From positions 40,001 to 96,916 of the forward strand of contig WVSO01000005.1 of the NCBI GenBank assembly GCA_015689745.1: 56,916 nucleotides of DNA. The letters are read 5' to 3'. The notes beneath the pieces were generated by a model. The model made no database searches. It was not told where the DNA came from and saw only the letters and a program-made list of their open reading frames with translations. Positions 1 through 56,916 of this stretch are shown one piece after another. Every line of letters begins with the position of its first letter. Position 1 is the stretch's first letter. Source of the stretch: Rhodobacterales bacterium HKCCSP123 (GTDB lineage: Bacteria > Pseudomonadota > Alphaproteobacteria > Rhodobacterales > Rhodobacteraceae). Made by a program: the position numbers and the translations under genes.

Positions 1-165
1 ATGTTGTGGCGGTTCCCGGCGTATTTCGCCCCCGGATTTCCCAGACCGACCCAGAGCTGCATGGTGCATTCCCCTGATTGCCTCGGTCCGGGTCATGCCA
101 GCCGAATGCGGGTTTGCCAAGGGCCGCGCCCGTGTCAGGCTCGGGCCACCACCGGAGGGACCGTC

Positions 166-1191
166 ATGACCGATTTGCCCGACACCATGCATGCCCTCGT
201 GCTGACGGCGCGCGACGGTCTCGAACTGCAAGAGGTGCCGCGCCCCACGCCCGGCCCTGGGCAGCTCCTCGTGCGTATCGCGGCTTCGCCCGTGAACCCC
301 TCGGACCTGATGACGCTTGTCGGCGAATACGGCATCGGCGCCGACTACCCGTTCGTGCCGGGCCTCGAAGGTTCGGGCGTCGTGGTCGCGGCGGGCAGTG
401 GCGTGGTGGCGCGCTGGATGGTGGGCAAGCGCGTGGCGCTGGCGACAGGCAACGGGGGCATGTGGGCCGACTATGCCGTGGTCGATGCCTCGCGCACGAT
501 CCCGTTGCCCGAGGGGGTCTCGCTCGGTTCGGGGGCCATGTCGGCGGTAAACCCGCTGACCGCGATCGCGCTGGTCGCACTGGCGCGAAAGGGGGGGCAC
601 CACACGGTTGTCTCGACCGGGGCGGGCGGGCAGCTTGGGCGGATGATCCGCAAGCGCGCGCATGACAAGGGCGTGAAGATCATCAACGTCGTGCGCCGGG
701 CCGAGCAGGTGGCCCAGCTTCAGGCCGAGGGCGCGCGGCATGTCCTCAACTCTTCCGACGCGCGTTTTGACGAGGATCTCGCCAACCTCTGCCGGGACTT
801 GCGCTGCCGCATGGCCTTCGACGCCGTGGGTGGCGCGATGACCGGGCGGCTCGTCGCCGCTCTCCGCCCCGGGGCCGAGGTGCTTGTCTACGGCGCGCTC
901 GAGCAATCGGCGATCAAGCTCCACCCCGGCAAGATGATCTTCCGCGAGGCGACGGTGCGGGGCTTCTGGCTCTCGCAATGGCTGCCCCGCCAGGGAGTGC
1001 CGCGCCTCCTGTGGTCCGCGCGCGAGGCGACCCGGGCGCTGATGGGTGGCTTCGCGGTCAGTGACGTCGCCCGCATCGTTCCCCCGGAGCAGGCCGAGGC
1101 GGGCATCGCGGACTATGCCGCCCGCATGTCGGCGGGCAAGACGCTGATCCGCTTCTCGGACGAGGATCTCGGGGTCACACCCACGGGCTGA
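166..1191 (+). CDS. MDR-family zinc-independent alcohol dehydrogenase / quinone reductase-like oxidoreductase
   Basis: A 341-aa medium-chain dehydrogenase/reductase. An N-terminal GroES-like half contains the GLEGSGVVVAAG segment, and a Rossmann half has a glycine-rich STGAGGQLG motif near residue 150. No catalytic zinc-ligand pattern (GHE) is seen, which fits the NAD(P)H quinone-reductase or enoyl-reductase branch. The substrate cannot be told from sequence. The frame stays open upstream to position 1, but ATG 166 is preferred because GGAGGGA lies just upstream and homologous-looking sequence begins there. It stands alone, with an FkbM-type methyltransferase following on the same strand after about 100 bp. 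Confidence 0.85.
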   Translation: MTDLPDTMHALVLTARDGLELQEVPRPTPGPGQLLVRIAASPVNPSDLMTLVGEYGIGADYPFVPGLEGSGVVVAAGSGVVARWMVGKRVALATGNGGMWADYAVVDASRTIPLPEGVSLGSGAMSAVNPLTAIALVALARKGGHHTVVSTGAGGQLGRMIRKRAHDKGVKIINVVRRAEQVAQLQAEGARHVLNSSDARFDEDLANLCRDLRCRMAFDAVGGAMTGRLVAALRPGAEVLVYGALEQSAIKLHPGKMIFREATVRGFWLSQWLPRQGVPRLLWSAREATRALMGGFAVSDVARIVPPEQAEAGIADYAARMSAGKTLIRFSDEDLGVTPTG

Positions 1192-1287
1192 CGGCCGCGA
1201 AAATGCCATGGTCATGCGCAAGACCAGGCACCATGATGCATGCCGGTATGCCAGTGTGCCAGGATACCGGGACCGGGGGTCGCGCCG

Positions 1288-1992
1288 ATGTACGAGTTTC
1301 GCCTGAGAGGCGTCGATCTGAGTCTGCCCGAGGGGCTCGCCACGCCCGCCATTCTCGGGAAGCTGGCCGAAGGCACCTACGAGGAGGACGAGGCGCGCTC
1401 GGCCGACCGCTGCGTCCGTCGCGGCTTCCGCGTGCTCGAGCTGGGCGCGGGCATCGGTTATGTCACCACGCTTTGCGCGCAGCGCGCTGGTCCCGAGAAC
1501 GTGCTGTCGGTCGAGGCCAACCCCGACCTCTTGCCGGTGATCGAGGCAAACCTCGCGCGCAATGGCCTGTCCGGCGTCAGCCTCATGCACGGCGCGGTGA
1601 CCGGCCCGGTCGAAGACGGCGCGATGGCCGAGTTTGCCGTGTCCGAGGGTTACACCGGCTCCAGTCTCGGCGGGAAGGGGCGGGGGGTGCGCGTGCCGCT
1701 CGTTTCGGTCCATGACCTGATCCGGGCGCACAAGCCGCATGTGGTCCTGATGGATGTCGAGGGGGCCGAGGCGGACATGTTCAACCGCCCTTGGAAATGC
1801 CCCCTGCGCTTCTGCGTGATGGAGCTGCACCCGCGGAAATACCACGCCCGCACGATCAAGAAGATCGTGGATTTCATGTCCGCGATGGACATGACCTATG
1901 ACCCCGTCACCTCGCGCGGCAAGGTGCTGGGGTTCCGCAAGGTCTGGGGTGCGGGGGACGCGGGGGACGCGGTGGAGGAGGGGGAGGGTTAG
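1288..1992 (+). CDS. FkbM family methyltransferase
   Basis: A 234-aa SAM-dependent methyltransferase of the FkbM type. The SAM-binding motif I, VLELGAGIGYV, lies near residue 47, an acidic SVEANPDL motif follows, and the family-typical DVEGAE is near residue 156. Targets of FkbM enzymes are usually hydroxyls on sugars or secondary metabolites; none can be assigned here. The start at ATG 1288 (MYEFRL) is chosen because upstream in-frame codons do not look like protein. It converges on ettA, with 19 bp between the two stop codons and no obvious terminator between them. Confidence 0.8.
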   Translation: MYEFRLRGVDLSLPEGLATPAILGKLAEGTYEEDEARSADRCVRRGFRVLELGAGIGYVTTLCAQRAGPENVLSVEANPDLLPVIEANLARNGLSGVSLMHGAVTGPVEDGAMAEFAVSEGYTGSSLGGKGRGVRVPLVSVHDLIRAHKPHVVLMDVEGAEADMFNRPWKCPLRFCVMELHPRKYHARTIKKIVDFMSAMDMTYDPVTSRGKVLGFRKVWGAGDAGDAVEEGEG

Positions 1993-2011
1993 GCCCTCGC
2001 CCCCCAAGTCA

Positions 2012-3667
2012 TCACCGCACGAATTTCTTGTACTTCACCCGCTTCGGCTCCAGCGCGTCCGGACCCAGGCGGCGCTTCTTGTCTTCTTCGTAATCCTCGA
2101 AGTTGCCCTCGAACCACTCCACATGCGCCTCGCCCTCGAAGGCGAGGATGTGGGTGCAGAGCCGGTCGAGGAAGAAGCGGTCGTGCGAGATGATCACCGC
2201 GCAGCCCGCGAAATCCTCCAGCGCATCTTCCAGGGCGCGCAGCGTCTCGACGTCCAGGTCGTTGGTCGGCTCGTCGAGCAGCAGCACGTTGCCGCCCGAT
2301 TTCAGAAGCTTCGCCATGTGGACGCGGTTCCGCTCACCGCCCGACAACAGCCCCACCTTCTTCTGCTGGTCGCCGCCCTTGAAGTTGAAGGCCGAGCAAT
2401 AGGCGCGGGAGTTCATCGAGGCATCGCCCAGTTCGATGATCTCGGCCCCGCCCGAGATTTCCTCCCAGACGGTCTTGTTCGCATCCAGCGCATCGCGCGA
2501 CTGGTCGACATAGGACAGTTGCACGGTGTCGCCGAAGGTGACGCTGCCCTCGTCGGGCGTTTCCTGCCCCGTGAGCATGCGGAAGAGCGTGGACTTGCCC
2601 GCGCCGTTCGGGCCGATCACGCCGACGATGCCGCCGGGGGGCAGGGCAAAGCTCAGGTCCTCGATCAGCAGCCGGTCGCCGTAGCCCTTCTTCAGCCCCT
2701 CCACCTCGATCACCTTGCCGCCAAGGCGCGGGCCGTTGGGGATGACGATCTGCGCGCGGGAAATCTTCTCGCGCTCGGACTGGCTGGCCAGTTCCTCGTA
2801 GGCGTTGATCCGGGCCTTCTGCTTGGCCTGCCGCGCCTTGGCGCCGGCGCGGATCCATTCCAGCTCGCGCTCCAGCGTCTTCTGGCGCGACTTGTCCTCG
2901 CGGGCTTCCTGCTCCAGCCGCTTGGCCTTTTGTTCCAGCCAGCTGGAATAGTTCCCCTCGTAGGGAATGCCGCGGCCGCGATCCAGCTCGAGGATCCAGC
3001 CGGTGATGTCGTCGAGGAAGTAGCGGTCGTGGGTCACGATCAGGATCGTGCCCTTGTAGTCGATCAGGTGCTGTTGCAGCCAGGCGATCGTTTCCGCGTC
3101 GAGATGGTTGGTGGGTTCGTCCAACAGCAACATCTCGGGCGCCTCGAGCAGCAGCTTGCACAGCGCGACGCGCCGCCGTTCGCCGCCCGAAAGCGTCGCC
3201 ACCGCCGCGTCATCGGGCGGGCAGCGCAGCGCCTCCATGGCGACGTCGATCTGGCTGTCGAGGTCCCACAGGTTCAGCGAGTCGATCTCGTCCTGAAGCT
3301 GCGCCATCTCGTCGGCGGTCTCGTCCGAGTAGTTCATCGCCAGTTCGTTGAACCGGTCGAGCTTGGCCTTCTTGGCGGCCACGCCCAGCATGACGTTCTC
3401 GCGCACGGTCAGGCTATCGTCGAGCTTCGGCTCCTGCGGAAGGTAGCCCACGCGCGCGCCCTGCGCGGCCCAGGCCTCGCCCGAGAAATCCTTGTCGATG
3501 CCGGCCATGATCCGCATGAGCGTCGACTTCCCCGCGCCGTTCACGCCCACCACGCCGATCTTCACGCCGGGCAGGAACGACAGGCGGATGTTCTCGAAGC
3601 ACTTCTTGCCGCCCGGATAGGTCTTCGAGACGCCATCCATGTGATAGACATACTGATAGGAGGCCAT
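2012..3667 (-). CDS. ettA: Energy-dependent translational throttle protein EttA (ABC-F ATPase)
   Basis: A 551-aa ABC-F protein with two tandem ATPase domains and no membrane segment. The first domain has Walker A GVNGAGKST, signature LSGGERRR and Walker B LLLDEPTNHLD. The second has GPNGAGKST, LSGGERNR and LLLDEPTNDLD. A basic, coiled linker rich in Lys and Arg lies between them. The N-terminus MASYQYVYHMDGVSKTYPGG matches EttA. The family binds the ribosomal E site and gates the first elongation steps according to the ATP/ADP ratio. A GGAG lies about 7 nt before the ATG. Length is normal for EttA. Confidence 0.95.
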   Translation of the reverse strand: MASYQYVYHMDGVSKTYPGGKKCFENIRLSFLPGVKIGVVGVNGAGKSTLMRIMAGIDKDFSGEAWAAQGARVGYLPQEPKLDDSLTVRENVMLGVAAKKAKLDRFNELAMNYSDETADEMAQLQDEIDSLNLWDLDSQIDVAMEALRCPPDDAAVATLSGGERRRVALCKLLLEAPEMLLLDEPTNHLDAETIAWLQQHLIDYKGTILIVTHDRYFLDDITGWILELDRGRGIPYEGNYSSWLEQKAKRLEQEAREDKSRQKTLERELEWIRAGAKARQAKQKARINAYEELASQSEREKISRAQIVIPNGPRLGGKVIEVEGLKKGYGDRLLIEDLSFALPPGGIVGVIGPNGAGKSTLFRMLTGQETPDEGSVTFGDTVQLSYVDQSRDALDANKTVWEEISGGAEIIELGDASMNSRAYCSAFNFKGGDQQKKVGLLSGGERNRVHMAKLLKSGGNVLLLDEPTNDLDVETLRALEDALEDFAGCAVIISHDRFFLDRLCTHILAFEGEAHVEWFEGNFEDYEEDKKRRLGPDALEPKRVKYKKFVR

Positions 3668-4035
3668 GCGCCGCTCCGTTCCTCTGAACCTTGGTTGGAC
3701 CGCTATCTAATGGCCCGCGACCGGAACGGCAATCGGGGCTTGGTGTGGCCCCAGGGCCGCGCTTGCGGATGCCTGCGACGAAGCCGCTTGAGCCGCGCGG
3801 GCTGGATCGTCTACCGGGGGCGTCCCGACCCCCGGAGACCCGTGATGACCTACCGTCTCGAGACCAGTTGCCTGGGCCTTGCCCCGACCCGCCCCTAGCG
3901 GTTTCGCGAGACGTATCATCCGACGCGAAGGCCGCCATTGGACGCGGCCTTTTTCATGCGCGGACGGTGATGTCCGGCGCCGAAGCGGCCTGCGCTTCCC
4001 TGGCGGCTTTCCCTTCCACCCGAACGGAGAAAGCC
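3668..4035. other. Gene-free stretch with hairpins; possible small RNA
   Basis: This 368-bp gap between the ettA start (minus) and the next plus-strand gene has no convincing ORF. It holds a strong hairpin, CCGGGGG (3814-3820) pairing with CCCCCGG (3829-3835), and a possible longer pairing of CGTCTCG (3854-3860) with CGAGACG (3907-3913). A plus-strand intrinsic terminator lies at 3928-3954. A terminator with no plus-strand ORF upstream suggests a non-coding transcript, but I could not match it to 6S, SRP, tmRNA or RNase P RNA. Confidence 0.35.
3928..3954 (+). terminator. Rho-independent terminator
   Basis: AAGGCCGC (3928-3935) pairs with GCGGCCTT (3944-3951) around an 8-nt loop and runs into TTTTT on the plus strand. 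The reverse orientation has no T-tract. No plus-strand coding gene lies upstream within the gap, so it would end either an unannotated RNA or an upstream read-through transcript. Confidence 0.6.
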
Positions 4036-4329
4036 ATGACCGACGATACAACCCTTACCCGCCGAAAGATCCTCGGGGTCCTTGCCCTCATCGTGGCGAA
4101 GTCCTCGCTCAAGATCGGCGTCTTGCTCGCCCGGCAGGCCGACCATGCCGTGCGCCTTGCGGACGATGCGGCGCGTGCGATCCCGCCACCGGGCGCGCGC
4201 GATGACGCCGCGCGCCTCGTGCAGCCCTGGCCCGATGACGCGGAGGAGGGCCGGACCCTCAAGGCCGTGCTCGACGGCATGAGCGACATGCCCTTCGATG
4301 CGCTTGGCGGATCGGAGGACGAGGACTGA
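4036..4329 (+). CDS. Small hypothetical protein with an N-terminal RR and hydrophobic segment
   Basis: A 97-aa protein of unknown function. The N-terminus has TRRKILGVLALIVAKS, a twin arginine followed by a short hydrophobic stretch. This could be a membrane anchor or a weak Tat-like signal, but no cleavage site is evident. The rest is acidic and proline-rich, ending in SEDED. A GGAGA lies 6-10 nt before ATG 4036. It is followed by a strong hairpin and then nadD. Confidence 0.6.
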   Translation: MTDDTTLTRRKILGVLALIVAKSSLKIGVLLARQADHAVRLADDAARAIPPPGARDDAARLVQPWPDDAEEGRTLKAVLDGMSDMPFDALGGSEDED

Positions 4330-4333
4330 ACCC

Positions 4334-4362
4334 GCCCTTCGCGCCCCCGCGGCGCGAAGGGC
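4334..4362 (+). terminator. Strong stem-loop after the small hypothetical gene
   Basis: GCCCTTCGCGCC (4334-4345) pairs perfectly with GGCGCGAAGGGC (4351-4362) around a 5-nt loop, four bases after the upstream stop codon. There is no following T-tract, so it is either a factor-dependent terminator region or a 3' mRNA-stabilising hairpin rather than a classical intrinsic terminator. Confidence 0.5.
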
Positions 4363-4431
4363 CCCGGCGTTGACAGCCGCGCGGCAGGGCCCCATCAAGG
4401 CGCGCCCGACCCCAAGCGAGTGCCGCCCGCG

Positions 4432-5028
4432 ATGCGCCACGACTACCCCCTTGCCCTGCCGGGCATGACCATCGGCCTTTTCGGCGGTTCCTTCGATCCG
4501 CCGCATGCGGGCCATGTGCATGTCAGCCGCGAGGCCTTGAAGCGCTTCGGGCTTGACCGCGTGTGGTGGCTGGTCAGCCCCGGCAACCCGCTGAAGGCGC
4601 GCGGCCCGGCACCGCTCGGGCGCAGGATGGCGGCGGCGCGCGCGCTGGTGCGTGATCCCCGGATCACCGTGACGGAGATCGAGGCGCATCTCGGCACCCG
4701 CTACACCGCCGAGACGCTGTCACGCCTGATGGCACTTTACCCCGGTGTGCGGTTCGTCTGGCTGATGGGGGCCGACAACCTGGCGCAGTTCCATCGCTGG
4801 CAGCAGTGGGAGTGGATCCTCAGGACCGTTCCCGTCGGGGTCCTGGCGCGCCCGGGTCAGCGCATCTCGGCCCGGACCTCGCACGCGGCCCATGTGTTTG
4901 CGCGTTACCGCCTGCCCGCGGCCCGCGCGCATCTCCTGGCGCGGAGCGAGCCGCCGGCCTGGTGTTTCCTCAACGTGCCGATGGTCGATGTCTCCTCGAC
5001 CGAGATCCGCGCGCGCGGCGAGTGGTGA
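4432..5028 (+). CDS. nadD: Nicotinate-nucleotide adenylyltransferase
   Basis: A 198-aa NadD, which adenylates nicotinate mononucleotide to deamido-NAD in NAD biosynthesis. The nucleotidyltransferase motif [18 protein letters not shown] near the N-terminus contains the HxGH-type site. [17 protein letters not shown] and the C-terminal [11 protein letters not shown] (the ISST-like motif) are both present. Length is normal. ATG 4432 was chosen; a GTG at 4420 in the same frame is an alternative. The gene ends 4 bp before the convergent EamA gene. Confidence 0.93.
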
Positions 5029-5032
5029 GGGT

Positions 5033-5833
5033 CTAGCGCCCGCCGCGCAGTGCCAGCGTCGCCAGACCCGAGAACAGCACGATCACCAGCCCCGCCAGCG
5101 TAAGCCCGTCCGGCCAGACGCCGAAGACCGTCCAGCCAAGCACCGTCGCCGCGACGAGCTGGGTGTAGACGAAGGGCGCGAGCCGCGTCGCGGGCGCAAT
5201 GCGCAGCGCGAGGATCAGGCAAAGGTTGCCCAGCATGGACCCGAGCGCCGAGGCCAGCGTCAGCGCAGCGATCCTCGGCGTGATCTCGGGCATTGCGGGC
5301 AGCCCAAGCGGCGCGAGGACCAGCGCACCCACCACCAGCTGCGAGATCAGCATCGCGCGCGGGCGGGCGAGGTCGGCAAGCCAGCGCGAGGCGGTGAGAT
5401 AGCCGCCGTAGAAGACGCCGGCCAGCACCGCGAAACCCAGGCCCGGCGTCATCCCGAATCCGGGTCTGACCACCAGGATCACACCTGCAAAGCCCACGGC
5501 AAGAAGCGCAGCGCGCGTGAATGAAAACGCCTCGCGCAGGAGCCAGACGGACAGCAGGTAGGCCACCATCGGGCCGACGAAGAAGGCGCCGAAGACATTG
5601 GCGATGGGCTCGGTCCTCAGCGCGGTCAGGATCGACACGATGCCGCCCGCGATCAGCAGACCCCTGAGCCACACCCGCCAGTCGAGGAACAGCCGTGGTT
5701 GGGTCAGGTGAAGCACGAAGGGCAGCAAGAGCACGGCACCGAGCGCGAAGCGGCTCCAGGCGACAAAGACCGGTGCCACGCCCGTCTCGCCCAGGAGCTT
5801 CCCGGCCGCATCCCCGCCGGGAATCAGCGCCAT
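5033..5833 (-). CDS. EamA/DMT family transporter, apparent 5' frameshift
   Basis: A 266-aa drug/metabolite transporter with about nine hydrophobic helices in two EamA repeats. The in-frame ATG at 5833 begins inside the first helix (MALIPGGDAAGKLL), so TM1 is cut short. A better start lies at ATG 5877, preceded by AGGAGCC. It opens another frame reading MHHDTLRALPLIRWRWR and then stops. One extra base near 5840-5842 would join the two as LRALPLI-x-LAMALIPGGDAAGKLL, a normal first EamA helix. The gene is therefore either frameshifted or contains a sequencing deletion. The substrate is unknown. Confidence 0.8.
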   Translation of the reverse strand: MALIPGGDAAGKLLGETGVAPVFVAWSRFALGAVLLLPFVLHLTQPRLFLDWRVWLRGLLIAGGIVSILTALRTEPIANVFGAFFVGPMVAYLLSVWLLREAFSFTRAALLAVGFAGVILVVRPGFGMTPGLGFAVLAGVFYGGYLTASRWLADLARPRAMLISQLVVGALVLAPLGLPAMPEITPRIAALTLASALGSMLGNLCLILALRIAPATRLAPFVYTQLVAATVLGWTVFGVWPDGLTLAGLVIVLFSGLATLALRGGR

Positions 5834-6007
5834 CGCCAGCGAATGAGGGGAAGGGCGCGAAGGGTGTCGTGGTGCATGGCTCCTGCTATCCCATTGTGAT
5901 CGGGCCGGAAAGCCGGGCCTTCACGAAGGCGTGAGGTCGCTAGGGCCTTGAGAGACTCAGAGCGCTGCGCTTTAGTAAACGGCAGTATTTAGACCAACGG
6001 CCATTTC

Positions 6008-7489
6008 ATGTTTTCGCGACGCGCATTTCTGACAGGGGCTGCGAGCCTTGCCGCCGCGCCCGGCCTGGCCGCCGCGCCCGAGACCTCCCTTCGCCCGGCC
6101 TTGCGGCCCGAAGGCTTCTACCGCCGCGCGCTTCCGACCGGTGCTGACCTTGTCGCTCGGGCCGGCCTCGGTGGCCGGGTGGGTTACGCGGTGGCCGACG
6201 CCGCGACGGGTGAGATGCTCGAGGTGTTCAACCCGCTCCTGACCCTCCCGCCCGCCTCTGTCGCCAAGGCGGTCACCTGCGCCTATGGCCTGCAAAGGCT
6301 GGGCCCGGGATATCGCTTCCGCACGCGGATCGTGGCCGATGGACCGATCGTCAACGGCCGACTGGACGGCGACCTCTGGCTCGTCGGTTCCGGCGATCCG
6401 CTGCTCGACACCGATGCGCTGGCCGCGATGGTGACCGAACTGCAGAGCTATGGTCTGCGAGAGGTCACGGGACGGCTTTTTCTGGCCGACGGGGCACTGC
6501 CGCGGATCTTCGAGATCGACCCAGAGCAGCCGCCCCATGTCGGCTACAACCCGTCCGTCTCGGGATTGAACCTCAACTTCAACCGCGTGCATTTCGAATG
6601 GGCGCGCGAGGCTGGTGACTACACGGTCAGCATGGATGCACGGTCGGAGTCGCTGCGCCCCGCCGTCCGCATCGCGCGGATGCAGATCGAAGACCGCGCG
6701 GCACCGATCTACACCTATGCCCAGGTCGAGGGTCGTGACCAGTGGACAGTCGCGCGCGGTGCCCTGGGCGAGAACGGGGCGCGATGGTTGCCCGTCCGCC
6801 ACCCCGGTGCCTATGTGGCCGAAGTCTTCGAGACCCTGGCCCGGGCCGGTGGCCTGTCCTTTCGCGGTGTCGATCTTGCCGACGCCGCGCCCGAGGCGGC
6901 GCTGGTTCTGGTCGAACACGTCAGTGAGCCGCTCGAGGATATCCTGCGCGGCATGATGCGCTGGTCCACCAACCTGACCGCCGAGGTCGTGGGTCTTCTG
7001 GCCACGCAGGCGGGTGGTGTTCGGCCCACCTCGCTCGCGCATTCGGCCGAGGAGATGTCGGCCTGGATGCGCGACCGGCTCGGCGCAAGGCACGCGGCCT
7101 TTGTCGATCATTCGGGACTCGGCGACCAGAGCCGGGTCCGAGCGCATGACATGGTCCGCGCACTTGTCTCGACCGGTCCAAACGGCCTGTTGCGGCGGCT
7201 GATGCGCGATATCCCGATGCTGGACGCGCGCGGCAACGTGATCCCGGATCACCCGGTCGGTGTCGTGGCCAAGACCGGGACGCTCAACTTCGTCTCGTCG
7301 CTGGCCGGTTTCGCCCGGACGCCCGGGGGCCGCGATCTCGCCTTCGCGATCTTCTGCGGCGATGTCGACCGACGCGCCGCCCTGACCGAGGCAGAGCGCG
7401 AGCGCCCGCCGGGCGCGCGCAGCTACAACGCGTCGGCCAAGAGGCTGCAGCAGCAGCTGATCGAGCGCTGGGCGGTGATGTACCGCTGA
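6008..7489 (+). CDS. dacB: D-alanyl-D-alanine carboxypeptidase/endopeptidase (PBP4 type)
   Basis: A 493-aa periplasmic peptidase S13 enzyme that trims or cleaves D-Ala-containing cross-links in peptidoglycan. The N-terminus MFSRRAFLTGAASLAAAPGLAAA is a Tat-type signal peptide with RR. All three penicillin-binding motifs are visible: SVAK (in PPASVAKAVTCA), STN (in MMRWSTNLTAE) and KTG (in VVAKTGTLNF). Length is typical for DacB. It stands alone with about 130 bp of upstream intergenic DNA. Its proximity to nadD, interrupted by the EamA gene, fits an envelope and housekeeping neighbourhood. Confidence 0.93.
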   Translation: MFSRRAFLTGAASLAAAPGLAAAPETSLRPALRPEGFYRRALPTGADLVARAGLGGRVGYAVADAATGEMLEVFNPLLTLPPASVAKAVTCAYGLQRLGPGYRFRTRIVADGPIVNGRLDGDLWLVGSGDPLLDTDALAAMVTELQSYGLREVTGRLFLADGALPRIFEIDPEQPPHVGYNPSVSGLNLNFNRVHFEWAREAGDYTVSMDARSESLRPAVRIARMQIEDRAAPIYTYAQVEGRDQWTVARGALGENGARWLPVRHPGAYVAEVFETLARAGGLSFRGVDLADAAPEAALVLVEHVSEPLEDILRGMMRWSTNLTAEVVGLLATQAGGVRPTSLAHSAEEMSAWMRDRLGARHAAFVDHSGLGDQSRVRAHDMVRALVSTGPNGLLRRLMRDIPMLDARGNVIPDHPVGVVAKTGTLNFVSSLAGFARTPGGRDLAFAIFCGDVDRRAALTEAERERPPGARSYNASAKRLQQQLIERWAVMYR

Positions 7490-7592
7490 CCGTCCGTCGC
7501 GAACCGTCACAAATCCGATACGTTCCGGTCACGTGCCTGTAACGGGCCTGCGGCAGGTGTGGCGCGCTGCACAATCCAACCGGAGACCCGCG

Positions 7593-9734
7593 ATGCCCAT
7601 CCGCATGGCTATGCTGACATCGGCGGTGGCCCTTCTGGCCGCCGCGCCCGCGCTTGCGCAAGAGATGAACTTCAACCGGATCGCGTCTTTCATGACCGCC
7701 CAGAACGCCCCCGACGCCGAGGAAAGCTCGGCCGAGATCATCGGCGTGACCGGCGACGGGATGACGCTCGTCTACACCGACAGCCCGGCGGGCGTGGTCG
7801 GCTTCATCGACATCACCGACCCGGCCAACCCGGTTGCGGCAGGCGCCTTCGCGCTGCCCGCGGGCGAGCCGACCTCGGTCGCCGTGCGCGGCGGTATCGC
7901 CTACGTGGGCGAGAACACCTCGGAAAGCTTCACGAACCCCTCGGGCGTTCTGCACGCGATGGACGTCGCCAGCCGCTCGGTCACCGCCTCCTGCGATCTT
8001 GGCGGTCAGCCTGACTCCGTGGCGATCTCACCCGACGGGAGCTTCATCGCGGTCGCGATCGAGAACGAGCGTGACGAGGATGCAGGCGACGGCCGCGTGC
8101 CGCAGATGCCCGCGGGCTTCGTGGCGATCCTGTCGACGACGGCGGATGGCCTCGACTGCGACAGCATGGTCGCCGCCGACATCACCGGCCTTGCCGATGT
8201 CGCACCCGAGGACCCCGAGCCGGAATTCGTTTCGATCAACGGCGAGGGCGAGATCGTCGTCACGCTTCAGGAAAACAACCACATGGTCGTCCTGAACCGC
8301 GCGGGCGAGGTGCTCAGCCACTTCTCCGCCGGTGAGGTCACGCTGACCGGCATCGACACCGAGGAAGAAGGCGCGCTGGTCTTCGACCAGTCGCTGACCT
8401 GGCCGCGGGAACCCGATGCCGTGGCCTGGATCGACGACACCCATTTCGCCATCGCCAACGAGGGCGACATGGACGGCGGCACCCGCGGCTGGACCATCTT
8501 CGCCCAGGACGGCACCGTCGTTCATGAGGCCGGGACCAGCTTCGAGGAAGCCATCATCCAGATCGGCCACTACCCGGAGGAACGCTCGGGCAACAAGGGT
8601 GTGGAACCCGAGAGCGTCACCTTCGACGTCTTCAACGGCACGCCGATGCTCTTCGTCGGCTCCGAGCGTGGCTCGATCGTCGGCGTCTATGACGTGACCG
8701 ATCCCGCAGCACCCGTGCTGACGCAGCTTCTGCCCTCGGGCATCGGGCCCGAAGGCTATGTCACCATCCCCGAGCGCAACCTTCTGATCTCGGCCAACGA
8801 GACCGACGACGCAGGCCCGCGCGCGCATGTGATGATCTTCGAGTACCAGGAGGCACCCGCCGTCTATCCGCACCTGACCAGCGCGGGCATGGACGAGCTG
8901 ACCGGCTGGGGCGCGATCTCGGGCCAGGTGATGGCCGAGGATGGCACGATCTACGCCGTCTCCGACAGCTTCTACGGGATGCAACCGACGATCTTCCACA
9001 TCGACGTCAGCGCAACGCCCGCCCGCATCGTCGATGCGATCCGCGTGACGCGCGAGGGCCAGCCCGCGCAGCTGATGGACATGGAGGGCATCGCGCTCGA
9101 CGGTGAGGGCGGCTTCTGGGTGGCCTCGGAAGGGCGCAGCGACCGCCTTGTGCCGCATGCGATCTTCCACGTCGGTGCCGATGGCGCGATCGAGGATTAC
9201 ATCACCCTGCCGAACGCGCTTCTGGCGGTCGAGACCCGCTTCGGCTTCGAGGGGATCACCCGCGTCGGTGACATGCTCTACGTCGCCGTGCAGCGAGAAT
9301 GGCGCGACGACCCCAAGAACCACGCCAAGGTGCTGGGTTACAACCTCGAGACCGAGGAATGGTCGGTGATCCACTACCCGCTGACCCCTGCCGAGACCGG
9401 CTGGGTCGGCCTTTCCGAGATCGTGGCGCATGGGGATTTCGTCTACTTCATCGAACGCGACAACCTGTTCGAGACCAGCACCACGAAGCAGATCACCCGC
9501 GTGCCCCTGTCGGCGATGGACGGCATGGTCGCCCTGGGCGAAACGCCCGCCGTGCTGGAGCCAGAGCTTGTCGTCGACCTGCTGCCCTACCTGACCTCGA
9601 CCGGCGGCTACATCCTCGACAAGGTCGAGGGGCTGGCCATCGCCGAGGATGGCACGATGTGGGTGTCCACCGACAACGACGGCGTCGATGACCACTCCGG
9701 CGAGACGATGTTCTTCGCCATCCCGCCGATGTGA
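7593..9734 (+). CDS. Exported phytase-esterase-like beta-propeller protein
   Basis: A 713-aa secreted protein. The Sec signal peptide MPIRMAMLTSAVALLAAAPALA-Q starts at ATG 7593, preceded by GGAGA. The N-terminal half has repeated blade-like segments (GFIDITDPANPVAAG, VGVYDVTDPAAPVLT) of a choice-of-anchor/beta-propeller type. The C-terminal half carries the esterase-like phytase fold signatures, including DMEGIALDGEGGFWVASEG and GFEGITRVGD. Members of this superfamily hydrolyse phosphate esters, but the activity of this fusion is unproven. No convincing Pho box is seen upstream. A strong terminator follows. Confidence 0.8.
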   Translation: MPIRMAMLTSAVALLAAAPALAQEMNFNRIASFMTAQNAPDAEESSAEIIGVTGDGMTLVYTDSPAGVVGFIDITDPANPVAAGAFALPAGEPTSVAVRGGIAYVGENTSESFTNPSGVLHAMDVASRSVTASCDLGGQPDSVAISPDGSFIAVAIENERDEDAGDGRVPQMPAGFVAILSTTADGLDCDSMVAADITGLADVAPEDPEPEFVSINGEGEIVVTLQENNHMVVLNRAGEVLSHFSAGEVTLTGIDTEEEGALVFDQSLTWPREPDAVAWIDDTHFAIANEGDMDGGTRGWTIFAQDGTVVHEAGTSFEEAIIQIGHYPEERSGNKGVEPESVTFDVFNGTPMLFVGSERGSIVGVYDVTDPAAPVLTQLLPSGIGPEGYVTIPERNLLISANETDDAGPRAHVMIFEYQEAPAVYPHLTSAGMDELTGWGAISGQVMAEDGTIYAVSDSFYGMQPTIFHIDVSATPARIVDAIRVTREGQPAQLMDMEGIALDGEGGFWVASEGRSDRLVPHAIFHVGADGAIEDYITLPNALLAVETRFGFEGITRVGDMLYVAVQREWRDDPKNHAKVLGYNLETEEWSVIHYPLTPAETGWVGLSEIVAHGDFVYFIERDNLFETSTTKQITRVPLSAMDGMVALGETPAVLEPELVVDLLPYLTSTGGYILDKVEGLAIAEDGTMWVSTDNDGVDDHSGETMFFAIPPM

Positions 9735-9744
9735 TCCAGCGTCT

Positions 9745-9765
9745 CGCCCTGCGATATGCAGGGCG
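9745..9765 (+). terminator. First hairpin downstream of the phytase-like gene
   Basis: CGCCCTG (9745-9751) pairs with CAGGGCG (9759-9765) around a 7-nt loop, ten bases after the stop codon. There is no T-tract. It probably acts together with the intrinsic terminator about 45 bp further on. Confidence 0.45.
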
Positions 9766-9807
9766 GGATATACCGGTTTTCACCCCGCCATTTCAGCACC
9801 AAACACG

Positions 9808-9839
9808 CCCCCGTGGTTCGCCACGGGGGTTTTTTTTTT
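9808..9839 (+). terminator. Rho-independent terminator
   Basis: CCCCCGTGG (9808-9816), a TTCG tetraloop, and CCACGGGGG (9821-9829) are followed by ten T residues (9830-9839). This is a textbook intrinsic terminator for the upstream plus-strand gene. It abuts the stop codon of the convergent LysR gene and has no T-tract in the reverse orientation. Confidence 0.93.
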
Positions 9840-9840
9840 G

Positions 9841-10716
9841 TCAGGCCCGCACGGCAAGCCCCCGGGCCAGCGCGTCGAACACCAACCGCACGCGTCGTGA
9901 CAGGTGCAGGTCGCGGTGCGCGGCCAGCCAGACGGGAAAGGTGACAAGCGGCGGCGCGCCGGGTTGTGCGCGCGCAAGCGCCCGGTCGGGGTCGCCGGCC
10001 CAGACGGGCAGGGCGGCGACGCCAAGCCCCGCACGGGCCAGCGCAAGCTGCATGTGGCTGTCCTCGGTCAGGAAGGCGAAGGCGTTGGCGGGCAGATCGA
10101 TCTGCCGGTCGGCCAACATCCCCCGATAGGTGTCGGCATGGTCGTAGCCGATGAAGGGCAGCGTCTTGAGCGGGCCGCGCGCCAGCAGCGCTGGCGTCGC
10201 GTAGAGCGCGGCCTCGTCCTCACGGATCAGCTTCGCGGTCAGTTCCGGCTGGTCGGGCCGCGAATGACGCACGGCGATGTCGGCCTCGCGCCGCATCAGG
10301 TCGCGCAGCGCATTGGTCACCACGATCTGCAGTTGCAGCCCTGGCGCCTCGGCCCGGATCCGCGCCAGGATCGGCGGCAGCAGTTCGGTCGCGTAGAGAT
10401 GCGAGGCGGTGATGGTGACCGTCCCCGCGATGTCACGGCTCTGCCCCGAGGCCGCCAGCGCGGCGGCATGCGCGCCTTCGGCCATCTGGCGCAGATGCTC
10501 GATCAGGCTGAGCCCCGCCTCGGTCAGTTCCATCCGCTTGCCGGCCCGTGTGAAGAGGGTGATGCCCAGTTCCTCTTCCAGCGCTGTCACCTGTCGACCG
10601 ACCGTGGGCTGTGTCATGCCAAGGGCACGCGCCGCCGCCGAGAGAGAGCCGGTTTCGGCCGTGGCCACCACGGCGCGTGCGCGATTCCAGTCAAAGGCCA
10701 GGCTCTTCCAATCCAT
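9841..10716 (-). CDS. LysR family transcriptional regulator
   Basis: A 291-aa LTTR. The N-terminal winged helix-turn-helix includes AETGSLSAAARALGMTQPTVGRQVTALEEELG. The C-terminal two-lobed effector domain follows (residues about 90-290), with a recognisable VTITASHLYATELLPPILARI entry. It diverges from an MDR oxidoreductase gene with 100 bp between the start codons, the classic arrangement for an LTTR controlling its neighbour and itself. The inducer is unknown. Confidence 0.9.
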   Translation of the reverse strand: MDWKSLAFDWNRARAVVATAETGSLSAAARALGMTQPTVGRQVTALEEELGITLFTRAGKRMELTEAGLSLIEHLRQMAEGAHAAALAASGQSRDIAGTVTITASHLYATELLPPILARIRAEAPGLQLQIVVTNALRDLMRREADIAVRHSRPDQPELTAKLIREDEAALYATPALLARGPLKTLPFIGYDHADTYRGMLADRQIDLPANAFAFLTEDSHMQLALARAGLGVAALPVWAGDPDRALARAQPGAPPLVTFPVWLAAHRDLHLSRRVRLVFDALARGLAVRA

Positions 10717-10727
10717 GCAAAAACGTA

Positions 10728-10746
10728 TGGATTATCTGCGTATCCA
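10728..10746. promoter_or_regulatory. Candidate LysR operator in the divergent promoter
   Basis: TGGAT (10728-10732) and ATCCA (10742-10746) form an inverted repeat with a 9-nt spacer. It lies 11 bp upstream of the LysR start codon, in the AT-rich part of the gap to the oxidoreductase gene. Position and dyad form fit an LTTR box, but it does not exactly match the T-N11-A consensus. Confidence 0.4.
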
Positions 10747-10816
10747 GTCAATTTATTTTGGAGCCCTGCATGGCTATCTCCAACCCACCGCAACCCGACG
10801 GCCAAGGAGGTCCGCC

Positions 10817-11803
10817 ATGAAAGCAGCCATCACCACCACCTATGGCGGCCCCGAGGTCGTTCATTTCGGCAGGATCGACCGCCCCGAGCCGGGGCCGGGA
10901 GAGATGCTGGTCCGCGTCGGCGCGGCTGGCGTGACCACCGCCGACTGGCGCCTGCGCGCCGCGGCCTTCCCCGGCGCGATCAGCGCCGTCGCGGGGCGGC
11001 TGATGTTCGGTGTCTTCCGTCCGCGAAGGCATGTGCTCGGCAGCGATTTCGCCGGCACGGTCGAGGCACTGGGTTCGGGGGCTGCAGGTTTCGCCGTGGG
11101 TGACCGGGTCTTCGGCTTCCAGTTCGGCGGCGCGCATGCGGAATACATGATCGTGAAGGCCGGGGGCGCGGTGACGAAGACTCCCGACAGCCTGACCGAT
11201 ATCGAGGCGGCGGCGCTGCCTTTCGGCGGGCTCTGCGCACTGGAGTTCCTGGACCGTTTTGCAAAGCTCCAGCCGGGCGAGCGGGTGCTGATCGTCGGCG
11301 CTTCGGGTGGGGTCGGAGCCTACGCGGTGCAGGTCGCGCGTGCCTTGGGCGCGATCGTGACCGGCGTCGCCTCGGGCGACAGCCTGCCGCTGGTCGAGCG
11401 GCTGGGCGCGGATCATGTCGTGGATTACCGAAAGACCGATCCGGCGAACCTGACCGGTCCTTATGACGTGGTCTTCGACACGGTGGGCGCGCTCGACTAC
11501 GCAAGCGCAGCGCCGATGCTGGCCAGGGGCGGCCGCTTCGTGCCGCTCAACTTCGGTCTCGGCGATGTCTGGAAGGGGCGGAAGTCCGGGCGCAACGGCC
11601 ACGCGCAGATCCTCAGGGTCAACGGAGACACGAAGGAGGGGATGGAGAGGCTGACCTCGATGATCGCGGCGGGCCAGCTCCGTCCGGTGATCGACACGGT
11701 CTACCCCTTCGACGATATCCGCGAGGCCTATGCCAAGGTCGAGACGCGCAGGCGCAAGGGCGCCGTCGTGCTGGAGGTCGGCGCGCCCGTCACAGGCGGA
11801 TGA
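10817..11803 (+). CDS. NAD(P)-dependent alcohol dehydrogenase (MDR, quinone oxidoreductase-like)
   Basis: A 328-aa MDR protein. A GroES-like N-terminal half (GSDFAGTVEALGSG, GDRVFGFQFGGAHAEY) is followed by a Rossmann half with VLIVGASGGVGAYAVQVARALGA. Zinc ligands are not obvious, so it resembles zinc-independent NAD(P)H quinone or enone reductases. AAGGAGG at 10804-10810 sits 6 nt before ATG 10817. It is divergent from the LysR gene and is probably its target. Its 3' end overlaps the convergent cupin gene by 14 bp. Confidence 0.88.
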   Translation: MKAAITTTYGGPEVVHFGRIDRPEPGPGEMLVRVGAAGVTTADWRLRAAAFPGAISAVAGRLMFGVFRPRRHVLGSDFAGTVEALGSGAAGFAVGDRVFGFQFGGAHAEYMIVKAGGAVTKTPDSLTDIEAAALPFGGLCALEFLDRFAKLQPGERVLIVGASGGVGAYAVQVARALGAIVTGVASGDSLPLVERLGADHVVDYRKTDPANLTGPYDVVFDTVGALDYASAAPMLARGGRFVPLNFGLGDVWKGRKSGRNGHAQILRVNGDTKEGMERLTSMIAAGQLRPVIDTVYPFDDIREAYAKVETRRRKGAVVLEVGAPVTGG

Positions 11804-12128
11804 CGAAATCCTTGCGGGTGGTTTCGACCACCTCCCAGGTGCCGGTGAACCCGGGCCGGATGACCCAGGCGTCACCGGCCCGGAGCGTCACCGGCGCGCC
11901 GTCGTCGGGCGTGATGACCGACACGCCGTCGGTCAGGCGGAAGTATTCCCATTCGTCGTAGACCACCCGCCAGGTTCCCGGCGTCGACTCCCACACGCCC
12001 GCATAAAGGCCGTCGGCTTCTTCGGTCAGCCAGGTGCGATGCTCCGGCTCGCCCGCGATCAGGCGGGACGGGTCCGGGCGGGAGAGCTCGGGCGCGCCGG
12101 TTGCGGCGACGGGAAGGATGAGTGTCAT
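11790..12128 (-). CDS. Cupin domain-containing protein
   Basis: A 112-aa single-domain cupin similar to the (S)-ureidoglycine aminohydrolase/EutQ-like cupin 3 group. Motifs seen are the W-rich GVWESTPGTWRVVYDEWEYF and RAGDAWVIRPGFTGTWEV. The enzymatic role is unknown; many members are non-catalytic or bind metal. ATG 12128 (MTLILPVAATG) is preferred over the open upstream frame. It lies downstream of the solute-binding protein gene on the same strand, separated by a 10-bp hairpin, and may be co-transcribed. Confidence 0.75.
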   Translation of the reverse strand: MTLILPVAATGAPELSRPDPSRLIAGEPEHRTWLTEEADGLYAGVWESTPGTWRVVYDEWEYFRLTDGVSVITPDDGAPVTLRAGDAWVIRPGFTGTWEVVETTRKDFVIRL

Positions 12129-12147
12129 GCGGGGGTCCGGTAAGGAG

Positions 12148-12178
12148 GGATGCCGCCGTCCTGCGGAAGGCGGCATCC
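12148..12178 (-). terminator. Intercistronic stem-loop between solute-binding protein and cupin genes
   Basis: GGATGCCGCC (12148-12157) pairs perfectly with GGCGGCATCC (12169-12178) around an 11-nt loop, 12 bp after the solute-binding protein stop. No T-tract follows on the minus strand. This resembles the stabilising hairpins placed after highly expressed binding-protein cistrons, or a partial terminator. Confidence 0.5.
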
Positions 12179-12190
12179 GGGTCTGTCTTG

Positions 12191-13663
12191 TCACTCGGTC
12201 CAGCGGACCGCGGTCAGGTCGTTCGCCTGGGTGGGGGAGTTTTCCCACAGGCCTTCGATATTGGCGTTGGCCACGCCCGTCTTGGCCAGCTGGAACAGGT
12301 AGCCGTTGACGAAGTCGTCCGCGATCATCTGCTGGGCCTGCCGGTTGAGAGCCGACCGTGCCTCGGGGTCCGAGGTGGTGGAAAGCTCGTCCATCAACGC
12401 CACGAACTCGGGCCGACCATACTGGAAGTAGTAGTCGGGCCGGGCGTAGATGTTGATGTCGGCAGGTTCCGTGTGGCTGACGATCGTCAGGTCGAAATCA
12501 TGGCCGCGGAACACCTGTTCCAGCCATTGCGCCCATTCCAGGTTGGTGATCTCGGTCTCGATCCCCACCTCGCGCAGCTGGGCCGCGATGATCTCGCCGC
12601 CACGGCGGGCGTAGGAGGGCGGCGGCAGCGCAAGGCGCAGCGTCAGCCCGTCCGGCGCGGCCTCGGCCAGCAGGGCGCGGGCGGCCTCGGGGTCGTAGGC
12701 CGAGTTGGCCGTCAGATCGACGTAGTCGGGATGGTGCGGCGCGAAATGCGTACCGATGGGCGTGCCGTAGCCGAACATGGCGCCGTCGATGATGTCCTGC
12801 CGGTTGATCGCGTGGCTGATCGCCTGCCGCACCCGGATGTCATCAAGCGGGGCTTGGGCGTTGTTCATGGCAAGGATCGTCTCACCCTCTGTCGAGCCGA
12901 CGATGACCGTGAAGCGCGGATCGGCCTCGAACTGGCCGAGTGTCTCGGGCGCGGGGAAGTTCGGGAAGGCATCCACATCTCCCGCCATCAGCGCGGCGAA
13001 GGCGGCATTGGGGTCGCTGATGAAGCGGAAGGTCGCGGCCTCGAGCGCCACGGGCGTGCCCCAGTAAGCGTCGTTGCGGGCAAGCTCCACCCGGTCGCCC
13101 TGCACCCATTCCACGAAGCGGAAGGGGCCGGTGCCGATGGGGTTGGTGGCGTTGGTGTCGGCGCTGGCGGGATCGACGATCACCGCATCGCCCCAGGCCA
13201 TGTCGAAAAGGAACGCGCCGTCCGGTCCGTCCAGCGTGACGACAACGGTGGTGTCATCCACCGCCTCGACGCCGACGATATTGGCGAAAAGCGCGGGTTG
13301 GGCGTTGGTCGAGCCCTCGGCCCGCGCGCGGTCGAGGGTGAAGACCACGTCCTCGGCCGTCATCGCCGCACCGTCATGGAAGGTGACGCCGGAGCGCAGC
13401 GTGAAGGTGTAGGTGGTGCCGTCCTCGGAAATCTCCCAAGCCTCCGCGAGGCCGGGGTTGACCGACCCGTCGGGACCAAAGCGCGTCAGCCCTTCGAAGA
13501 CGTTGGCATAGACCACCTCGTCGATGGCGGCGGCGGCACCGCCGGTCGGATCGAGGTTCGGCGGTTCGAGCACCATGCCGACCGAGATGTCGGCCTGCTG
13601 TGCCAGGGCTGCCCCTGCGCAGAGTGCGCAGATGGCGGCCCCGTTGCGAAGATGATGGACCAT
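12191..13663 (-). CDS. ABC transporter substrate-binding protein, family 5 (peptide/nickel/opine type)
   Basis: A 490-aa periplasmic binding protein with signal peptide MVHHLRNGAAICALCAGAALA-Q. Family 5 (DppA/OppA-like) motifs include GLAEAWEISEDGTTYTFTLR, GVTFHDGAAMTAEDV and an IGTGPFRFVEW segment. The ligand could be a peptide, opine or metal chelate and is not determinable. The start at ATG 13663 is supported by AGGGAGAGAG immediately upstream. No permease or ATPase genes lie next to it, so it is an orphan binding protein here; only a cupin gene follows. Confidence 0.9.
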   Translation of the reverse strand: MVHHLRNGAAICALCAGAALAQQADISVGMVLEPPNLDPTGGAAAAIDEVVYANVFEGLTRFGPDGSVNPGLAEAWEISEDGTTYTFTLRSGVTFHDGAAMTAEDVVFTLDRARAEGSTNAQPALFANIVGVEAVDDTTVVVTLDGPDGAFLFDMAWGDAVIVDPASADTNATNPIGTGPFRFVEWVQGDRVELARNDAYWGTPVALEAATFRFISDPNAAFAALMAGDVDAFPNFPAPETLGQFEADPRFTVIVGSTEGETILAMNNAQAPLDDIRVRQAISHAINRQDIIDGAMFGYGTPIGTHFAPHHPDYVDLTANSAYDPEAARALLAEAAPDGLTLRLALPPPSYARRGGEIIAAQLREVGIETEITNLEWAQWLEQVFRGHDFDLTIVSHTEPADINIYARPDYYFQYGRPEFVALMDELSTTSDPEARSALNRQAQQMIADDFVNGYLFQLAKTGVANANIEGLWENSPTQANDLTAVRWTE

Positions 13664-13814
13664 GTCTCTCTCCCTGAGGTTGGTTCGGGGCAATACTGTC
13701 CCGGTTTTCTGGAAAAATCCCGCCAAAAATCGTCGCGCGTCCTCGCGCCTTGTCGGTTCGGGCCGGATGCTTTACCCCGAACGGCGTGTCGTACCCAGTG
13801 GAGGTCCCGGTTGC

Positions 13815-14426
13815 ATGTCCTCAGTCGAGCGGAGCAGTGCCATCGTGCCGGTCTTCACCCACGAGGAGGGCCTGCTGCATCCCCGCCGGACCTACGTCTG
13901 TTTCGGTGTTGCGCGCGGCGGCACGAGTGCGGTGGCCGGCACCATGCAACGCCTCGGCGTGTTCATGGGTGACGATCTGCCGAACAACTACGAAGATCCC
14001 CGCTTCGGTCCCGGTCAGTCGCCCCCGCGGATGCGCGAGGCGATTGCTCAGCGCAATGCGACCCACGACATCTGGGGTTGGAAATTTCCGGCTGCGTCCA
14101 ACTACCTCGAGGGTCTCTCGAATGACCTGAGGAACCCCTATCTCGTCGTCGTGTTCCGCGATATCGCGGCCACGATGAAGGGTCACATGCGCTGGCACAA
14201 CCGCGAGGTCGCTTTCGCGGCGCACGAGATCCTCGTCCAGCAACAGAAGAACTGGTTCCTCGTCGAACGCTGGCGCGTCCCCACGCTTCTCGTGTCCTAC
14301 GAAAAGGCGATCCTGGATCCCCGCCTGTTCGTGGAGGAACTGGCCGTGCATCTCGGTCGACCGGTGCCCGAAGGCGACGCGATGGACCGGATCGTCGCGT
14401 TCCTCGCGCCGGGAGCGTACAAGTAG
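13815..14426 (+). CDS. Sulfotransferase-like P-loop protein (hypothetical)
   Basis: A 203-aa protein. The N-terminal CFGVARGGTSAVAGTMQRLG resembles the 5'-phosphosulfate (PAPS) binding loop of sulfotransferases. The central LVVVFRDIAATMKGH resembles the 3'-phosphate-binding strand, and VPTLLVSYEKAILDP is the usual follow-up. Length is short for the family but complete. ATG 13815 is preceded by GGAGGT with 9-nt spacing; the frame is open further upstream without protein-like sequence. The acceptor substrate is unknown. It is divergent from the solute-binding protein gene. Confidence 0.65.
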   Translation: MSSVERSSAIVPVFTHEEGLLHPRRTYVCFGVARGGTSAVAGTMQRLGVFMGDDLPNNYEDPRFGPGQSPPRMREAIAQRNATHDIWGWKFPAASNYLEGLSNDLRNPYLVVVFRDIAATMKGHMRWHNREVAFAAHEILVQQQKNWFLVERWRVPTLLVSYEKAILDPRLFVEELAVHLGRPVPEGDAMDRIVAFLAPGAYK

Positions 14427-14555
14427 CATCGCCGCCCGCTTCGGCATCGTCGGCGGGCCGTGTGTCGCACCACCTTCACAAATGACTCCGTGCCCCGGGC
14501 GAATCGCGGTAACGGAAGGGAGACGCGCATTCGGAGTTGAAGAGATGGGGGCCGA

Positions 14556-14759
14556 ATGACAGTGCCGAACACCGTCGATATTCTCGACGTCGCGCCGCAG
14601 CAGGTGCCGGAGTTCATCCGCTCGCACGCCGATGCCCGCACGCTCAGCCGGCTCGTCCGCCGCCTGAACGCGGAGCTTCTCGAAGGTGACGAGGCGGACC
14701 GTGACCTGGCCGCCGCCGCGCTGAACCACCTTGGTCTCGGGGATCAGGTCGGTCCCTGA
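14556..14759 (+). CDS. Small hypothetical protein (67 aa)
   Basis: A 67-aa acidic helical protein with the segment VPEFIRSHADARTLSRLVRRLNAELLEGD. It has no recognised domain. ATG 14556 is preceded by a GGGGG-containing stretch at short distance. Its last 16 bp overlap the convergent M20 deacylase gene. It is probably real because the codons give a balanced, hydrophilic, non-repetitive sequence, but no function can be assigned. Confidence 0.5.
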   Translation: MTVPNTVDILDVAPQQVPEFIRSHADARTLSRLVRRLNAELLEGDEADRDLAAAALNHLGLGDQVGP

Positions 14760-16039
14760 GCCGGCGCCAGCAACTCGGCCAGGGTCAGTGCCATGACCGT
14801 CGCACTGTCCACCATGTCCTGCACACCCACCCATTCGTCGGGCTGATGCGCCAGGTCGAGGATGCCCGGACCGTAGGCGATACAGTTCTTCAATCGCCCG
14901 ATCCGGTCGATGTGTTTCTGGTCGTAAGTGCCGGGCGACACCACGAAGTCCGCCTTGCGCGCAAGCACCCGCTCGATCGCCGCCGCCACTGTCGTCACCA
15001 CCGGTGCGTCGCGGTCGGTCATCGTCGGGCGCACCTCGAAGAGCTCCCGGATTTCATAGGAAAAGCCGGGCCGCGCGGCCTTCACGCGGTCCATCAGCGC
15101 GGTAACCTCTGCCTTCACCTCGGCGGGATCCTCCTCGATCAGGTAGCGCCGGTCGATGGTGATGCGGCAGCGGTCCGGCACGCAGGGCGCGGGCAGGCCG
15201 GTGTAACCCTCTTCCTGCTCCGGCTCTCCGCCGTGGATCGCGTTGATGTTGAGTGTCGATTGCCTGGCGCCTTCGGGGACGACCGGCATCGCTGTCCGCT
15301 TCGAGGCGAGGAGAGGAAACAGCGTCGCCTCCATTTCGGCCAGCACGGCACCCATGTGGCGCACCGCGCAATCGCCGAGGAAGGGCATGGAGCCATGCGC
15401 GATCCGGCCATGCGTCTCGATCTCGGCCCACCAGACCCCGCGATGGCCAAGGCAGATCCGATCCTTGTTGAGCGGCTCGGGGATGATCACGTGCTGCACG
15501 CGAGCAGGGTCGAAATATCCCTGTTCGGCCAGGTAGGCCACGCCGCCATAGCCGCCCGATTCCTCGTCCGCCGTCGCGCTGATCTCTATGGCGCCGGCGA
15601 AATCGGGGCAGCTGTCGAGGAAGGCCTCGGCCGCGATGACGCTGGCCGCGATGCCGCCCTTCATGTCGCAGGCGCCACGCCCGTAGACGCGCCCCTCCTT
15701 CAATTCGCCGCCGAAAGGATCGACCGTCCAGCCGTGCCCCGTCTCGACCACGTCGTGATGCCCGTTGAAATGCACGCAGTCGCCGGCCCGCGCCCCCTCG
15801 CGGCGTGCGACCATGTTCCAGCGCGGATACTTGTCGCTGTCGGCGGGCGCGCCATGGGCGCGGATCAGCTCGACGGAAAAACCGCGCGCTTCCAGCCGGG
15901 CGCCGAGCATCTCGCAGATCTCGCGGTAATGTCGGCCGGGCGGGTTCAGCGTGGGTATGCGGATCAGATCCTGCGTCAGCGCCACGAGGTCACTCTCGCG
16001 CGCGGCCACGGCCCCGGTCAGTCGTTCGTCCCACTCCAT
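14744..16039 (-). CDS. M20 family deacylase (ArgE/DapE-like)
   Basis: A 431-aa zinc-dependent amidohydrolase. M20 signatures are visible: HFNGHHDVVETG (first metal His and Asp), YGRGACDMKGG (bridging Asp) and ATADEESGG (catalytic Glu pair), with LDLAHQPDEW near the C-terminus supplying the last His. It resembles the ArgE/DapE-type deacylases that remove acyl groups from amino acids, but no arginine or lysine biosynthesis genes are nearby, so the substrate is open. ATG 16039 (MEWDERL) is chosen; a TTG at 16075 is an alternative. Confidence 0.87.
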   Translation of the reverse strand: MEWDERLTGAVAARESDLVALTQDLIRIPTLNPPGRHYREICEMLGARLEARGFSVELIRAHGAPADSDKYPRWNMVARREGARAGDCVHFNGHHDVVETGHGWTVDPFGGELKEGRVYGRGACDMKGGIAASVIAAEAFLDSCPDFAGAIEISATADEESGGYGGVAYLAEQGYFDPARVQHVIIPEPLNKDRICLGHRGVWWAEIETHGRIAHGSMPFLGDCAVRHMGAVLAEMEATLFPLLASKRTAMPVVPEGARQSTLNINAIHGGEPEQEEGYTGLPAPCVPDRCRITIDRRYLIEEDPAEVKAEVTALMDRVKAARPGFSYEIRELFEVRPTMTDRDAPVVTTVAAAIERVLARKADFVVSPGTYDQKHIDRIGRLKNCIAYGPGILDLAHQPDEWVGVQDMVDSATVMALTLAELLAPAQGPT

Positions 16040-16137
16040 GCCACGCAGACTGCGCCCTGCCGCGTCCGGTCGCAAGCCCTGCCATTCCGCGTCGAGTTGG
16101 CTTATATCGGGAAAGACCGACCAGAAGGGATGTCCGG

Positions 16138-16401
16138 ATGATCTTCGGCCTTGGGCGCATGTTGCTGCTGTTGCTGGTGTTGCTGACCGTCGTCTACGTC
16201 AGCCTCTTCCTCTACTTGCGCGCCGGTGCGCGTATCCGGCTGGAAGAGGACTGGGTGATGGAGGGCCGCCCCGGCCACCGTGACGCATGGATCGACGAGC
16301 GCATCGCGCCCACGGCGCGGCGCATCCGCACATGGCTGGTCTTTGTGGTTTACGTCCTGCCCGTCGCCGGGTTGAGCATTTACGTCTACATCACGAATTG
16401 A
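16138..16401 (+). CDS. Small two-helix membrane protein
   Basis: An 87-aa protein with a hydrophobic N-terminal helix (MLLLLLVLLTVVYVSLFLYL), a charged central loop with RLEEDWVMEGRPGHRDAW, and a C-terminal helix (TWLVFVVYVLPVAGLSIYVYI). ATG 16138 follows AGAAGGGA with good spacing. It is paired with a DUF1523-type gene starting 8 bp downstream and is probably co-transcribed with it. Function is unknown. Confidence 0.75.
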   Translation: MIFGLGRMLLLLLVLLTVVYVSLFLYLRAGARIRLEEDWVMEGRPGHRDAWIDERIAPTARRIRTWLVFVVYVLPVAGLSIYVYITN

Positions 16402-16409
16402 GGTGCGCC

Positions 16410-17018
16410 ATGCGCTGGCCCCGGATCATCTTCCTCTCGCTTCTGGCGCTGCTTCTCGCAGGCTTCCTGCACTACACGCTTCCGCAGCGCGACGTGGTGC
16501 GGATCGTGAACGTCGAGTCGCGCCTGACCGAGGTGGGCGGGTTCAACGGCCTTTTCTTCGCCCAGCGCGACAGCGGGTCGGCACAATCGAGCGCGGCGCG
16601 TGACCTGCGCCTGATCTCGACGATCCGCCCCGACGGACGCCCACTGGTCTACCGAAACGAGGACACTGGCGTGCTCTGGCCGCCCTACTTCAAGTTCGAC
16701 AGCGAGGATCTGCAGACCGAGGCCGCGAACCTGACCTCGACCGAGACAGTGCCGCAATGGGTCGCCATCACCCATTACGGATGGCGCTCGAACCTGATCT
16801 CAATCTATCCCAACGCCATCTCGATCCGGCCGGTGGCGGGGCCCGACGTGACGCTCTTTCCTTGGCTCAACATCTTGATCCTCGTGGTGCTGGCGCTGGT
16901 CGTCTTCATGATCTGGCGCATCTGGGAACGCTTCGAAGACCGCGTGATCGAGCCGATCCTCGATCGGTTCTCGGTGCAATGGGCCAAGATGAAGGACCGC
17001 TTCGCAGGCCGTGGTTGA
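16410..17018 (+). CDS. DUF1523 family membrane protein
   Basis: A 202-aa protein with an N-terminal helix (IIFLSLLALLLAGFLHYTLP), a periplasmic-looking domain containing RLISTIRPDGRPLVYRNEDTG and ITHYGWRSNLISIYPNAISI, and a second helix (LNILILVVLALVVFMIWRI) followed by a charged tail. The TIRPDGRPLVYRNEDTGWGWP-like pattern is typical of DUF1523. Function is unknown. It forms a two-gene unit with the small membrane protein upstream and converges on the aldehyde dehydrogenase gene. Confidence 0.8.
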   Translation: MRWPRIIFLSLLALLLAGFLHYTLPQRDVVRIVNVESRLTEVGGFNGLFFAQRDSGSAQSSAARDLRLISTIRPDGRPLVYRNEDTGVLWPPYFKFDSEDLQTEAANLTSTETVPQWVAITHYGWRSNLISIYPNAISIRPVAGPDVTLFPWLNILILVVLALVVFMIWRIWERFEDRVIEPILDRFSVQWAKMKDRFAGRG

Positions 17019-17113
17019 ACCCGCATCAAGGTTTACGCGACCGCTCGCGTCATCTTGGCCGATACGACTTTCGCCGGAGGCTCCCGCGGGCGCAGGGCGC
17101 GCCACCGCCGGGC

Positions 17114-19465
17114 CTATTCGCCGTAGGGCACCCAGATCGTTCTGACCTCGGTCGCCTGATCGAGGAAGGCGCGCCCCTCGGCCTCCGGCGAGGTCCACTC
17201 GGGTGCCGCGCGATTGATCCATGTCCGCTTCAGGTTGCTGGCCGAAGCGGCCTCGAGCGCGCCGGCGTCGACCGCGCCGGCGAATGACCAGAGCGCATCG
17301 ACATCGAGATGGCGCGCCAGTGTCATGCCGAGCTCATGAGACGGCCCGGTCACGATATTCACCACCCCGCCCGGCACGTCCGAGGTATCGAGCACCTGGT
17401 AAAGGTCCGTCGCGGCCAGCGGGTAGGGGGCGGAGGGCACGAGAACGACCCTGTTGCCCATCGCGATGGCGGGCGCGATGAGCGAGACCGCGCCCAGAAG
17501 CGGTGCCTCGTCGGGCGCGAGCGCGCCGATCACGCCCAGTGGCTCGCGCATGGCGAGGGCTACGCCGCGGATCGGCACGTTGGCCACGCGACCATCCATC
17601 TTGTCTGCCCATGCGCCGTAGCTGAAGAGCCGGTCGATCGAGATATCGACCTCGGCCTCGGCCCTGGTCTGCGAACAGGCCGTCAGGTCGCGCAGGCGGT
17701 GCGCGAACTCGCCTGCACGTGCCGAGAGGTTCTCGGCGATGTAATAGAGGATCTGCGCGCGGGTGTGGCCGGTGGTCCTGGCCCAGGCGCCAGCGCCGCG
17801 TGCGGCCTCGACCGCGTTGCGGAGGTCCTTGCGGTTGCCGATGCCTGCGTGCCCCAGGAGCTTGCCACGCCTGGACCAGACGGGGTGCGAATAGCCGCCA
17901 TCGGGGCGGGCCTGCTTGCCGCCGACATAGATTTTCGCCGTGCGGTCGAGGCCAGGAGCATCGGGCGCCTCGGGCGGGGGATTTGGGGCGACCGGCTTGA
18001 CCGCCGTCCATTTGGCCACGGGCTTCAGGTAGGCCCGCAGCCCTTCCCAGCCGCCCTCGCGGCCAAACCCGCTTTCGCGGACCCCGCCAAAGGGCGCGCT
18101 CGCGTCGAAGAGGTTGGTCGCGTTCACCCAGACCACCCCTGCAGCCAGTTTCGGTGCCACGTCCAGGGCGAGGTTCAGGTTCTCCGTCCAGAGTGTCGCG
18201 GCAAGACCGTAACGGGTGTTGTTCGCCACCTCGACGGCCTCGGTCGGCGTGCGGAAGGTGGTGGAGACGAGGACGGGGCCGAAGATCTCTTCCTGCATCA
18301 GGGGGGCGGCCGGCGAGAGCCCGGTGATGAGCGTGGGCGGGTAGAAGCAACCGGCTTCAGGCAGGGCGACCGGGGCGCGGTAGGTGTCGCCTTCGGTGTT
18401 GGCATCGACCATCCGCGATATGGCGGCGTGCTGCACCGGATCGACCACCGCGCCCACGTCGATGCATTTGTCGAGGGGGTCACCGACGCGGAGTTTCGCC
18501 ATGCGGGCCTTGAGGCGGTCATGGAAATCCTCGGCGATACCTTCTTGCACAAGAAGCCGGGAGCCCGCGCAGCAGACCTGTCCCTGGTTGAACCAGATGG
18601 CATCGACGAGACCCTCGATGGCGCTGTCGATATCCGCGTCGTCGAAGACGATGTAGGGCGACTTGCCGCCCAGCTCCAAGGTCAGGGATTTGCCCGTGCC
18701 TGCCGTCTGCTCGCGGATGCGGCGGCCCACGGCGGTCGAGCCGGTGAAGGCGATCTTGGCCGTGCCCGGATGGGTGACGATGGCCTCGCCTGTGCGCCCG
18801 TCACCGGTGACGATGTTGACGACGCCGCGGGGCAGCCCCGCCTCCTGGCAGATCTGGCCGAAGAGGAGGGCTGTGAGCGACGTGTACTCGGCAGGCTTGA
18901 GCACCACCGTGTTCCCGGCGGCGAGCGCCGGAGCGATCTTCCATGCGAGCATCAGAAGCGGGAAGTTCCACGGGATGACCTGACCGCAGACGCCGATGGG
19001 CTGATGCCCGGGCATCTCGGCGTCGCGCAGCTGGGCGAGGCCCGCATGGTGGTAGAAATGGCGCTGGGCGAGCGGCACGTCGATATCGCGCGCCTCGCGG
19101 ATCGGTTTGCCGTTGTCGAGCGTTTCCAGCACGGCGAAGAGGCGGCCGTGTTTCTGCAGAAGCCGCGCGAGCGCGTAGAGGTATTTCGCCCGCGCGTGAC
19201 AGGAGAGGCGCGACCATTTCGGGAAGGCTTTCGTGGCGGCCGCGACGGCGGCGTCCACGTCCTCGGCGGTACCTTGGGTGACCTGGGCCAGCTCCGCGCC
19301 GGTTGCGGGGTTCCTCGTGGCGAAGGTCTCGCCCGGCCGCGTGAAGCCGCCGTTGATGAAATGCCCGAAGGCCGGGCCGCGGGTGGCGATCCAGTCGAGC
19401 GCCTCGGCGGCGCTTTCGGGGGCCGGGCCGTAGTCCATCGTCTCGAAGATCTCGCGGGTGGTCAT
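17114..19465 (-). CDS. Two-domain aldehyde dehydrogenase family protein
   Basis: A 783-aa protein made of two ALDH-like domains. The first (about residues 1-480) has PWNFPLLMLAWKIAPALAAG, FTGSTAVGRRI, catalytic-Glu motif LELGGKSP and the nucleophile region GQVCCAGSR. The second (about 510-783) keeps the fold (PLGVIGALAPDEAPLLGAV) but shows no catalytic Cys motif, so it is probably structural. ATG 19465 (MTTREIFETMDY) is used; the frame upstream runs into the palindrome array. It lies downstream of deoC, whose product is acetaldehyde, so oxidation of acetaldehyde is a reasonable inferred role. Confidence 0.9.
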   Translation of the reverse strand: MTTREIFETMDYGPAPESAAEALDWIATRGPAFGHFINGGFTRPGETFATRNPATGAELAQVTQGTAEDVDAAVAAATKAFPKWSRLSCHARAKYLYALARLLQKHGRLFAVLETLDNGKPIREARDIDVPLAQRHFYHHAGLAQLRDAEMPGHQPIGVCGQVIPWNFPLLMLAWKIAPALAAGNTVVLKPAEYTSLTALLFGQICQEAGLPRGVVNIVTGDGRTGEAIVTHPGTAKIAFTGSTAVGRRIREQTAGTGKSLTLELGGKSPYIVFDDADIDSAIEGLVDAIWFNQGQVCCAGSRLLVQEGIAEDFHDRLKARMAKLRVGDPLDKCIDVGAVVDPVQHAAISRMVDANTEGDTYRAPVALPEAGCFYPPTLITGLSPAAPLMQEEIFGPVLVSTTFRTPTEAVEVANNTRYGLAATLWTENLNLALDVAPKLAAGVVWVNATNLFDASAPFGGVRESGFGREGGWEGLRAYLKPVAKWTAVKPVAPNPPPEAPDAPGLDRTAKIYVGGKQARPDGGYSHPVWSRRGKLLGHAGIGNRKDLRNAVEAARGAGAWARTTGHTRAQILYYIAENLSARAGEFAHRLRDLTACSQTRAEAEVDISIDRLFSYGAWADKMDGRVANVPIRGVALAMREPLGVIGALAPDEAPLLGAVSLIAPAIAMGNRVVLVPSAPYPLAATDLYQVLDTSDVPGGVVNIVTGPSHELGMTLARHLDVDALWSFAGAVDAGALEAASASNLKRTWINRAAPEWTSPEAEGRAFLDQATEVRTIWVPYGE

Positions 19466-19484
19466 GTTCCGTGTCCTTCGTCGC

Positions 19485-19559
19485 GGCGCCGGAAAACTCG
19501 AGTTTTCCGTGCCGAAAAACTGCAGTTTTTCGTGCCGTTTTCCTGCAGGAAAACGCGCC
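19485..19559. repeat. Palindrome array A (three 20-bp perfect palindromes, 23-bp period)
   Basis: Three loop-free perfect palindromes lie at 19490-19509 (CGGAAAACTCGAGTTTTCCG), 19513-19532 (CGAAAAACTGCAGTTTTTCG) and 19536-19555 (CGTTTTCCTGCAGGAAAACG). They are separated by the identical spacer TGC, so the axes are exactly 23 bp apart. GGCG (19485-19488) and CGCC (19556-19559) bracket the set. The array lies 6 bp after the deoC stop codon and 19 bp before the aldehyde dehydrogenase start. There is no T-tract. It is structurally like arrays B, C and D in this window. Confidence 0.95.
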
Positions 19560-19565
19560 CCATGT

Positions 19566-20567
19566 TCATGCCATCGGATGCCGCCAGCCCGCCGAGTAGG
19601 CGCCGGTGACATGGTGTTCGAGTTGCCGTTCGATGTCTCCCAGAAGCGAGGAGGCCCCGAAGCGGAAAAGGTCCGGCCGCAGCCAGTCGTCGCCCAGTTC
19701 CTCTTTCATCAGAGAGAGATAGACCAGCGCGTCCTTGGCCTTGGAGATGCCGCCCGCGGGCTTGTAGCCGATCTTGATGCCGGTTGCGGACTCAAAGGCG
19801 CGGATGGCGCGGATCATGGTGAGGGAAACGGGGAGCGTGGCGTTCACGCTTTCCTTGCCGGTGGAGGTCTTGATGAAATCGGCGCCCGCCATCATGCAGA
19901 CCAGCGAGGCCCGGGCGACGTTCCTGAGCGTCCCAAGCTCGCCGGTTGCGAGGATCGCCTTGACGTGGGCCTCGCCGCCGGCGGCGCGGAACTCGCGCAT
20001 CTCGTCGTAAAGCGCCTGCCAGTTTCCGGTCAGTACGTGGCGGCGGGAGATGACGATGTCGATCTCCTGCGCCCCGGCCTTCACGCTTTCCCCGATCTCC
20101 TTCACGCGCAGCGCGTAGGGTGAGAGGCCCGCTGGAAAGCCGGTGGAGACGGCGGCGACGGGTATGCCCGAACCCTCCAGCGCCTCGACGGCGGTCGGCA
20201 CCATCTCGTGATAGACACAGACGGCCCCGGTGGTCAGGTCGGGCAGGCCGAGCGCGTCCAGCAGATCGGCGCGCACCGGCTGCCGCGCCTTGGCGCATAG
20301 CCGCCGGACGCGGCCCGGCGTGTCGTCGCCCGCGAGCGTCGTCAGGTCGATGCAGGTGATCGCGCGGGCGAGCCAGGCGGCCTGGTAGTCCTTCTTCACC
20401 GTGCGGCGGCCGGGCAGCGTGGCCGCGCGGCGCTCGATGGCCGAGGTGTTCGCCTGGACCCGCGCCACCCAGTCGAGGTCGAGCGGCATCCCGGGATTGC
20501 GGGTGCGGTGCAGCTGCGGCAGTCGCTCCTGCATCAGCGGCGCGGTAGCGGTCTGTGTGGTGCTCAT
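19566..20567 (-). CDS. deoC: Deoxyribose-phosphate aldolase
   Basis: A 333-aa DeoC, which splits 2-deoxyribose-5-phosphate into acetaldehyde and glyceraldehyde-3-phosphate in the cytoplasm. The Schiff-base lysine motif ADFIKTSTGK and the second active-site segment GIKIGYKPAGGISKAKDA are clear. It belongs to the longer class with an N-terminal extension of about 70 residues (RTRNPGMPLDLDWV). The aldehyde dehydrogenase gene lies downstream, separated by palindrome array A; together they could carry deoxyribose to acetate. A TetR-style dyad lies upstream. Confidence 0.95.
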   Translation of the reverse strand: MSTTQTATAPLMQERLPQLHRTRNPGMPLDLDWVARVQANTSAIERRAATLPGRRTVKKDYQAAWLARAITCIDLTTLAGDDTPGRVRRLCAKARQPVRADLLDALGLPDLTTGAVCVYHEMVPTAVEALEGSGIPVAAVSTGFPAGLSPYALRVKEIGESVKAGAQEIDIVISRRHVLTGNWQALYDEMREFRAAGGEAHVKAILATGELGTLRNVARASLVCMMAGADFIKTSTGKESVNATLPVSLTMIRAIRAFESATGIKIGYKPAGGISKAKDALVYLSLMKEELGDDWLRPDLFRFGASSLLGDIERQLEHHVTGAYSAGWRHPMA

Positions 20568-20631
20568 GGGACGGGCCGGGCGTTCGGTCGGGTTGATGAA
20601 AGCCTCTCACGCGGGTCGGGCAAAGGCAAGC

Positions 20632-20647
20632 TTGACCAAACGGTCAA
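20632..20647. promoter_or_regulatory. Candidate TetR-type operator upstream of deoC
   Basis: TTGACC (20632-20637), AAAC, GGTCAA (20642-20647) is a perfect inverted repeat with a 4-nt spacer. It lies 65 bp upstream of the deoC start and 84 bp upstream of the divergent rpe start, so a bound repressor could cover either promoter. TTGACC-type dyads are common operators of TetR regulators. No regulator gene is adjacent. Confidence 0.5.
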
Positions 20648-20730
20648 ATTTCTGATCGGTGCCTCCATTGCGCGTGACAGCGCAGGGGCGAGGGGCTAAC
20701 AGGGCGGCGACTGCCAAGGGGGTGCCTGCC

Positions 20731-21420
20731 ATGCCGTTCGACCGTTCCATCAAGATCGCGCCGTCGATCCTGTCGGCCGATTTCGCCAATTTCGGGGCCG
20801 AGATCCGCGCGATCGAGGACCAGGGCGCCGATTGGGTCCATGTCGACGTGATGGACGGGCATTTCGTGCCCAACCTGACCTTCGGCCCGATGGCGGTGAA
20901 GGCGTTCAGGCCGCACGTGAAGACGGTGATGGACGTTCACCTGATGATCGCTCCCGTCGATCCCTATATCGACGCCTATGCCGATGCCGGTGCCGACGTG
21001 CTGACCGCCCATGTCGAGGCCGGGCCGCATATTCACCGGACCCTGCAGGCGATCAAGGCGGCGGGGATGAAGGCCGGCGTGGCGTTGAACCCCGGCACGC
21101 CTGCCGAGGCGGTGGCGCATCTGTTGGACATGGCGGACCTGATCTGCGTGATGACGGTCAATCCCGGCTTCGGCGGGCAGAAGTTCATCGACATGACCGC
21201 CAAGGTGCGCGCCCTGCGCGCGATGATCGGCGACCGTGAGGTGCATATCGAGATCGACGGCGGGGTGGATACGGGCACGGCGCCGCTGGTGGTGCAGGCG
21301 GGGGCCGATGTGCTGGTCGCGGGCTCGGCGGTGTTCCGGGGCGGGTCGGTGGATGCGCCCGAGGTCTATGGCGCGAACATCCGCGCGATCCGCGCGGCGG
21401 CCGAGGGGCCGGGCGCCTGA
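20731..21420 (+). CDS. rpe: Ribulose-phosphate 3-epimerase
   Basis: A 229-aa TIM-barrel enzyme interconverting ribulose-5-phosphate and xylulose-5-phosphate. Conserved motifs are present: SILSADFANFG, HVDVMDGHFVPNLTFGP with the metal-binding His and Asp, DVHLMI, TVNPGFGGQKF and EIDGGVDTGTA. AAGGGGG precedes ATG 20731 by 8 nt. It is divergent from deoC. Both feed the pentose phosphate pathway pool, though co-regulation is not shown. Confidence 0.96.
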   Translation: MPFDRSIKIAPSILSADFANFGAEIRAIEDQGADWVHVDVMDGHFVPNLTFGPMAVKAFRPHVKTVMDVHLMIAPVDPYIDAYADAGADVLTAHVEAGPHIHRTLQAIKAAGMKAGVALNPGTPAEAVAHLLDMADLICVMTVNPGFGGQKFIDMTAKVRALRAMIGDREVHIEIDGGVDTGTAPLVVQAGADVLVAGSAVFRGGSVDAPEVYGANIRAIRAAAEGPGA

Positions 21421-21451
21421 CGTCAATCCGGGTGCGGCAGCGCCGGGCGGT

Positions 21452-21469
21452 CTGACATGGAAACGTCAT
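21452..21469 (+). promoter_or_regulatory. Pho-box-like site
   Basis: CTGACAT-GGAA-ACGTCAT matches 11 of 14 conserved positions of the PhoB consensus (two CTGTCAT-like heptamers separated by 4 nt). A possible -10 hexamer, TAGCCT, begins 11 nt after it, and the start codon of the exported 5'-nucleotidase-like gene is 50 bp away. Spacing and target both suit phosphate-starvation control. Confidence 0.45.
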
Positions 21470-21519
21470 CGTTGGCGCTGTAGCCTGCGCCTGAAAGACC
21501 CTTGTCCCGGGGCATTCCG

Positions 21520-22896
21520 ATGACACACCAGATCACCGCCGCCCTGAGCCGTCGCCTGCTCCTTGCCGGGATGGTCGCCCTTCCGGCCGCGGCCCTTCTG
21601 CCGCGCCCCGTGTCGGCGCAGCACGCTGGCGCAAGTGCCCTTCTCCTGTCGCTGGCCGACCTGCATTCTCCCTACGCGCGCCTGCCGCAACTTCTCGGAG
21701 AGATCGACCGGATCCGGGCAGATAGCGGCCTGCCCGTGGCCGTCGCGATCAACGGAGACGTCTTCGAGCGCGGAAATGTCGTGGCCCTGCGCTCGGGCGG
21801 GGCGGCCGACCTCGAGTTTCTCGCGGCGCTCACGCTGCGTGGCCCGGTCATCCTGAACCTCGGCAACCACGAGACGGCGCTGGTCGACGACATGGCGACG
21901 ACGGTCGCCCGCGCCGAGGGCCTCGGCATCGAGGTGATCGGCAACATCGTCGATGCGCGCCGCGGCCGGTTCTTCGCACCGGCCTCCACGCGCTTCGCGC
22001 TGGGCGGGATGCGGGTGGGGGCGCTGGGCCTCGCGCCGACCAATCCCTTCGTCTACCGCGCGCCGGTGCGTGAAACGCTGCAATTCCTCGACCCCGCCGC
22101 ATTCGCCGCGGACATGTTCCCGGGCGTGGCCGCCGGGTCCGATGCCGCGCTTCTGCTCAGCCATGCCGGGGTCATGGATGACCGTTCGATCCTGCCTGGC
22201 CTGCCCGCAGGCAGCGTCATGGTGGGTGGCCACGATCACCTGAGCTTCCAGCATGACGGCGAGAGCGCACCCTATGTCCATGGCGGAAGCTGGGGCGGCA
22301 TGCTGACGGTGATCGGCCTTGCCCCGGGGATGCGGCCCAGCGTCGAGATGCGTGCCGTCTCGCCCGACATGCCGGGGGACGAGGGGCTTGCCGACATCAT
22401 CGCGGCGCAGATGGGCGAGCATCTGACCGACGAAGAGCGCGCGGTGATCGGTGAGAGCGCCGTCGCCCGTGATCTGCCCGCCTCCATCCTCTTCGCGACC
22501 GAGGCGGTGCGCGCCGCCACCGAGGCCGATGTCGCCATGCTGGGGCACACCACCTTCGGCCAGCCGATCCCGATGGGCGCGGTCACGCGCTACGATTTCG
22601 ACGCCTGCATCCGCTTCGACGGCGACCTGCGCGTCGCCGAGGTGTCGGGGGCCGAGCTCGCGCGCATCCTGACGCGGGCGAACCAGCATCGCGCCACCAG
22701 CCTCGACCAGCGGACGGGCGATTTCGTCCATGCCGCCGAGATCGACATCGACCCGGCCGCGACCTACCGGCTGGCGGTGAACGGGTGGACCGCGATGAAC
22801 CAGCAGGTCTATCTCGGGACCGACGCGCTCGAGTTCGTGCCGGTCGAGGGGCTGTCGCTCAAGGCCGTGGTGGCCGAGGCGCTGGCCGCCTCCTGA
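21520..22896 (+). CDS. Tat-exported metallophosphoesterase / 5'-nucleotidase-like protein
   Basis: A 458-aa protein with an N-terminal Tat-like signal (SRRLLLAGMVALPAAALLPRPVSA). The calcineurin-like domain shows ADLHSPYARL, INGDVFERG, NLGNHETALVDD, SHAGVMDD and GGHDH, covering the five metal-binding motifs. The second half resembles the 5'-nucleotidase C-terminal domain (FGQPIPMGAVTRYDF, YRLAVNGW). It probably dephosphorylates nucleotides in the periplasm. ATG 21520 is used; the TTG at 21502 is less likely. A Pho-box-like site is upstream. Confidence 0.88.
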   Translation: MTHQITAALSRRLLLAGMVALPAAALLPRPVSAQHAGASALLLSLADLHSPYARLPQLLGEIDRIRADSGLPVAVAINGDVFERGNVVALRSGGAADLEFLAALTLRGPVILNLGNHETALVDDMATTVARAEGLGIEVIGNIVDARRGRFFAPASTRFALGGMRVGALGLAPTNPFVYRAPVRETLQFLDPAAFAADMFPGVAAGSDAALLLSHAGVMDDRSILPGLPAGSVMVGGHDHLSFQHDGESAPYVHGGSWGGMLTVIGLAPGMRPSVEMRAVSPDMPGDEGLADIIAAQMGEHLTDEERAVIGESAVARDLPASILFATEAVRAATEADVAMLGHTTFGQPIPMGAVTRYDFDACIRFDGDLRVAEVSGAELARILTRANQHRATSLDQRTGDFVHAAEIDIDPAATYRLAVNGWTAMNQQVYLGTDALEFVPVEGLSLKAVVAEALAAS

Positions 22897-22903
22897 CGGA
22901 ATG

Positions 22904-22938
22904 GCGCCCCGCCCCGGGGTGAGGCCGGGACGGGGCGC
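22904..22938. terminator. Strong GC stem-loop between convergent genes
   Basis: GCGCCCCG-C-CCCGG (22904-22917) pairs with CCGGG-A-CGGGGCGC (22925-22938), with one mismatch and a 7-nt loop. It lies between the stops of the 5'-nucleotidase-like gene and ccr. There is no T-tract in either direction, so it is probably a factor-assisted bidirectional termination region. Confidence 0.5.
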
Positions 22939-22982
22939 TGAACCGGCACCGGGGGTGAGGCCCGGGCCATATGCGGATCGGC

Positions 22983-24278
22983 TCAGCTGGCGGTCGGGCC
23001 GGCGTCGAGTACGTCTTCCAGCGTGCGCAGCCCGGTGCGGGGCGCCTGCACCAGCACCGACATGTTGCCGGGCTTGTGCTCGTTGCGCAGCATCTTCATG
23101 TGCGCTTCGGGCAGTTCGGCCCAGGGGAAGACCTCGGACATGCAGGGGTCGAGGCGGCGCTCGACCATCAGCTTGTTGGCCGAGGCGGCCTGTTTCAGAT
23201 GCGCGAAATGCGAGCCCTGAAGGCGTTTCTGATGCATCCACATGTAACGCACGTCGAAGGTGCAGTTGAAGCCGGTGGTGCCCGCGCAGATCACGACCAT
23301 GCCGCCCTTCTTGCAGACGAGGGTGGAGACCGGGAACGTCGACTCGCCTGGGTGTTCGAAGACCATGTCCACGTTCACGCCCTTGCCGGTGATGTCCCAG
23401 ATCGCCTTGCCGAACTTGCGGGCCTCGGTGAACCATTCCTTGTACTCGGGGCTGCCCACCTTGGGCAGCTGGCCCCAGCAGTTGAACTCCTTGCGGTTGA
23501 TCACGCCCTTGGCGCCAAGGCCCATGACGTAGTCGCGCTTGCTCTCGTCCGAGATCACGGCGATGGCGTTGGCGCCCGCGGTATTGGCGAGCTGGATCGC
23601 GTAGACCCCGAGGCCGCCCGACGCGCCCCAGATCAGGACGTTCTGGCCCGGCTTCAGCTCATGCGGGTGGTGGCCGAAGAGCATCCGGTAGGCGGTGGCG
23701 AGCGTCAGCGTGTAGCAGGCCGACTCCTCCCAGGTCAGGTGCTTGGGCCTTGGCATGAGTTGTTGCGCCTGCACGCGGGTGAACTGGGAAAAGGCGCCGT
23801 CGGGCGTCTCGTAGCCCCAGATCCGCTGGGTGGGCGAGAACATCGGGTCGCCGCCGTTGCATTCCTCGTCGTTGCCGTCGTCCTGGTTGCAGTGGACCAC
23901 GACCTCGTCGCCGACCTTCCAGTTCTTCACCTTTTCGCCGACGGCCCAGACGATGCCCGCGGCGTCCGATCCTGCGATGTGATAGGGTGCGCCATGCCCG
24001 TCGAAGGGGCTGATCGGCTGGCCGAGGCCCGCCCAGACGCCGTTGTAGTTCACGCCCGCGGCCATCACGAGCACCAGCACCTCGTTCGAGTCGATCTTCC
24101 AGGTATCGACGACCTCGACCTCGAAGGCCGTGGTCGGCTCACCGTGACGCTCGCGGCGGATGGTCCAGGCGTACATCTTGTCGGGCACATGACCGAGGGG
24201 CGGGATCTCGCCCATCTCGTAGAGATCCTTTTTCGGCGCGTCGTAGGTGGTGGTCGCCGGGTTCGCGTCGAGGGCCAT
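22983..24278 (-). CDS. ccr: Crotonyl-CoA carboxylase/reductase
   Basis: A 431-aa MDR-superfamily enzyme that reductively carboxylates crotonyl-CoA to ethylmalonyl-CoA with NADPH and CO2, the key step of the ethylmalonyl-CoA pathway. Nearly every segment reads like Rhodobacter Ccr: YDAPKKDLYEMGE, HCNQDDGNDEECNGGDPMFS, WGASGGLGVYAIQL, GTTGFNCTFDVRYMWMHQKR. ATG 24278 has GGAG at 8-nt spacing; ATG 24284 is an alternative. The other pathway genes such as ecm are not adjacent. A TTTTGC-containing dyad lies upstream. Confidence 0.97.
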   Translation of the reverse strand: MALDANPATTTYDAPKKDLYEMGEIPPLGHVPDKMYAWTIRRERHGEPTTAFEVEVVDTWKIDSNEVLVLVMAAGVNYNGVWAGLGQPISPFDGHGAPYHIAGSDAAGIVWAVGEKVKNWKVGDEVVVHCNQDDGNDEECNGGDPMFSPTQRIWGYETPDGAFSQFTRVQAQQLMPRPKHLTWEESACYTLTLATAYRMLFGHHPHELKPGQNVLIWGASGGLGVYAIQLANTAGANAIAVISDESKRDYVMGLGAKGVINRKEFNCWGQLPKVGSPEYKEWFTEARKFGKAIWDITGKGVNVDMVFEHPGESTFPVSTLVCKKGGMVVICAGTTGFNCTFDVRYMWMHQKRLQGSHFAHLKQAASANKLMVERRLDPCMSEVFPWAELPEAHMKMLRNEHKPGNMSVLVQAPRTGLRTLEDVLDAGPTAS

Positions 24279-24370
24279 GGGCATGTCTCCGTTCCTTTGC
24301 CGATGCCGCAATGCGGAATCACTTTGCTGCTACTGCGAGAGATATCGCCCCGTGCGCAACAAAGTAAACA

Positions 24371-24387
24371 GCAAAATGCCCTTTTGC
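24371..24387. promoter_or_regulatory. Dyad GCAAAA-N5-TTTTGC upstream of ccr
   Basis: A perfect 6-bp inverted repeat in an AT-rich pocket about 95 bp upstream of the ccr start and 6 bp after the acyltransferase stop. CTTTGC also occurs at 24322-24327. TTTGC/GCAAA half-sites are the kind recognised by PccR/RamB-type regulators of acyl-CoA metabolism, so it may be an operator for ccr. It has no T-tract typical of a terminator. Confidence 0.35.
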
Positions 24388-24393
24388 GAAATA

Positions 24394-25809
24394 TTATGTC
24401 GTGGCGGCTCTGCCTGTCTGTTGCTGCTCACGTTGTGGACCGACCGGTTCCCGCAGGAGATGGGCAACCGAGGCGGCGTAGAAGGAAATAAGGTCCGCGC
24501 CCGCTTCATCGACGGTCAGCCGGTCGCCCTCGCGCGTGACGAGGCGGCGTTCGATCAAGGCGTGAAGGCCGGCCTCGATCGTGTAGTCGATGTCGTCGCG
24601 CGGTATGCTCAGGGTGATCCCCTGCGCCGCTGACGCGGCAATGCGCCGCCGCAAGAGCGCATCGAGCGCCACGACCGAGCGCACGCCGTCGGCGAGTGCG
24701 TGGGCCACCAGCGGGACGGGTGTCACCGGCATGACGGCGGCGATCCGGTCCATCAGTTCCGAGCCAAGTGCGGCGGACGGATCTTCGCGCCTCTGGTCCA
24801 GGAAATCGGTCAGGCTGAGCGGATCACCGAAGCTCACGGCGGCATAGCCGTAGTGACGGAACCGCCCGGTCAGACGCAGCCAGAGCTGGCGCCGCAGGTA
24901 GCGGTAGATCGGTCTCAGCGAAAAGCGGAAGCGCCGTGTGCCGGTCTGGTGCGCGTCGATCAGGTTCCGGTCCTCCATCACGCGGTCGTAGTTGATCGCC
25001 ACGGGCACGAAGACCACGTCGCGCGAGTGCCCTGCGCGGAACCCGTCGAGAATATAGGAGATCAGCCCCAGCTTCGGCCGCCCGAGATAGCCGGTCCGGC
25101 TCAGCCCGCCTTCGGGAAAGACCGCCTGTGTGACGCCCGCCTCGGTCGCCATCTGGACGTAGCGCGCCAGCACCTTTCGGTAGAGCGCGTTGTTGTGGCG
25201 GCGTCGGATGAAGTAGCCGCCCATCGCGCGCACCAGTTGCCTGAGCGGCCAGACGCGCGCCCATTCCCCGACCGCGTAGGCCAGGGCCGACCGTTCGGCG
25301 ACCAGCCAGGTGACGAGCACGTAATCCATGTTCGAGCGGTGGTTCATCACGAAGATGACGGTGGCGTTGTCGGGGATCGCCTCGAGCGCCGGATCGTTCG
25401 CGCGCGCCAGCCGGACGCGGTAGAGCGACTGACTGAGGATGCGGGCCGCGCGGATGGCGAAGCCGAAATAGGTGAAGGCGGAAAAGCCCGGCACGATCTC
25501 GCGCGCGTAGCCTTCGGCCTTCTGAAAGGCGACGTCTTCGCGGATCTTGTTGTCGCGCGCGTGGTCGGCAATCGCCTGCGCGACCTCGGGGTCGTAGATC
25601 AGGCGGCGGATCGTATCCATCCGCCGGGCAAGCTTGAAGGGCTGGATCGGACGCTTGAGGCGCTTGTTGAGCTCCTCCACCGCGCGCTCAAGGCGGCGGC
25701 GCAGGAACCAGCGCACGGACGGGAACAGGAAGTGCGAAGCAAAGGTCACCGCCGCGAAGAGCAGGATCAGCACGAAAAGCCAGAGCGGCAGGGTAACAGG
25801 AGCAGTCAT
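24394..25809 (-). CDS. Glycerol-3-phosphate/lysophosphatidate acyltransferase (PlsB-like)
   Basis: A 471-aa membrane-associated acyltransferase. An N-terminal helix (LPLWLFVLILLFAAVTFASHFLF) is followed by the four PlsC/PlsB blocks: block I NHRSNMDY (HX4D), block II GGYFIRRRHNN, block III FPEGGLSRTG and block IV VFVPVAINYDRV. The long C-terminal region suits PlsB-type glycerol-3-phosphate acyltransferases more than the short PlsC. It probably initiates phospholipid synthesis. It lies 54 bp downstream of a membrane-protein gene on the same strand. Confidence 0.85.
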   Translation of the reverse strand: MTAPVTLPLWLFVLILLFAAVTFASHFLFPSVRWFLRRRLERAVEELNKRLKRPIQPFKLARRMDTIRRLIYDPEVAQAIADHARDNKIREDVAFQKAEGYAREIVPGFSAFTYFGFAIRAARILSQSLYRVRLARANDPALEAIPDNATVIFVMNHRSNMDYVLVTWLVAERSALAYAVGEWARVWPLRQLVRAMGGYFIRRRHNNALYRKVLARYVQMATEAGVTQAVFPEGGLSRTGYLGRPKLGLISYILDGFRAGHSRDVVFVPVAINYDRVMEDRNLIDAHQTGTRRFRFSLRPIYRYLRRQLWLRLTGRFRHYGYAAVSFGDPLSLTDFLDQRREDPSAALGSELMDRIAAVMPVTPVPLVAHALADGVRSVVALDALLRRRIAASAAQGITLSIPRDDIDYTIEAGLHALIERRLVTREGDRLTVDEAGADLISFYAASVAHLLREPVGPQREQQQTGRAATT

Positions 25810-25863
25810 GACGAAAGGAACGTGGCAGGTTTGGACAGCAGGGGCAACGGGCGCGGCCCGCGT

Positions 25864-26526
25864 TCAGGCACCGAGCAGCAGGATCGCGAGCGGCACGGGC
25901 GAGACCGCGATCGCGACCGCGAGGACGGTTTGCACCGGCGAGAAGATGCCGCTGAGACCGGCCAGCATCATGATGCCGCCGCCCCCGCCAATCACCGAGT
26001 TGCCGGGAACGTTCACGATCACCGCCAGCGCCACATAGCGGTGCCGCAGCGCGAGGCCGACAGTGCGGGGCGGCGCCCCTTCGAGAAACAGGGCCAACCG
26101 GTCGTCCGGGGCAAGTGCCGCTGCGCGGCTCACGAGCGCGGCGGCCCTGCGCATCCGCAGCACGGACAGGAGCCGCACGAGCGTTCCGGCGGGAAGCAGG
26201 CGGCCGACGGCATAGGCCAGCATCATCGACACGACCGTCGCAGCGTAGACGAGCGGCGCGATGGACGCGCCGAAGGCCGTGAGCAGGGCGATGCCGATCT
26301 CGGCACCGGGCACGAAGGGGATGGCCAGCAGGACGATATAGGCCAACATTCCGAACATGATGCCGCGATGAACCTGCATCTCGACCGAGGGCATGATCGT
26401 CATGTCGAGCGCATCGCGCACCCAATGCGCCGCCCATGTCCCCGCCACGGCGACCGTGATCAGAAGCAGGACCCGCAGCGCGATGCCGCCGAGCGTCGGC
26501 CCGGCGCCCACCGGTGTCTCGCGCAT
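25864..26526 (-). CDS. Multi-span membrane protein, TVP38/DedA-like
   Basis: A 220-aa integral membrane protein with about five hydrophobic segments. IPFVPGAEIGIALLTAFG resembles the conserved re-entrant region of VTT/DedA-type proteins, and VNVPGNSVIGGGGGIMMLAG is a second polar-glycine segment of the same kind. Its role, perhaps lipid handling, is inferred from the family only. Its ATG 26526 shares one base with the upstream stop (TGATG), indicating translational coupling, and the PlsB-like gene follows. Confidence 0.65.
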   Translation of the reverse strand: MRETPVGAGPTLGGIALRVLLLITVAVAGTWAAHWVRDALDMTIMPSVEMQVHRGIMFGMLAYIVLLAIPFVPGAEIGIALLTAFGASIAPLVYAATVVSMMLAYAVGRLLPAGTLVRLLSVLRMRRAAALVSRAAALAPDDRLALFLEGAPPRTVGLALRHRYVALAVIVNVPGNSVIGGGGGIMMLAGLSGIFSPVQTVLAVAIAVSPVPLAILLLGA

Positions 26527-27008
26527 CACCCGGCCGCCGCTGTGACGGGGGCCTCGGTCAGGGTGCCGGTCCCGCTGCCGGTGATCTGTTGAGTCCAGTA
26601 CCAGCGGCGCGTCGTCCAGCTCATGTCCATGGCGATCTGCCCATCGACGACCTGGCCGTGCCAGACGACCGTATGGGGTGCCGTCGCGCAGCGTGTGGTG
26701 GCAGTGAAGTGCACGACCTCGCCCTCGGTCCAGGTCTGGTAGCCGGTCCAGCCGAATTCGCAGTAGCGTTCGCAATCGACGGACTGGAACCGGCCATCGG
26801 CAAAGCGGAGGATATCGGTTTCCTCGGCGCCGTTCTGGTCGATGGTGGCGGTGATCGCGAAGTCCATGCCGTCGAGCGCGTGCCCCGGTTGCCAGTCGGC
26901 CTCGGGAACGCGGAGGTCGGGAATGTCCGAATTCATCACCGACACGGTCGCCGTGCCGGTTCCGAGGACGGCGGCGACGAGGGCGAGAGCCTGGGCAATT
27001 GGCGACAT
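26526..27008 (-). CDS. Secreted hypothetical protein
   Basis: A 160-aa protein with a hydrophobic N-terminus (MSPIAQALALVAAVLGTGTATVSV) that can act as a signal peptide or anchor. The mature part is rich in Thr and Trp with three Cys residues (VDCERYCEFGW, TTRCATAP) and repeated beta-strand-like segments, suggesting a small beta-barrel or lipocalin-like fold. I do not recognise the family. It is first in a coupled minus-strand operon with the membrane protein and acyltransferase. Confidence 0.65.
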   Translation of the reverse strand: MSPIAQALALVAAVLGTGTATVSVMNSDIPDLRVPEADWQPGHALDGMDFAITATIDQNGAEETDILRFADGRFQSVDCERYCEFGWTGYQTWTEGEVVHFTATTRCATAPHTVVWHGQVVDGQIAMDMSWTTRRWYWTQQITGSGTGTLTEAPVTAAAG

Positions 27009-27207
27009 CGGGCCTTCCTGCTTGGGAACGGGATGTTCAAGCGCGGAGCCTAGCCAATATGAGGTTTACTGCATAGTCCCGGCCCAAGTGCCGTGCAGGC
27101 GGCACGGGTCGCAAACCGCGCCCGATGCGGCGCTGCGGCGACGGCGCCGCATTGCGGCGGATGCGAAGGCTGGGTCACGTGGTCGATCTCATCGAAAAGG
27201 GTGCCCC

Positions 27208-28512
27208 ATGCTGAACGTCCTGTCGGGTGTCTGGGCCCTGATGCTCGGGATCGTCCTGATCATGCTGGGAAACGGCATGCATTTCACCTTGATCGGACTG
27301 CGCGGCGGGATCGAGGGGTTCTCGGCGGCTGAACTGGCCGTCGTCACCTCGGGGTATTTCCTCGGCTTCCTGTCGGGCGCGCGGCTGACGCCCACGCTGA
27401 TCCAGCGGGTCGGCCACGTCCGGGTCTTTGCCGCGCTTGGCAGTTTCATGTCGGCCGGCCTGATCGCCTTCACCCTCCTGTCGGAACCCTGGGCCTGGAC
27501 GATCCTGCGGGTTCTGATCGGCTTCTGCATGTCGGGCATCTATGTCGTCGCCGAAAGCTGGCTCAACAATGCCTCGACCAACGAGACGCGCGGCAAGGTC
27601 CTGTCGGCCTACATGATCGCGCAGACGCTGGGGATCATCGGGGCGCAGGGCCTGCTGACGCTGGGCGATGCCGCCAACTCGGCTCTCTTCATCGGCGCCT
27701 CGATCCTCGTCTCGATCTCCTTCGCGCCGATCCTTCTGTCGGTGACCCCCGCCCCCGCAGTCGAGGTGGCGCGCCCGATGTCGCTGATCGCGCTCTTCCG
27801 CGGTTCGCCGCTGGGAACGGTGGGCATCTTCCTTCTGGGCGGGGTCTATGCCACGCAGTCGGGCATGGGCGCCGTCTTCGGCAGCGAGATCGCGCTTTCG
27901 GCCTCGGAGATCGCGCTCTTCGTGGCGATGCTCTTCGCCGGGGCGCTGCTGTTCCAGTACCCGATCGGCTGGCTTTCGGACCGGCTGGACCGGCGGCAGG
28001 TGATCCTCGGGACGGCGGCGATGGGGGCGGTGGCCTGTGGCCTTGGCTGGCTGGCCGGAAGCGGTGCGGACTGGATCGAGGGGTTGGGCCTTTGGCCGCT
28101 GATGGCCTCGGCACTCCTGGCGGGCGGCATGACGACGCCGCTCTATGCGCTGCTTCTGGCCTATACCAACGATTTCCTGCCGGCTGAGGACATGGCAGCA
28201 GCCTCGGGCGGCCTGGTCTTCACCTTCGGTCTCGGGGCGATCCTCGGCCCGCTGGCGACGGGTTGGGCGATGGAATCATTCGGCCCCTACGCCTTCTGGC
28301 TGGTGCTGTCGGCGACCTTCGGGGCAATGGCGCTTTATGCGCTCTATCGCATGACCCAGCGTCCGGTTGCAGCCTCCGGCGAAGAGACCGACAGCTATAT
28401 CGGGGTCCTTCCGACCTCCTCGGTCGTCGCGGTGGAGGCGGCGGGCGCCTGGGCTGCCGAGCAGGCAGGAGCAGAGCGCGCCGAAGAGGCGGAGGAGGGG
28501 CGGGCGGCCTGA
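27208..28512 (+). CDS. MFS transporter
   Basis: A 434-aa major facilitator with about twelve transmembrane helices. The A-motif-like loop GWLSDRLDRRQVILG follows the seventh to eighth helix, and VAESWLNNASTNETRGKVLSAYM lies after helix 4, as in the YcaD/UMF1-like group of drug/sugar MFS proteins. The C-terminal tail is Ala- and Glu-rich and cytoplasmic. ATG 27208 follows AAAAGGG with 6-nt spacing. The substrate is unknown. It ends 4 bp before the convergent TerB-like gene. Confidence 0.88.
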   Translation: MLNVLSGVWALMLGIVLIMLGNGMHFTLIGLRGGIEGFSAAELAVVTSGYFLGFLSGARLTPTLIQRVGHVRVFAALGSFMSAGLIAFTLLSEPWAWTILRVLIGFCMSGIYVVAESWLNNASTNETRGKVLSAYMIAQTLGIIGAQGLLTLGDAANSALFIGASILVSISFAPILLSVTPAPAVEVARPMSLIALFRGSPLGTVGIFLLGGVYATQSGMGAVFGSEIALSASEIALFVAMLFAGALLFQYPIGWLSDRLDRRQVILGTAAMGAVACGLGWLAGSGADWIEGLGLWPLMASALLAGGMTTPLYALLLAYTNDFLPAEDMAAASGGLVFTFGLGAILGPLATGWAMESFGPYAFWLVLSATFGAMALYALYRMTQRPVAASGEETDSYIGVLPTSSVVAVEAAGAWAAEQAGAERAEEAEEGRAA

Positions 28513-28516
28513 CGTG

Positions 28517-28927
28517 TCAGAGCGTCATGTGCCGCGCCCGCGCGCCACGTTCGATGGCTGCGGCATGCAGCCGGTCGATGTTCAGCGCATGGCGCAATTC
28601 TTCGAGAAAGCGCAACTCGGGCTGGGCGAGCGTGCCGTCGGCGGCGGCCACGTCGCAGCTGATGGCATAGGCGGTCTCGTGCAGCTTTTCCGGCAGCGCC
28701 TCGGTCACGAGCCCGAAGAGCGCGTCGAGACCGTCCTCCTCCTCGAACAGGTCGAAGACCGTGTTGGCGACCTGCCGCATCCGGTCGGCGTCGTAATCGC
28801 CGAACACGGGCAGGTGGTTCACGATCTGCTCGATCTTCACCAGCTCCGCGGTGCGGATCGCCTCGTCCGAGACGGAAACCGCCACCATCACGGCGACGAG
28901 GGCATCCTGCGGGCTGATCTCGGACAT
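28517..28927 (-). CDS. TerB-like (tellurite resistance) domain protein
   Basis: A 136-aa all-helical acidic protein. MSEISPQDALVAVMVAVSVSDEAIRTAELVKI and CDVAAADGTLAQPELRFLEELRHAL match the TerB fold, whose acidic residues bind metal. Members are widespread and mostly not tied to tellurite, so the role is unknown. AAGGAG lies 8 nt before ATG 28927. It is divergent from lysS. Confidence 0.8.
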   Translation of the reverse strand: MSEISPQDALVAVMVAVSVSDEAIRTAELVKIEQIVNHLPVFGDYDADRMRQVANTVFDLFEEEDGLDALFGLVTEALPEKLHETAYAISCDVAAADGTLAQPELRFLEELRHALNIDRLHAAAIERGARARHMTL

Positions 28928-29037
28928 GGGCGTGCTCCTTCGGCGGTTGCGGGGTATTTATTGACCTTGCCGCGCCCGCACAATAGGGCGAGGGCGCGCG
29001 GGCAATCGGGCCCGCCACCGATACGGGACCGACAGCG

Positions 29038-30684
29038 ATGATCACCCTCCGCGATGCCGCGATGACCTCCAAGGCCTGGCCCTTCGAAGAGGCGCGGGCG
29101 GTGTTGAAACGCTACGAAAACGCGCCGCCGGAGAAGGGGTATGTGCTGTTCGAGACGGGCTATGGCCCCTCGGGCCTGCCGCATATCGGGACCTTCGGCG
29201 AAGTTCTGCGCACGACCATGATCCGCCGCGCCTTCGAGGTGATCTCGGACATCCCGACGCGGCTGATCTGCTTCTCGGACGATCTGGACGGGATGCGCAA
29301 GGTTCCGGGCAACGTCCCGAACCAGGACGAGTTGCGCAAGCATCTGCAGAAGCCGCTGACCAGCGTGCCGGACCCGTTCGGCGAGTATGAGAGCTTCGGC
29401 CACCACAACAACGCGATGCTGCGGCGGTTCCTCGACACGTTCGGCTTCGAATACGAGTTCTACTCGGCCACCGAGTTCTACCGCACAGGGCAGTTCGACG
29501 AGGTGCTGAAGCGCGCCTGCGAACGCTATGACGCGATCATGAAGGTGATGCTGAAATCGCTCCGCGAGGAGCGGCAGCAGACCTATTCGATCTTCCTGCC
29601 GATCCATCCCGAGACCGGGCGCGTCCTCTACGTCCCGATGAAGGAGGTGAACGCGAGTGATCACACGATCACCTTCGACGACGAGGACGGGCGCGAATGG
29701 ACCCTGCCGGTCACGGGCGGCAACGTGAAGCTGCAGTGGAAGCCCGACTTCGGCGCGCGCTGGGCAGCGCTGGGCGTCGATTTCGAGATGTACGGCAAGG
29801 ATCATTCGACCAACACGCCGATCTATGACGCGATCTGCGAGATCCTGGGCCAGCCCGCACCGCATCATTTCACCTACGAGCTGTTCCTCGACGAGAACGG
29901 GCAGAAGATTTCGAAGTCGTCGGGCAATGGCATCTCGATCGACGAATGGCTCAGCTACGCGTCGACCGAGAGCCTGTCGTATTTCATGTTCGGCAAGCCG
30001 AAGACCGCCAAGCGGCTCTATTTCGATGTCATCCCCAAGGCGGTGGACGAATACCACCAGCAGCTGCGCGCCTATCCCGAGCAAACGCTCGAGCAGCAAC
30101 TGGCCAACCCCGTCCATCACATCCACAACGGCGCCGTGCCGCAAAGCACGATGGTCGTGCCGTTCGCGATGCTTCTCAATCTCGTGTCGGTTTCGGGCGC
30201 GGAGGAAAAGGAGAAGCTCTGGGGCTTCATCAGGCGCTACGCGCCCGAGGCTTCGCCCGAGGGCAACCCCGATCTCGACCAGGCGGCGGGCTTCGCGATC
30301 CGCTACTACAACGATTTCGTGAAGCCCACGCGGGTCTTCCGCCTGCCGACCGAGCAGGAGGCCGCCGCAATGCGCGAGCTGTCCGAGTGCCTCGGCGATG
30401 CGGACAAGGCGCTCGACGTCATCGCGCGGAAGAACGCGCAGGAGGGGGTCGAGGCCGATCTGCCAGCCGTCGACTGGCACGACGACGAGTTCCTGCAGTC
30501 GATCGTCTTCGCCATCGGCAAGACCCATGGCTTCGAGCCTCTGCGCAACTGGTTCTCGGGTCTCTACGAGGTTCTTCTTGGGGCCAGCCAGGGCCCGCGT
30601 TTCGGCGGGTTCATCGCGCTTTACGGGATCGAGGAGACGCGGTCCCTCATCGCGCAGGGGCTCGCCGGCGAACTGGCCCGGTGA
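29038..30684 (+). CDS. lysS: Lysyl-tRNA synthetase, class I
   Basis: A 548-aa class I (archaeal-type) LysRS that charges tRNA-Lys. The HIGH-like motif is [10 protein letters not shown] and the KMSKS-like motif is KISKSSGNG. The C-terminal helical anticodon-binding part starts around residue 370. Class I LysRS is standard in Rhodobacterales and Rhizobiales. ATG 29038 is used; a second in-frame ATG 8 codons on ([10 protein letters not shown]) is possible. A DUF4336 gene follows after 4 bp and is likely co-transcribed. Confidence 0.95.
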
Positions 30685-30688
30685 CGCG

Positions 30689-31429
30689 ATGGCGGCGGGT
30701 GGATCATATCCGCCGCTCTTCACGCTGAAGCCCGTCGCGCGCGAGGTCTGGATCGTCGACGGCCCGGAGATCGACTTTTACCGGATGCCCTTTCCGACCC
30801 GCATGACGGTTGTCCGGCTCTCTTCGGGTGATCTCTGGCTGCACTCGCCCATCGCCTTTTCGGGCGATCTTCTTCTCGAATTGCAAGAGCTTGGCCCCAT
30901 CCGGCATCTTGTCGCTCCCAACTGGCTGCACTATGCGCATCTGCCCGATTGGGCCGACGCCCTGCCGGGCGCCCTGACCTGGGTCGCCCCCGGTGTCGAG
31001 GCGCGCGCAGGGGGCCAGGGCGTGCGGCTGCGTGCCGATCACCTGCTGGGCAACGCGGCGCCGGCCGCATGGGCCGTTGACATGGAACAGATGATCGTAT
31101 CGGGCTCAAGGATGCACCGCGAAGCGGTCTTCTTTCACAAGCCCAGCCGTACACTGATCCTGACCGACCTGATCGAGAATTTCGAGGCGGGCAAGCTGCC
31201 CTGGCACTTGCGGATCGTCACCCGCGTCGCGGGCAACCAGCATCCCGACGGATCGATGCCGCGCGATCTGCGGCTGACCTATGACAAGACGGCGCTGGCG
31301 GCCTCGGTCCGCCGGATGATCGTCTGGGGCCCCGAGCGCATCCTGATCGCCCATGGCCGCTGGTATCGCGGCCGCGCGGTCGAGGAATTGCGCCGCGCCT
31401 TCCGGTTTCTCGATCTCGACGGGGCGTGA
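30689..31429 (+). CDS. DUF4336 domain-containing protein
   Basis: A 246-aa protein resembling the metallo-beta-lactamase-derived DUF4336 family: WIVDGPEIDFYRMPFPTRMT, LVAPNWLHYAHLPDW in place of the usual HxHxDH, and ILTDLIENFEAGKLP. The catalytic metal ligands of true MBL enzymes are not obvious, so activity is uncertain. ATG 30689 starts 4 bp after the lysS stop, and no separate Shine-Dalgarno is visible, suggesting coupling to lysS translation. Confidence 0.8.
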   Translation: MAAGGSYPPLFTLKPVAREVWIVDGPEIDFYRMPFPTRMTVVRLSSGDLWLHSPIAFSGDLLLELQELGPIRHLVAPNWLHYAHLPDWADALPGALTWVAPGVEARAGGQGVRLRADHLLGNAAPAAWAVDMEQMIVSGSRMHREAVFFHKPSRTLILTDLIENFEAGKLPWHLRIVTRVAGNQHPDGSMPRDLRLTYDKTALAASVRRMIVWGPERILIAHGRWYRGRAVEELRRAFRFLDLDGA

Positions 31430-31491
31430 AACCTCGCGCCCGCGCGCTACGTGTCTGTCAGACGTGACCCACGGACAGGGAGACCGGACCG

Positions 31492-31905
31492 ATGCTGCGC
31501 AGCCTGATTGCCGCCTTCTTTCTTGCCCTTGCCGCGCCCCTCGCGGCGCAGGAGGTGGTGGCCCCAAACCCCGACATCGAGGCCACGATCCAGGGCCAGT
31601 TCGACGCCTTCCGCGCAGGCGATGTGGCCGAGGCGTGGACCTATGCCAGCCCCAACATCCAGGGTCTCTTCCGGACGGAGGAGAACTTTGCCCGCATGGT
31701 CGAACAAGGCTACCCGATGGTCTGGACCCCCGGCGAGGTCGATTTCATCGACCTGCAAGACCTCGGCGGGCTGCTGGTACAGCGGGTTCAGGTGATCGAT
31801 GCCCAGGGCAATGCCCATTACCTCGGCTACGCCATGGTCGAGACCGAGAGCGGATGGCGGATCAACGGGGTCCAGGTGCTGCCCGCGCCTGACCTCGGGG
31901 TCTGA
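31492..31905 (+). CDS. Exported DUF4864 protein
   Basis: A 137-aa protein with signal peptide MLRSLIAAFFLALAAPLAA-QE. The mature NTF2-like DUF4864 domain reads IQGQFDAFRAGDVAEAWTYASPNIQGLF and ends VETESGWRINGVQVL. Function is unknown. AGGGAGA precedes ATG 31492 at about 9 nt. It stands upstream of the beta-helix protein with a 200-bp gap. Confidence 0.85.
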   Translation: MLRSLIAAFFLALAAPLAAQEVVAPNPDIEATIQGQFDAFRAGDVAEAWTYASPNIQGLFRTEENFARMVEQGYPMVWTPGEVDFIDLQDLGGLLVQRVQVIDAQGNAHYLGYAMVETESGWRINGVQVLPAPDLGV

Positions 31906-32112
31906 GGCCGAGCGATCGGTCGCGGCGTAAACCGGCTGTTAACCTTCGTCGCGTAAAACCCTGCCCGACCTTCGGTTGCAGCGCGGCCGGGGTGTTTCTT
32001 CAGACATCGCTTCAACAACCGAGGGGACCGTTCAAGGGCCGCCTCGGTTGCCCTTTTCCGGCCCGAGGACATGAGCGCGCCGGGGAACTTCCCGCGCGGA
32101 AAGGGGTACGAC

Positions 32113-34404
32113 ATGAACCAGGTGATCACCGACGGTCTGGTGCTGATGCCGCCGCCGTTCACGGACGGGCTGGGTGTCTGGTCGCGGCAGGACGGAACAC
32201 CGGGCAGCGACACATGGGCCACTGCGGCCAATGCCGCGCTGGTGGCGGCTGACGCGGATTTCGGCGGTTGCCTCGAGATCCTGAAGACCGAGGGCACGAC
32301 GCGTGTGCGCTACATGGGGCAAACGCCGATCGTTCCGGGCCTGTACCTGCGGGTCTCCGCCCGGGTGAAGGTCCTGTCGGGCAACCTGCCGACGGTGCGC
32401 ATCGCCGCGTTTGCCGCGAATGGTTCGGGCCAGAACATCGCCGCCGCAACCCAGGCCGGGCCAGAGATGGCGCTGACCGCCTACGGCGAGGTCGTGACCG
32501 TTTCGGCCATCATCGGAACGGGCAGGCGTGGCGGGGTCGACATGCCCTGGGGGCCGGACGCGGCCTTCGGGTACATGGGCCTCGACCTGACAGGGCCCAA
32601 CGGGGGCCAGATCCGGATCGAAAGCATCGCGGTCGAAGACGTGACCAGCGCCTTCCTCCGCAAGATGATGGACTGGGTCGATGTCACGGATTTCGGCGCA
32701 GTGGGTGACGGCGTCACCGACGACCGCGCGGCCTTCGTCGCCGCTGATGCCGCGGCGGCGGGGCGCGAGGTGATGGTGCCTTCGGGCACGTATTTCATCG
32801 CCTCGAGCCTCACGATGGAAAACCCGGTTCGCTTCGAGGGCAAGCTCGTCAAGCCCGACGGTGCGCGCCTGGCGCTGAATGAGAACTTCGACCTGAAGGG
32901 CTATTCCGAGGCCTTCGGTGACGACGTGATCGGCCTGAAGAAGGGACTCCAGCAGCTCTTCAACCAGTCCGACCACGACGCCTTCGACCTTTGCGGGCGG
33001 CGCGTGATCCTCGAGGCGCCGATCGACGTGCAGGCGGTGGTGGGCAACAAGAACACCTATGCCAACCGCCGCGTGCTCCGGAACGGGCAGTTGACGGCGG
33101 GGTCATCGACCGCGTGGAACGACGAGGTGCACACGCGGACCGGCTCCTGGTCCTCGTCGGACCCGCGCCGGATCACGGGGCTGTCGAACGTGGAGAGCAT
33201 CCCGCTGGGATCGCTCGTCACCGCGCCACAGGGCGTGGGGCGCGAAATCTACGTCACCGCCAAGGATGTTGCGGGCGGGCGCGTGACGCTGTCTGGACCG
33301 CTTCACGGCGCGCCGGTCACGCAGGGTTACACCTTCACGCGGTTCCAGTACCTGCTCGACTTCATCGGCTGGCAGAACCTGCAGCGTTTCATCATCTCGG
33401 ACATCGAGTTTCTCTGCGCCGGCGCCTGTTCGGGCCTCAACCTTCCGCTGGACGGGCTGGTGTTCCAGATCCAGGACTGCTTCTTCACCGGGCCGAAGGA
33501 CCGTGGCATCACCTCGGCCGGCGAGGGGTGCCAGGGCATGCAGATCGACCGCTGCCAGTTCCTGTCGAGCGAGCAGGGAACCGATGCGCCCCTGCGCACG
33601 TCCATCGCCTTCAATTCCAACTGTTCCGACATCAAGGTGCGCGACAACCGAGCGGTGAAGTTCCGCCATTTCGGCGTGATCGCCGGCACCGGCAATATCC
33701 TGTCGGGCAATCATTTCTTCCAGGGCGACGGGGTAACGGACGGACCGAGGACGGCCGGGCTGGTCATCTGCGACGGCAATGCGAAGACGACCTTCGAGGG
33801 CAACTACGTCGACAATTGCTACATCGAATGGGGCAACGAACGCGACCCCGAGCCGGATTTCAACGGCGGGCTGTCGTTCCACGGGCTCAGCCTCGACGGC
33901 AATATCTTCTTCGCCACGGGCAGCGCGCCCTGGATGAATTTCATCCTGATCAAACCCTATGGCTCGGGGCATTTCATCAACGGGCTCACGGTGACGGACA
34001 ACCTGTTCAAGAAGACAAGCGGCCCGGTGCTCGCGGCGGTCGAGGGGGTGGATACCACCCACGCCACGCTGAACCTAGCGCGGACGTCGGACATGCGTTT
34101 CACCGGAAACACCTATCACGGCATCGTCAAGCGGACTGAAAACCCGGTCACCGTGCGCCATGTCGAAGGTACGGCGAGCAGCACCTGGAACGTGGATCTG
34201 ACGGATATCGCGCCTTTCGGCTCGCAGGTTCGGTCGGCGGTGTCCTTCCTCGCCGAGGGGCCGCTGAAGAGTTCGTCGAACGTCACCGTCTACCTTACGC
34301 CCTTCGCCGAACCGGGGCAGGGCGCGGGCGGGCGCACCCTGCAACTGAACTGGCAGCAGCCGGTGCGCGGGACAGCCCAGATCACGGCTCGCTTCGACGT
34401 CTGA
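32113..34404 (+). CDS. Right-handed beta-helix protein, GH28-related; candidate tail-fibre-like protein
   Basis: A 763-aa protein without a signal peptide. An N-terminal jelly-roll-like region (about 1-175) is followed by the GH28-related/pectate-lyase-3 entry motif VTDFGAVGDGVTDDRAAF near residue 194, and then by beta-helix rungs such as IKVRDNRAVKFRHFGVIAGTGN and LSGNHFF. A large cytoplasmically made beta-helix protein without a signal is typical of phage tail spikes. Rhodobacterales gene transfer agents carry such a fibre outside their main cluster, so this role is possible. ATG 32113 follows AAAGGGG. An intrinsic terminator follows. Confidence 0.75.
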   Translation: MNQVITDGLVLMPPPFTDGLGVWSRQDGTPGSDTWATAANAALVAADADFGGCLEILKTEGTTRVRYMGQTPIVPGLYLRVSARVKVLSGNLPTVRIAAFAANGSGQNIAAATQAGPEMALTAYGEVVTVSAIIGTGRRGGVDMPWGPDAAFGYMGLDLTGPNGGQIRIESIAVEDVTSAFLRKMMDWVDVTDFGAVGDGVTDDRAAFVAADAAAAGREVMVPSGTYFIASSLTMENPVRFEGKLVKPDGARLALNENFDLKGYSEAFGDDVIGLKKGLQQLFNQSDHDAFDLCGRRVILEAPIDVQAVVGNKNTYANRRVLRNGQLTAGSSTAWNDEVHTRTGSWSSSDPRRITGLSNVESIPLGSLVTAPQGVGREIYVTAKDVAGGRVTLSGPLHGAPVTQGYTFTRFQYLLDFIGWQNLQRFIISDIEFLCAGACSGLNLPLDGLVFQIQDCFFTGPKDRGITSAGEGCQGMQIDRCQFLSSEQGTDAPLRTSIAFNSNCSDIKVRDNRAVKFRHFGVIAGTGNILSGNHFFQGDGVTDGPRTAGLVICDGNAKTTFEGNYVDNCYIEWGNERDPEPDFNGGLSFHGLSLDGNIFFATGSAPWMNFILIKPYGSGHFINGLTVTDNLFKKTSGPVLAAVEGVDTTHATLNLARTSDMRFTGNTYHGIVKRTENPVTVRHVEGTASSTWNVDLTDIAPFGSQVRSAVSFLAEGPLKSSSNVTVYLTPFAEPGQGAGGRTLQLNWQQPVRGTAQITARFDV

Positions 34405-34424
34405 GACGGTGACCGGATGAAGGG

Positions 34425-34454
34425 GTCCGGCCCCGGAGACGGGGCCGGGCTTTT
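34425..34454 (+). terminator. Rho-independent terminator after the beta-helix gene
   Basis: GTCCGGCCCC (34425-34434) pairs with GGGGCCGGGC (34441-34450), with one G-T pair and loop GGAGAC, followed by TTTT. It lies 21 bp after the stop codon. Confidence 0.85.
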
Positions 34455-34501
34455 CCTTGCTCACCGGGCGCGCTACCTGCGCCGGGAAGGAGGGCCCGAG
34501 C

Positions 34502-34984
34502 GTGACCGTGCTGCCCGTCGAGAATGTCCAAGATTATCCCCGCCCGCCGCGGCTCGAAAGGGTCGATGCGGTGCTGAAGGTCGTGTTCGCCGGCGTACCC
34601 ATCGCCGAGACGGAGCCTGGCACGGCCTGGCGCGTGCTCGAGACGCATCATGCGCCCACCTATTACCTGCCGCCCGAGGCGGTGCTGTCGGCGGCGCTGG
34701 TCCCCTCCATGCGCGAGACCTTTTGCGAATGGAAGGGGCGGGCGGCCTATTTCGACCTTGTCCTGAACGGGCGGCGGTCGCGCAACGCGGCCTGGACGTA
34801 TCCCGCGCCGACCGCCCGGTTCGAGGGCATCAGGGACCATCTCGCCTTCTACGCGACATCGGTCGATGGCGCGTGGGTGGGCGACATCAAGGTGGTCCCC
34901 CAGCCGGGCGATTTCTACGGAGGTTGGGTCACGCCGAACCTGACAGGGCGGATCAAGGGCGCGGCGGGCACGCTGCACTGGTAG
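34502..34984 (+). CDS. DUF427 domain-containing protein
   Basis: A 160-aa protein of the DUF427 (NTP-transferase-like small beta) family. ETHHAPTYYLPPEAV, CEWKGRAAYFDLVLNGRR and NAAWTYPAPT are typical. It probably initiates at GTG 34502, because AAGGAGGG (34487-34494) lies 7 nt upstream and no ATG in this frame fits. Function is unknown. It converges on the hypothetical gene at 34988 with 3 bp between the stops. Confidence 0.8.
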   Translation: MTVLPVENVQDYPRPPRLERVDAVLKVVFAGVPIAETEPGTAWRVLETHHAPTYYLPPEAVLSAALVPSMRETFCEWKGRAAYFDLVLNGRRSRNAAWTYPAPTARFEGIRDHLAFYATSVDGAWVGDIKVVPQPGDFYGGWVTPNLTGRIKGAAGTLHW

Positions 34985-34987
34985 GGC

Positions 34988-35497
34988 TCAGGGTCGCGGC
35001 GGAAGGGCCCCGGGATCGACCAGCCGGGCAAGTTCCACCCAGGTCGCGGGGTCATGCAGGGTCCAGACGCCGCCGCCGACGGTGTAGCCATAGGTGACCG
35101 TGCCGCCCTCGCGCAGGGCATAGGTGATCTCTGCCCCTGTCGTGGTGAGCGTTGCCACCTCCTCCCGTGTCCAGAGGGCCGCGCCCTCCCGCCGCAAGGC
35201 CCAGATGCCCCGGTCGGTCGCACCATCGAGCGTCACGGTATAGCTGCCATCGCCGCCAAAGACCCACTCCGCTCCGGTGTCGCGTCCGCGCCAGCGCCCC
35301 TCGGGTGGCTCGGTGATGCCCGAGAGGCGGTCATGCGCTTCGCCCTCCCAATGCATCACGGCGCCGCCCGCCTCGAAACTGACTGGACTTTCGGGGTCGG
35401 CGACATGGTAGACGCCATCGGCATCCACCTCGTAGGTGCGGGGCTCGCCCGGGACGATCCAGATGCCGACAAGTCCCGGGTCGATGACGTCCCTCAT
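34988..35497 (-). CDS. Hypothetical beta-rich protein
   Basis: A 169-aa protein with no signal peptide or recognised domain. It has short repeated strands containing G, W, T and E residues (GRWRGRDTGAEWVFGGDGSYTV, GGTVTYGYTVGGGVWTL), like a small beta-barrel. Its ATG overlaps the stop codon of the upstream flavin-oxidoreductase gene (ATGA at 35494-35497), so it is translationally coupled and may work with that protein. Confidence 0.65.
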   Translation of the reverse strand: MRDVIDPGLVGIWIVPGEPRTYEVDADGVYHVADPESPVSFEAGGAVMHWEGEAHDRLSGITEPPEGRWRGRDTGAEWVFGGDGSYTVTLDGATDRGIWALRREGAALWTREEVATLTTTGAEITYALREGGTVTYGYTVGGGVWTLHDPATWVELARLVDPGALPPRP

Positions 35498-35973
35498 GGC
35501 AGGAGGTCCTCCGGCGACAGGCGGTAGGCCTTGCCGAAGCCGCCGTTCAGGAAGCCCGCGACGGGCGCGAAGCGGGTCAGGCCGAAATCGCCGAAATCGT
35601 AGTAGAGTGTCGCCTTCGGGTAGAGCGACAGGTAGTGGTCGCGCAGGCCAGCCTTGTCGGCGGCCTCGGCCCGCGCCTGAAGGGTCAGGCGCGGATGGGT
35701 CAGCGGGTCGCCCTTTCCGTCCGGTTCTCCGATCAGCAGCGAACAGGCAGGATGCGCGGCGAGCGCCGCGGTATGGCTCGAGAGGGTCGAGATCAGCGTC
35801 AGCGGTGCGCCATCGGGACCGGGCACAAGCGCGATGCGCGTGACCATGGGCGCACCCGTCCCGGGGTCGATGACGGCGAGCGCGGCGAAGCGCGCCTCTG
35901 CGATCAGGCCGCGGGCCAGCGCGCGGGCCTCGTCATCCGTGGGGCGGATCGGATCGGATTTCACCTCGGTCAT
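35494..35973 (-). CDS. HugZ/pyridoxamine 5'-phosphate oxidase-like protein
   Basis: A 159-aa split-barrel flavin/heme-binding family protein. LIAEARFAALAVIDPGTGAPMVTRIALVPGPDG and the LISTLSSHTAALAAHPACSLLIGEPD segment match the FMN-binding split barrel of HugZ-like proteins, some of which degrade heme. The C-terminal YYDFGDFGLTRFAPVAGFLNGGFGKA is characteristic of this sub-family in alphaproteobacteria. ATG 35973 is chosen over the open upstream frame. It is coupled to the hypothetical gene downstream. Confidence 0.82.
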   Translation of the reverse strand: MTEVKSDPIRPTDDEARALARGLIAEARFAALAVIDPGTGAPMVTRIALVPGPDGAPLTLISTLSSHTAALAAHPACSLLIGEPDGKGDPLTHPRLTLQARAEAADKAGLRDHYLSLYPKATLYYDFGDFGLTRFAPVAGFLNGGFGKAYRLSPEDLLP

Positions 35974-36181
35974 GGCGGCGAGCCTAGCCGCGGTTCCGGG
36001 ACTGTGCCAGAGGAACGGCGGCGGACCGGCATGCCGCGGCCCGGCCCGGCCCGAGCGTGGCGGGCCGGCAACGCCTTGCGGCATTCTTCGGTGGACTTCG
36101 TCAACACAACCGCAACCCTGCTTGCGCCCCGGCGGCCCTCGGGGCAGCCTGCTGACTCGCCACGACCACGGGGGGGATGTC

Positions 36182-36781
36182 ATGGCCCTGGTACCACCGC
36201 TCGGCGAGACCGAGATGGAGCCGGATCTGCGCGGGCATGTGCAGTTCTTCAAGGGACCCTTGGGGGTGATCCCCAACTCGGTCCGCACCATGGCGCATCG
36301 CGCCCCCATCGCGCGTGCCTTCACGGACCTCAACGTCGCAGTGATGACCGATTACGGTTCGGGCGTGACGCCCGAGTTCAAGCGGCTGATCGGCTATGTT
36401 TCCAGCTTCGCCTCGGGTTGTCTCTATTGCCAGGCGCACATGATCCTGGCCTCGGAGCGGTTCAACGCGAGCGAGGAGCGCCTGAACGACGTGTTCGACT
36501 TCGAGCAGAGCCCGCAGTTCAGCGATGCCGAGAAGGCGGCACTCGCCTTTGCCCATGCGGCCACCCAGGTGCCGAACGCGGTGACGCCCGAGGTGGGCGC
36601 GCGCCTGCGCGCACATTGGGACGAGGGCCAGATCGTCGAGATCATGGGCGTTGTCGCGCTCTTCGGCTACCTCAACCGCTGGAACGATTCGATGGGCTCG
36701 GCGCTCGAGGATCTTCCGATCTCGAAGGGCGAGCAGCGCCTTGCCGGGGCGACGGGCTGGAGCGTGGGCAAGCACCGATGA
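36182..36781 (+). CDS. Carboxymuconolactone decarboxylase (AhpD-like) family protein
   Basis: A 199-aa all-helical AhpD-fold protein. The redox/proton-relay motif CLYCQAH (CxxC with His) follows FKRLIGYVSSFASG, and YLNRWNDSMG is near the C-terminus. These proteins act as peroxidase-like alkyl hydroperoxide reductase partners or decarboxylases; which applies is unknown. GGGGGGA precedes ATG 36182. It overlaps the next gene by ATGA, indicating coupling. Confidence 0.88.
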   Translation: MALVPPLGETEMEPDLRGHVQFFKGPLGVIPNSVRTMAHRAPIARAFTDLNVAVMTDYGSGVTPEFKRLIGYVSSFASGCLYCQAHMILASERFNASEERLNDVFDFEQSPQFSDAEKAALAFAHAATQVPNAVTPEVGARLRAHWDEGQIVEIMGVVALFGYLNRWNDSMGSALEDLPISKGEQRLAGATGWSVGKHR

Positions 36782-37614
36782 GCGAGTTGTCCGGACAGGT
36801 GCGCGAGGCCCTCAGGGCGCGGGGAGAGCCGGTCAGCCGACTGGGCTATTTCTGCGCGCCCTTCCGACCCGCGTCCGGCCCGCTGTCCGACCGCGTGATC
36901 AAGACCTATCGCGGCGGGCGCGACCCGGAACTGCTGGAACAGCTCGCACGCCGCCACGACGCCTATGTCGAGGTGCTGCGCTGGGCCGGGGTGCGCCTGC
37001 CCGAGACGCGGTTCCTGCTTCTGAACGAGGCGGGCTACATCCAGCCCGTGATCGTGCAGGAGGCGCTGGACGAGCGCCTGCTGATGCGGCCGCAGATCGA
37101 GGCCGCGGCGCTGCCCGATGCGCTTGCCATTCTCGAGGGCGCCGCGTCCGGCATCGCCGCCTTCTGGGCGCGTGTCGCGCAGCGACCCGAGCGCATCGGC
37201 TACCACCCTTCGATCCGCAACTTCGCCTTCGACGAGGACGGGCCGATCTTCTTCGACACCTTCCCGCCGCTGATCGGCTACTCGCGCGAGGAGATGGGGC
37301 GCCTGCTGCTGCGCTTCTCGGAAAGCGGGCTGGTGCGGGGCATGGGCACCGTGATGCCCGAGCGCATCCGGGGGATACAGGACGAGTGGTATTCGCCCGC
37401 GGGAACCATCGTCGGGCTGATCGGCAGCGCGGTGCGCCTGCGCCCCGAGGACGGACCCGCGATCCTCGACTGGGCGCGCGGCTTTGCGGCGGGACAGCTG
37501 AAACCGAGCCTGCGCGACGAGGTGCTGGCCGAGCTCGACCGCCCCCCGCGGTTGCCTGCCTTCTGGACAGGCATGCGGAGCCTGCTTGGTCTCGAGGGCA
37601 AGCCGAATGTCTGA
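36778..37614 (+). CDS. Conserved-looking hypothetical protein with a kinase-like motif
   Basis: A 278-aa protein that I cannot assign to a named family. The segment YHPSIRNFAFDEDGPIFFDTFPPLIG resembles the catalytic loop to DFG-like strand of aminoglycoside-phosphotransferase/kinase-like folds (N...D...FFDT), and the N-terminal VIKTYRGG could hold the ATP-binding lysine. No signal or membrane segments are seen. The start ATG overlaps the AhpD-like stop (ATGA) and its 3' end overlaps trmL by 8 bp, so the three genes form one translation-coupled unit. Confidence 0.7.
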   Translation: MSELSGQVREALRARGEPVSRLGYFCAPFRPASGPLSDRVIKTYRGGRDPELLEQLARRHDAYVEVLRWAGVRLPETRFLLLNEAGYIQPVIVQEALDERLLMRPQIEAAALPDALAILEGAASGIAAFWARVAQRPERIGYHPSIRNFAFDEDGPIFFDTFPPLIGYSREEMGRLLLRFSESGLVRGMGTVMPERIRGIQDEWYSPAGTIVGLIGSAVRLRPEDGPAILDWARGFAAGQLKPSLRDEVLAELDRPPRLPAFWTGMRSLLGLEGKPNV

Positions 37615-38089
37615 TCCGCCGCGCGCGGACATGAAGATCGTGCTCGTCACGCCCGAGATCCCGGGCAACACCGGCACCATCGGGCGCACCTGCGTCGCGC
37701 TCGATCTCGAGCTGATCCTGATCCGGCCCTACGGGTTCGACATCTCCGAGAAATCCGTGCGGCGCGCGGGCCTCGACTACTGGAAGCACGTGCGCCTGTC
37801 GGAATACGACGACTGGGCCGGGTTCATGGCCGCGCGCGCGCCGCGGCGCGACCAGCTGTTCTTCTTCGAGGACGACGGGACGGGCGGCACGGTCTATGAC
37901 CCGGCCTATCCGCCCGACGCCTACCTTGTGTTCGGGCGCGAGACCAAGGGGCTGCAACCCGGGATCCTGACGGGGATGGAAGACCGTGTCTTTCGCCTGC
38001 CGATGCGGTCGGAGCACATCCGTTCGCTGAACCTCGCCAATGCCGCGACGGCGGTGGTCTACCAGGCGATGCGTGCCTACCTGGCATGA
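37607..38089 (+). CDS. trmL: tRNA (cytidine(34)-2'-O)-methyltransferase
   Basis: A 160-aa SPOUT methyltransferase that methylates the wobble ribose of tRNA-Leu species. Knot motifs are present: PEIPGNTGTIGRTCVALDLELILIRP at the N-terminus, YLVFGRETKGLQPGIL, and RLPMRSEHIRSLNLANAATAVVYQA at the C-terminus. ATG 37607 has GAGGG at 8 nt and overlaps the upstream gene; ATG 37631 (MKIVLV) is an alternative. A gap of 114 bp follows before the pilin-like pair. Confidence 0.92.
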   Translation: MSDPPRADMKIVLVTPEIPGNTGTIGRTCVALDLELILIRPYGFDISEKSVRRAGLDYWKHVRLSEYDDWAGFMAARAPRRDQLFFFEDDGTGGTVYDPAYPPDAYLVFGRETKGLQPGILTGMEDRVFRLPMRSEHIRSLNLANAATAVVYQAMRAYLA

Positions 38090-38203
38090 TTTGATCACCG
38101 TTTCACTATGTTGTCGTACCAGAACCGCCGCTGAATTGCCGCGATTCCAAGTGCATGAGTGCGGGATGGCATTGAAGCCCAACGCATCCAAAAGGAGCTG
38201 ATC

Positions 38204-38698
38204 ATGGACTTTGGAACCTTCATCAAGAGTGACAGCGGCGCCGTGACCGTTGATTGGGTTGTTCTTACGGCCGGTGTTGTCGGCCTTGGACTGGCGACGC
38301 TCGCCATTGCCTCGAGCGGTGTCGAGAACCTCTCCCTGGACATACGGAACGCACTGGCCAATTCCGAAGTGGCCGAACAGGCGCAGGCCGTGGCCGAAGG
38401 GGTATGGGGGACACTCTCGATGCTGCATTTCGACAGCGCCGCGGCAGCCGAGCAGGAGGTCGCGAGGGTTCTTCCCCAGTATTACGACAACGATCCGCAA
38501 GCCTATTACGATTCGATCCAGGAATCATGGGCGACCGCCATGGAGGGCGGAATGGTCAACACTGCCGGGTACGAGGCTGATGTTCTCGGCGCCCTCACAG
38601 CCTATGCACAATCGCAAAACATCACCCTGAACACCGGCGAAAACCCGAGCTATTCCGACGTACATGCCGCGACGACGGCCGCGCTGCAGCCGACCTGA
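38204..38698 (+). CDS. Pilin-like small protein, copy 1
   Basis: A 164-aa protein with an N-terminal Flp/class III pilin-like hydrophobic segment: SDSGAVTVDWVVLTAGVVGL then ATLAIASSGVENLS. The remainder is polar and helical and ends in NPSYSDVHAATTAALQPT. AAAGGAG precedes ATG 38204 by 6 nt. A paralogue lies 0.7 kb downstream, and the two share the N-terminal segment and the PSYSDVHA tail while the middle has diverged. It is probably exported or assembled on the cell surface, but no tad genes are adjacent. Confidence 0.75.
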   Translation: MDFGTFIKSDSGAVTVDWVVLTAGVVGLGLATLAIASSGVENLSLDIRNALANSEVAEQAQAVAEGVWGTLSMLHFDSAAAAEQEVARVLPQYYDNDPQAYYDSIQESWATAMEGGMVNTAGYEADVLGALTAYAQSQNITLNTGENPSYSDVHAATTAALQPT

Positions 38699-38777
38699 TC
38701 CCGGACCGTTCGGCCCCGCCGCCATTGGCAGACCTAGCGCAGGCTTGACAGGCTTTTTTCTGCGGAGGACAGCCTGC

Positions 38778-39037
38778 ACGTCGGCCATCTTCGCCGATAG
38801 TACGGCCACCCCCAACATCGCCCTGGAGACCAAGCTTGGTCAGTGCGCCGACCTGCAGGACGCGTGCAGGCGACCCGAGCCGCGGTCATCATGCGCAAGC
38901 CCGGGATCGCCAATCACCCGCAACGGCGGCGGCGCGAGGGTTTCCTGGCGAGGCTGCGCCCGGGCGAGAGGTGTACCCGCAAGCGGAAGATCACCGCGCC
39001 TTGCCGGGGATGCGCGGGCACCTCGCCCAATTAATTC
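38778..39037 (+). pseudogene. Decayed copy of the ABM-domain gene
   Basis: This stretch aligns by eye over its length to the intact gene at 39976-40299. Matching anchors include GAGACcaaGcttGGtCAgTGCGCCGA near the start, GGATCGCCAAT, CGGCGGCGCGAGG, TTTCC, GCGGAagATCaCCGCGC and CCTCGCCCAATTAAT at the end. The start codon is ACG instead of ATG, about 40 bp are missing from the middle, and frames are broken. It is 260 bp against 324 bp in the intact copy. It marks a tandem duplication with the pilin-like genes. Confidence 0.75.
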
Positions 39038-39411
39038 AAATCTTTTCCTTCTCCCCACTCGGTTCTGGTCATCGTCTGGCCACATCTTCCGGGTCTTCTG
39101 GTGCCCGTAGTACCACCAAAGGCAGCCGGAGCGGTGCCATGTCTGTTAAACGGTATATCGGTTACGAGTCAGGGACATGCACCCTGGCCCTGGTCAACCT
39201 GGCGGTTGTCGGAATGACGACCGTCCCCCCGCGCATGCGGCCGTTGCGCAGATCTCCCCCTGACATCCCGATGCCACGGCAAGGACGTATCCGTCCGCCG
39301 GGCTCGGGCCTTGTCGTGGATGCCACCCCTGATCTGACCTGATCCGACCTGACCGGTCGGCACCCACGCAGCAGCGCCACGGGACGTGGCCGAACATCTG
39401 GAGATATGGAC
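39038..39411. other. Non-coding stretch before pilin-like copy 2
   Basis: No convincing gene is seen. The first 60 bases are T- and C-rich (poor in the GC bias of the surroundings). A short direct repeat, GATCTGACCT/GATCCGACCT/GACC, lies at 39331-39354. The region probably contains the promoter of the second pilin-like gene plus debris left by the duplication. Confidence 0.4.
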
Positions 39412-39903
39412 ATGCGTATTTCATCTTTCGCCGCGTCGGACTCGGGCGCGGTCACCGTCGACTGGGTCGTTCTCACGTCAGGGCTCGTGGGCCTTGGGCT
39501 TGCGACGGCCGGAGTCGTGTCGAGCGGGGTGGAGAACCTGTCGGGCGACATCCGCAACGCCCTCGCCAATATCGCCGTCGCCTCGGTTCAGGAGGAGGAG
39601 GCCGAGCTCGGCTGGGGCGATCTGAGCATGTTCGTCTGGTCGGACCAGGGCGCGGCGGAGCAGCACATGCAGGGGCTTTTGCAGTATGTCTACAACAACG
39701 ACGCGCAGGCGCTCTACGACGATGTCGTGAACGATCTGAACACGGCCTTCGCCAACAACGACCTGGACTCCGCGCAGTACAATGCCGACCGGCTCGGGTA
39801 TCTCCAAGATTACGCGACGAACAACAACATCCAGTTCAGCGGCGACAACCAGCCGAGCTATTCGGACGTGCACGCGCGCGTGACGGCCATGACGCCCACG
39901 TGA
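39412..39903 (+). CDS. Pilin-like small protein, copy 2
   Basis: A 163-aa paralogue of the protein at 38204. It shares SDSGAVTVDWVVLTSGLVGL, SSGVENLSGDIRNALAN and the tail PSYSDVHARVTAMTPT, with an acidic and Asn/Gln-rich middle (YNNDAQALYDDVVNDLNTAF). ATG 39412 is favoured over ATG 39406 because GGAG lies 8 nt upstream of it. The intact ABM-domain gene follows after about 70 bp. Confidence 0.75.
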   Translation: MRISSFAASDSGAVTVDWVVLTSGLVGLGLATAGVVSSGVENLSGDIRNALANIAVASVQEEEAELGWGDLSMFVWSDQGAAEQHMQGLLQYVYNNDAQALYDDVVNDLNTAFANNDLDSAQYNADRLGYLQDYATNNNIQFSGDNQPSYSDVHARVTAMTPT

Positions 39904-39975
39904 CCGGCCAGCGCCCCCGAGCCATTGGCATTGCGGGGGTGCTCTTGCTAGGCTGGCAGTCAGGAGGATGCCGAC

Positions 39976-40299
39976 ATGCCAGCCATCACCGCCGAGAGCA
40001 CCGCCCAGACCGTCATCACCACCTTCGAGACGACGCCCGGCCAATGCGCCGATCTGCTCGACGAGTTGCAGGCGGCCTATGCCGAGTTCATCTCGCGCCA
40101 GCCCGGATTCATCGGCGCGGGCCTGCATGTGAACGACGCGCAGACGCGGATCGCCAATTACTCGCAATGGCGGCGGCGCGAGGATTTCCAGGCGATGCTG
40201 CGCTCGGACGAGATGCGCAGCCGCAATCGCCGGATCGCCGCGCTTTGCCGGTCCTTCGAGCCCGTGCTCTACGACGTCGTCGCCCATTATGGCGCGTGA
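39976..40299 (+). CDS. Antibiotic biosynthesis monooxygenase (ABM) domain protein
   Basis: A 107-aa ferredoxin-like fold protein of the ABM superfamily. TVITTFETTPGQCADLLDELQAAYAEFISRQPGFIGAGLHVN and NYSQWRRREDFQAML follow the typical strand-helix pattern with W and R near the active site. Catalytic activity is unproven in most members. AGGAGG precedes ATG 39976 by 8 nt. It overlaps the DUF5665 gene by 11 bp. A decayed duplicate lies about 1.2 kb upstream. Confidence 0.82.
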   Translation: MPAITAESTAQTVITTFETTPGQCADLLDELQAAYAEFISRQPGFIGAGLHVNDAQTRIANYSQWRRREDFQAMLRSDEMRSRNRRIAALCRSFEPVLYDVVAHYGA

Positions 40300-40600
40300 G
40301 CCGAAGAAGACCGAGCCCGCACCGCCCGGCACGCTGGAGGAGGAGGTGCGCGCGTTGAGGCAGGAGATGACGCTCCTGCGCCAGCACAGGATGTTCCTGC
40401 TCTACCAGTCGGTGCCGCGGGTCCTCCTGTTCCGCTTCGCGAGCGGCATGGCGGTGGGTCTCGGCACGGTGATCGGCGCGACGGTGCTTCTGTCGCTCAT
40501 CATCTGGGCGCTCAGCCAGATCGAGTTCATCCCGATCATCGGCGAATGGTCGGTGCGCATCGCCGACGAGATCCAGACCCTGACGCAGAGCCCGGAATAG
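40289..40600 (+). CDS. DUF5665 domain-containing membrane protein
   Basis: A 103-aa protein with an N-terminal coiled-coil-like acidic helix (LEEEVRALRQEMTLLRQHRM) and one or two membrane segments (FASGMAVGLGTVIGATVLLSLIIWAL). The pattern fits DUF5665. It is translated from an ATG inside the 3' end of the ABM gene. Function is unknown. Confidence 0.8.
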   Translation: MAREPKKTEPAPPGTLEEEVRALRQEMTLLRQHRMFLLYQSVPRVLLFRFASGMAVGLGTVIGATVLLSLIIWALSQIEFIPIIGEWSVRIADEIQTLTQSPE

Positions 40601-40676
40601 GTCTTTCCTATCGTCGGTTGCACCGCGCGCCGGCGCGCCTACCTGTCCGGGTGAAACCAGGAAAGGAGCCTTGTCC

Positions 40677-40925
40677 ATGCAATGCCCCGTAGACGGCACC
40701 ACCCTCGTCATGGCCGACCGGCAGGGGGTCGAGATCGACTATTGCCCGCAATGCCGGGGCGTCTGGCTCGACCGGGGCGAGTTGGACAAGATCATCGAGC
40801 GGTCCGCGCCCGCGCCGCAGCCGGCGCGCGCCGCCCCACGGCCCGAGCGCGGGTACGACGATGACCGTGGTCACCAGAAGAAGAAGCGCCGCGGATCCTT
40901 CCTCGACGACATCTTCGATTTCTGA
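40677..40925 (+). CDS. TFIIB-type zinc ribbon protein
   Basis: An 82-aa protein with a zinc ribbon: CPVDG near the N-terminus and YCPQCRGVWLDRGELDKI, giving four Cys ligands. The tail is Ala/Pro-rich, then basic (HQKKKRRGS), and ends FLDDIFDF. This is the zf-TFIIB small-protein family of unknown function. AAGGAG precedes ATG 40677 by 8 nt. Its stop codon lies inside the perfect palindrome at 40922-40939. Confidence 0.88.
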   Translation: MQCPVDGTTLVMADRQGVEIDYCPQCRGVWLDRGELDKIIERSAPAPQPARAAPRPERGYDDDRGHQKKKRRGSFLDDIFDF

Positions 40926-40939
40926 AGCGATCGCTTCAG
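40922..40939. repeat. Single 18-bp perfect palindrome over a stop codon
   Basis: CTGAAGCGATCGCTTCAG is a loop-free perfect palindrome filling nearly all of the gap between the convergent zinc-ribbon and molybdenum hydroxylase genes. The zinc-ribbon stop codon lies within it. Its form matches the units of arrays A-D, but it occurs only once here. No T-tract is present. Confidence 0.85.
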
Positions 40940-40940
40940 G

Positions 40941-43040
40941 TCACGCGTTCAGCGCGTCCCAGATCCGGGACGGGCTGAACGGCATCTGAGGCGGCGCCTT
41001 GCCGGTGGGCCTGAAGGCATCGGTGATGGCGTTGATCAGCGCGGCGGGCGCGCCTGTCGTTGCGGCCTCGCCCACGCCCTTGGCCCCCAGCGGGTTCATC
41101 GGGCTTGGCGTTTCGGAATGCGACAGCACGAGCGGTGGCAGGTCGTCCGCGCGCGGCATGGCGTAATCCATGAAGCTGCCGGTCAGAAGCTGGCCGTCCG
41201 CATCCAGCGCGATGGCCTCGAGCATGGTCTCGCCCACGGCCTGTGCGAAGCCGCCGCGGATCTGCCCCTCGACCTGCACCGGGTTCACCATGACGCCCGT
41301 GTCGTCATGGGCATGCGCCTTGAGCAGCCGCGGAACACCCGTCTCGGCGTCGATCTCGACCAGCGCGGCATAGGCACCGAAGGCCCAGGCCTGGCCTGCG
41401 ACCTCGTATTTGCTCTCGGCGGTGACGGGCAGGGGGGCGCCCTCGGCGACCATTGCCTTGACCTTGGCGCAGGCCTCCATCAGGGCGCTGCCGCCGATGG
41501 CGGTGGCGCGGCTTCCGACGGCGCCCACGCCCTCGGCCACGGTGCCGGTGTCGCCCGCGTCGAGCGTGATCGCCTCCATCGGCAGGCCGAGCGCATCGGC
41601 GGCGATCTGCGAGAAGGCCGTCAGGCGGCCATGCCCCTGCTGCGTCGCGCCCGTGGCGATATGGGCGGTGCCGTCTGCGGTCAGCGTGACGCGCGCGTAT
41701 TCCCAGCCCGCCGCGGAGGGGTCGACGTAGAAGGCGATGCCAAGCCCGGCGATGCCGCCCGCGTCCCGGATCGCATCGCGCCGGGCGCGCAGCCCCTCGA
41801 GATCTGCGGCGATGGCGAAGGCGTCGAGGGCCGCGGCGTAATCGCCGGAATCGAGGTGGTTGCCGGTCGCAGTGTCATGCGGCATCGCCTCGGCCGGAAC
41901 GAGGTTGGCCTTGCGCAGCGCGATGGGGTCGCGGCCCGTCACCGCGGCGGCCTCGTCGATCAGCCGCTCGAGGATCACGTTCGCTTCGGGCCGCCCCGCG
42001 CCGCGGTAGATGGCGACGGGCGGGGTCGGATGGCTGTGGACCTCGGTCTCGATGTCGAGCGCGGGGATGACGTAGCCCGAGGGCAGGATGCGGCCTGCGT
42101 TGAAGGCGGGCATCAGGCCCGTGCCCGCGATCCAGCCGCCCACGGGCGCGTCGATCCGCGCCTCGAGGGCGAGAAAGCGGCCCTCGGCATCCAGCGCCAG
42201 CCGCCCGCGCGAGGTCAGGCCGCGGCCATGGGCGGCCGACAGGAACTCTTCGGACCGGGTGGCGATCCAGCGCACGTCACGCTTCAGCTGAAGCGCGGCC
42301 CAGGTCGCAAAAAGCTCTTCGGGATAGGCGAAGCCCTTCATCCCGAAGCCGCCGCCCACGTCGGGGGCGACGATGCGGATGCGGTCGGGATCGAGCTGCA
42401 GCACGCGCATCAGGTCGGTCTTGGTGCGGTGCGGGGTCTGGGTGGACTGGAAGATCGTCACGCCGTCCGTCTCGGCGTCGTAGCGGATCGCGACGCCGCG
42501 CGGCTCCATCGGCGAGGGGGCGACGCGGGGGTGGACCGTCTCGACCTCGACGACATGGGCGGCTTCGGCGAAGGCCTTTGCCGCGTTGCCCGATTGCCAG
42601 CGGCGGTGCGCGATGCGGCGGGGGTCTGGCAGGTCTTCGTCCTCGATCTCGAGGGCGATCAGGTCGACGGCATCGGCGGCGCGTGCCGGGCTGTCGGCGA
42701 AGACGGCCGCGACGGGTTCGCCGACGCAGCTGACGCGCTCGCGCGCGAGCATCGGGTAGGGCAGGGTGGCCTCGATCTCGAGGACGGGCAGCACGTGGGG
42801 CGAGGTCGTGGGTGGCAGGTCGGCGCCGGTGAGGACGGCATGGACGCCGGGGGCGGCGAGCGCCTCGGAGATGTCGATCCCGGCGATGCGGCCCGCGGCC
42901 ACGGGGCTGCGCAGGAAGGCGATGTGAAGCGGCTCGGTCAGCGCGATGTCGGCGGTGTAGCGGCCCTGACCCTTGAGAAGAGCCGGGTCCTCGCGCCGCG
43001 GGATCGCGGCCCCGATCATCTGGCTGGCTGGCTTGTTCAT
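40941..43040 (-). CDS. Xanthine dehydrogenase-family molybdopterin-binding large subunit (orphan)
   Basis: A 699-aa molybdenum hydroxylase large subunit. The N-terminal ald_xan domain starts MIGAAIPRREDPALLKGQGRYTADI. The active-site loop is IYRGAGRPEA, the form II (AYRGAGR-like) type rather than the CO-dehydrogenase CSFR type. The catalytic Glu is in KGVGEAATTGAP. The FAD (medium) and 2Fe-2S (small) subunit genes that normally accompany it are absent nearby. ATG 43040 is chosen from the homology-like start; the frame stays open upstream. Substrate unknown. It diverges from nadX. Confidence 0.88.
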   Translation of the reverse strand: MNKPASQMIGAAIPRREDPALLKGQGRYTADIALTEPLHIAFLRSPVAAGRIAGIDISEALAAPGVHAVLTGADLPPTTSPHVLPVLEIEATLPYPMLARERVSCVGEPVAAVFADSPARAADAVDLIALEIEDEDLPDPRRIAHRRWQSGNAAKAFAEAAHVVEVETVHPRVAPSPMEPRGVAIRYDAETDGVTIFQSTQTPHRTKTDLMRVLQLDPDRIRIVAPDVGGGFGMKGFAYPEELFATWAALQLKRDVRWIATRSEEFLSAAHGRGLTSRGRLALDAEGRFLALEARIDAPVGGWIAGTGLMPAFNAGRILPSGYVIPALDIETEVHSHPTPPVAIYRGAGRPEANVILERLIDEAAAVTGRDPIALRKANLVPAEAMPHDTATGNHLDSGDYAAALDAFAIAADLEGLRARRDAIRDAGGIAGLGIAFYVDPSAAGWEYARVTLTADGTAHIATGATQQGHGRLTAFSQIAADALGLPMEAITLDAGDTGTVAEGVGAVGSRATAIGGSALMEACAKVKAMVAEGAPLPVTAESKYEVAGQAWAFGAYAALVEIDAETGVPRLLKAHAHDDTGVMVNPVQVEGQIRGGFAQAVGETMLEAIALDADGQLLTGSFMDYAMPRADDLPPLVLSHSETPSPMNPLGAKGVGEAATTGAPAALINAITDAFRPTGKAPPQMPFSPSRIWDALNA

Positions 43041-43119
43041 CTCGCGCCCCCTGTCGTCCTTGCACCCGCGCCTGATACTGTGCCCCGGATCGGAAATGGC
43101 AAGACCGGAGGGACAGGCG

Positions 43120-43887
43120 ATGCAGGTGGCGGTGATCGGGGCGGGCGCGATCGGGCGCTGGGTGATCGAGGGCCTGCGCCGCGACGGGCTGGGACCCGTT
43201 GCGGTGATCCTGCGGAGCGGCGGCATGTCGGATGTGCCGGTCGTCGACTCCGTCGGCGCTTTGCCCGCGGGCGTCACGCATCTGGTGGATTGCGCCGGAC
43301 ACTCCGGCTTGGCGGCCCACGGGCCCGCCGCGCTGGTCGCGGGGATCGACGTGGTGACCCTGTCGCTGGGGGCGCTGGCGGATGCGGGGCTTGCCGCCGA
43401 ACTGGCCGCGGCGGCCGAGGCCGGCGGGGCGCGTTTGCACATGGCGAGCGGGGCGATCGGCGCGCTGGATGCGCTGCGGGCGGGAGCGGCGGGCGGGCTC
43501 ACCTCCGTGCGCTATACAGGCACCAAGCCGCCCTCGGGCTGGGCCGGTTCCCCGGCGGAGGAGGTGTTGGACCTGTCAGGGCTCACCGCGCCCGCGGTGC
43601 ATTTCGAGGGCACGGCCCGCGAGGCTGCGTTGCGCTATCCGAAGAACGCGAACGTGGCCGCCGCGGTGGCGCTGGCAGGGCTCGGCTTCGACGAGACCGC
43701 GGCGCGCTTGGTGGCCGATCCGGGGGCGGCCGGCAACATGCACGAGATCGAGGCAGAGGGGGCCTTTGGCCGCTTCCGCTTCGAGATCACGGGGGCGGCC
43801 TTGCCGGGCAACCCGCGCAGCTCGGCGCTGGCGGCGATGAGCGTGCTGGCCGAGGTCCGGCGGCTGCGGGCGCGGGTCACGACCTGA
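43120..43887 (+). CDS. nadX: L-aspartate dehydrogenase
   Basis: A 255-aa protein of the NadX family, which oxidises L-aspartate to iminoaspartate with NAD(P)+, the entry to de novo NAD synthesis. The Rossmann motif VAVIGAGAIGRWVIEGL is at the N-terminus, and LHMASGAIGALDAL, TGTKPPSGWAGSPA and ALRYPKNANVAAAVALAGLGF are family hallmarks. GGAGGGA precedes ATG 43120 by 6 nt; an in-frame ATG upstream (MARPEGQA) is less likely. Array B follows in the convergent gap. Confidence 0.88.
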   Translation: MQVAVIGAGAIGRWVIEGLRRDGLGPVAVILRSGGMSDVPVVDSVGALPAGVTHLVDCAGHSGLAAHGPAALVAGIDVVTLSLGALADAGLAAELAAAAEAGGARLHMASGAIGALDALRAGAAGGLTSVRYTGTKPPSGWAGSPAEEVLDLSGLTAPAVHFEGTAREAALRYPKNANVAAAVALAGLGFDETAARLVADPGAAGNMHEIEAEGAFGRFRFEITGAALPGNPRSSALAAMSVLAEVRRLRARVTT

Positions 43888-43902
43888 CGCGACGGGTCAG
43901 CG

Positions 43903-43990
43903 GGGCGGTGGAAGCCCGTTCGAACGGGCTTTTCGACGCGATTTCGAAATCGCGTTGGCAAGGCGCGTCGACGCGCCTTCTGCACCGCCC
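43903..43990. repeat. Palindrome array B (three 20-bp palindromes, 24-bp period, outer stem)
   Basis: Perfect loop-free palindromes lie at 43912-43931 (AAGCCCGTTCGAACGGGCTT), 43936-43955 (ACGCGATTTCGAAATCGCGT) and 43960-43979 (AAGGCGCGTCGACGCGCCTT). The axes are exactly 24 bp apart. GGGCGGTG (43903-43910) and CACCGCCC (43983-43990) form an 8-bp outer stem, so a single strand could fold as a cloverleaf-like four-way structure. It fills the gap between convergent nadX and the DUF2783 gene, ending 4 bp from the latter's stop. Confidence 0.95.
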
Positions 43991-43994
43991 GGTT

Positions 43995-44183
43995 TCAGCG
44001 TTTCGCCGCCTCCAGCGCCTCGCGGATCACCTGCAGGTCTCCGACGTGGTTCATCAGGATCAGGATGAGCCGCGCGTTCAGCGCCTCGCTCTCCTCGCGC
44101 GTCAGCCCGTCATGCGCGGCGATCAGCGCCTCGTAGGCATCGTCGGGGTTGGGCAGGTTCGGATCGAGCGTCAGGTGGGCCAT
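43995..44183 (-). CDS. DUF2783 domain-containing small protein
   Basis: A 62-aa protein, PNLPNPDDAYEALIAAHDGLTREESEALNARLILILMNHVGD, matching DUF2783. This family regularly accompanies FAD-dependent aromatic hydroxylases, so it is probably an accessory or stabilising subunit. Its ATG shares one base with the stop of the hydroxylase gene (TGATG), and it is the last cistron of the four-gene operon. Confidence 0.82.
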   Translation of the reverse strand: MAHLTLDPNLPNPDDAYEALIAAHDGLTREESEALNARLILILMNHVGDLQVIREALEAAKR

Positions 44184-45796
44184 CAGGCATCCCCCCCTTC
44201 GGCGCGGGCCAGGGCGCGGGCGAGTTTCTCGGCGTCACAAGCCGCCCAGCGGGCAGCGACATGGCTGTCGGGCCGGATCAGGTAGAGCGCCCGCTCGGCC
44301 TGTCCGAGATAGCGCTCGGCCAGGAGCGGCTCGGTCCTTGGGTCGAAGCCCAGGACCGGGAGATCGCGCGGCAGCCGCGGCAGCGTCGCGCCGAGGTTCA
44401 GCAGGGCAAAGCCCTGTCCGAGATGGTCGAGCAGGTAGCTGTCGTCCGCCAGCCGCGCATCGGGGCAGGACGCGCCGGGGCGGCTTCGGGCAGGTCCGCC
44501 CGGCAGGGCATCGCGCGTGACGAGCGGCGAGCCGCCGTAGACCGAGGGCACCGAGAGCCGGCCCGAGTTCACCATGGGGCGCGCGAAGGGCGCATGCGCG
44601 GCCAGATGCAGCACCGCGTCCCGGAAAACGCGGGATTGCGGTGTCTTGGGTGTGATGAAATCTGTCGAGCGGGTGGAATTGCGGATGTTCTCGTCGGCGG
44701 CATGGATGCGCTCGGCGTCATAGCTGTCGAGCAGGCTCTCGGGGTAGTCGCCCCGGATCACGCCCGCCAGCTTCCAGCCGAGGTTGTCGGCGTCCTGCAT
44801 GCCCGAATTCGCCCCGCGCGCGCCGAAGGGGCTGACCTGGTGCGCGGCGTCGCCCGCAAAGATCACGCGCCCGTGGCGGAATTTCTCCATCCGGCGGCAC
44901 TGGAAGGTGTAGATCGAGGTCCAGTCGAGCTCGTACTCCACGTCCGGGCCAAGCATCTGGTCGACGCGTTTGCGCACGCGGCCCGGCTCCAGCTCGGCCT
45001 TGCGGTCGATGTCCCAGCCGAGCTGGAAGTCGATGCGCCAGATGTCGTCGGGTTGCTTGTGCAGAAGCGCCGAGGCGCCCGACTTGAACCACGGCTCGAA
45101 CCAGAACCAGCGTTCGGTCGGGAAATCGGCTTTCATCTTCACGTCGGCGATGAGGAAATTGTCCTCGAAGACGCGCCCTTCGAAGCCCAGCCCCATCATC
45201 TCGCGGATCGGCGATTTCGCCCCGTCGCAGGCGATCAGCCAGTCGGTCGTGATCGTGTAGGGCCCGTCCGGCGTATCGAGCTGCAGCGTGACGCCGTCCT
45301 CGGCCGCCTCCATCGCGGTCAGGCGGTTGCGGCCCCGGATCTCGATGGGGGCACCTTGCGCTTTCGCGCGATCGACGGCCTCGACAAGGAAGCGTTCGAA
45401 CCAGGGTTGCTGGAGGTTGATGAAGGCCGGGTAGCGGTGGCCGTCCTCCGGGAGAAGATCGAAGCTGAACACCTCGTCCCGGTCGTGGAACACGCGGCCC
45501 CGGTTCCAGATCACGCCCTTCTCCACCATCTGCGGCCCGCAGCCCAGCCGATGCGCGATCTCCAGCGTGCGCTTGGCGAAGCAGATCGCGCGGGAGCCCT
45601 GGCCGACGCCCTCGTGATCGTCCAGCACCAGCACCGGCACGCCGCGCAGCGCAAGGTCGAGGCCGGTCGCCACCCCGATCGGCCCGCCGCCCACGATGGT
45701 GACGGGGTGATGGGCGGGTGTCGGCGCGCCTTGGTCGGCAGAGCGCGCGTAGGGGTAGAGGCGGAAGGCCAGCGGGTAACGGTCCTGGTAGGTCAT
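44183..45796 (-). CDS. FAD-dependent aromatic hydroxylase (MhpA/PheA-like)
   Basis: A 537-aa class A flavoprotein monooxygenase. The FAD-binding GxGxxG is VTIVGGGPIGVATGLDLALRG, and the second FAD motif is VIFAGDAAHQVSPFGARGANSGMQDADNL. The C-terminal thioredoxin-like part has GPARSRPGASCPDARL. It resembles 3-(3-hydroxyphenyl)propionate hydroxylase and related enzymes. With MBL and DinB partners and DUF2783 it suggests an aromatic catabolic module of unknown substrate. ATG 45796 overlaps the DinB stop (ATGA). Confidence 0.88.
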   Translation of the reverse strand: MTYQDRYPLAFRLYPYARSADQGAPTPAHHPVTIVGGGPIGVATGLDLALRGVPVLVLDDHEGVGQGSRAICFAKRTLEIAHRLGCGPQMVEKGVIWNRGRVFHDRDEVFSFDLLPEDGHRYPAFINLQQPWFERFLVEAVDRAKAQGAPIEIRGRNRLTAMEAAEDGVTLQLDTPDGPYTITTDWLIACDGAKSPIREMMGLGFEGRVFEDNFLIADVKMKADFPTERWFWFEPWFKSGASALLHKQPDDIWRIDFQLGWDIDRKAELEPGRVRKRVDQMLGPDVEYELDWTSIYTFQCRRMEKFRHGRVIFAGDAAHQVSPFGARGANSGMQDADNLGWKLAGVIRGDYPESLLDSYDAERIHAADENIRNSTRSTDFITPKTPQSRVFRDAVLHLAAHAPFARPMVNSGRLSVPSVYGGSPLVTRDALPGGPARSRPGASCPDARLADDSYLLDHLGQGFALLNLGATLPRLPRDLPVLGFDPRTEPLLAERYLGQAERALYLIRPDSHVAARWAACDAEKLARALARAEGGDA

Positions 45797-46314
45797 CGTG
45801 GGTATTCCTCCGCGGTTGGGGCGCGGTCGTAGACAAGGAAGAATTCGTCGAGCTGCGGCGGTGCGATCCCCGCATGGGACAGTTGCACATGGGCCTGCCC
45901 GCGGTGGTGGATCTGGTGCTGGAAGAGATGGGGAAGAAGGTCGCCCACCCGCTCGCTCACCGGCCCCTCGCGACGGTCGGTCGTCACGATGCGGTCGAGG
46001 TCGCCCTCGGCCAGTTCCATGCAGAAATGGAGAAGGCGCGCATCGGCCTCGGCCTGCTCGGCCCCGAGTGTCATCGGGTCGGTCTCGTCCTCGCGGTCGA
46101 AGACGGCACGACCGAGGCCGCCCCCGGTCAGCGCGTCGACATAGTAGAGATCGACGACGAGGATATGGTTCAGCGTCCCGGCCAGCGACCGGAAGAACCC
46201 CGGTCGCGGCGCGGTGAAGGCCCCCACGGGCAGGCCGGCGACGGCTGCGGAGAGCGTCCGGTTGGCCCAGGCATTGTTCGAGGCGAAACCGACATAGGGG
46301 TGCACCGCCGTCAC
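45793..46314 (-). CDS. DinB family protein
   Basis: A 173-aa four-helix DinB-fold protein. The metal-binding histidines are seen in LNHILVVDLYYVDALTG and HLFQHQIHHRGQAHVQL. Some family members are maleylpyruvate isomerase-like or mycothiol/bacillithiol-dependent transferases, fitting an aromatic ring-cleavage context. The start is best at GTG 46314, which overlaps the MBL stop (GTGA); the longer open frame to 46332 lies inside the MBL gene. Confidence 0.8.
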   Translation of the reverse strand: MTAVHPYVGFASNNAWANRTLSAAVAGLPVGAFTAPRPGFFRSLAGTLNHILVVDLYYVDALTGGGLGRAVFDREDETDPMTLGAEQAEADARLLHFCMELAEGDLDRIVTTDRREGPVSERVGDLLPHLFQHQIHHRGQAHVQLSHAGIAPPQLDEFFLVYDRAPTAEEYPR

Positions 46315-47258
46315 TCCTGCAGCGCCGCCCACATCTCGGCATCCCGTTCGGCGGTCCAGATGCGCGGATGGTCGAGGCCGCGCGCCTCGTCATAGGCGCG
46401 GGCGATGTTGAAGGGGAGGCAGTGCTCGTAGATCGCGAAATCGCTGAACTTGGGGTCGCAGACGGCGCGGGCGGCGGCCATGGCTTCCTTGAGCGAACCG
46501 CCCTTCGCGGCGATACGGGCGACAGGCTCGTAGGTCGATTGCACGAAATCTCGGGTGCTTTCGATGGCCAGCTCCACCTCCGGCCCGATCAGGGCATCGC
46601 CGCGCCCCGGCGCGATGGCGCGGGGCTGAAATCCCGCGATGACGTCGAGCGTGTCGCTCCAATCGGCGAAATGCCCGTCGCCGCAATAGCAGGCCGAGTG
46701 GTATTCCACGATGTCGCCGGTGAACATCACCTCTTCATCCGGCACCCAGATCGCCGCATCGCCCGCCGTGTGCGCGCGTCCCGGCACGAAGATGTCGACG
46801 CGGCGGTTGCCGAGGTAGACGGTCATGGCCTCTGAAAATGTCGTCGTGGGCCAGGTCAGGCCGGGGATTTCCTCGTGCCCTTCGAAGAGGCGCGGGAAGC
46901 GGGCGAATTCGCTGTCCCAATCCTCCTGACCGCGCTCCACGACCATGCTGCGCGCGGTGTCGGACATTATGACCTGATCGGCACCATAGGCCGAGGCACC
47001 CAGCACGCGGACGGCGTGGTAATGGGTCAGGACAAGGTGCGAGATCGGCTTGTCGGTGACGGAACGGACGCAGTCGATCACCTTGCGCGCAAGGCGCGGG
47101 GTGGCCTGCGCCTCGACGATCATCACGCTCTCGTCGCCGATGATGACGCCGGAATTCGGGTCACCCTCGGCCGTGAAGGCATAGAGCCCCTCGCCGATTT
47201 GCGTGAAGCTGATTTCCTTCTTGGTCAGGTCGCCTGCCGATGCGAAGGCCTTGGCCAT
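46311..47258 (-). CDS. MBL-fold metallo-hydrolase with altered zinc motif
   Basis: A 315-aa metallo-beta-lactamase-fold protein, first gene of the four-gene operon. The strand before the site reads HLVLTHYHAVRVLGAS, so the canonical HxHxDH is HYHAVR: the Asp and third His are replaced by Val and Arg. Downstream AHTAGDAAIW and FTGDIVEYHSACYCGD keep family residues. The substrate is unknown. GGAGG lies 6 nt before ATG 47258; the frame stays open upstream but antisense to another gene. Confidence 0.82.
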   Translation of the reverse strand: MAKAFASAGDLTKKEISFTQIGEGLYAFTAEGDPNSGVIIGDESVMIVEAQATPRLARKVIDCVRSVTDKPISHLVLTHYHAVRVLGASAYGADQVIMSDTARSMVVERGQEDWDSEFARFPRLFEGHEEIPGLTWPTTTFSEAMTVYLGNRRVDIFVPGRAHTAGDAAIWVPDEEVMFTGDIVEYHSACYCGDGHFADWSDTLDVIAGFQPRAIAPGRGDALIGPEVELAIESTRDFVQSTYEPVARIAAKGGSLKEAMAAARAVCDPKFSDFAIYEHCLPFNIARAYDEARGLDHPRIWTAERDAEMWAALQE

Positions 47259-47396
47259 TCGATTCCTCCCTCTGCTCGGCGGGCAGGTTAATGCAGATGC
47301 AACGATCCGTCCACGCGCCCTCTGCCGCTGGACAGTGGTGCTGCTGCTGCTAGGGTCTCGCGCGAGCAATGGGCCGTGACAACAAGGGGGTGGATG

Positions 47397-48281
47397 ATGG
47401 CGAAGCTTGCATTTCTGGGGCTGGGCGTGATGGGCGCGCCGATGGCGGCGCATCTGAAAAACGCGGGCCACGAGGTGACGGTCTACAATCGCACCACGGC
47501 CAAGGCCGAGGCCTGGGCCGAGACGAACGGCGGCACCTGGGCCGCCACTCCGCGCGAGGCGGCGGAGGGCTGCGATTTCGTGATGGCCTGCGTCGGGAAC
47601 GACGACGATCTGCGCTCGGTCGTGCTCGGCGCGGACGGCGCGCTGGCGGGGATGACGGAGGGGTCGATCTTCGTCGACCACACCACCGTTTCGGCGACCG
47701 TGACGCGCGAACTCGCCGCCGAGGCCGCGGCCAAGGGTGTGGGCTATGTCGATGCGCCCGTCTCGGGCGGGCAGGCGGGGGCCGAGAACGGCCAGCTTGC
47801 GATCATGTGCGGCGGTGCCGAGGCGCATTTCGCCGCCGCCGAGCCGGTCGTCGCCGCCTATTCCAAGGCCACGATCCGCTTCGGCGAGGTCGGCGCGGGC
47901 CAGTTGACCAAGATGGTCAACCAGATCTGCATCGCGGGGCTGGTGCAGGCGATGTCCGAGGGGCTGTATTTCGCAATGAAGGCGGGGCTCGACCCCAAGG
48001 CGGTGGCCGGGCTGGTCAGCCAGGGTGCCGGTGGGTCGTGGCAGTTGGCCAATCGCGCGGGCACCATGGTGGACAACCAGTTCAACCACGGCTTCGCCGT
48101 CGACTGGATGCGCAAGGATCTTGGCATCGCCATCGGGCAGGCGAAGGAGCTGGGCGTCTCGCTGCCCGTCACGTCCATCGTCGACCAGTTCTACGCCGAT
48201 GTGCAGCAGCTGGGCGGCGGGCGCTGGGACACCTCGAGCCTGATCCAGCGCTTCCGCGCGATGAACGGGGAGCTGGGCTGA
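47397..48281 (+). CDS. NAD(P)-dependent beta-hydroxyacid dehydrogenase
   Basis: A 294-aa 3-hydroxyisobutyrate dehydrogenase-family protein. The N-terminal Rossmann motif is FLGLGVMGAPMAAHLKNAGH, the substrate-binding DAPVSGGQAGAENGQL is near residue 118, and the catalytic lysine is in GAGQLTKMVNQ. It could be a 3-hydroxyisobutyrate, tartronate semialdehyde or glyoxylate-type reductase. AAGGGGG precedes ATG 47397 by 6 nt; ATG 47394 is the alternative. mnmH follows directly. Confidence 0.87.
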   Translation: MAKLAFLGLGVMGAPMAAHLKNAGHEVTVYNRTTAKAEAWAETNGGTWAATPREAAEGCDFVMACVGNDDDLRSVVLGADGALAGMTEGSIFVDHTTVSATVTRELAAEAAAKGVGYVDAPVSGGQAGAENGQLAIMCGGAEAHFAAAEPVVAAYSKATIRFGEVGAGQLTKMVNQICIAGLVQAMSEGLYFAMKAGLDPKAVAGLVSQGAGGSWQLANRAGTMVDNQFNHGFAVDWMRKDLGIAIGQAKELGVSLPVTSIVDQFYADVQQLGGGRWDTSSLIQRFRAMNGELG

Positions 48282-48286
48282 CCCCC

Positions 48287-49348
48287 TTGGCCTACCGCTT
48301 CACCGATCCGGCCGCGCTTCGGGCGGCGGGCTTCGACGCGATCATCGACGTGCGCAGCCCGTCCGAGTTCGCCGAGGATCACGTCCCCGGCGCGGTCTCG
48401 ATGCCTGTCCTGTCGGATGCGGAGCGGGCCGAGGTCGGCACGATCTACGTGCAGGACAGCCCGTTCAGGGCGCGCAAGATCGGCGCGGCGCTGGTCGCCC
48501 GCAACGCGGCGCGGCATATCGAGGAGCGGCTGATGGGCCATGGCGGCGGCTGGCGGCCCCTGGTCTATTGCTGGCGCGGCGGGCAGCGGTCGGGGAGTTT
48601 CGCCTCGATCCTGCAGCAGATCGGCTGGCGGGCCGAGGTGCTGGAGGGCGGCTACCGGACCTGGCGGCGGCATGTCGTGGCACGGCTTTACGATGCCGAG
48701 CTGCCGTTTCGCGTGATCCGGCTGGACGGGTTAACGGGGACGGCGAAAACGGATGTGCTGAAGCGCGTGGGGGCGCTGGGCGGGCAGGTGCTGGACCTCG
48801 AGGGGCTTGCGCGGCATCGCGGGTCGATCCTTGGCGACATCGACGGGGCGCAGCCCGCGCAGAAAGGTTTCGAGAGTGCGTTGGTCGCGGCGCTGGAGGG
48901 GCTGGACCCCGCCCGCCCCCTGCTGGTCGAGGCGGAATCGGCGCGCATCGGCGCGCTGCGGCTGCCGCCCGCGCTTTGGGTGGCGATGCGCGACGCGCCC
49001 CGCATCGTGCTGGAGGCCGCGCCGGAGGCGCGCGCGCGGTATCTTGCAGGCCAATACGCCGATCTTGTCGCGGATCGGGGCGGGCTGACACGCCGCCTGA
49101 ACGGGCTGCGCGCGCTTGCGGGGCACGCCACCGTCGATGGCTGGCTCGATCTGCTCGCGGCGGGCGAGATCGAGGCGCTGGCCCGCGGCCTGATCGAGGC
49201 GCATTACGACCCGGCCTATGGCCGGTTGCGGCGCGAGGACGCCAGCCCGGTCATCGCGCGCCTCAAGGCGGGCGCGCTGGACGTGGCCTCCATCGAGGCC
49301 ACGGCGCGTGCGGTGCTGGCGCTGCCGGATTTTGCAAAATCCGGCTGA
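48287..49348 (+). CDS. mnmH: tRNA 2-selenouridine synthase
   Basis: A 353-aa MnmH (SelU/YbbB), which converts 2-thiouridine at tRNA position 34 to geranylated and selenated forms. The rhodanese domain has VDVRSPSEFAEDHVPGA, then the catalytic Cys in YCWRGGQRSGS. The C-terminal P-loop domain starts at GLTGTAKTDVLKRVG. No ATG fits; TTG 48287 (MAYRFTDPAALRAAGF), 5 bp after the upstream stop, is the likely start. The last eight codons and the stop are made of array C palindrome sequence. No selD is in the window. Confidence 0.85.
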   Translation: MAYRFTDPAALRAAGFDAIIDVRSPSEFAEDHVPGAVSMPVLSDAERAEVGTIYVQDSPFRARKIGAALVARNAARHIEERLMGHGGGWRPLVYCWRGGQRSGSFASILQQIGWRAEVLEGGYRTWRRHVVARLYDAELPFRVIRLDGLTGTAKTDVLKRVGALGGQVLDLEGLARHRGSILGDIDGAQPAQKGFESALVAALEGLDPARPLLVEAESARIGALRLPPALWVAMRDAPRIVLEAAPEARARYLAGQYADLVADRGGLTRRLNGLRALAGHATVDGWLDLLAAGEIEALARGLIEAHYDPAYGRLRREDASPVIARLKAGALDVASIEATARAVLALPDFAKSG

Positions 49349-49434
49349 GAGCCTTGCAAGGCTCTCAAGGGGCCGCCTGCGCGGCCCGGGAGGTCCTTGC
49401 AAGGACCTCCGCGAAAGCCTTGCAAGGCTTTCGC
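49324..49434. repeat. Palindrome array C (five units, 21-23-bp period)
   Basis: Five palindromes: 49324-49345 (22 bp, centred TTTGCAAA), 49346-49367 (22 bp, core GCCTTGCAAGGC), 49370-49387 (GGGCCGC and GCGGCCC around a 4-nt loop), 49389-49410 (22 bp, core TCCTTGCAAGGA) and 49411-49434 (24 bp, core GCCTTGCAAGGC). Axes are 22, 22, 21 and 23 bp apart. All but the third are loop-free and perfect. Unit 1 encodes the last mnmH codons and unit 2 begins with its TGA stop. The array ends about 70 bp before valS. Confidence 0.95.
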
Positions 49435-49505
49435 CCGCCCCCCTTTCCCTTGGGCGGCGCATTGGGTAACTGACACCCGGACCCCGAGACGAGAGGCGTG
49501 GACCC

Positions 49506-52500
49506 ATGGACAAGAGCTTTGACGCGGCGGCCGCCGAGGCGCGCATCTATGCCGACTGGGAAGCGAAAGGCTGCTTCAAGGCCGGCGCGAATGCCAGGCC
49601 GGGGGCGGAGCCCTATGCCATCATGATCCCGCCGCCGAACGTGACGGGGGTCCTGCACGTCGGCCATGCCTTCAACAACACGCTGCAGGACGTGCTGATC
49701 CGCTGGCACCGGATGCGCGGCTTCGACACGCTCTGGCAGCCGGGCACCGACCATGCGGGGATCGCCACGCAGATGGTCGTCGAGCGGGAGCTTGCCAAGG
49801 AAGGCAAGTCGCGCCGCGACATGACGCGGGAGGAGTTCCTGTCCCATGTCTGGGCCTGGAAGCGGGCATCGGGCGGCACGATCCGCCAGCAGCTCAAGCG
49901 CCTCGGTGCCTCCTGCGACTGGTCGCGCGAGGCGTTCACCATGTCCGGTGCCGAGGGTGCGCCCGAGGGCGAGGACGGCAACTTCCACGATGCCGTCATC
50001 AAGGTCTTCGTGGACATGTACGAAAAAGGCTACATCTACCGCGGCAAGCGGCTGGTGAACTGGGACCCGCATTTCGAGACCGCGATCAGCGATCTCGAGG
50101 TCGAGAACATCGATACCGCCGGTTTCATGTGGCATTTCAAGTATCCGCTCGCCGGTGGACAAACCTATGAGTATGTCGAAAAAGATGAAGACGGGAACGT
50201 GACCCTGCGCGAAACGCGGGATTACATCTCGATCGCCACGACCCGCCCCGAGACCATGCTGGGCGACGGCGCGGTGGCTGTTCATCCTGATGACGCGCGT
50301 TACAAGCCCATCGTCGGCATGCTCTGCGAAATCCCGGTGGGGCCGAAGGAACACCGCCGCCTGATCCCGATCATCACCGACGACTACCCGGACCCGGAGT
50401 TCGGTTCGGGCGCGGTGAAGATCACCGGGGCGCATGACTTCAACGACTACGGTGTCGCCAAGCGTGGCGGCATCCCCTGCTACCGGCTGATGGACACCAA
50501 GGCCCATCTGCGCGACGACGGCGCGCCCTATGCCGAGGCCGCCGCGGTGGCGCAGGAGGTGGCCGAGGGCAAGCGGGTGCTCTCCGAGACCGAGGCCGAT
50601 GCGCTGAACCTCGTCCCCGACCATTTGCGCGGGCTGGACCGGTTCGAGGTGCGCAAACGCGTGGTCGACGAGATCACCGCCGAAGGGCTCGCCGTGATGA
50701 CCCGCGCGGATGATCCGCGGTTGGGCAAGGCCGCCGTCAAGGCGGGGGAAGAGGGCGCGGAAGACCTGGTTCCCCTCGTCGAGGCCAAGACGATCACCCA
50801 GCCTTATGGCGACCGGTCCAAGGTCGTGATCGAGCCGATGCTGACCGATCAATGGTTCGTCGACACCGCCAAGATCGTCGGCCCGGCGCTCGATGCCGTA
50901 CGCGACGGGCGCACCCGGATCATGCCGGAACAGCACCGCAAGGTGTATTTCCACTGGCTCGAGAACATCGAGCCCTGGACCATCTCGCGCCAGCTCTGGT
51001 GGGGGCACCAGATCCCGGTGTGGTACGGGTTCGACCTTGGCAGCCACGGGTTCACGGATGACGAAGGCGACGGCGCGCTCGACATGGTCGAGATGGGCCG
51101 ACTGCTGTCTGCGCAGACGCTTCTGAAAGGTGACGAGCGCCACCATTGCGCCGCCGATTTCGAGAGCGTCGCGGGCCAGTTCGCCGATGTGCTGGCCGGT
51201 CTGCCGGTGCCGCTGAACCATGCCGCGGTCACCGAGGTCGCCGACCGCGACGCGGCCGCGCATGCGTTGGCCGAAAGCCTTGCCGCCTACGAGATGACCG
51301 GCGATCCCACCAGGCTCGTCTATCCCGTCTGGCGCGACGCGGACGTGCTCGACACCTGGTTCTCCTCCGGCCTCTGGCCCATCGGGACGCTGGGCTGGCC
51401 CGAGGACACGCCGGAGCTGAGGCGGTATTTCCCGACCTCGACCCTCGTCTCGGGCTTCGACATCATCTTCTTCTGGGTCGCCCGGATGATGATGATGCAG
51501 CTCGCCGTCGTGGGCGACGTGCCCTTCCGCGATGTCTATGTCCACGCGCTCGTCCGGGACGAGAAGGGGCGCAAGATGTCGAAGTCGATCGGCAACGTGC
51601 TCGACCCGCTGGAGCTGATCGAGGAGTTCGGCGCGGATGCGCTGCGCTTCACGTTGACCAGCATGGCCGCGATGGGGCGTGACCTGAAGCTGTCGAAGGA
51701 CCGCATCGCGGGCTATCGCAACTTCGGCACGAAGCTCTGGAACGCCGCCCGCTTCGCCGAGATGAACGACTGCAAGCCGGTCGCGGGCTTCGATCCCGCC
51801 TCGGTCACGCAAACCGTGAACAAGTGGATCGTGGGCGAGACCGCCCGCGCCCGCTTGGCGCATGACGAGGCGCTTGGGGCCTACCGCTTCAACGACGCGG
51901 CGAACGGGCTTTACGCCTTCGTCTGGGGCAAGGTCTGCGACTGGTATGTCGAATTCGCCAAGCCCCTGTTGGCCTCGGGCGACGAGGCGGTGATCGCCGA
52001 GACCCGCGCGACGATGGCCTGGGTCATCGACCAGTGCCTGATCCTTCTGCACCCCACGATGCCCTTCATCACCGAAGAGCTTTGGGGCGAGATCGCGCCG
52101 CGCGAGACCATGCTGGTGCATGCCGATTGGCCGACTTACGGCGACGAACTGATCGACGCGGAGGCAGACCGCGAGATGGGCTGGGTCATCGGCCTGATCG
52201 AAGAGGTCCGCTCGGTGCGCCAGCAGATGCATGTGCCCGCAGGCCTCAAGGTGCAGCTCTTGCAGGTGGAGCTGGACGAGAAGGGGCAGGCGGCCTTCGA
52301 CCGCAACGCGGCGATGATCGAGCGGCTGGCGCGCCTGTCCGAGGTCACGCGGGTCGGCGAGATGCCCAAGGGCGCCGTCACCGTGGCCGCCGAAGGCGCG
52401 GTCTTCGGCCTGCCCATCGCGGAGCTCATTGACGTGGCCGAGGAGAAGGCGCGGCTCGAGAAGGTGCTGGAGAAGCTCGGCAAGGAGCTGGGTGGGCTGC

Positions 52501-52640
52501 GCGGGCGGCTGAAGAACCCCAAGTTCATCGAAAGCGCACCCGAGGAGATCGTGGAGGAAACCCGCGAGAACCTCGCCGCGCGTGAAGAGGAAGAGGGCAA
52601 GATCCGCGCGGCGCTGGAGCGGTTGTCGGCGATCGGCTAA
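49506..52640 (+). CDS. valS: Valyl-tRNA synthetase
   Basis: A 1044-aa class Ia enzyme charging tRNA-Val. The HIGH motif is [12 protein letters not shown], the KMSKS motif is [10 protein letters not shown], and the editing domain lies between them ([19 protein letters not shown]). The C-terminal coiled coil ([20 protein letters not shown]) that contacts tRNA is intact. It is longer than the E. coli enzyme by about 90 residues, mainly from an insertion near residues 520-600. It is flanked on both sides by palindrome arrays (C and D). Confidence 0.97.
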
Positions 52641-52641
52641 G

Positions 52642-52720
52642 GGGCTGGCGCAAAACTGCAGTTTTGCGCGCCGGAAATCTCGAGATTTCCGGGGAGGAAA
52701 ACCCGGGTTTTCCTGCGCCC
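52642..52720. repeat. Palindrome array D (three units, 23-bp period)
   Basis: Perfect loop-free palindromes lie at 52648-52669 (22 bp, GCGCAAAACTG half), 52671-52692 (22 bp, CCGGAAATCTC half) and 52695-52714 (AGGAAAACCCGGGTTTTCCT). Axes are at 52658/9, 52681/2 and 52704/5, exactly 23 bp apart. GGGC (52642-52645) and GCCC (52717-52720) bracket the set. The array begins one base after the valS stop codon. No T-tract is present. Confidence 0.95.
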
Positions 52721-52797
52721 GGTCGCGGCGGAGCCGCTATCGCCCGCCGGTCTGCGCCCCCTGCCGCGCGGATGCGGTCCGTGCTAGGATGCCGCCC

Positions 52798-53130
52798 ATG
52801 TCGCACTGGTTCGAACGCCTCGCCGAACGGCGGATGCTGAAGGCAGGGGCCGAGGGGAAACTCTCGGGCCTTGAAGGCGAGGGCAAGCCCTTGCCCAGGC
52901 ACCCCGAGGCGGCTTTCGTCGATCCGGGCGAGGCGGTGGGCTACCGCATCATGGCCGAGCACGGCGCGCTGCCCGAAGAGGTGCAGTTTCGCAAGGCACT
53001 GGCCGCGGCCAAGGCGGCCTACGCGGCGGCCGAGGGCGACGAGGCCAGGCGTGCGGCCATGTCCGAGATCGCCGAAGTGCAGATGAAGCTCTCGATCGCC
53101 GAGGAGGCGCGGCGCAAGTTCATGCGGTAA
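52798..53130 (+). CDS. DUF1992 (DnaJ-homologue) domain protein
   Basis: A 110-aa helical protein: MSHWFERLAERRMLKAGAEGKLSGLEGEGKPLP followed by ALPEEVQFRKALAAAKAAYAAA. The AEGKxxxLEGxGKPL pattern identifies DUF1992, often annotated DnaJ family subfamily C member 28-like. Function is unknown. It follows valS and array D on the same strand; about 150 bp lie between valS and this gene. Confidence 0.85.
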   Translation: MSHWFERLAERRMLKAGAEGKLSGLEGEGKPLPRHPEAAFVDPGEAVGYRIMAEHGALPEEVQFRKALAAAKAAYAAAEGDEARRAAMSEIAEVQMKLSIAEEARRKFMR

Positions 53131-53205
53131 ACCCGCCGTTGTCCGGCGGGCGCGCGCGGTGGCATCCTCGGGGCGTCTCGTTTTCCAGGCACAGGAGGTG
53201 ATCCG

Positions 53206-53556
53206 ATGCGCAGACTTGTCCTTTCCGCCATTGCCGCAGCGGCCCTGGCGTCCGGGGCCCATGCCACCGCCGACGGCCCCGACGCCTGGCGCGTCGTCGG
53301 CGTGTCGCCCTCGGACGTGCTGAACGTGCGCGTCGGGCCCGGCACCGGGTATTTCGTGATCTCGGCCCTGCCGCACAACGCGCGGGGCATCCAGTTGGGC
53401 ACCTGCGTGCCGACGGTCACTCGCGAGCAGTATTTCGCACTGAGCCCGGCAGCGCAGCAGCGGTTGAACGGCTATGCCGCCTGGTGCGTGGTGATCTACG
53501 AGGGGCAGCCGTTGGGCTGGGTCAATCGCCGGTTCCTGACGGAAGACGGCGGCTGA
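53206..53556 (+). CDS. Exported SH3-domain protein
   Basis: A 116-aa protein with signal peptide MRRLVLSAIAAAALASGAHA-T and a bacterial SH3 (SH3b) domain: LNVRVGPGTGYFVISALPHNARGI with an ending QPLGWVNRRFL. Two Cys residues (GTCVPT, AWCVV) could form a disulfide. It probably binds peptidoglycan or another envelope ligand. AGGAGGTGATCCG lies just before ATG 53206. It converges on trpA. Confidence 0.85.
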   Translation: MRRLVLSAIAAAALASGAHATADGPDAWRVVGVSPSDVLNVRVGPGTGYFVISALPHNARGIQLGTCVPTVTREQYFALSPAAQQRLNGYAAWCVVIYEGQPLGWVNRRFLTEDGG

Positions 53557-53572
53557 CCTGCCGTCGAGGCGG

Positions 53573-53628
53573 GCCCCTTGCCGCGACGCGCCTCAGGCGA
53601 GCCCCTTGCCATGACGCGCCTCAGGCGC
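53573..53628. repeat. 28-bp tandem direct repeat at the trpA 3' end
   Basis: Two copies, 53573-53600 and 53601-53628, of a 28-bp unit (GCCCCTTGCC-nn-GACGCGCCTCAGGCG-n) differ at three positions. Each contains the near-palindrome CGCCT-C-AGGCG. The second copy includes the trpA stop codon. GAGGCG at 53566-53571 can also pair with CGCCTC in the first copy. Confidence 0.85.
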
Positions 53629-54412
53629 GATGCGCCCCGTCGGCCAGCCCCTTGACGAAGCTTGCCACCGCATCGACCGGCTTGCCCGCCGCGATCTCGG
53701 AGACGATGGCCGACCCCACGACACAACCGTCCGCGATGGCGGCGATGCTCTCGGCGGCCCCGGGCGTCTTGATGCCGAAGCCCACGATCACCGGCAGGTC
53801 GGTCTGCGACTTGATCCGCGCGACCTCGGGGGCGACCTGCGCGGCATCGGCCTCGGCCGCGCCGGTGATGCCGGTGATCGAGACGTAATAGACAAATCCG
53901 CTGGTGTTCTGCAGCACCTTGGGCAGGCGCTTGTCATCGGTGGTGGGGGTGGCCAGCCGGATGAAGTTCAGCCCCGCCTTCTGCGCGGGAATGCAAAGCT
54001 CGTCATCCTCCTCGGGCGGCAGGTCCACGACGATCAGGCCGTCGATCCCGGCCTCGAGCGCTTGCGCAAGGAACCTGTCCACGCCGCGCGAGTAGATCGG
54101 GTTGTAGTAGCCCATCATCACGATTGGCGTCTGCTGGTCCTGCTTGCGCAGCTCGCGCGCGATCTGGAGCGTCTTGTCCAGCGTCTGCCCCCCATCGAGC
54201 GCGCGCTGGCCCGCAAGCTGGATCGTCGGGCCATCGGCCATCGGGTCGGTGAAGGGCATACCCAGCTCGATGATGTCCACGCCCGCGCCCGGCAGTGCCT
54301 TCACCACCTGGAGCGAGGTCTCGTAATCCGGGTCGCCCGCCATGACATAGGCCACGAAGGCCTTTTTCCCCTCGGCCTTGAGCCGCGCGAAGGTGTCGTC
54401 GATCCGTGTCAT
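53621..54412 (-). CDS. trpA: Tryptophan synthase alpha subunit
   Basis: A 263-aa TIM-barrel subunit that cleaves indole-3-glycerol phosphate to indole and glyceraldehyde-3-phosphate. Catalytic Glu and Asp are in [40 protein letters not shown] and [13 protein letters not shown] complete the family pattern. The partner trpB is not in the window. The gene is divergent from ychF with about 140 bp between the start codons. Its stop lies in a tandem repeat. Confidence 0.96.
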
Positions 54413-54552
54413 GTCCGCCCCGTCTGAAACTGGTCCAGCGGGGTTTGCGGCATGGGGCGACGGAAATCAATGGGGCGCGGCCCGGTCGCATGGTTGCCCC
54501 GGCCCGCGTCCCGCCCTAGAAGGCGGCGAATTTCCTTCGGACGGAGTGGGCC

Positions 54553-55650
54553 ATGGGCTTCAAGGTCGGGATCGTGGGGCTGCCGAATGTCGGCAAGTCC
54601 ACCCTCTTCAACGCGCTGACGCGGACGGCGGCGGCGCAGGCCGCGAACTTTCCCTTCTGCACCATCGAGCCCAACGTGGGCGACGTGGCCGTGCCCGACG
54701 CGCGGCTCGACCGGCTCGCGGGCATCGCCAAGTCGAAACAGGTGATCCCGGCACGGATGACCTTCGTCGACATCGCCGGGCTGGTGAAGGGCGCGTCGAA
54801 GGGCGAGGGCCTGGGCAACCAGTTCCTCGCCAACATTCGCGAGACCGATGCCATCGCCCATGTCCTGCGCTGTTTCGAGGACGGCGACGTGACCCATGTC
54901 GATGGTCGCGTCGATCCGATCGCGGATGCCGAGGTGATCGAGACCGAGCTGATGCTCGCCGATCTGGAGTCGGTCGAGAAGCGTCTGCAGAACATCACCC
55001 GCAAGGTGCGGGGCGGCGACAAGGAGGCGGTCCAGCAGGAGCGTCTTCTGAAGGCGGCGCAGGCCATGCTGGAGGAAGGCAAGCCCGCCCGCCTGGTCGA
55101 AGTCTCCGACGAGGATGCGAAGGCGTGGAAGATGCTGCAGCTCCTGACGACGAAACCCATTCTCTACGTCTGCAACGTCGACGAGGGCTCGGCCGCGACC
55201 GGCAACGCCCATTCCGCCCGCGTGGCCGAGATGGCGGAAGAGCAGGGGGCGGCCCATGTCGTCATCTCCGCCCAGATCGAGGAAGAGATCGCCCAGCTCG
55301 ATGCCGAGGAGGCGGCGATGTTCCTCGAGGAGATGGGGCTGGAGGAGGCGGGTCTCGACCGTCTGATCCGTGCGGGTTACCAGCTTCTGGGGCTTCAGAC
55401 CTATTTCACCGTCGGCCCGAAGGAGGCCCGTGCCTGGACGATCCGCAAGGGTACGCTCGCGCCCCAGGCTGCCGGCGTCATCCACGGGGATTTCGAACGC
55501 GGCTTCATCCGGGCCGAGACGATCGGCTACGACGACTATGTTTCGCTGGGCGGTGAGGCGGGCGCGAAGGACGCGGGCAAGATGCGGGTCGAGGGCAAGG
55601 GCTACGAGGTGAAGGACGGCGACGTCCTGCATTTCCTGTTCAACGCCTGA
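54553..55650 (+). CDS. ychF: Redox-regulated ATPase YchF
   Basis: A 365-aa Obg-like P-loop ATPase that associates with ribosomes. G1 is GLPNVGKSTLFNAL, G2/G3 is DIAGLVKGASKGEGLGN, and the G4 element NVDE replaces the GTP-specific NKxD, explaining ATP preference. A helical coiled domain follows, and the TGS domain lies at the C-terminus (LGLQTYFTVGPKEARAWTIRKG). Length is normal. It stands alone; no terminator with a T-tract is obvious downstream. Confidence 0.96.
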   Translation: MGFKVGIVGLPNVGKSTLFNALTRTAAAQAANFPFCTIEPNVGDVAVPDARLDRLAGIAKSKQVIPARMTFVDIAGLVKGASKGEGLGNQFLANIRETDAIAHVLRCFEDGDVTHVDGRVDPIADAEVIETELMLADLESVEKRLQNITRKVRGGDKEAVQQERLLKAAQAMLEEGKPARLVEVSDEDAKAWKMLQLLTTKPILYVCNVDEGSAATGNAHSARVAEMAEEQGAAHVVISAQIEEEIAQLDAEEAAMFLEEMGLEEAGLDRLIRAGYQLLGLQTYFTVGPKEARAWTIRKGTLAPQAAGVIHGDFERGFIRAETIGYDDYVSLGGEAGAKDAGKMRVEGKGYEVKDGDVLHFLFNA

Positions 55651-56018
55651 CGGCACTGTTCTCCTTTTCCGTCTGCCGGGCGGATTGCGGAAGGCCTGGC
55701 GATGCTGCGCGGGTTTCCGTTCAGGATGACGCGCGAGCCCATGCCTGTCGCGTCGGCCCGTTTCCCGACGGAGGCATCGGCTGGTTCGGGCGGGAACGTG
55801 GTCGGCCATCGGCAATAGACCGCGTGATCCCCGCGACCCTGCGGACGCCGCCGGTCCGCGGCGCCCCCAGGGCGGCGCCATGTGCCACGGGAGCCCGTGC
55901 GCTCACCCGGACGCTGGCGCCCTCGACATCCGGGCTCCAAGGTTCGGTGCGGGCAGCACGCGCCGGGACCCCGTTTCTGCCCTTGCGAGCCGCGGGATCA
56001 GCCGATAGACGGGTCAGC
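55651..56018. other. Gene-free stretch between ychF and tRNA-Ser
   Basis: No credible coding sequence is seen in 368 bp; the open frames give arginine- and proline-rich shadow translations. A weak TTCCG/CGGAA hairpin lies soon after the ychF stop. The promoter of tRNA-Ser should be in its last 100 bp, but no clear -35/-10 pair stands out. Confidence 0.4.
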
Positions 56019-56108
56019 GGAGACGTGGCCGAGTGGTCGAAGGCGCTCCCCTGCTAAGGGAGTAGGCGGGAAACCGTCTCGAGGGTTCGAATCCCTTCGT
56101 CTCCGCCA
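56019..56108 (+). tRNA. tRNA-Ser (anticodon GCU)
   Basis: A 90-nt gene. The acceptor stem GGAGACG (56019-56025) pairs with CGTCTCC (56098-56104), then discriminator G and an encoded CCA (56106-56108). The anticodon stem CTCCC/GGGAG encloses loop CTGCTAA with anticodon GCT at 56053-56055. The long variable arm (TAGGCGGGAAACCGTCTC) is typical of tRNA-Ser, and the T-loop GGTTCGAATCC is canonical. It reads AGC/AGU codons. Base composition drops immediately downstream. Confidence 0.97.
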
Positions 56109-56331
56109 CCTCGCCTGCGGGCTGAAAAAATCCATAACATTCAGATGGTTGTGTGTCCCTGTGGTTTTTTACCACACCTGTTCACCACACCTCTATTCCA
56201 CACATTCTCGCAAGTGCGCCACAGTCGTTTCATTTGCAACGATATGCTGTTCGACTTGTTTCAGGTCCTGCAGGCTCCAACAACGATTCACGCCCTCCCA
56301 AAGCATATTCGCCATATGCTGTGATCGGAGC
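56109..56331. other. Low-GC stretch downstream of tRNA-Ser, likely island edge
   Basis: The stretch is markedly more AT-rich than the rest of the window, with runs such as GAAAAAATCC, GGTTTTTTACC and repeated CACACC/ACCACAC motifs. No protein family is recognised in its short ORFs. A tRNA 3' end followed by a composition change is a typical integration site, but no integrase or repeat of the tRNA end is visible before the window stops. Confidence 0.45.
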
Positions 56332-56364
56332 AAAAAAGCCGGGACAAGCTAGGCTCATCCCGGC
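56332..56364 (-). terminator. Rho-independent terminator (minus strand)
   Basis: On the minus strand GCCGGGA (56364-56358) pairs with TCCCGGC (56344-56338) around a 13-nt loop and is followed by six T residues (A-tract 56332-56337 on the plus strand). It ends the minus-strand gene stopping at 56384. Confidence 0.85.
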
Positions 56365-56383
56365 GTTGGTTCGGTCTAGTCCG

Positions 56384-56713
56384 TCATGTCGTCTCTAGGC
56401 TTGACGAAGTAGACACTCGGTCCTGGGTTTCCTCTTCGATCTGGTGCGAACGCCCATGCGATCGCCCATCCTTGGAGGTGTTGGCTGCGATTGCCCTGAG
56501 CAGCTCGTTGTTCTCGATCTGGAGAGCGAGGCTCCCTGCCAGCACGATCACAGATAGTGACCCGCCGACCATGAAGCTGAGGCTGAACCACCTGTCCTCG
56601 GGTGTCATCCCATTCATGATTGCCATGAAGCCCACAACGAGGATGCAAGCAAGGGCGATGGCGCAGCTGAAGAGGAAGGTGGTCTTGTAGATGGCAATGA
56701 TCATTCGAAGCAT
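56384..56713 (-). CDS. Small membrane protein of the putative island
   Basis: A 109-aa protein with two hydrophobic helices (TTFLFSCAIALACILVVGFMAI and LSFMVGGSLSVIVLAGSLAL) and a polar C-terminal tail rich in Ser, Thr, Glu and Gln. I do not recognise it. GAGGAGGG lies 7-8 nt before ATG 56713. Its codon use is more AT-rich than neighbouring chromosomal genes, consistent with acquisition. A terminator follows, and an HTH gene fragment lies 14 bp upstream. Confidence 0.65.
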   Translation of the reverse strand: MLRMIIAIYKTTFLFSCAIALACILVVGFMAIMNGMTPEDRWFSLSFMVGGSLSVIVLAGSLALQIENNELLRAIAANTSKDGRSHGRSHQIEEETQDRVSTSSSLETT

Positions 56714-56726
56714 CTGGCTACCCTCC

Positions 56727-56888
56727 TCACATGATGTGCCCGGTTTGGCCCGCGTGGTGCGGACGGCTCATGGTCGCCGCTATGCGATAGACCGACCGTT
56801 CTGAGATACCCAACTGGGCGGCTGCCTGTCGCTTGGTCACGCCAGACGCCAGGAGCGAAAGTGTCCGTCGTCAGATGATTTGGGACAT
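56727..56888 (-). pseudogene. Helix-turn-helix protein with in-frame stop, possibly broken
   Basis: Reading from ATG 56888 gives MSQII, then TGA (56873-56871), then in the same frame RRTLSLLASGVTKRQAAAQLGISERSVYRIAATM and a stop at 56729-56727. The VTKRQAAAQLGISERSVYRI part is a clear helix-turn-helix of the resolvase/regulator kind. Either the gene is broken by the TGA, or translation starts later, for example at GTG 56840 without a visible Shine-Dalgarno. It is followed by the small membrane protein gene. Confidence 0.5.
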
Positions 56889-56916
56889 GCGGGCCGTGTG
56901 ACGAGCGGAGGCTCTG

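What the first reader, a model, noticed from the sequence alone, without database searches (positions are those of the whole stretch)
19485..52720. A dispersed family of phased, loop-free tandem palindromes at gene 3' ends
Seen: four intergenic loci (19485-19559, 43903-43990, 49324-49434, 52642-52720) hold 3, 3, 5 and 3 palindromes. Thirteen of the fourteen are perfect and loop-free, 20-24 bp, centred on 6-bp dyads such as CTCGAG, CTGCAG, TTCGAA, GTCGAC, TTGCAA and CCCGGG. Axis spacing is 23/23, 24/24, 22/22/21/23 and 23/23 bp. Each array abuts or overlaps a stop codon. Arm sequences differ between units, so the form and phase are conserved, not the sequence. I know of no named repeat with these properties; REP, ERIC and RPE-type repeats conserve sequence. 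Inference: a 3'-end structural element acting as mRNA stabiliser, Rho/RNase roadblock, nucleoid-protein platform, or a product of a templated hairpin-repair process.
Basis: partly seen in the sequence, partly recalled or inferred. Interest (0 to 1): 0.87.

Follow-up and report, generated by a model that had tools for sequence, protein, structure and literature searches.

The report
Paired-arm palindrome arrays ending genes
Short runs of three to five perfect DNA palindromes sit just after gene ends in a group of marine bacteria; their arms change mostly in matching pairs, which suggests that folded hairpins at the ends of messages, usable from both directions, are being preserved.

Summary
All 13 perfect palindromes of 20 bp or more in the window lie in the four named arrays (0.32 expected per shuffled window). 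They belong to a dispersed family in Roseicyclus (Rhodobacteraceae); similar arrays occur in other genera. In 490 kb of one relative, 16 arrays (shuffles 0-2): 9 between convergent genes, 7 behind tandem genes, none in divergent gaps.
'Form, not sequence' is half right: units fall into centre classes (TTGCAA; CTGCAG/CTCGAG; TTCGAA), but arms vary freely as pairs. In 165 units picked without looking at the arms, inner pairs are 97-100% Watson-Crick. Against a close relative 1 of 257 inner pairs changed versus 15 of 58 spacer bases; against a farther one, 8 compensatory and 1 single change in 82 pairs (collinear arrays only).
No U-tract (0 of 65 tails), G-U in 4 of 1,155 inner pairs, no Y1 (RAYT) transposase found in the genus. 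Most likely these are two-way 3'-end hairpin arrays that stop exonucleases and/or read-through; DNA-level folding remains a serious rival. No named family turned up in the paper searches made.

The parts
19490..19509 (.). palindrome unit CGGAAAACTCGAGTTTTCCG, array 1 (class B)
19513..19532 (.). palindrome unit CGAAAAACTGCAGTTTTTCG, array 1
19536..19555 (.). palindrome unit CGTTTTCCTGCAGGAAAACG, array 1; 10 nt from the deoC stop codon on the - strand
43912..43931 (.). palindrome unit AAGCCCGTTCGAACGGGCTT, array 2 (class C), in a convergent gap
43936..43955 (.). palindrome unit ACGCGATTTCGAAATCGCGT, array 2
43960..43979 (.). palindrome unit AAGGCGCGTCGACGCGCCTT, array 2
49324..49345 (.). palindrome unit with TTGCAA centre, array 3 (class A); lies inside the last codons of mnmH
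49346..49367 (.). palindrome unit with TTGCAA centre, array 3; begins with the mnmH stop codon TGA
49370..49387 (.). imperfect unit GGGCCGC-CTGC-GCGGCCC, array 3 (7-bp stem, 4-nt loop)
49389..49410 (.). palindrome unit with TTGCAA centre, array 3
49411..49434 (.). palindrome unit with TTGCAA centre, 24 bp, array 3
52648..52669 (.). palindrome unit GCGCAAAACTGCAGTTTTGCGC, array 4 (class B), 7 nt after the valS stop
52671..52692 (.). palindrome unit CCGGAAATCTCGAGATTTCCGG, array 4
52695..52714 (.). palindrome unit AGGAAAACCCGGGTTTTCCT, array 4
48287..49348 (+). mnmH (tRNA 2-selenouridine synthase), gene upstream of array 3 (start codon uncertain)
49506..52640 (+). valS (valine--tRNA ligase), gene upstream of array 4
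19566..20567 (-). deoC (deoxyribose-phosphate aldolase), gene upstream of array 1 (start codon uncertain)
17114..19465 (-). aldehyde-dehydrogenase-superfamily gene downstream of array 1 (the hits shown stay below their curated cut-offs)

Best explanation
These are dispersed 3'-end hairpin arrays that work from both directions. Each unit is an inner 18-bp palindrome (nine pairs counted from the axis); in RNA the central four bases (mostly UGCA or UCGA) would be the loop. Inner cores are separated by 4-6 weakly constrained bases, giving the 22-24 bp phase. Arrays start a few bases after a stop codon and, between convergent genes, often run from stop to stop. Any transcript entering from either side would fold into a row of alike hairpins. 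I infer that these block 3'-to-5' exonucleases (PNPase, RNase R) and antisense read-through, probably with Rho rather than a U-tract releasing polymerase. Several units in series would keep at least one hairpin free when the terminating ribosome covers the nearest one. Shown: form, phase, placement, pairing constraint, compensatory change, conserved centre, absence of U-tract. Inferred: transcription through the arrays, the RNA level of action, and the nuclease/read-through role.
For: Placement: 16 arrays in 490 kb of G011 (10 shuffles: 0-2, mean 0.5), 9 convergent, 7 tandem, 0 divergent; gaps of 70 bp or more were 45, 130 and 79; Fisher p = 0.0036 for 3'-end gaps versus divergent and 0.006 for convergent versus tandem. 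G000 stretches: 39 arrays, of which 20 convergent, 11 tandem, 0 divergent, 5 at edges, 3 'inside'. Read off, 17 of 18 tandem arrays are nearer the upstream stop than the next start. Pairing: 96.9% of cells paired in 56 distinct units, covariation 0.864 versus 0.212 shuffled, 0 of 500. Conservation: G000-G010, 11 arrays, 37 units, 1 of 257 inner pairs changed, 2 of 74 core, 13 of 61 outer, 15 of 58 spacer bases; G000-G011, 4 collinear arrays, 12 units, 82 inner pairs, 8 compensatory and 1 single. Arrays persist at a site while their units change: the mnmH-valS gap holds class A in G000, G003 and G010 but class B-like units in G011. Folding: each array folds into its separate hairpins, z -3.3 to -6.2 for the six strands tested. 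Other genera: in 11 of 15 TTCGAA loci the motif lies within 80 nt of a predicted gene end (read off).
Against: No transcript data. RNA selection in tandem gaps predicts tolerated G-U pairs on the sense strand, but 37 tandem units show 0 G-U, 3 A-C and 10 other mismatches. The centre is conserved nearly as well as the stem, and its palindromic form is often kept when its letters change (TGCA, TCGA, CCGG), which a plain RNA loop does not need. No U-tract (0 of 65 tails), so not an ordinary terminator. Orthologous sites can be empty or decayed, so no single array is indispensable. In one search two of five measures (pairs changed on both sides, further pair types) do not exceed the shuffles. If non-collinear arrays are kept, G011 gives 9 compensatory and 9 single changes in 110 inner pairs.
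Confidence: 0.5

Rival explanations
1. DNA-level folding: the arrays are kept because the DNA itself extrudes hairpins or cruciforms (TNNA loops), recognised by a structure-specific protein that organises, cuts or copies them; the position at gene ends only reflects avoidance of promoters.
For: Watson-Crick strictness on both strands even in tandem gaps; perfect centres, where inverted repeats behind bacterial stop codons mostly have 4-5 bp spacers (passages of PMC13155455); palindromic centre often kept through changes.
Against: Convergent gaps collect positive supercoils, which oppose extrusion (recalled, not tested here). Arrays hug stop codons rather than merely avoiding promoters. No candidate protein was identified or searched for beyond Y1 transposases.
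Confidence: 0.22
2. A dispersed, non-autonomous palindromic repeat (REP/BIME-like) spread by an unknown enzyme, with hairpins kept because the enzyme needs them.
For: Recurring neighbour pairs of arms (11 versus 4.6, 14 of 1000); class A expanded in four of 13 Roseicyclus genomes (60, 64, 65 and 85 phased pairs against 1-5 in the nine others); class swap at one site.
Against: No Y1 (RAYT) transposase match in 13 of 13 Roseicyclus genomes; no conserved GTAG foot seen in the units read; stems differ between copies while pairing is kept; array positions often persist between species (G010 stretches were partly chosen for holding arrays).
Confidence: 0.15
3. Ordinary intrinsic (Rho-independent) bidirectional terminators.
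For: Hairpins right after stop codons and in convergent gaps, as known for bacteria generally (passages of PMC1852404 and PMC1590033).
Against: 0 of 65 transcribed tails of 38 G000 arrays carry a T-run of 4 or more within 12 nt. The consensus scan of 40000-56916 flags one site overlapping array 4, with a stem taken from two neighbouring units, and none at arrays 2 and 3; 6 sites against 7.3 in shuffles (array 1 was not scanned).
Confidence: 0.07
4. Mutational attractor: template switching at quasi-palindromes keeps them perfect without any function.
For: Perfect palindromes including the centre, and compensatory changes with few half-way states in collinear arrays.
Against: With spacers about 26% diverged, neutral copying should have left many matched double changes between G000 and G010; 0 were seen in 257 inner pairs of collinear arrays. 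It explains neither the 3'-end placement, the fixed centre, nor the phase.
Confidence: 0.06

Closest known systems
REP / BIME repeats with RAYT transposases
   Same: dispersed intergenic palindromes in clusters; palindromicity kept by paired changes (passages of PMC2817692)
   Different: REPs conserve their sequence, most listed ones begin with a GTAG/GTGG-type foot, they are imperfect looped palindromes in alternating orientation and are linked to RAYTs; here the arms are free, the palindromes mostly perfect and symmetric, no foot was seen and no Y1 transposase was found
Bidirectional Rho-independent terminators
   Same: hairpins shared by convergent genes; compensatory stem evolution and stronger constraint when one terminator serves two genes (passages of PMC5381666)
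   Different: no U-tract, 3-5 units in series, no G-U excess (G-U is the commonest intermediate in Bacillus cereus terminators), centre conserved
Convergent-gap stem-loops in general, and paired DNA-uptake sequences (Neisseria)
   Same: enriched between tail-to-tail genes (passages of PMC1852404 and PMC1590033)
   Different: uptake sequences have one fixed motif; here only centre and phase are fixed
Neurospora mitochondrial PstI palindromes / fungal double-hairpin elements (recalled, not looked up)
   Same: short dispersed GC-rich palindromes, some centred on CTGCAG
   Different: organelle elements with conserved sequence

Membership tests
REP/BIME (RAYT-linked) | cognate Y1 transposase in the genome | tested here: not met
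   PF01797 without a match in 13 of 13 Roseicyclus genomes searched; found in 5 of 14 control genomes. The genomes are 73-99.7% complete, so single misses are possible.
REP/BIME (RAYT-linked) | conserved GTAG/GTGG-type foot next to the palindrome | tested here: not met
   class A spacers are mostly 2-3 variable bases with no fixed tetranucleotide; for the four window arrays judged by reading only
REP/BIME (RAYT-linked) | extragenic | tested here: met
   116 of 127 palindromes of 18 bp or more intergenic in the G000 stretches, 50 of 58 in G011
Intrinsic terminator | U-tract directly after the hairpin | tested here: not met
   0 of 65 tails with a T-run of 4 or more
Intrinsic terminator | causes transcript release without Rho | not testable with these tools
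   no transcript data
Bidirectional 3'-end hairpin (general kind) | lies in gaps that contain a gene 3' end, usable from both strands | tested here: met
   16 of 16 arrays in the G011 stretch, 0 in 79 divergent gaps; use by transcripts not tested
Bidirectional 3'-end hairpin (general kind) | stem pairs kept by compensatory change | tested here: met
Rfam families | match to a curated RNA family | tested here: not met
   only a tRNA at 56019-56105 reached a gathering score in the window; the laxer E-value mode was not run

The most novel reading that the evidence does not exclude
A new class of two-strand structural element: phased arrays of loop-free palindromes in which pairing on both strands, a self-complementary TNNA centre and the 22-24 bp phase are under selection while arm letters are free. 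They would be read by an unknown structure-specific factor that defines gene 3' ends across Rhodobacteraceae, in parallel to U-tract and Rho termination.
Probability: 0.3. Interest if true: 0.87.

Novelty: new variant of a known kind. Interest (0 to 1): 0.72.

Why it matters
How GC-rich alphaproteobacteria end their transcripts is, to my knowledge (recalled), poorly understood, and these arrays are concrete, numerous, comparative test objects. Their scarcity of half-changed pairs, on both strands and in the centre, looks stricter than what the passages read on Bacillus cereus terminators describe (PMC5381666) and asks for an explanation: both-strand RNA use or DNA folding. They also show a repeat that can keep its place, form and centre while its arms turn over.

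Tried and rejected
Enclosing outer stem (cloverleaf): suggested by the folds. Flank complementarity is a little above shuffled partners (mean 4.68 versus 4.31, 5 of 300 reach it, 38 arrays), but the outer stem is not kept in the orthologs of arrays 1 and 2 that I read; not claimed.

RAYT/REP: no Y1 transposase match in the genus. Intrinsic terminator: no U-tract. Known RNA family: none at gathering score. Plasmid homologs of array 2 (the only array tried): no match. Viral contigs with the one pattern AGAGCCTTGCAAGGCTCT: 0. Kissing of self-complementary loops was considered; class B arrays mix TGCA, TCGA and CCGG, so it is not a general explanation.

My first gene finder chose shadow frames; retrained with a codon-position GC rule it then agreed with the genes supported by NCBIfam around the arrays. 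Contexts depend on this home-made finder, also in other genera, for which it was not retrained. In one search, 4 of 165 units fell in a gap it called divergent; these were not inspected. In one search, 3 of 39 arrays were called 'inside' genes; one, C35:35130, looks like a chance coding pair and was dropped from later steps. A few of the 39 (for example C1:21007 and C144:63422) have GC/AT hairpin pairs unlike the main classes; they were kept in the counts.

Dropped before counts: segments under 40 bases and G010_L251 always; array 92648 (unit content differs) for the clean G010 figures (83912 was already out, being under 40 bases); 92648, 83912, 89324, C68:29733 and C155:43148 (not collinear) for G011. 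With those included: G010 inner 271 pairs, 2 compensatory, 1 single (12 arrays, 39 units); G011 inner 110 pairs, 9 compensatory, 9 single (7 arrays, 16 units). Units not alignable without gaps were skipped: 5 for G010 and 16 for G011 with all arrays, 4 and 5 in the clean sets.

Sampling: G000 stretches were largely chosen on contigs with the class B motif or around motif hits, and G010 stretches around class A hits. Only G011 C1:1-490000 is free of that choice, though its contig was picked because it holds mnmH.
Full report
Observation. All 13 palindromes with arms of 10 or more in the window are in them; shuffles give 0.32 per window. A wider sample of the same genome (422 kb including the window) has 34 versus 1.0 expected.

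Host and spread. The genome is placed in the same genus as G010, and G010 C128 has the contig length (98,481) of a record of Roseicyclus sp. Amp-Y-6, L065. Phased TTGCAA pairs (TTGCAA-15..18-TTGCAA) number 60 in G000, 64 in G010, 65 in G003 and 85 in G011, with reversed-pattern controls of 0, and 1-5 in the nine other Roseicyclus genomes (controls 0-1). Among the other 148 genomes of the family search, one per genus, the highest count is 18 and the next 9; controls reach 3. The class B core AAAACTSSAGTTTT is in 12 of 13 Roseicyclus genomes but in only 4 of 149 across the family, own genome included. TTCGAA-centred pairs are raised in some other genera (up to 20; controls 0-6 over the 148 genomes). 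Of 15 such loci from five genomes, most show tandem palindromes of the same form; L285 has none, and L279 and L280 have one perfect unit and a decayed neighbour. In 80 named Rhodobacterales loci (1.56 Mb), 11 array rows were found against 0 in one shuffle each; four of the 11 are from L065, one of these in coding sequence.

Placement. In 490 kb of G011: 16 arrays, 9 convergent, 7 tandem, 0 divergent, where gaps of 70 bp or more number 45, 130 and 79; Fisher p = 0.0036 and 0.006. Two of the 16 (42580, 256917) have GC-rich looped units unlike the rest; shuffles give 0.5 on average. Several convergent gaps are filled from stop to stop (for example gap 96 with 5 and 4 nt left over). In G000, of 39 arrays, 20 are convergent, 11 tandem, 0 divergent, 5 at edges and 3 'inside'. 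Scaled up, roughly a hundred arrays per genome are expected (inference).

Anatomy. Units were taken by TTGCAA phase alone, without looking at the arms: G000 74, G011 19, G010 72. Pairing at positions 3 to 8 from the axis is 97-100% Watson-Crick over all 165, against 29-74% expected from base composition; position 9 is 92%, and beyond that it is 32-79% by genome. Over positions 3-9, 1,125 of 1,155 pairs are Watson-Crick, 4 G-U, 6 A-C and 20 other. So the inner palindrome is about 18 bp. The formal count on 56 distinct units gives 96.9% paired cells, 152 cells changed on both sides, covariation 0.864 versus 0.212, none of 500 shuffles reaching these; the number of pairs changed on both sides and of pair types does not exceed shuffles; slid partners reach at most 0.226. 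Spacing between neighbouring TTGCAA axes is 22 (69), 23 (44), 21 (2) or 24 (1). The centre is TGCA or TCGA in 104 of 116 (G000) and 42 of 50 (G011) intergenic palindromes of 18 bp or more, while shorter background palindromes mostly have CGCG, GCGC, CCGG or GGCC. Intergenic hairpins with arms of 9 or more have no central gap in 116 of 150 (G000) and 50 of 97 (G011) cases. By contrast, a survey of 118,019 genomes finds mainly 4-5 bp spacers behind bacterial stop codons (PMC13155455, passages).

Evolution. Orthologous gaps were compared. Against G010 (11 arrays, 37 units): 1 of 257 inner pairs, 2 of 74 core pairs, 13 of 61 outer pairs and 15 of 58 spacer bases changed. Against G011 (4 collinear arrays, 12 units): 8 compensatory and 1 single change in 82 inner pairs. 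The figures with non-collinear arrays are in Tried and rejected. Array 4 shows unit loss and paired change: G005 has six units; G000 keeps the first, third and fourth; G010 and G003 keep the first three, the third reading GGACAT/ATGTCC instead of GGAAAT/ATTTCC. At the mnmH-valS gap G000, G003 and G010 have class A, G011 has two class B-like units, nine other relatives read there (G002, G004 and G005 among them) have none, and L069 from another genus has an array of its own. A TCGA-centred array (window array 2) and a TGCA-centred array elsewhere in G000 (C2:6543) carry similar arms in reversed order, which looks like one element, on opposite strands, with its centre exchanged in all units (my reading). 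In some relatives arrays are decayed or absent, so they are useful rather than essential.

What it is not. No U-tract (0 of 65 tails), no curated RNA family at gathering score, no Y1 transposase match in 13 genomes, no plasmid or viral match for the one array and the one pattern tried. The arms are arbitrary but paired, so a protein reading duplex DNA along the arms is unlikely; folding within a strand is the simplest reason for such pairing.

RNA or DNA. For RNA: the anchoring to stop codons, the absence from divergent gaps in the G011 stretch, and the two-sided use in convergent gaps, where G-U on one strand would be A-C on the other and so not tolerated. Against: in 37 tandem units G-U is 0 and A-C is 3, and the centre is conserved. 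Bacillus cereus terminators pass mainly through G-U (PMC5381666, passages). I put RNA-level two-way 3'-end hairpins at 0.5 and DNA-level folding at 0.22. That stable structures halt PNPase is offered as a hypothesis for Rhodobacter sphaeroides 3' ends (PMC7866481, passages).

Literature. Searches (open-licence PMC papers only) brought up no description of this family in the titles and abstracts listed; six papers were seen as passages only (PMC13155455, PMC5381666, PMC2817692, PMC1852404, PMC1590033, PMC7866481). That stem-loops in general prefer convergent gaps is already known (PMC1590033); what looks new is the tandem, loop-free, phase-locked form with freely covarying arms.

Noticed in passing
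G011 C1, gap orthologous to window 43887-43995: Instead of array 2, G011 has several looped hairpins of the kind gtag-CCCGGGCC-tt-GGCCCGGG and gtaga-CCGGGCT-tc-AGCCCGG, which look like classical REPs with a GTAG foot although no Y1 transposase was found in G011.
   Followed up: no
window 49324-49348: The first palindrome of array 3 lies inside mnmH and sets its last residues; in G004 and G012 the gene ends without it and the array is missing, as if the array had entered at the stop codon and changed the C-terminus.
   Followed up: partly
G000 C1:21007-21050 and C144:63422-63468, and the row with GAATTTTCgtaaGAAAATTC: A second small repeat: a GC-rich hairpin (CGCGCCGC-n4-GCGGCGCG or shorter) 24-25 bp from an AT-rich one (GAATTTTC-...-GAAAATTC), seen three times.
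   Followed up: no
L069 (Rhodobacteraceae bacterium HLUCCO18), mnmH-valS gap: Three hairpins with other centres (tcgc loop, GCCGGC, CACGTG) stand at the same gap in another genus, which hints at repeated use of this site.
   Followed up: no
   Followed up: no
window 56364-56338 (- strand): A canonical terminator-like hairpin with a TTTTTT tail near the tRNA at 56019-56105, suggesting that U-tract terminators exist in this genome.
   Followed up: no
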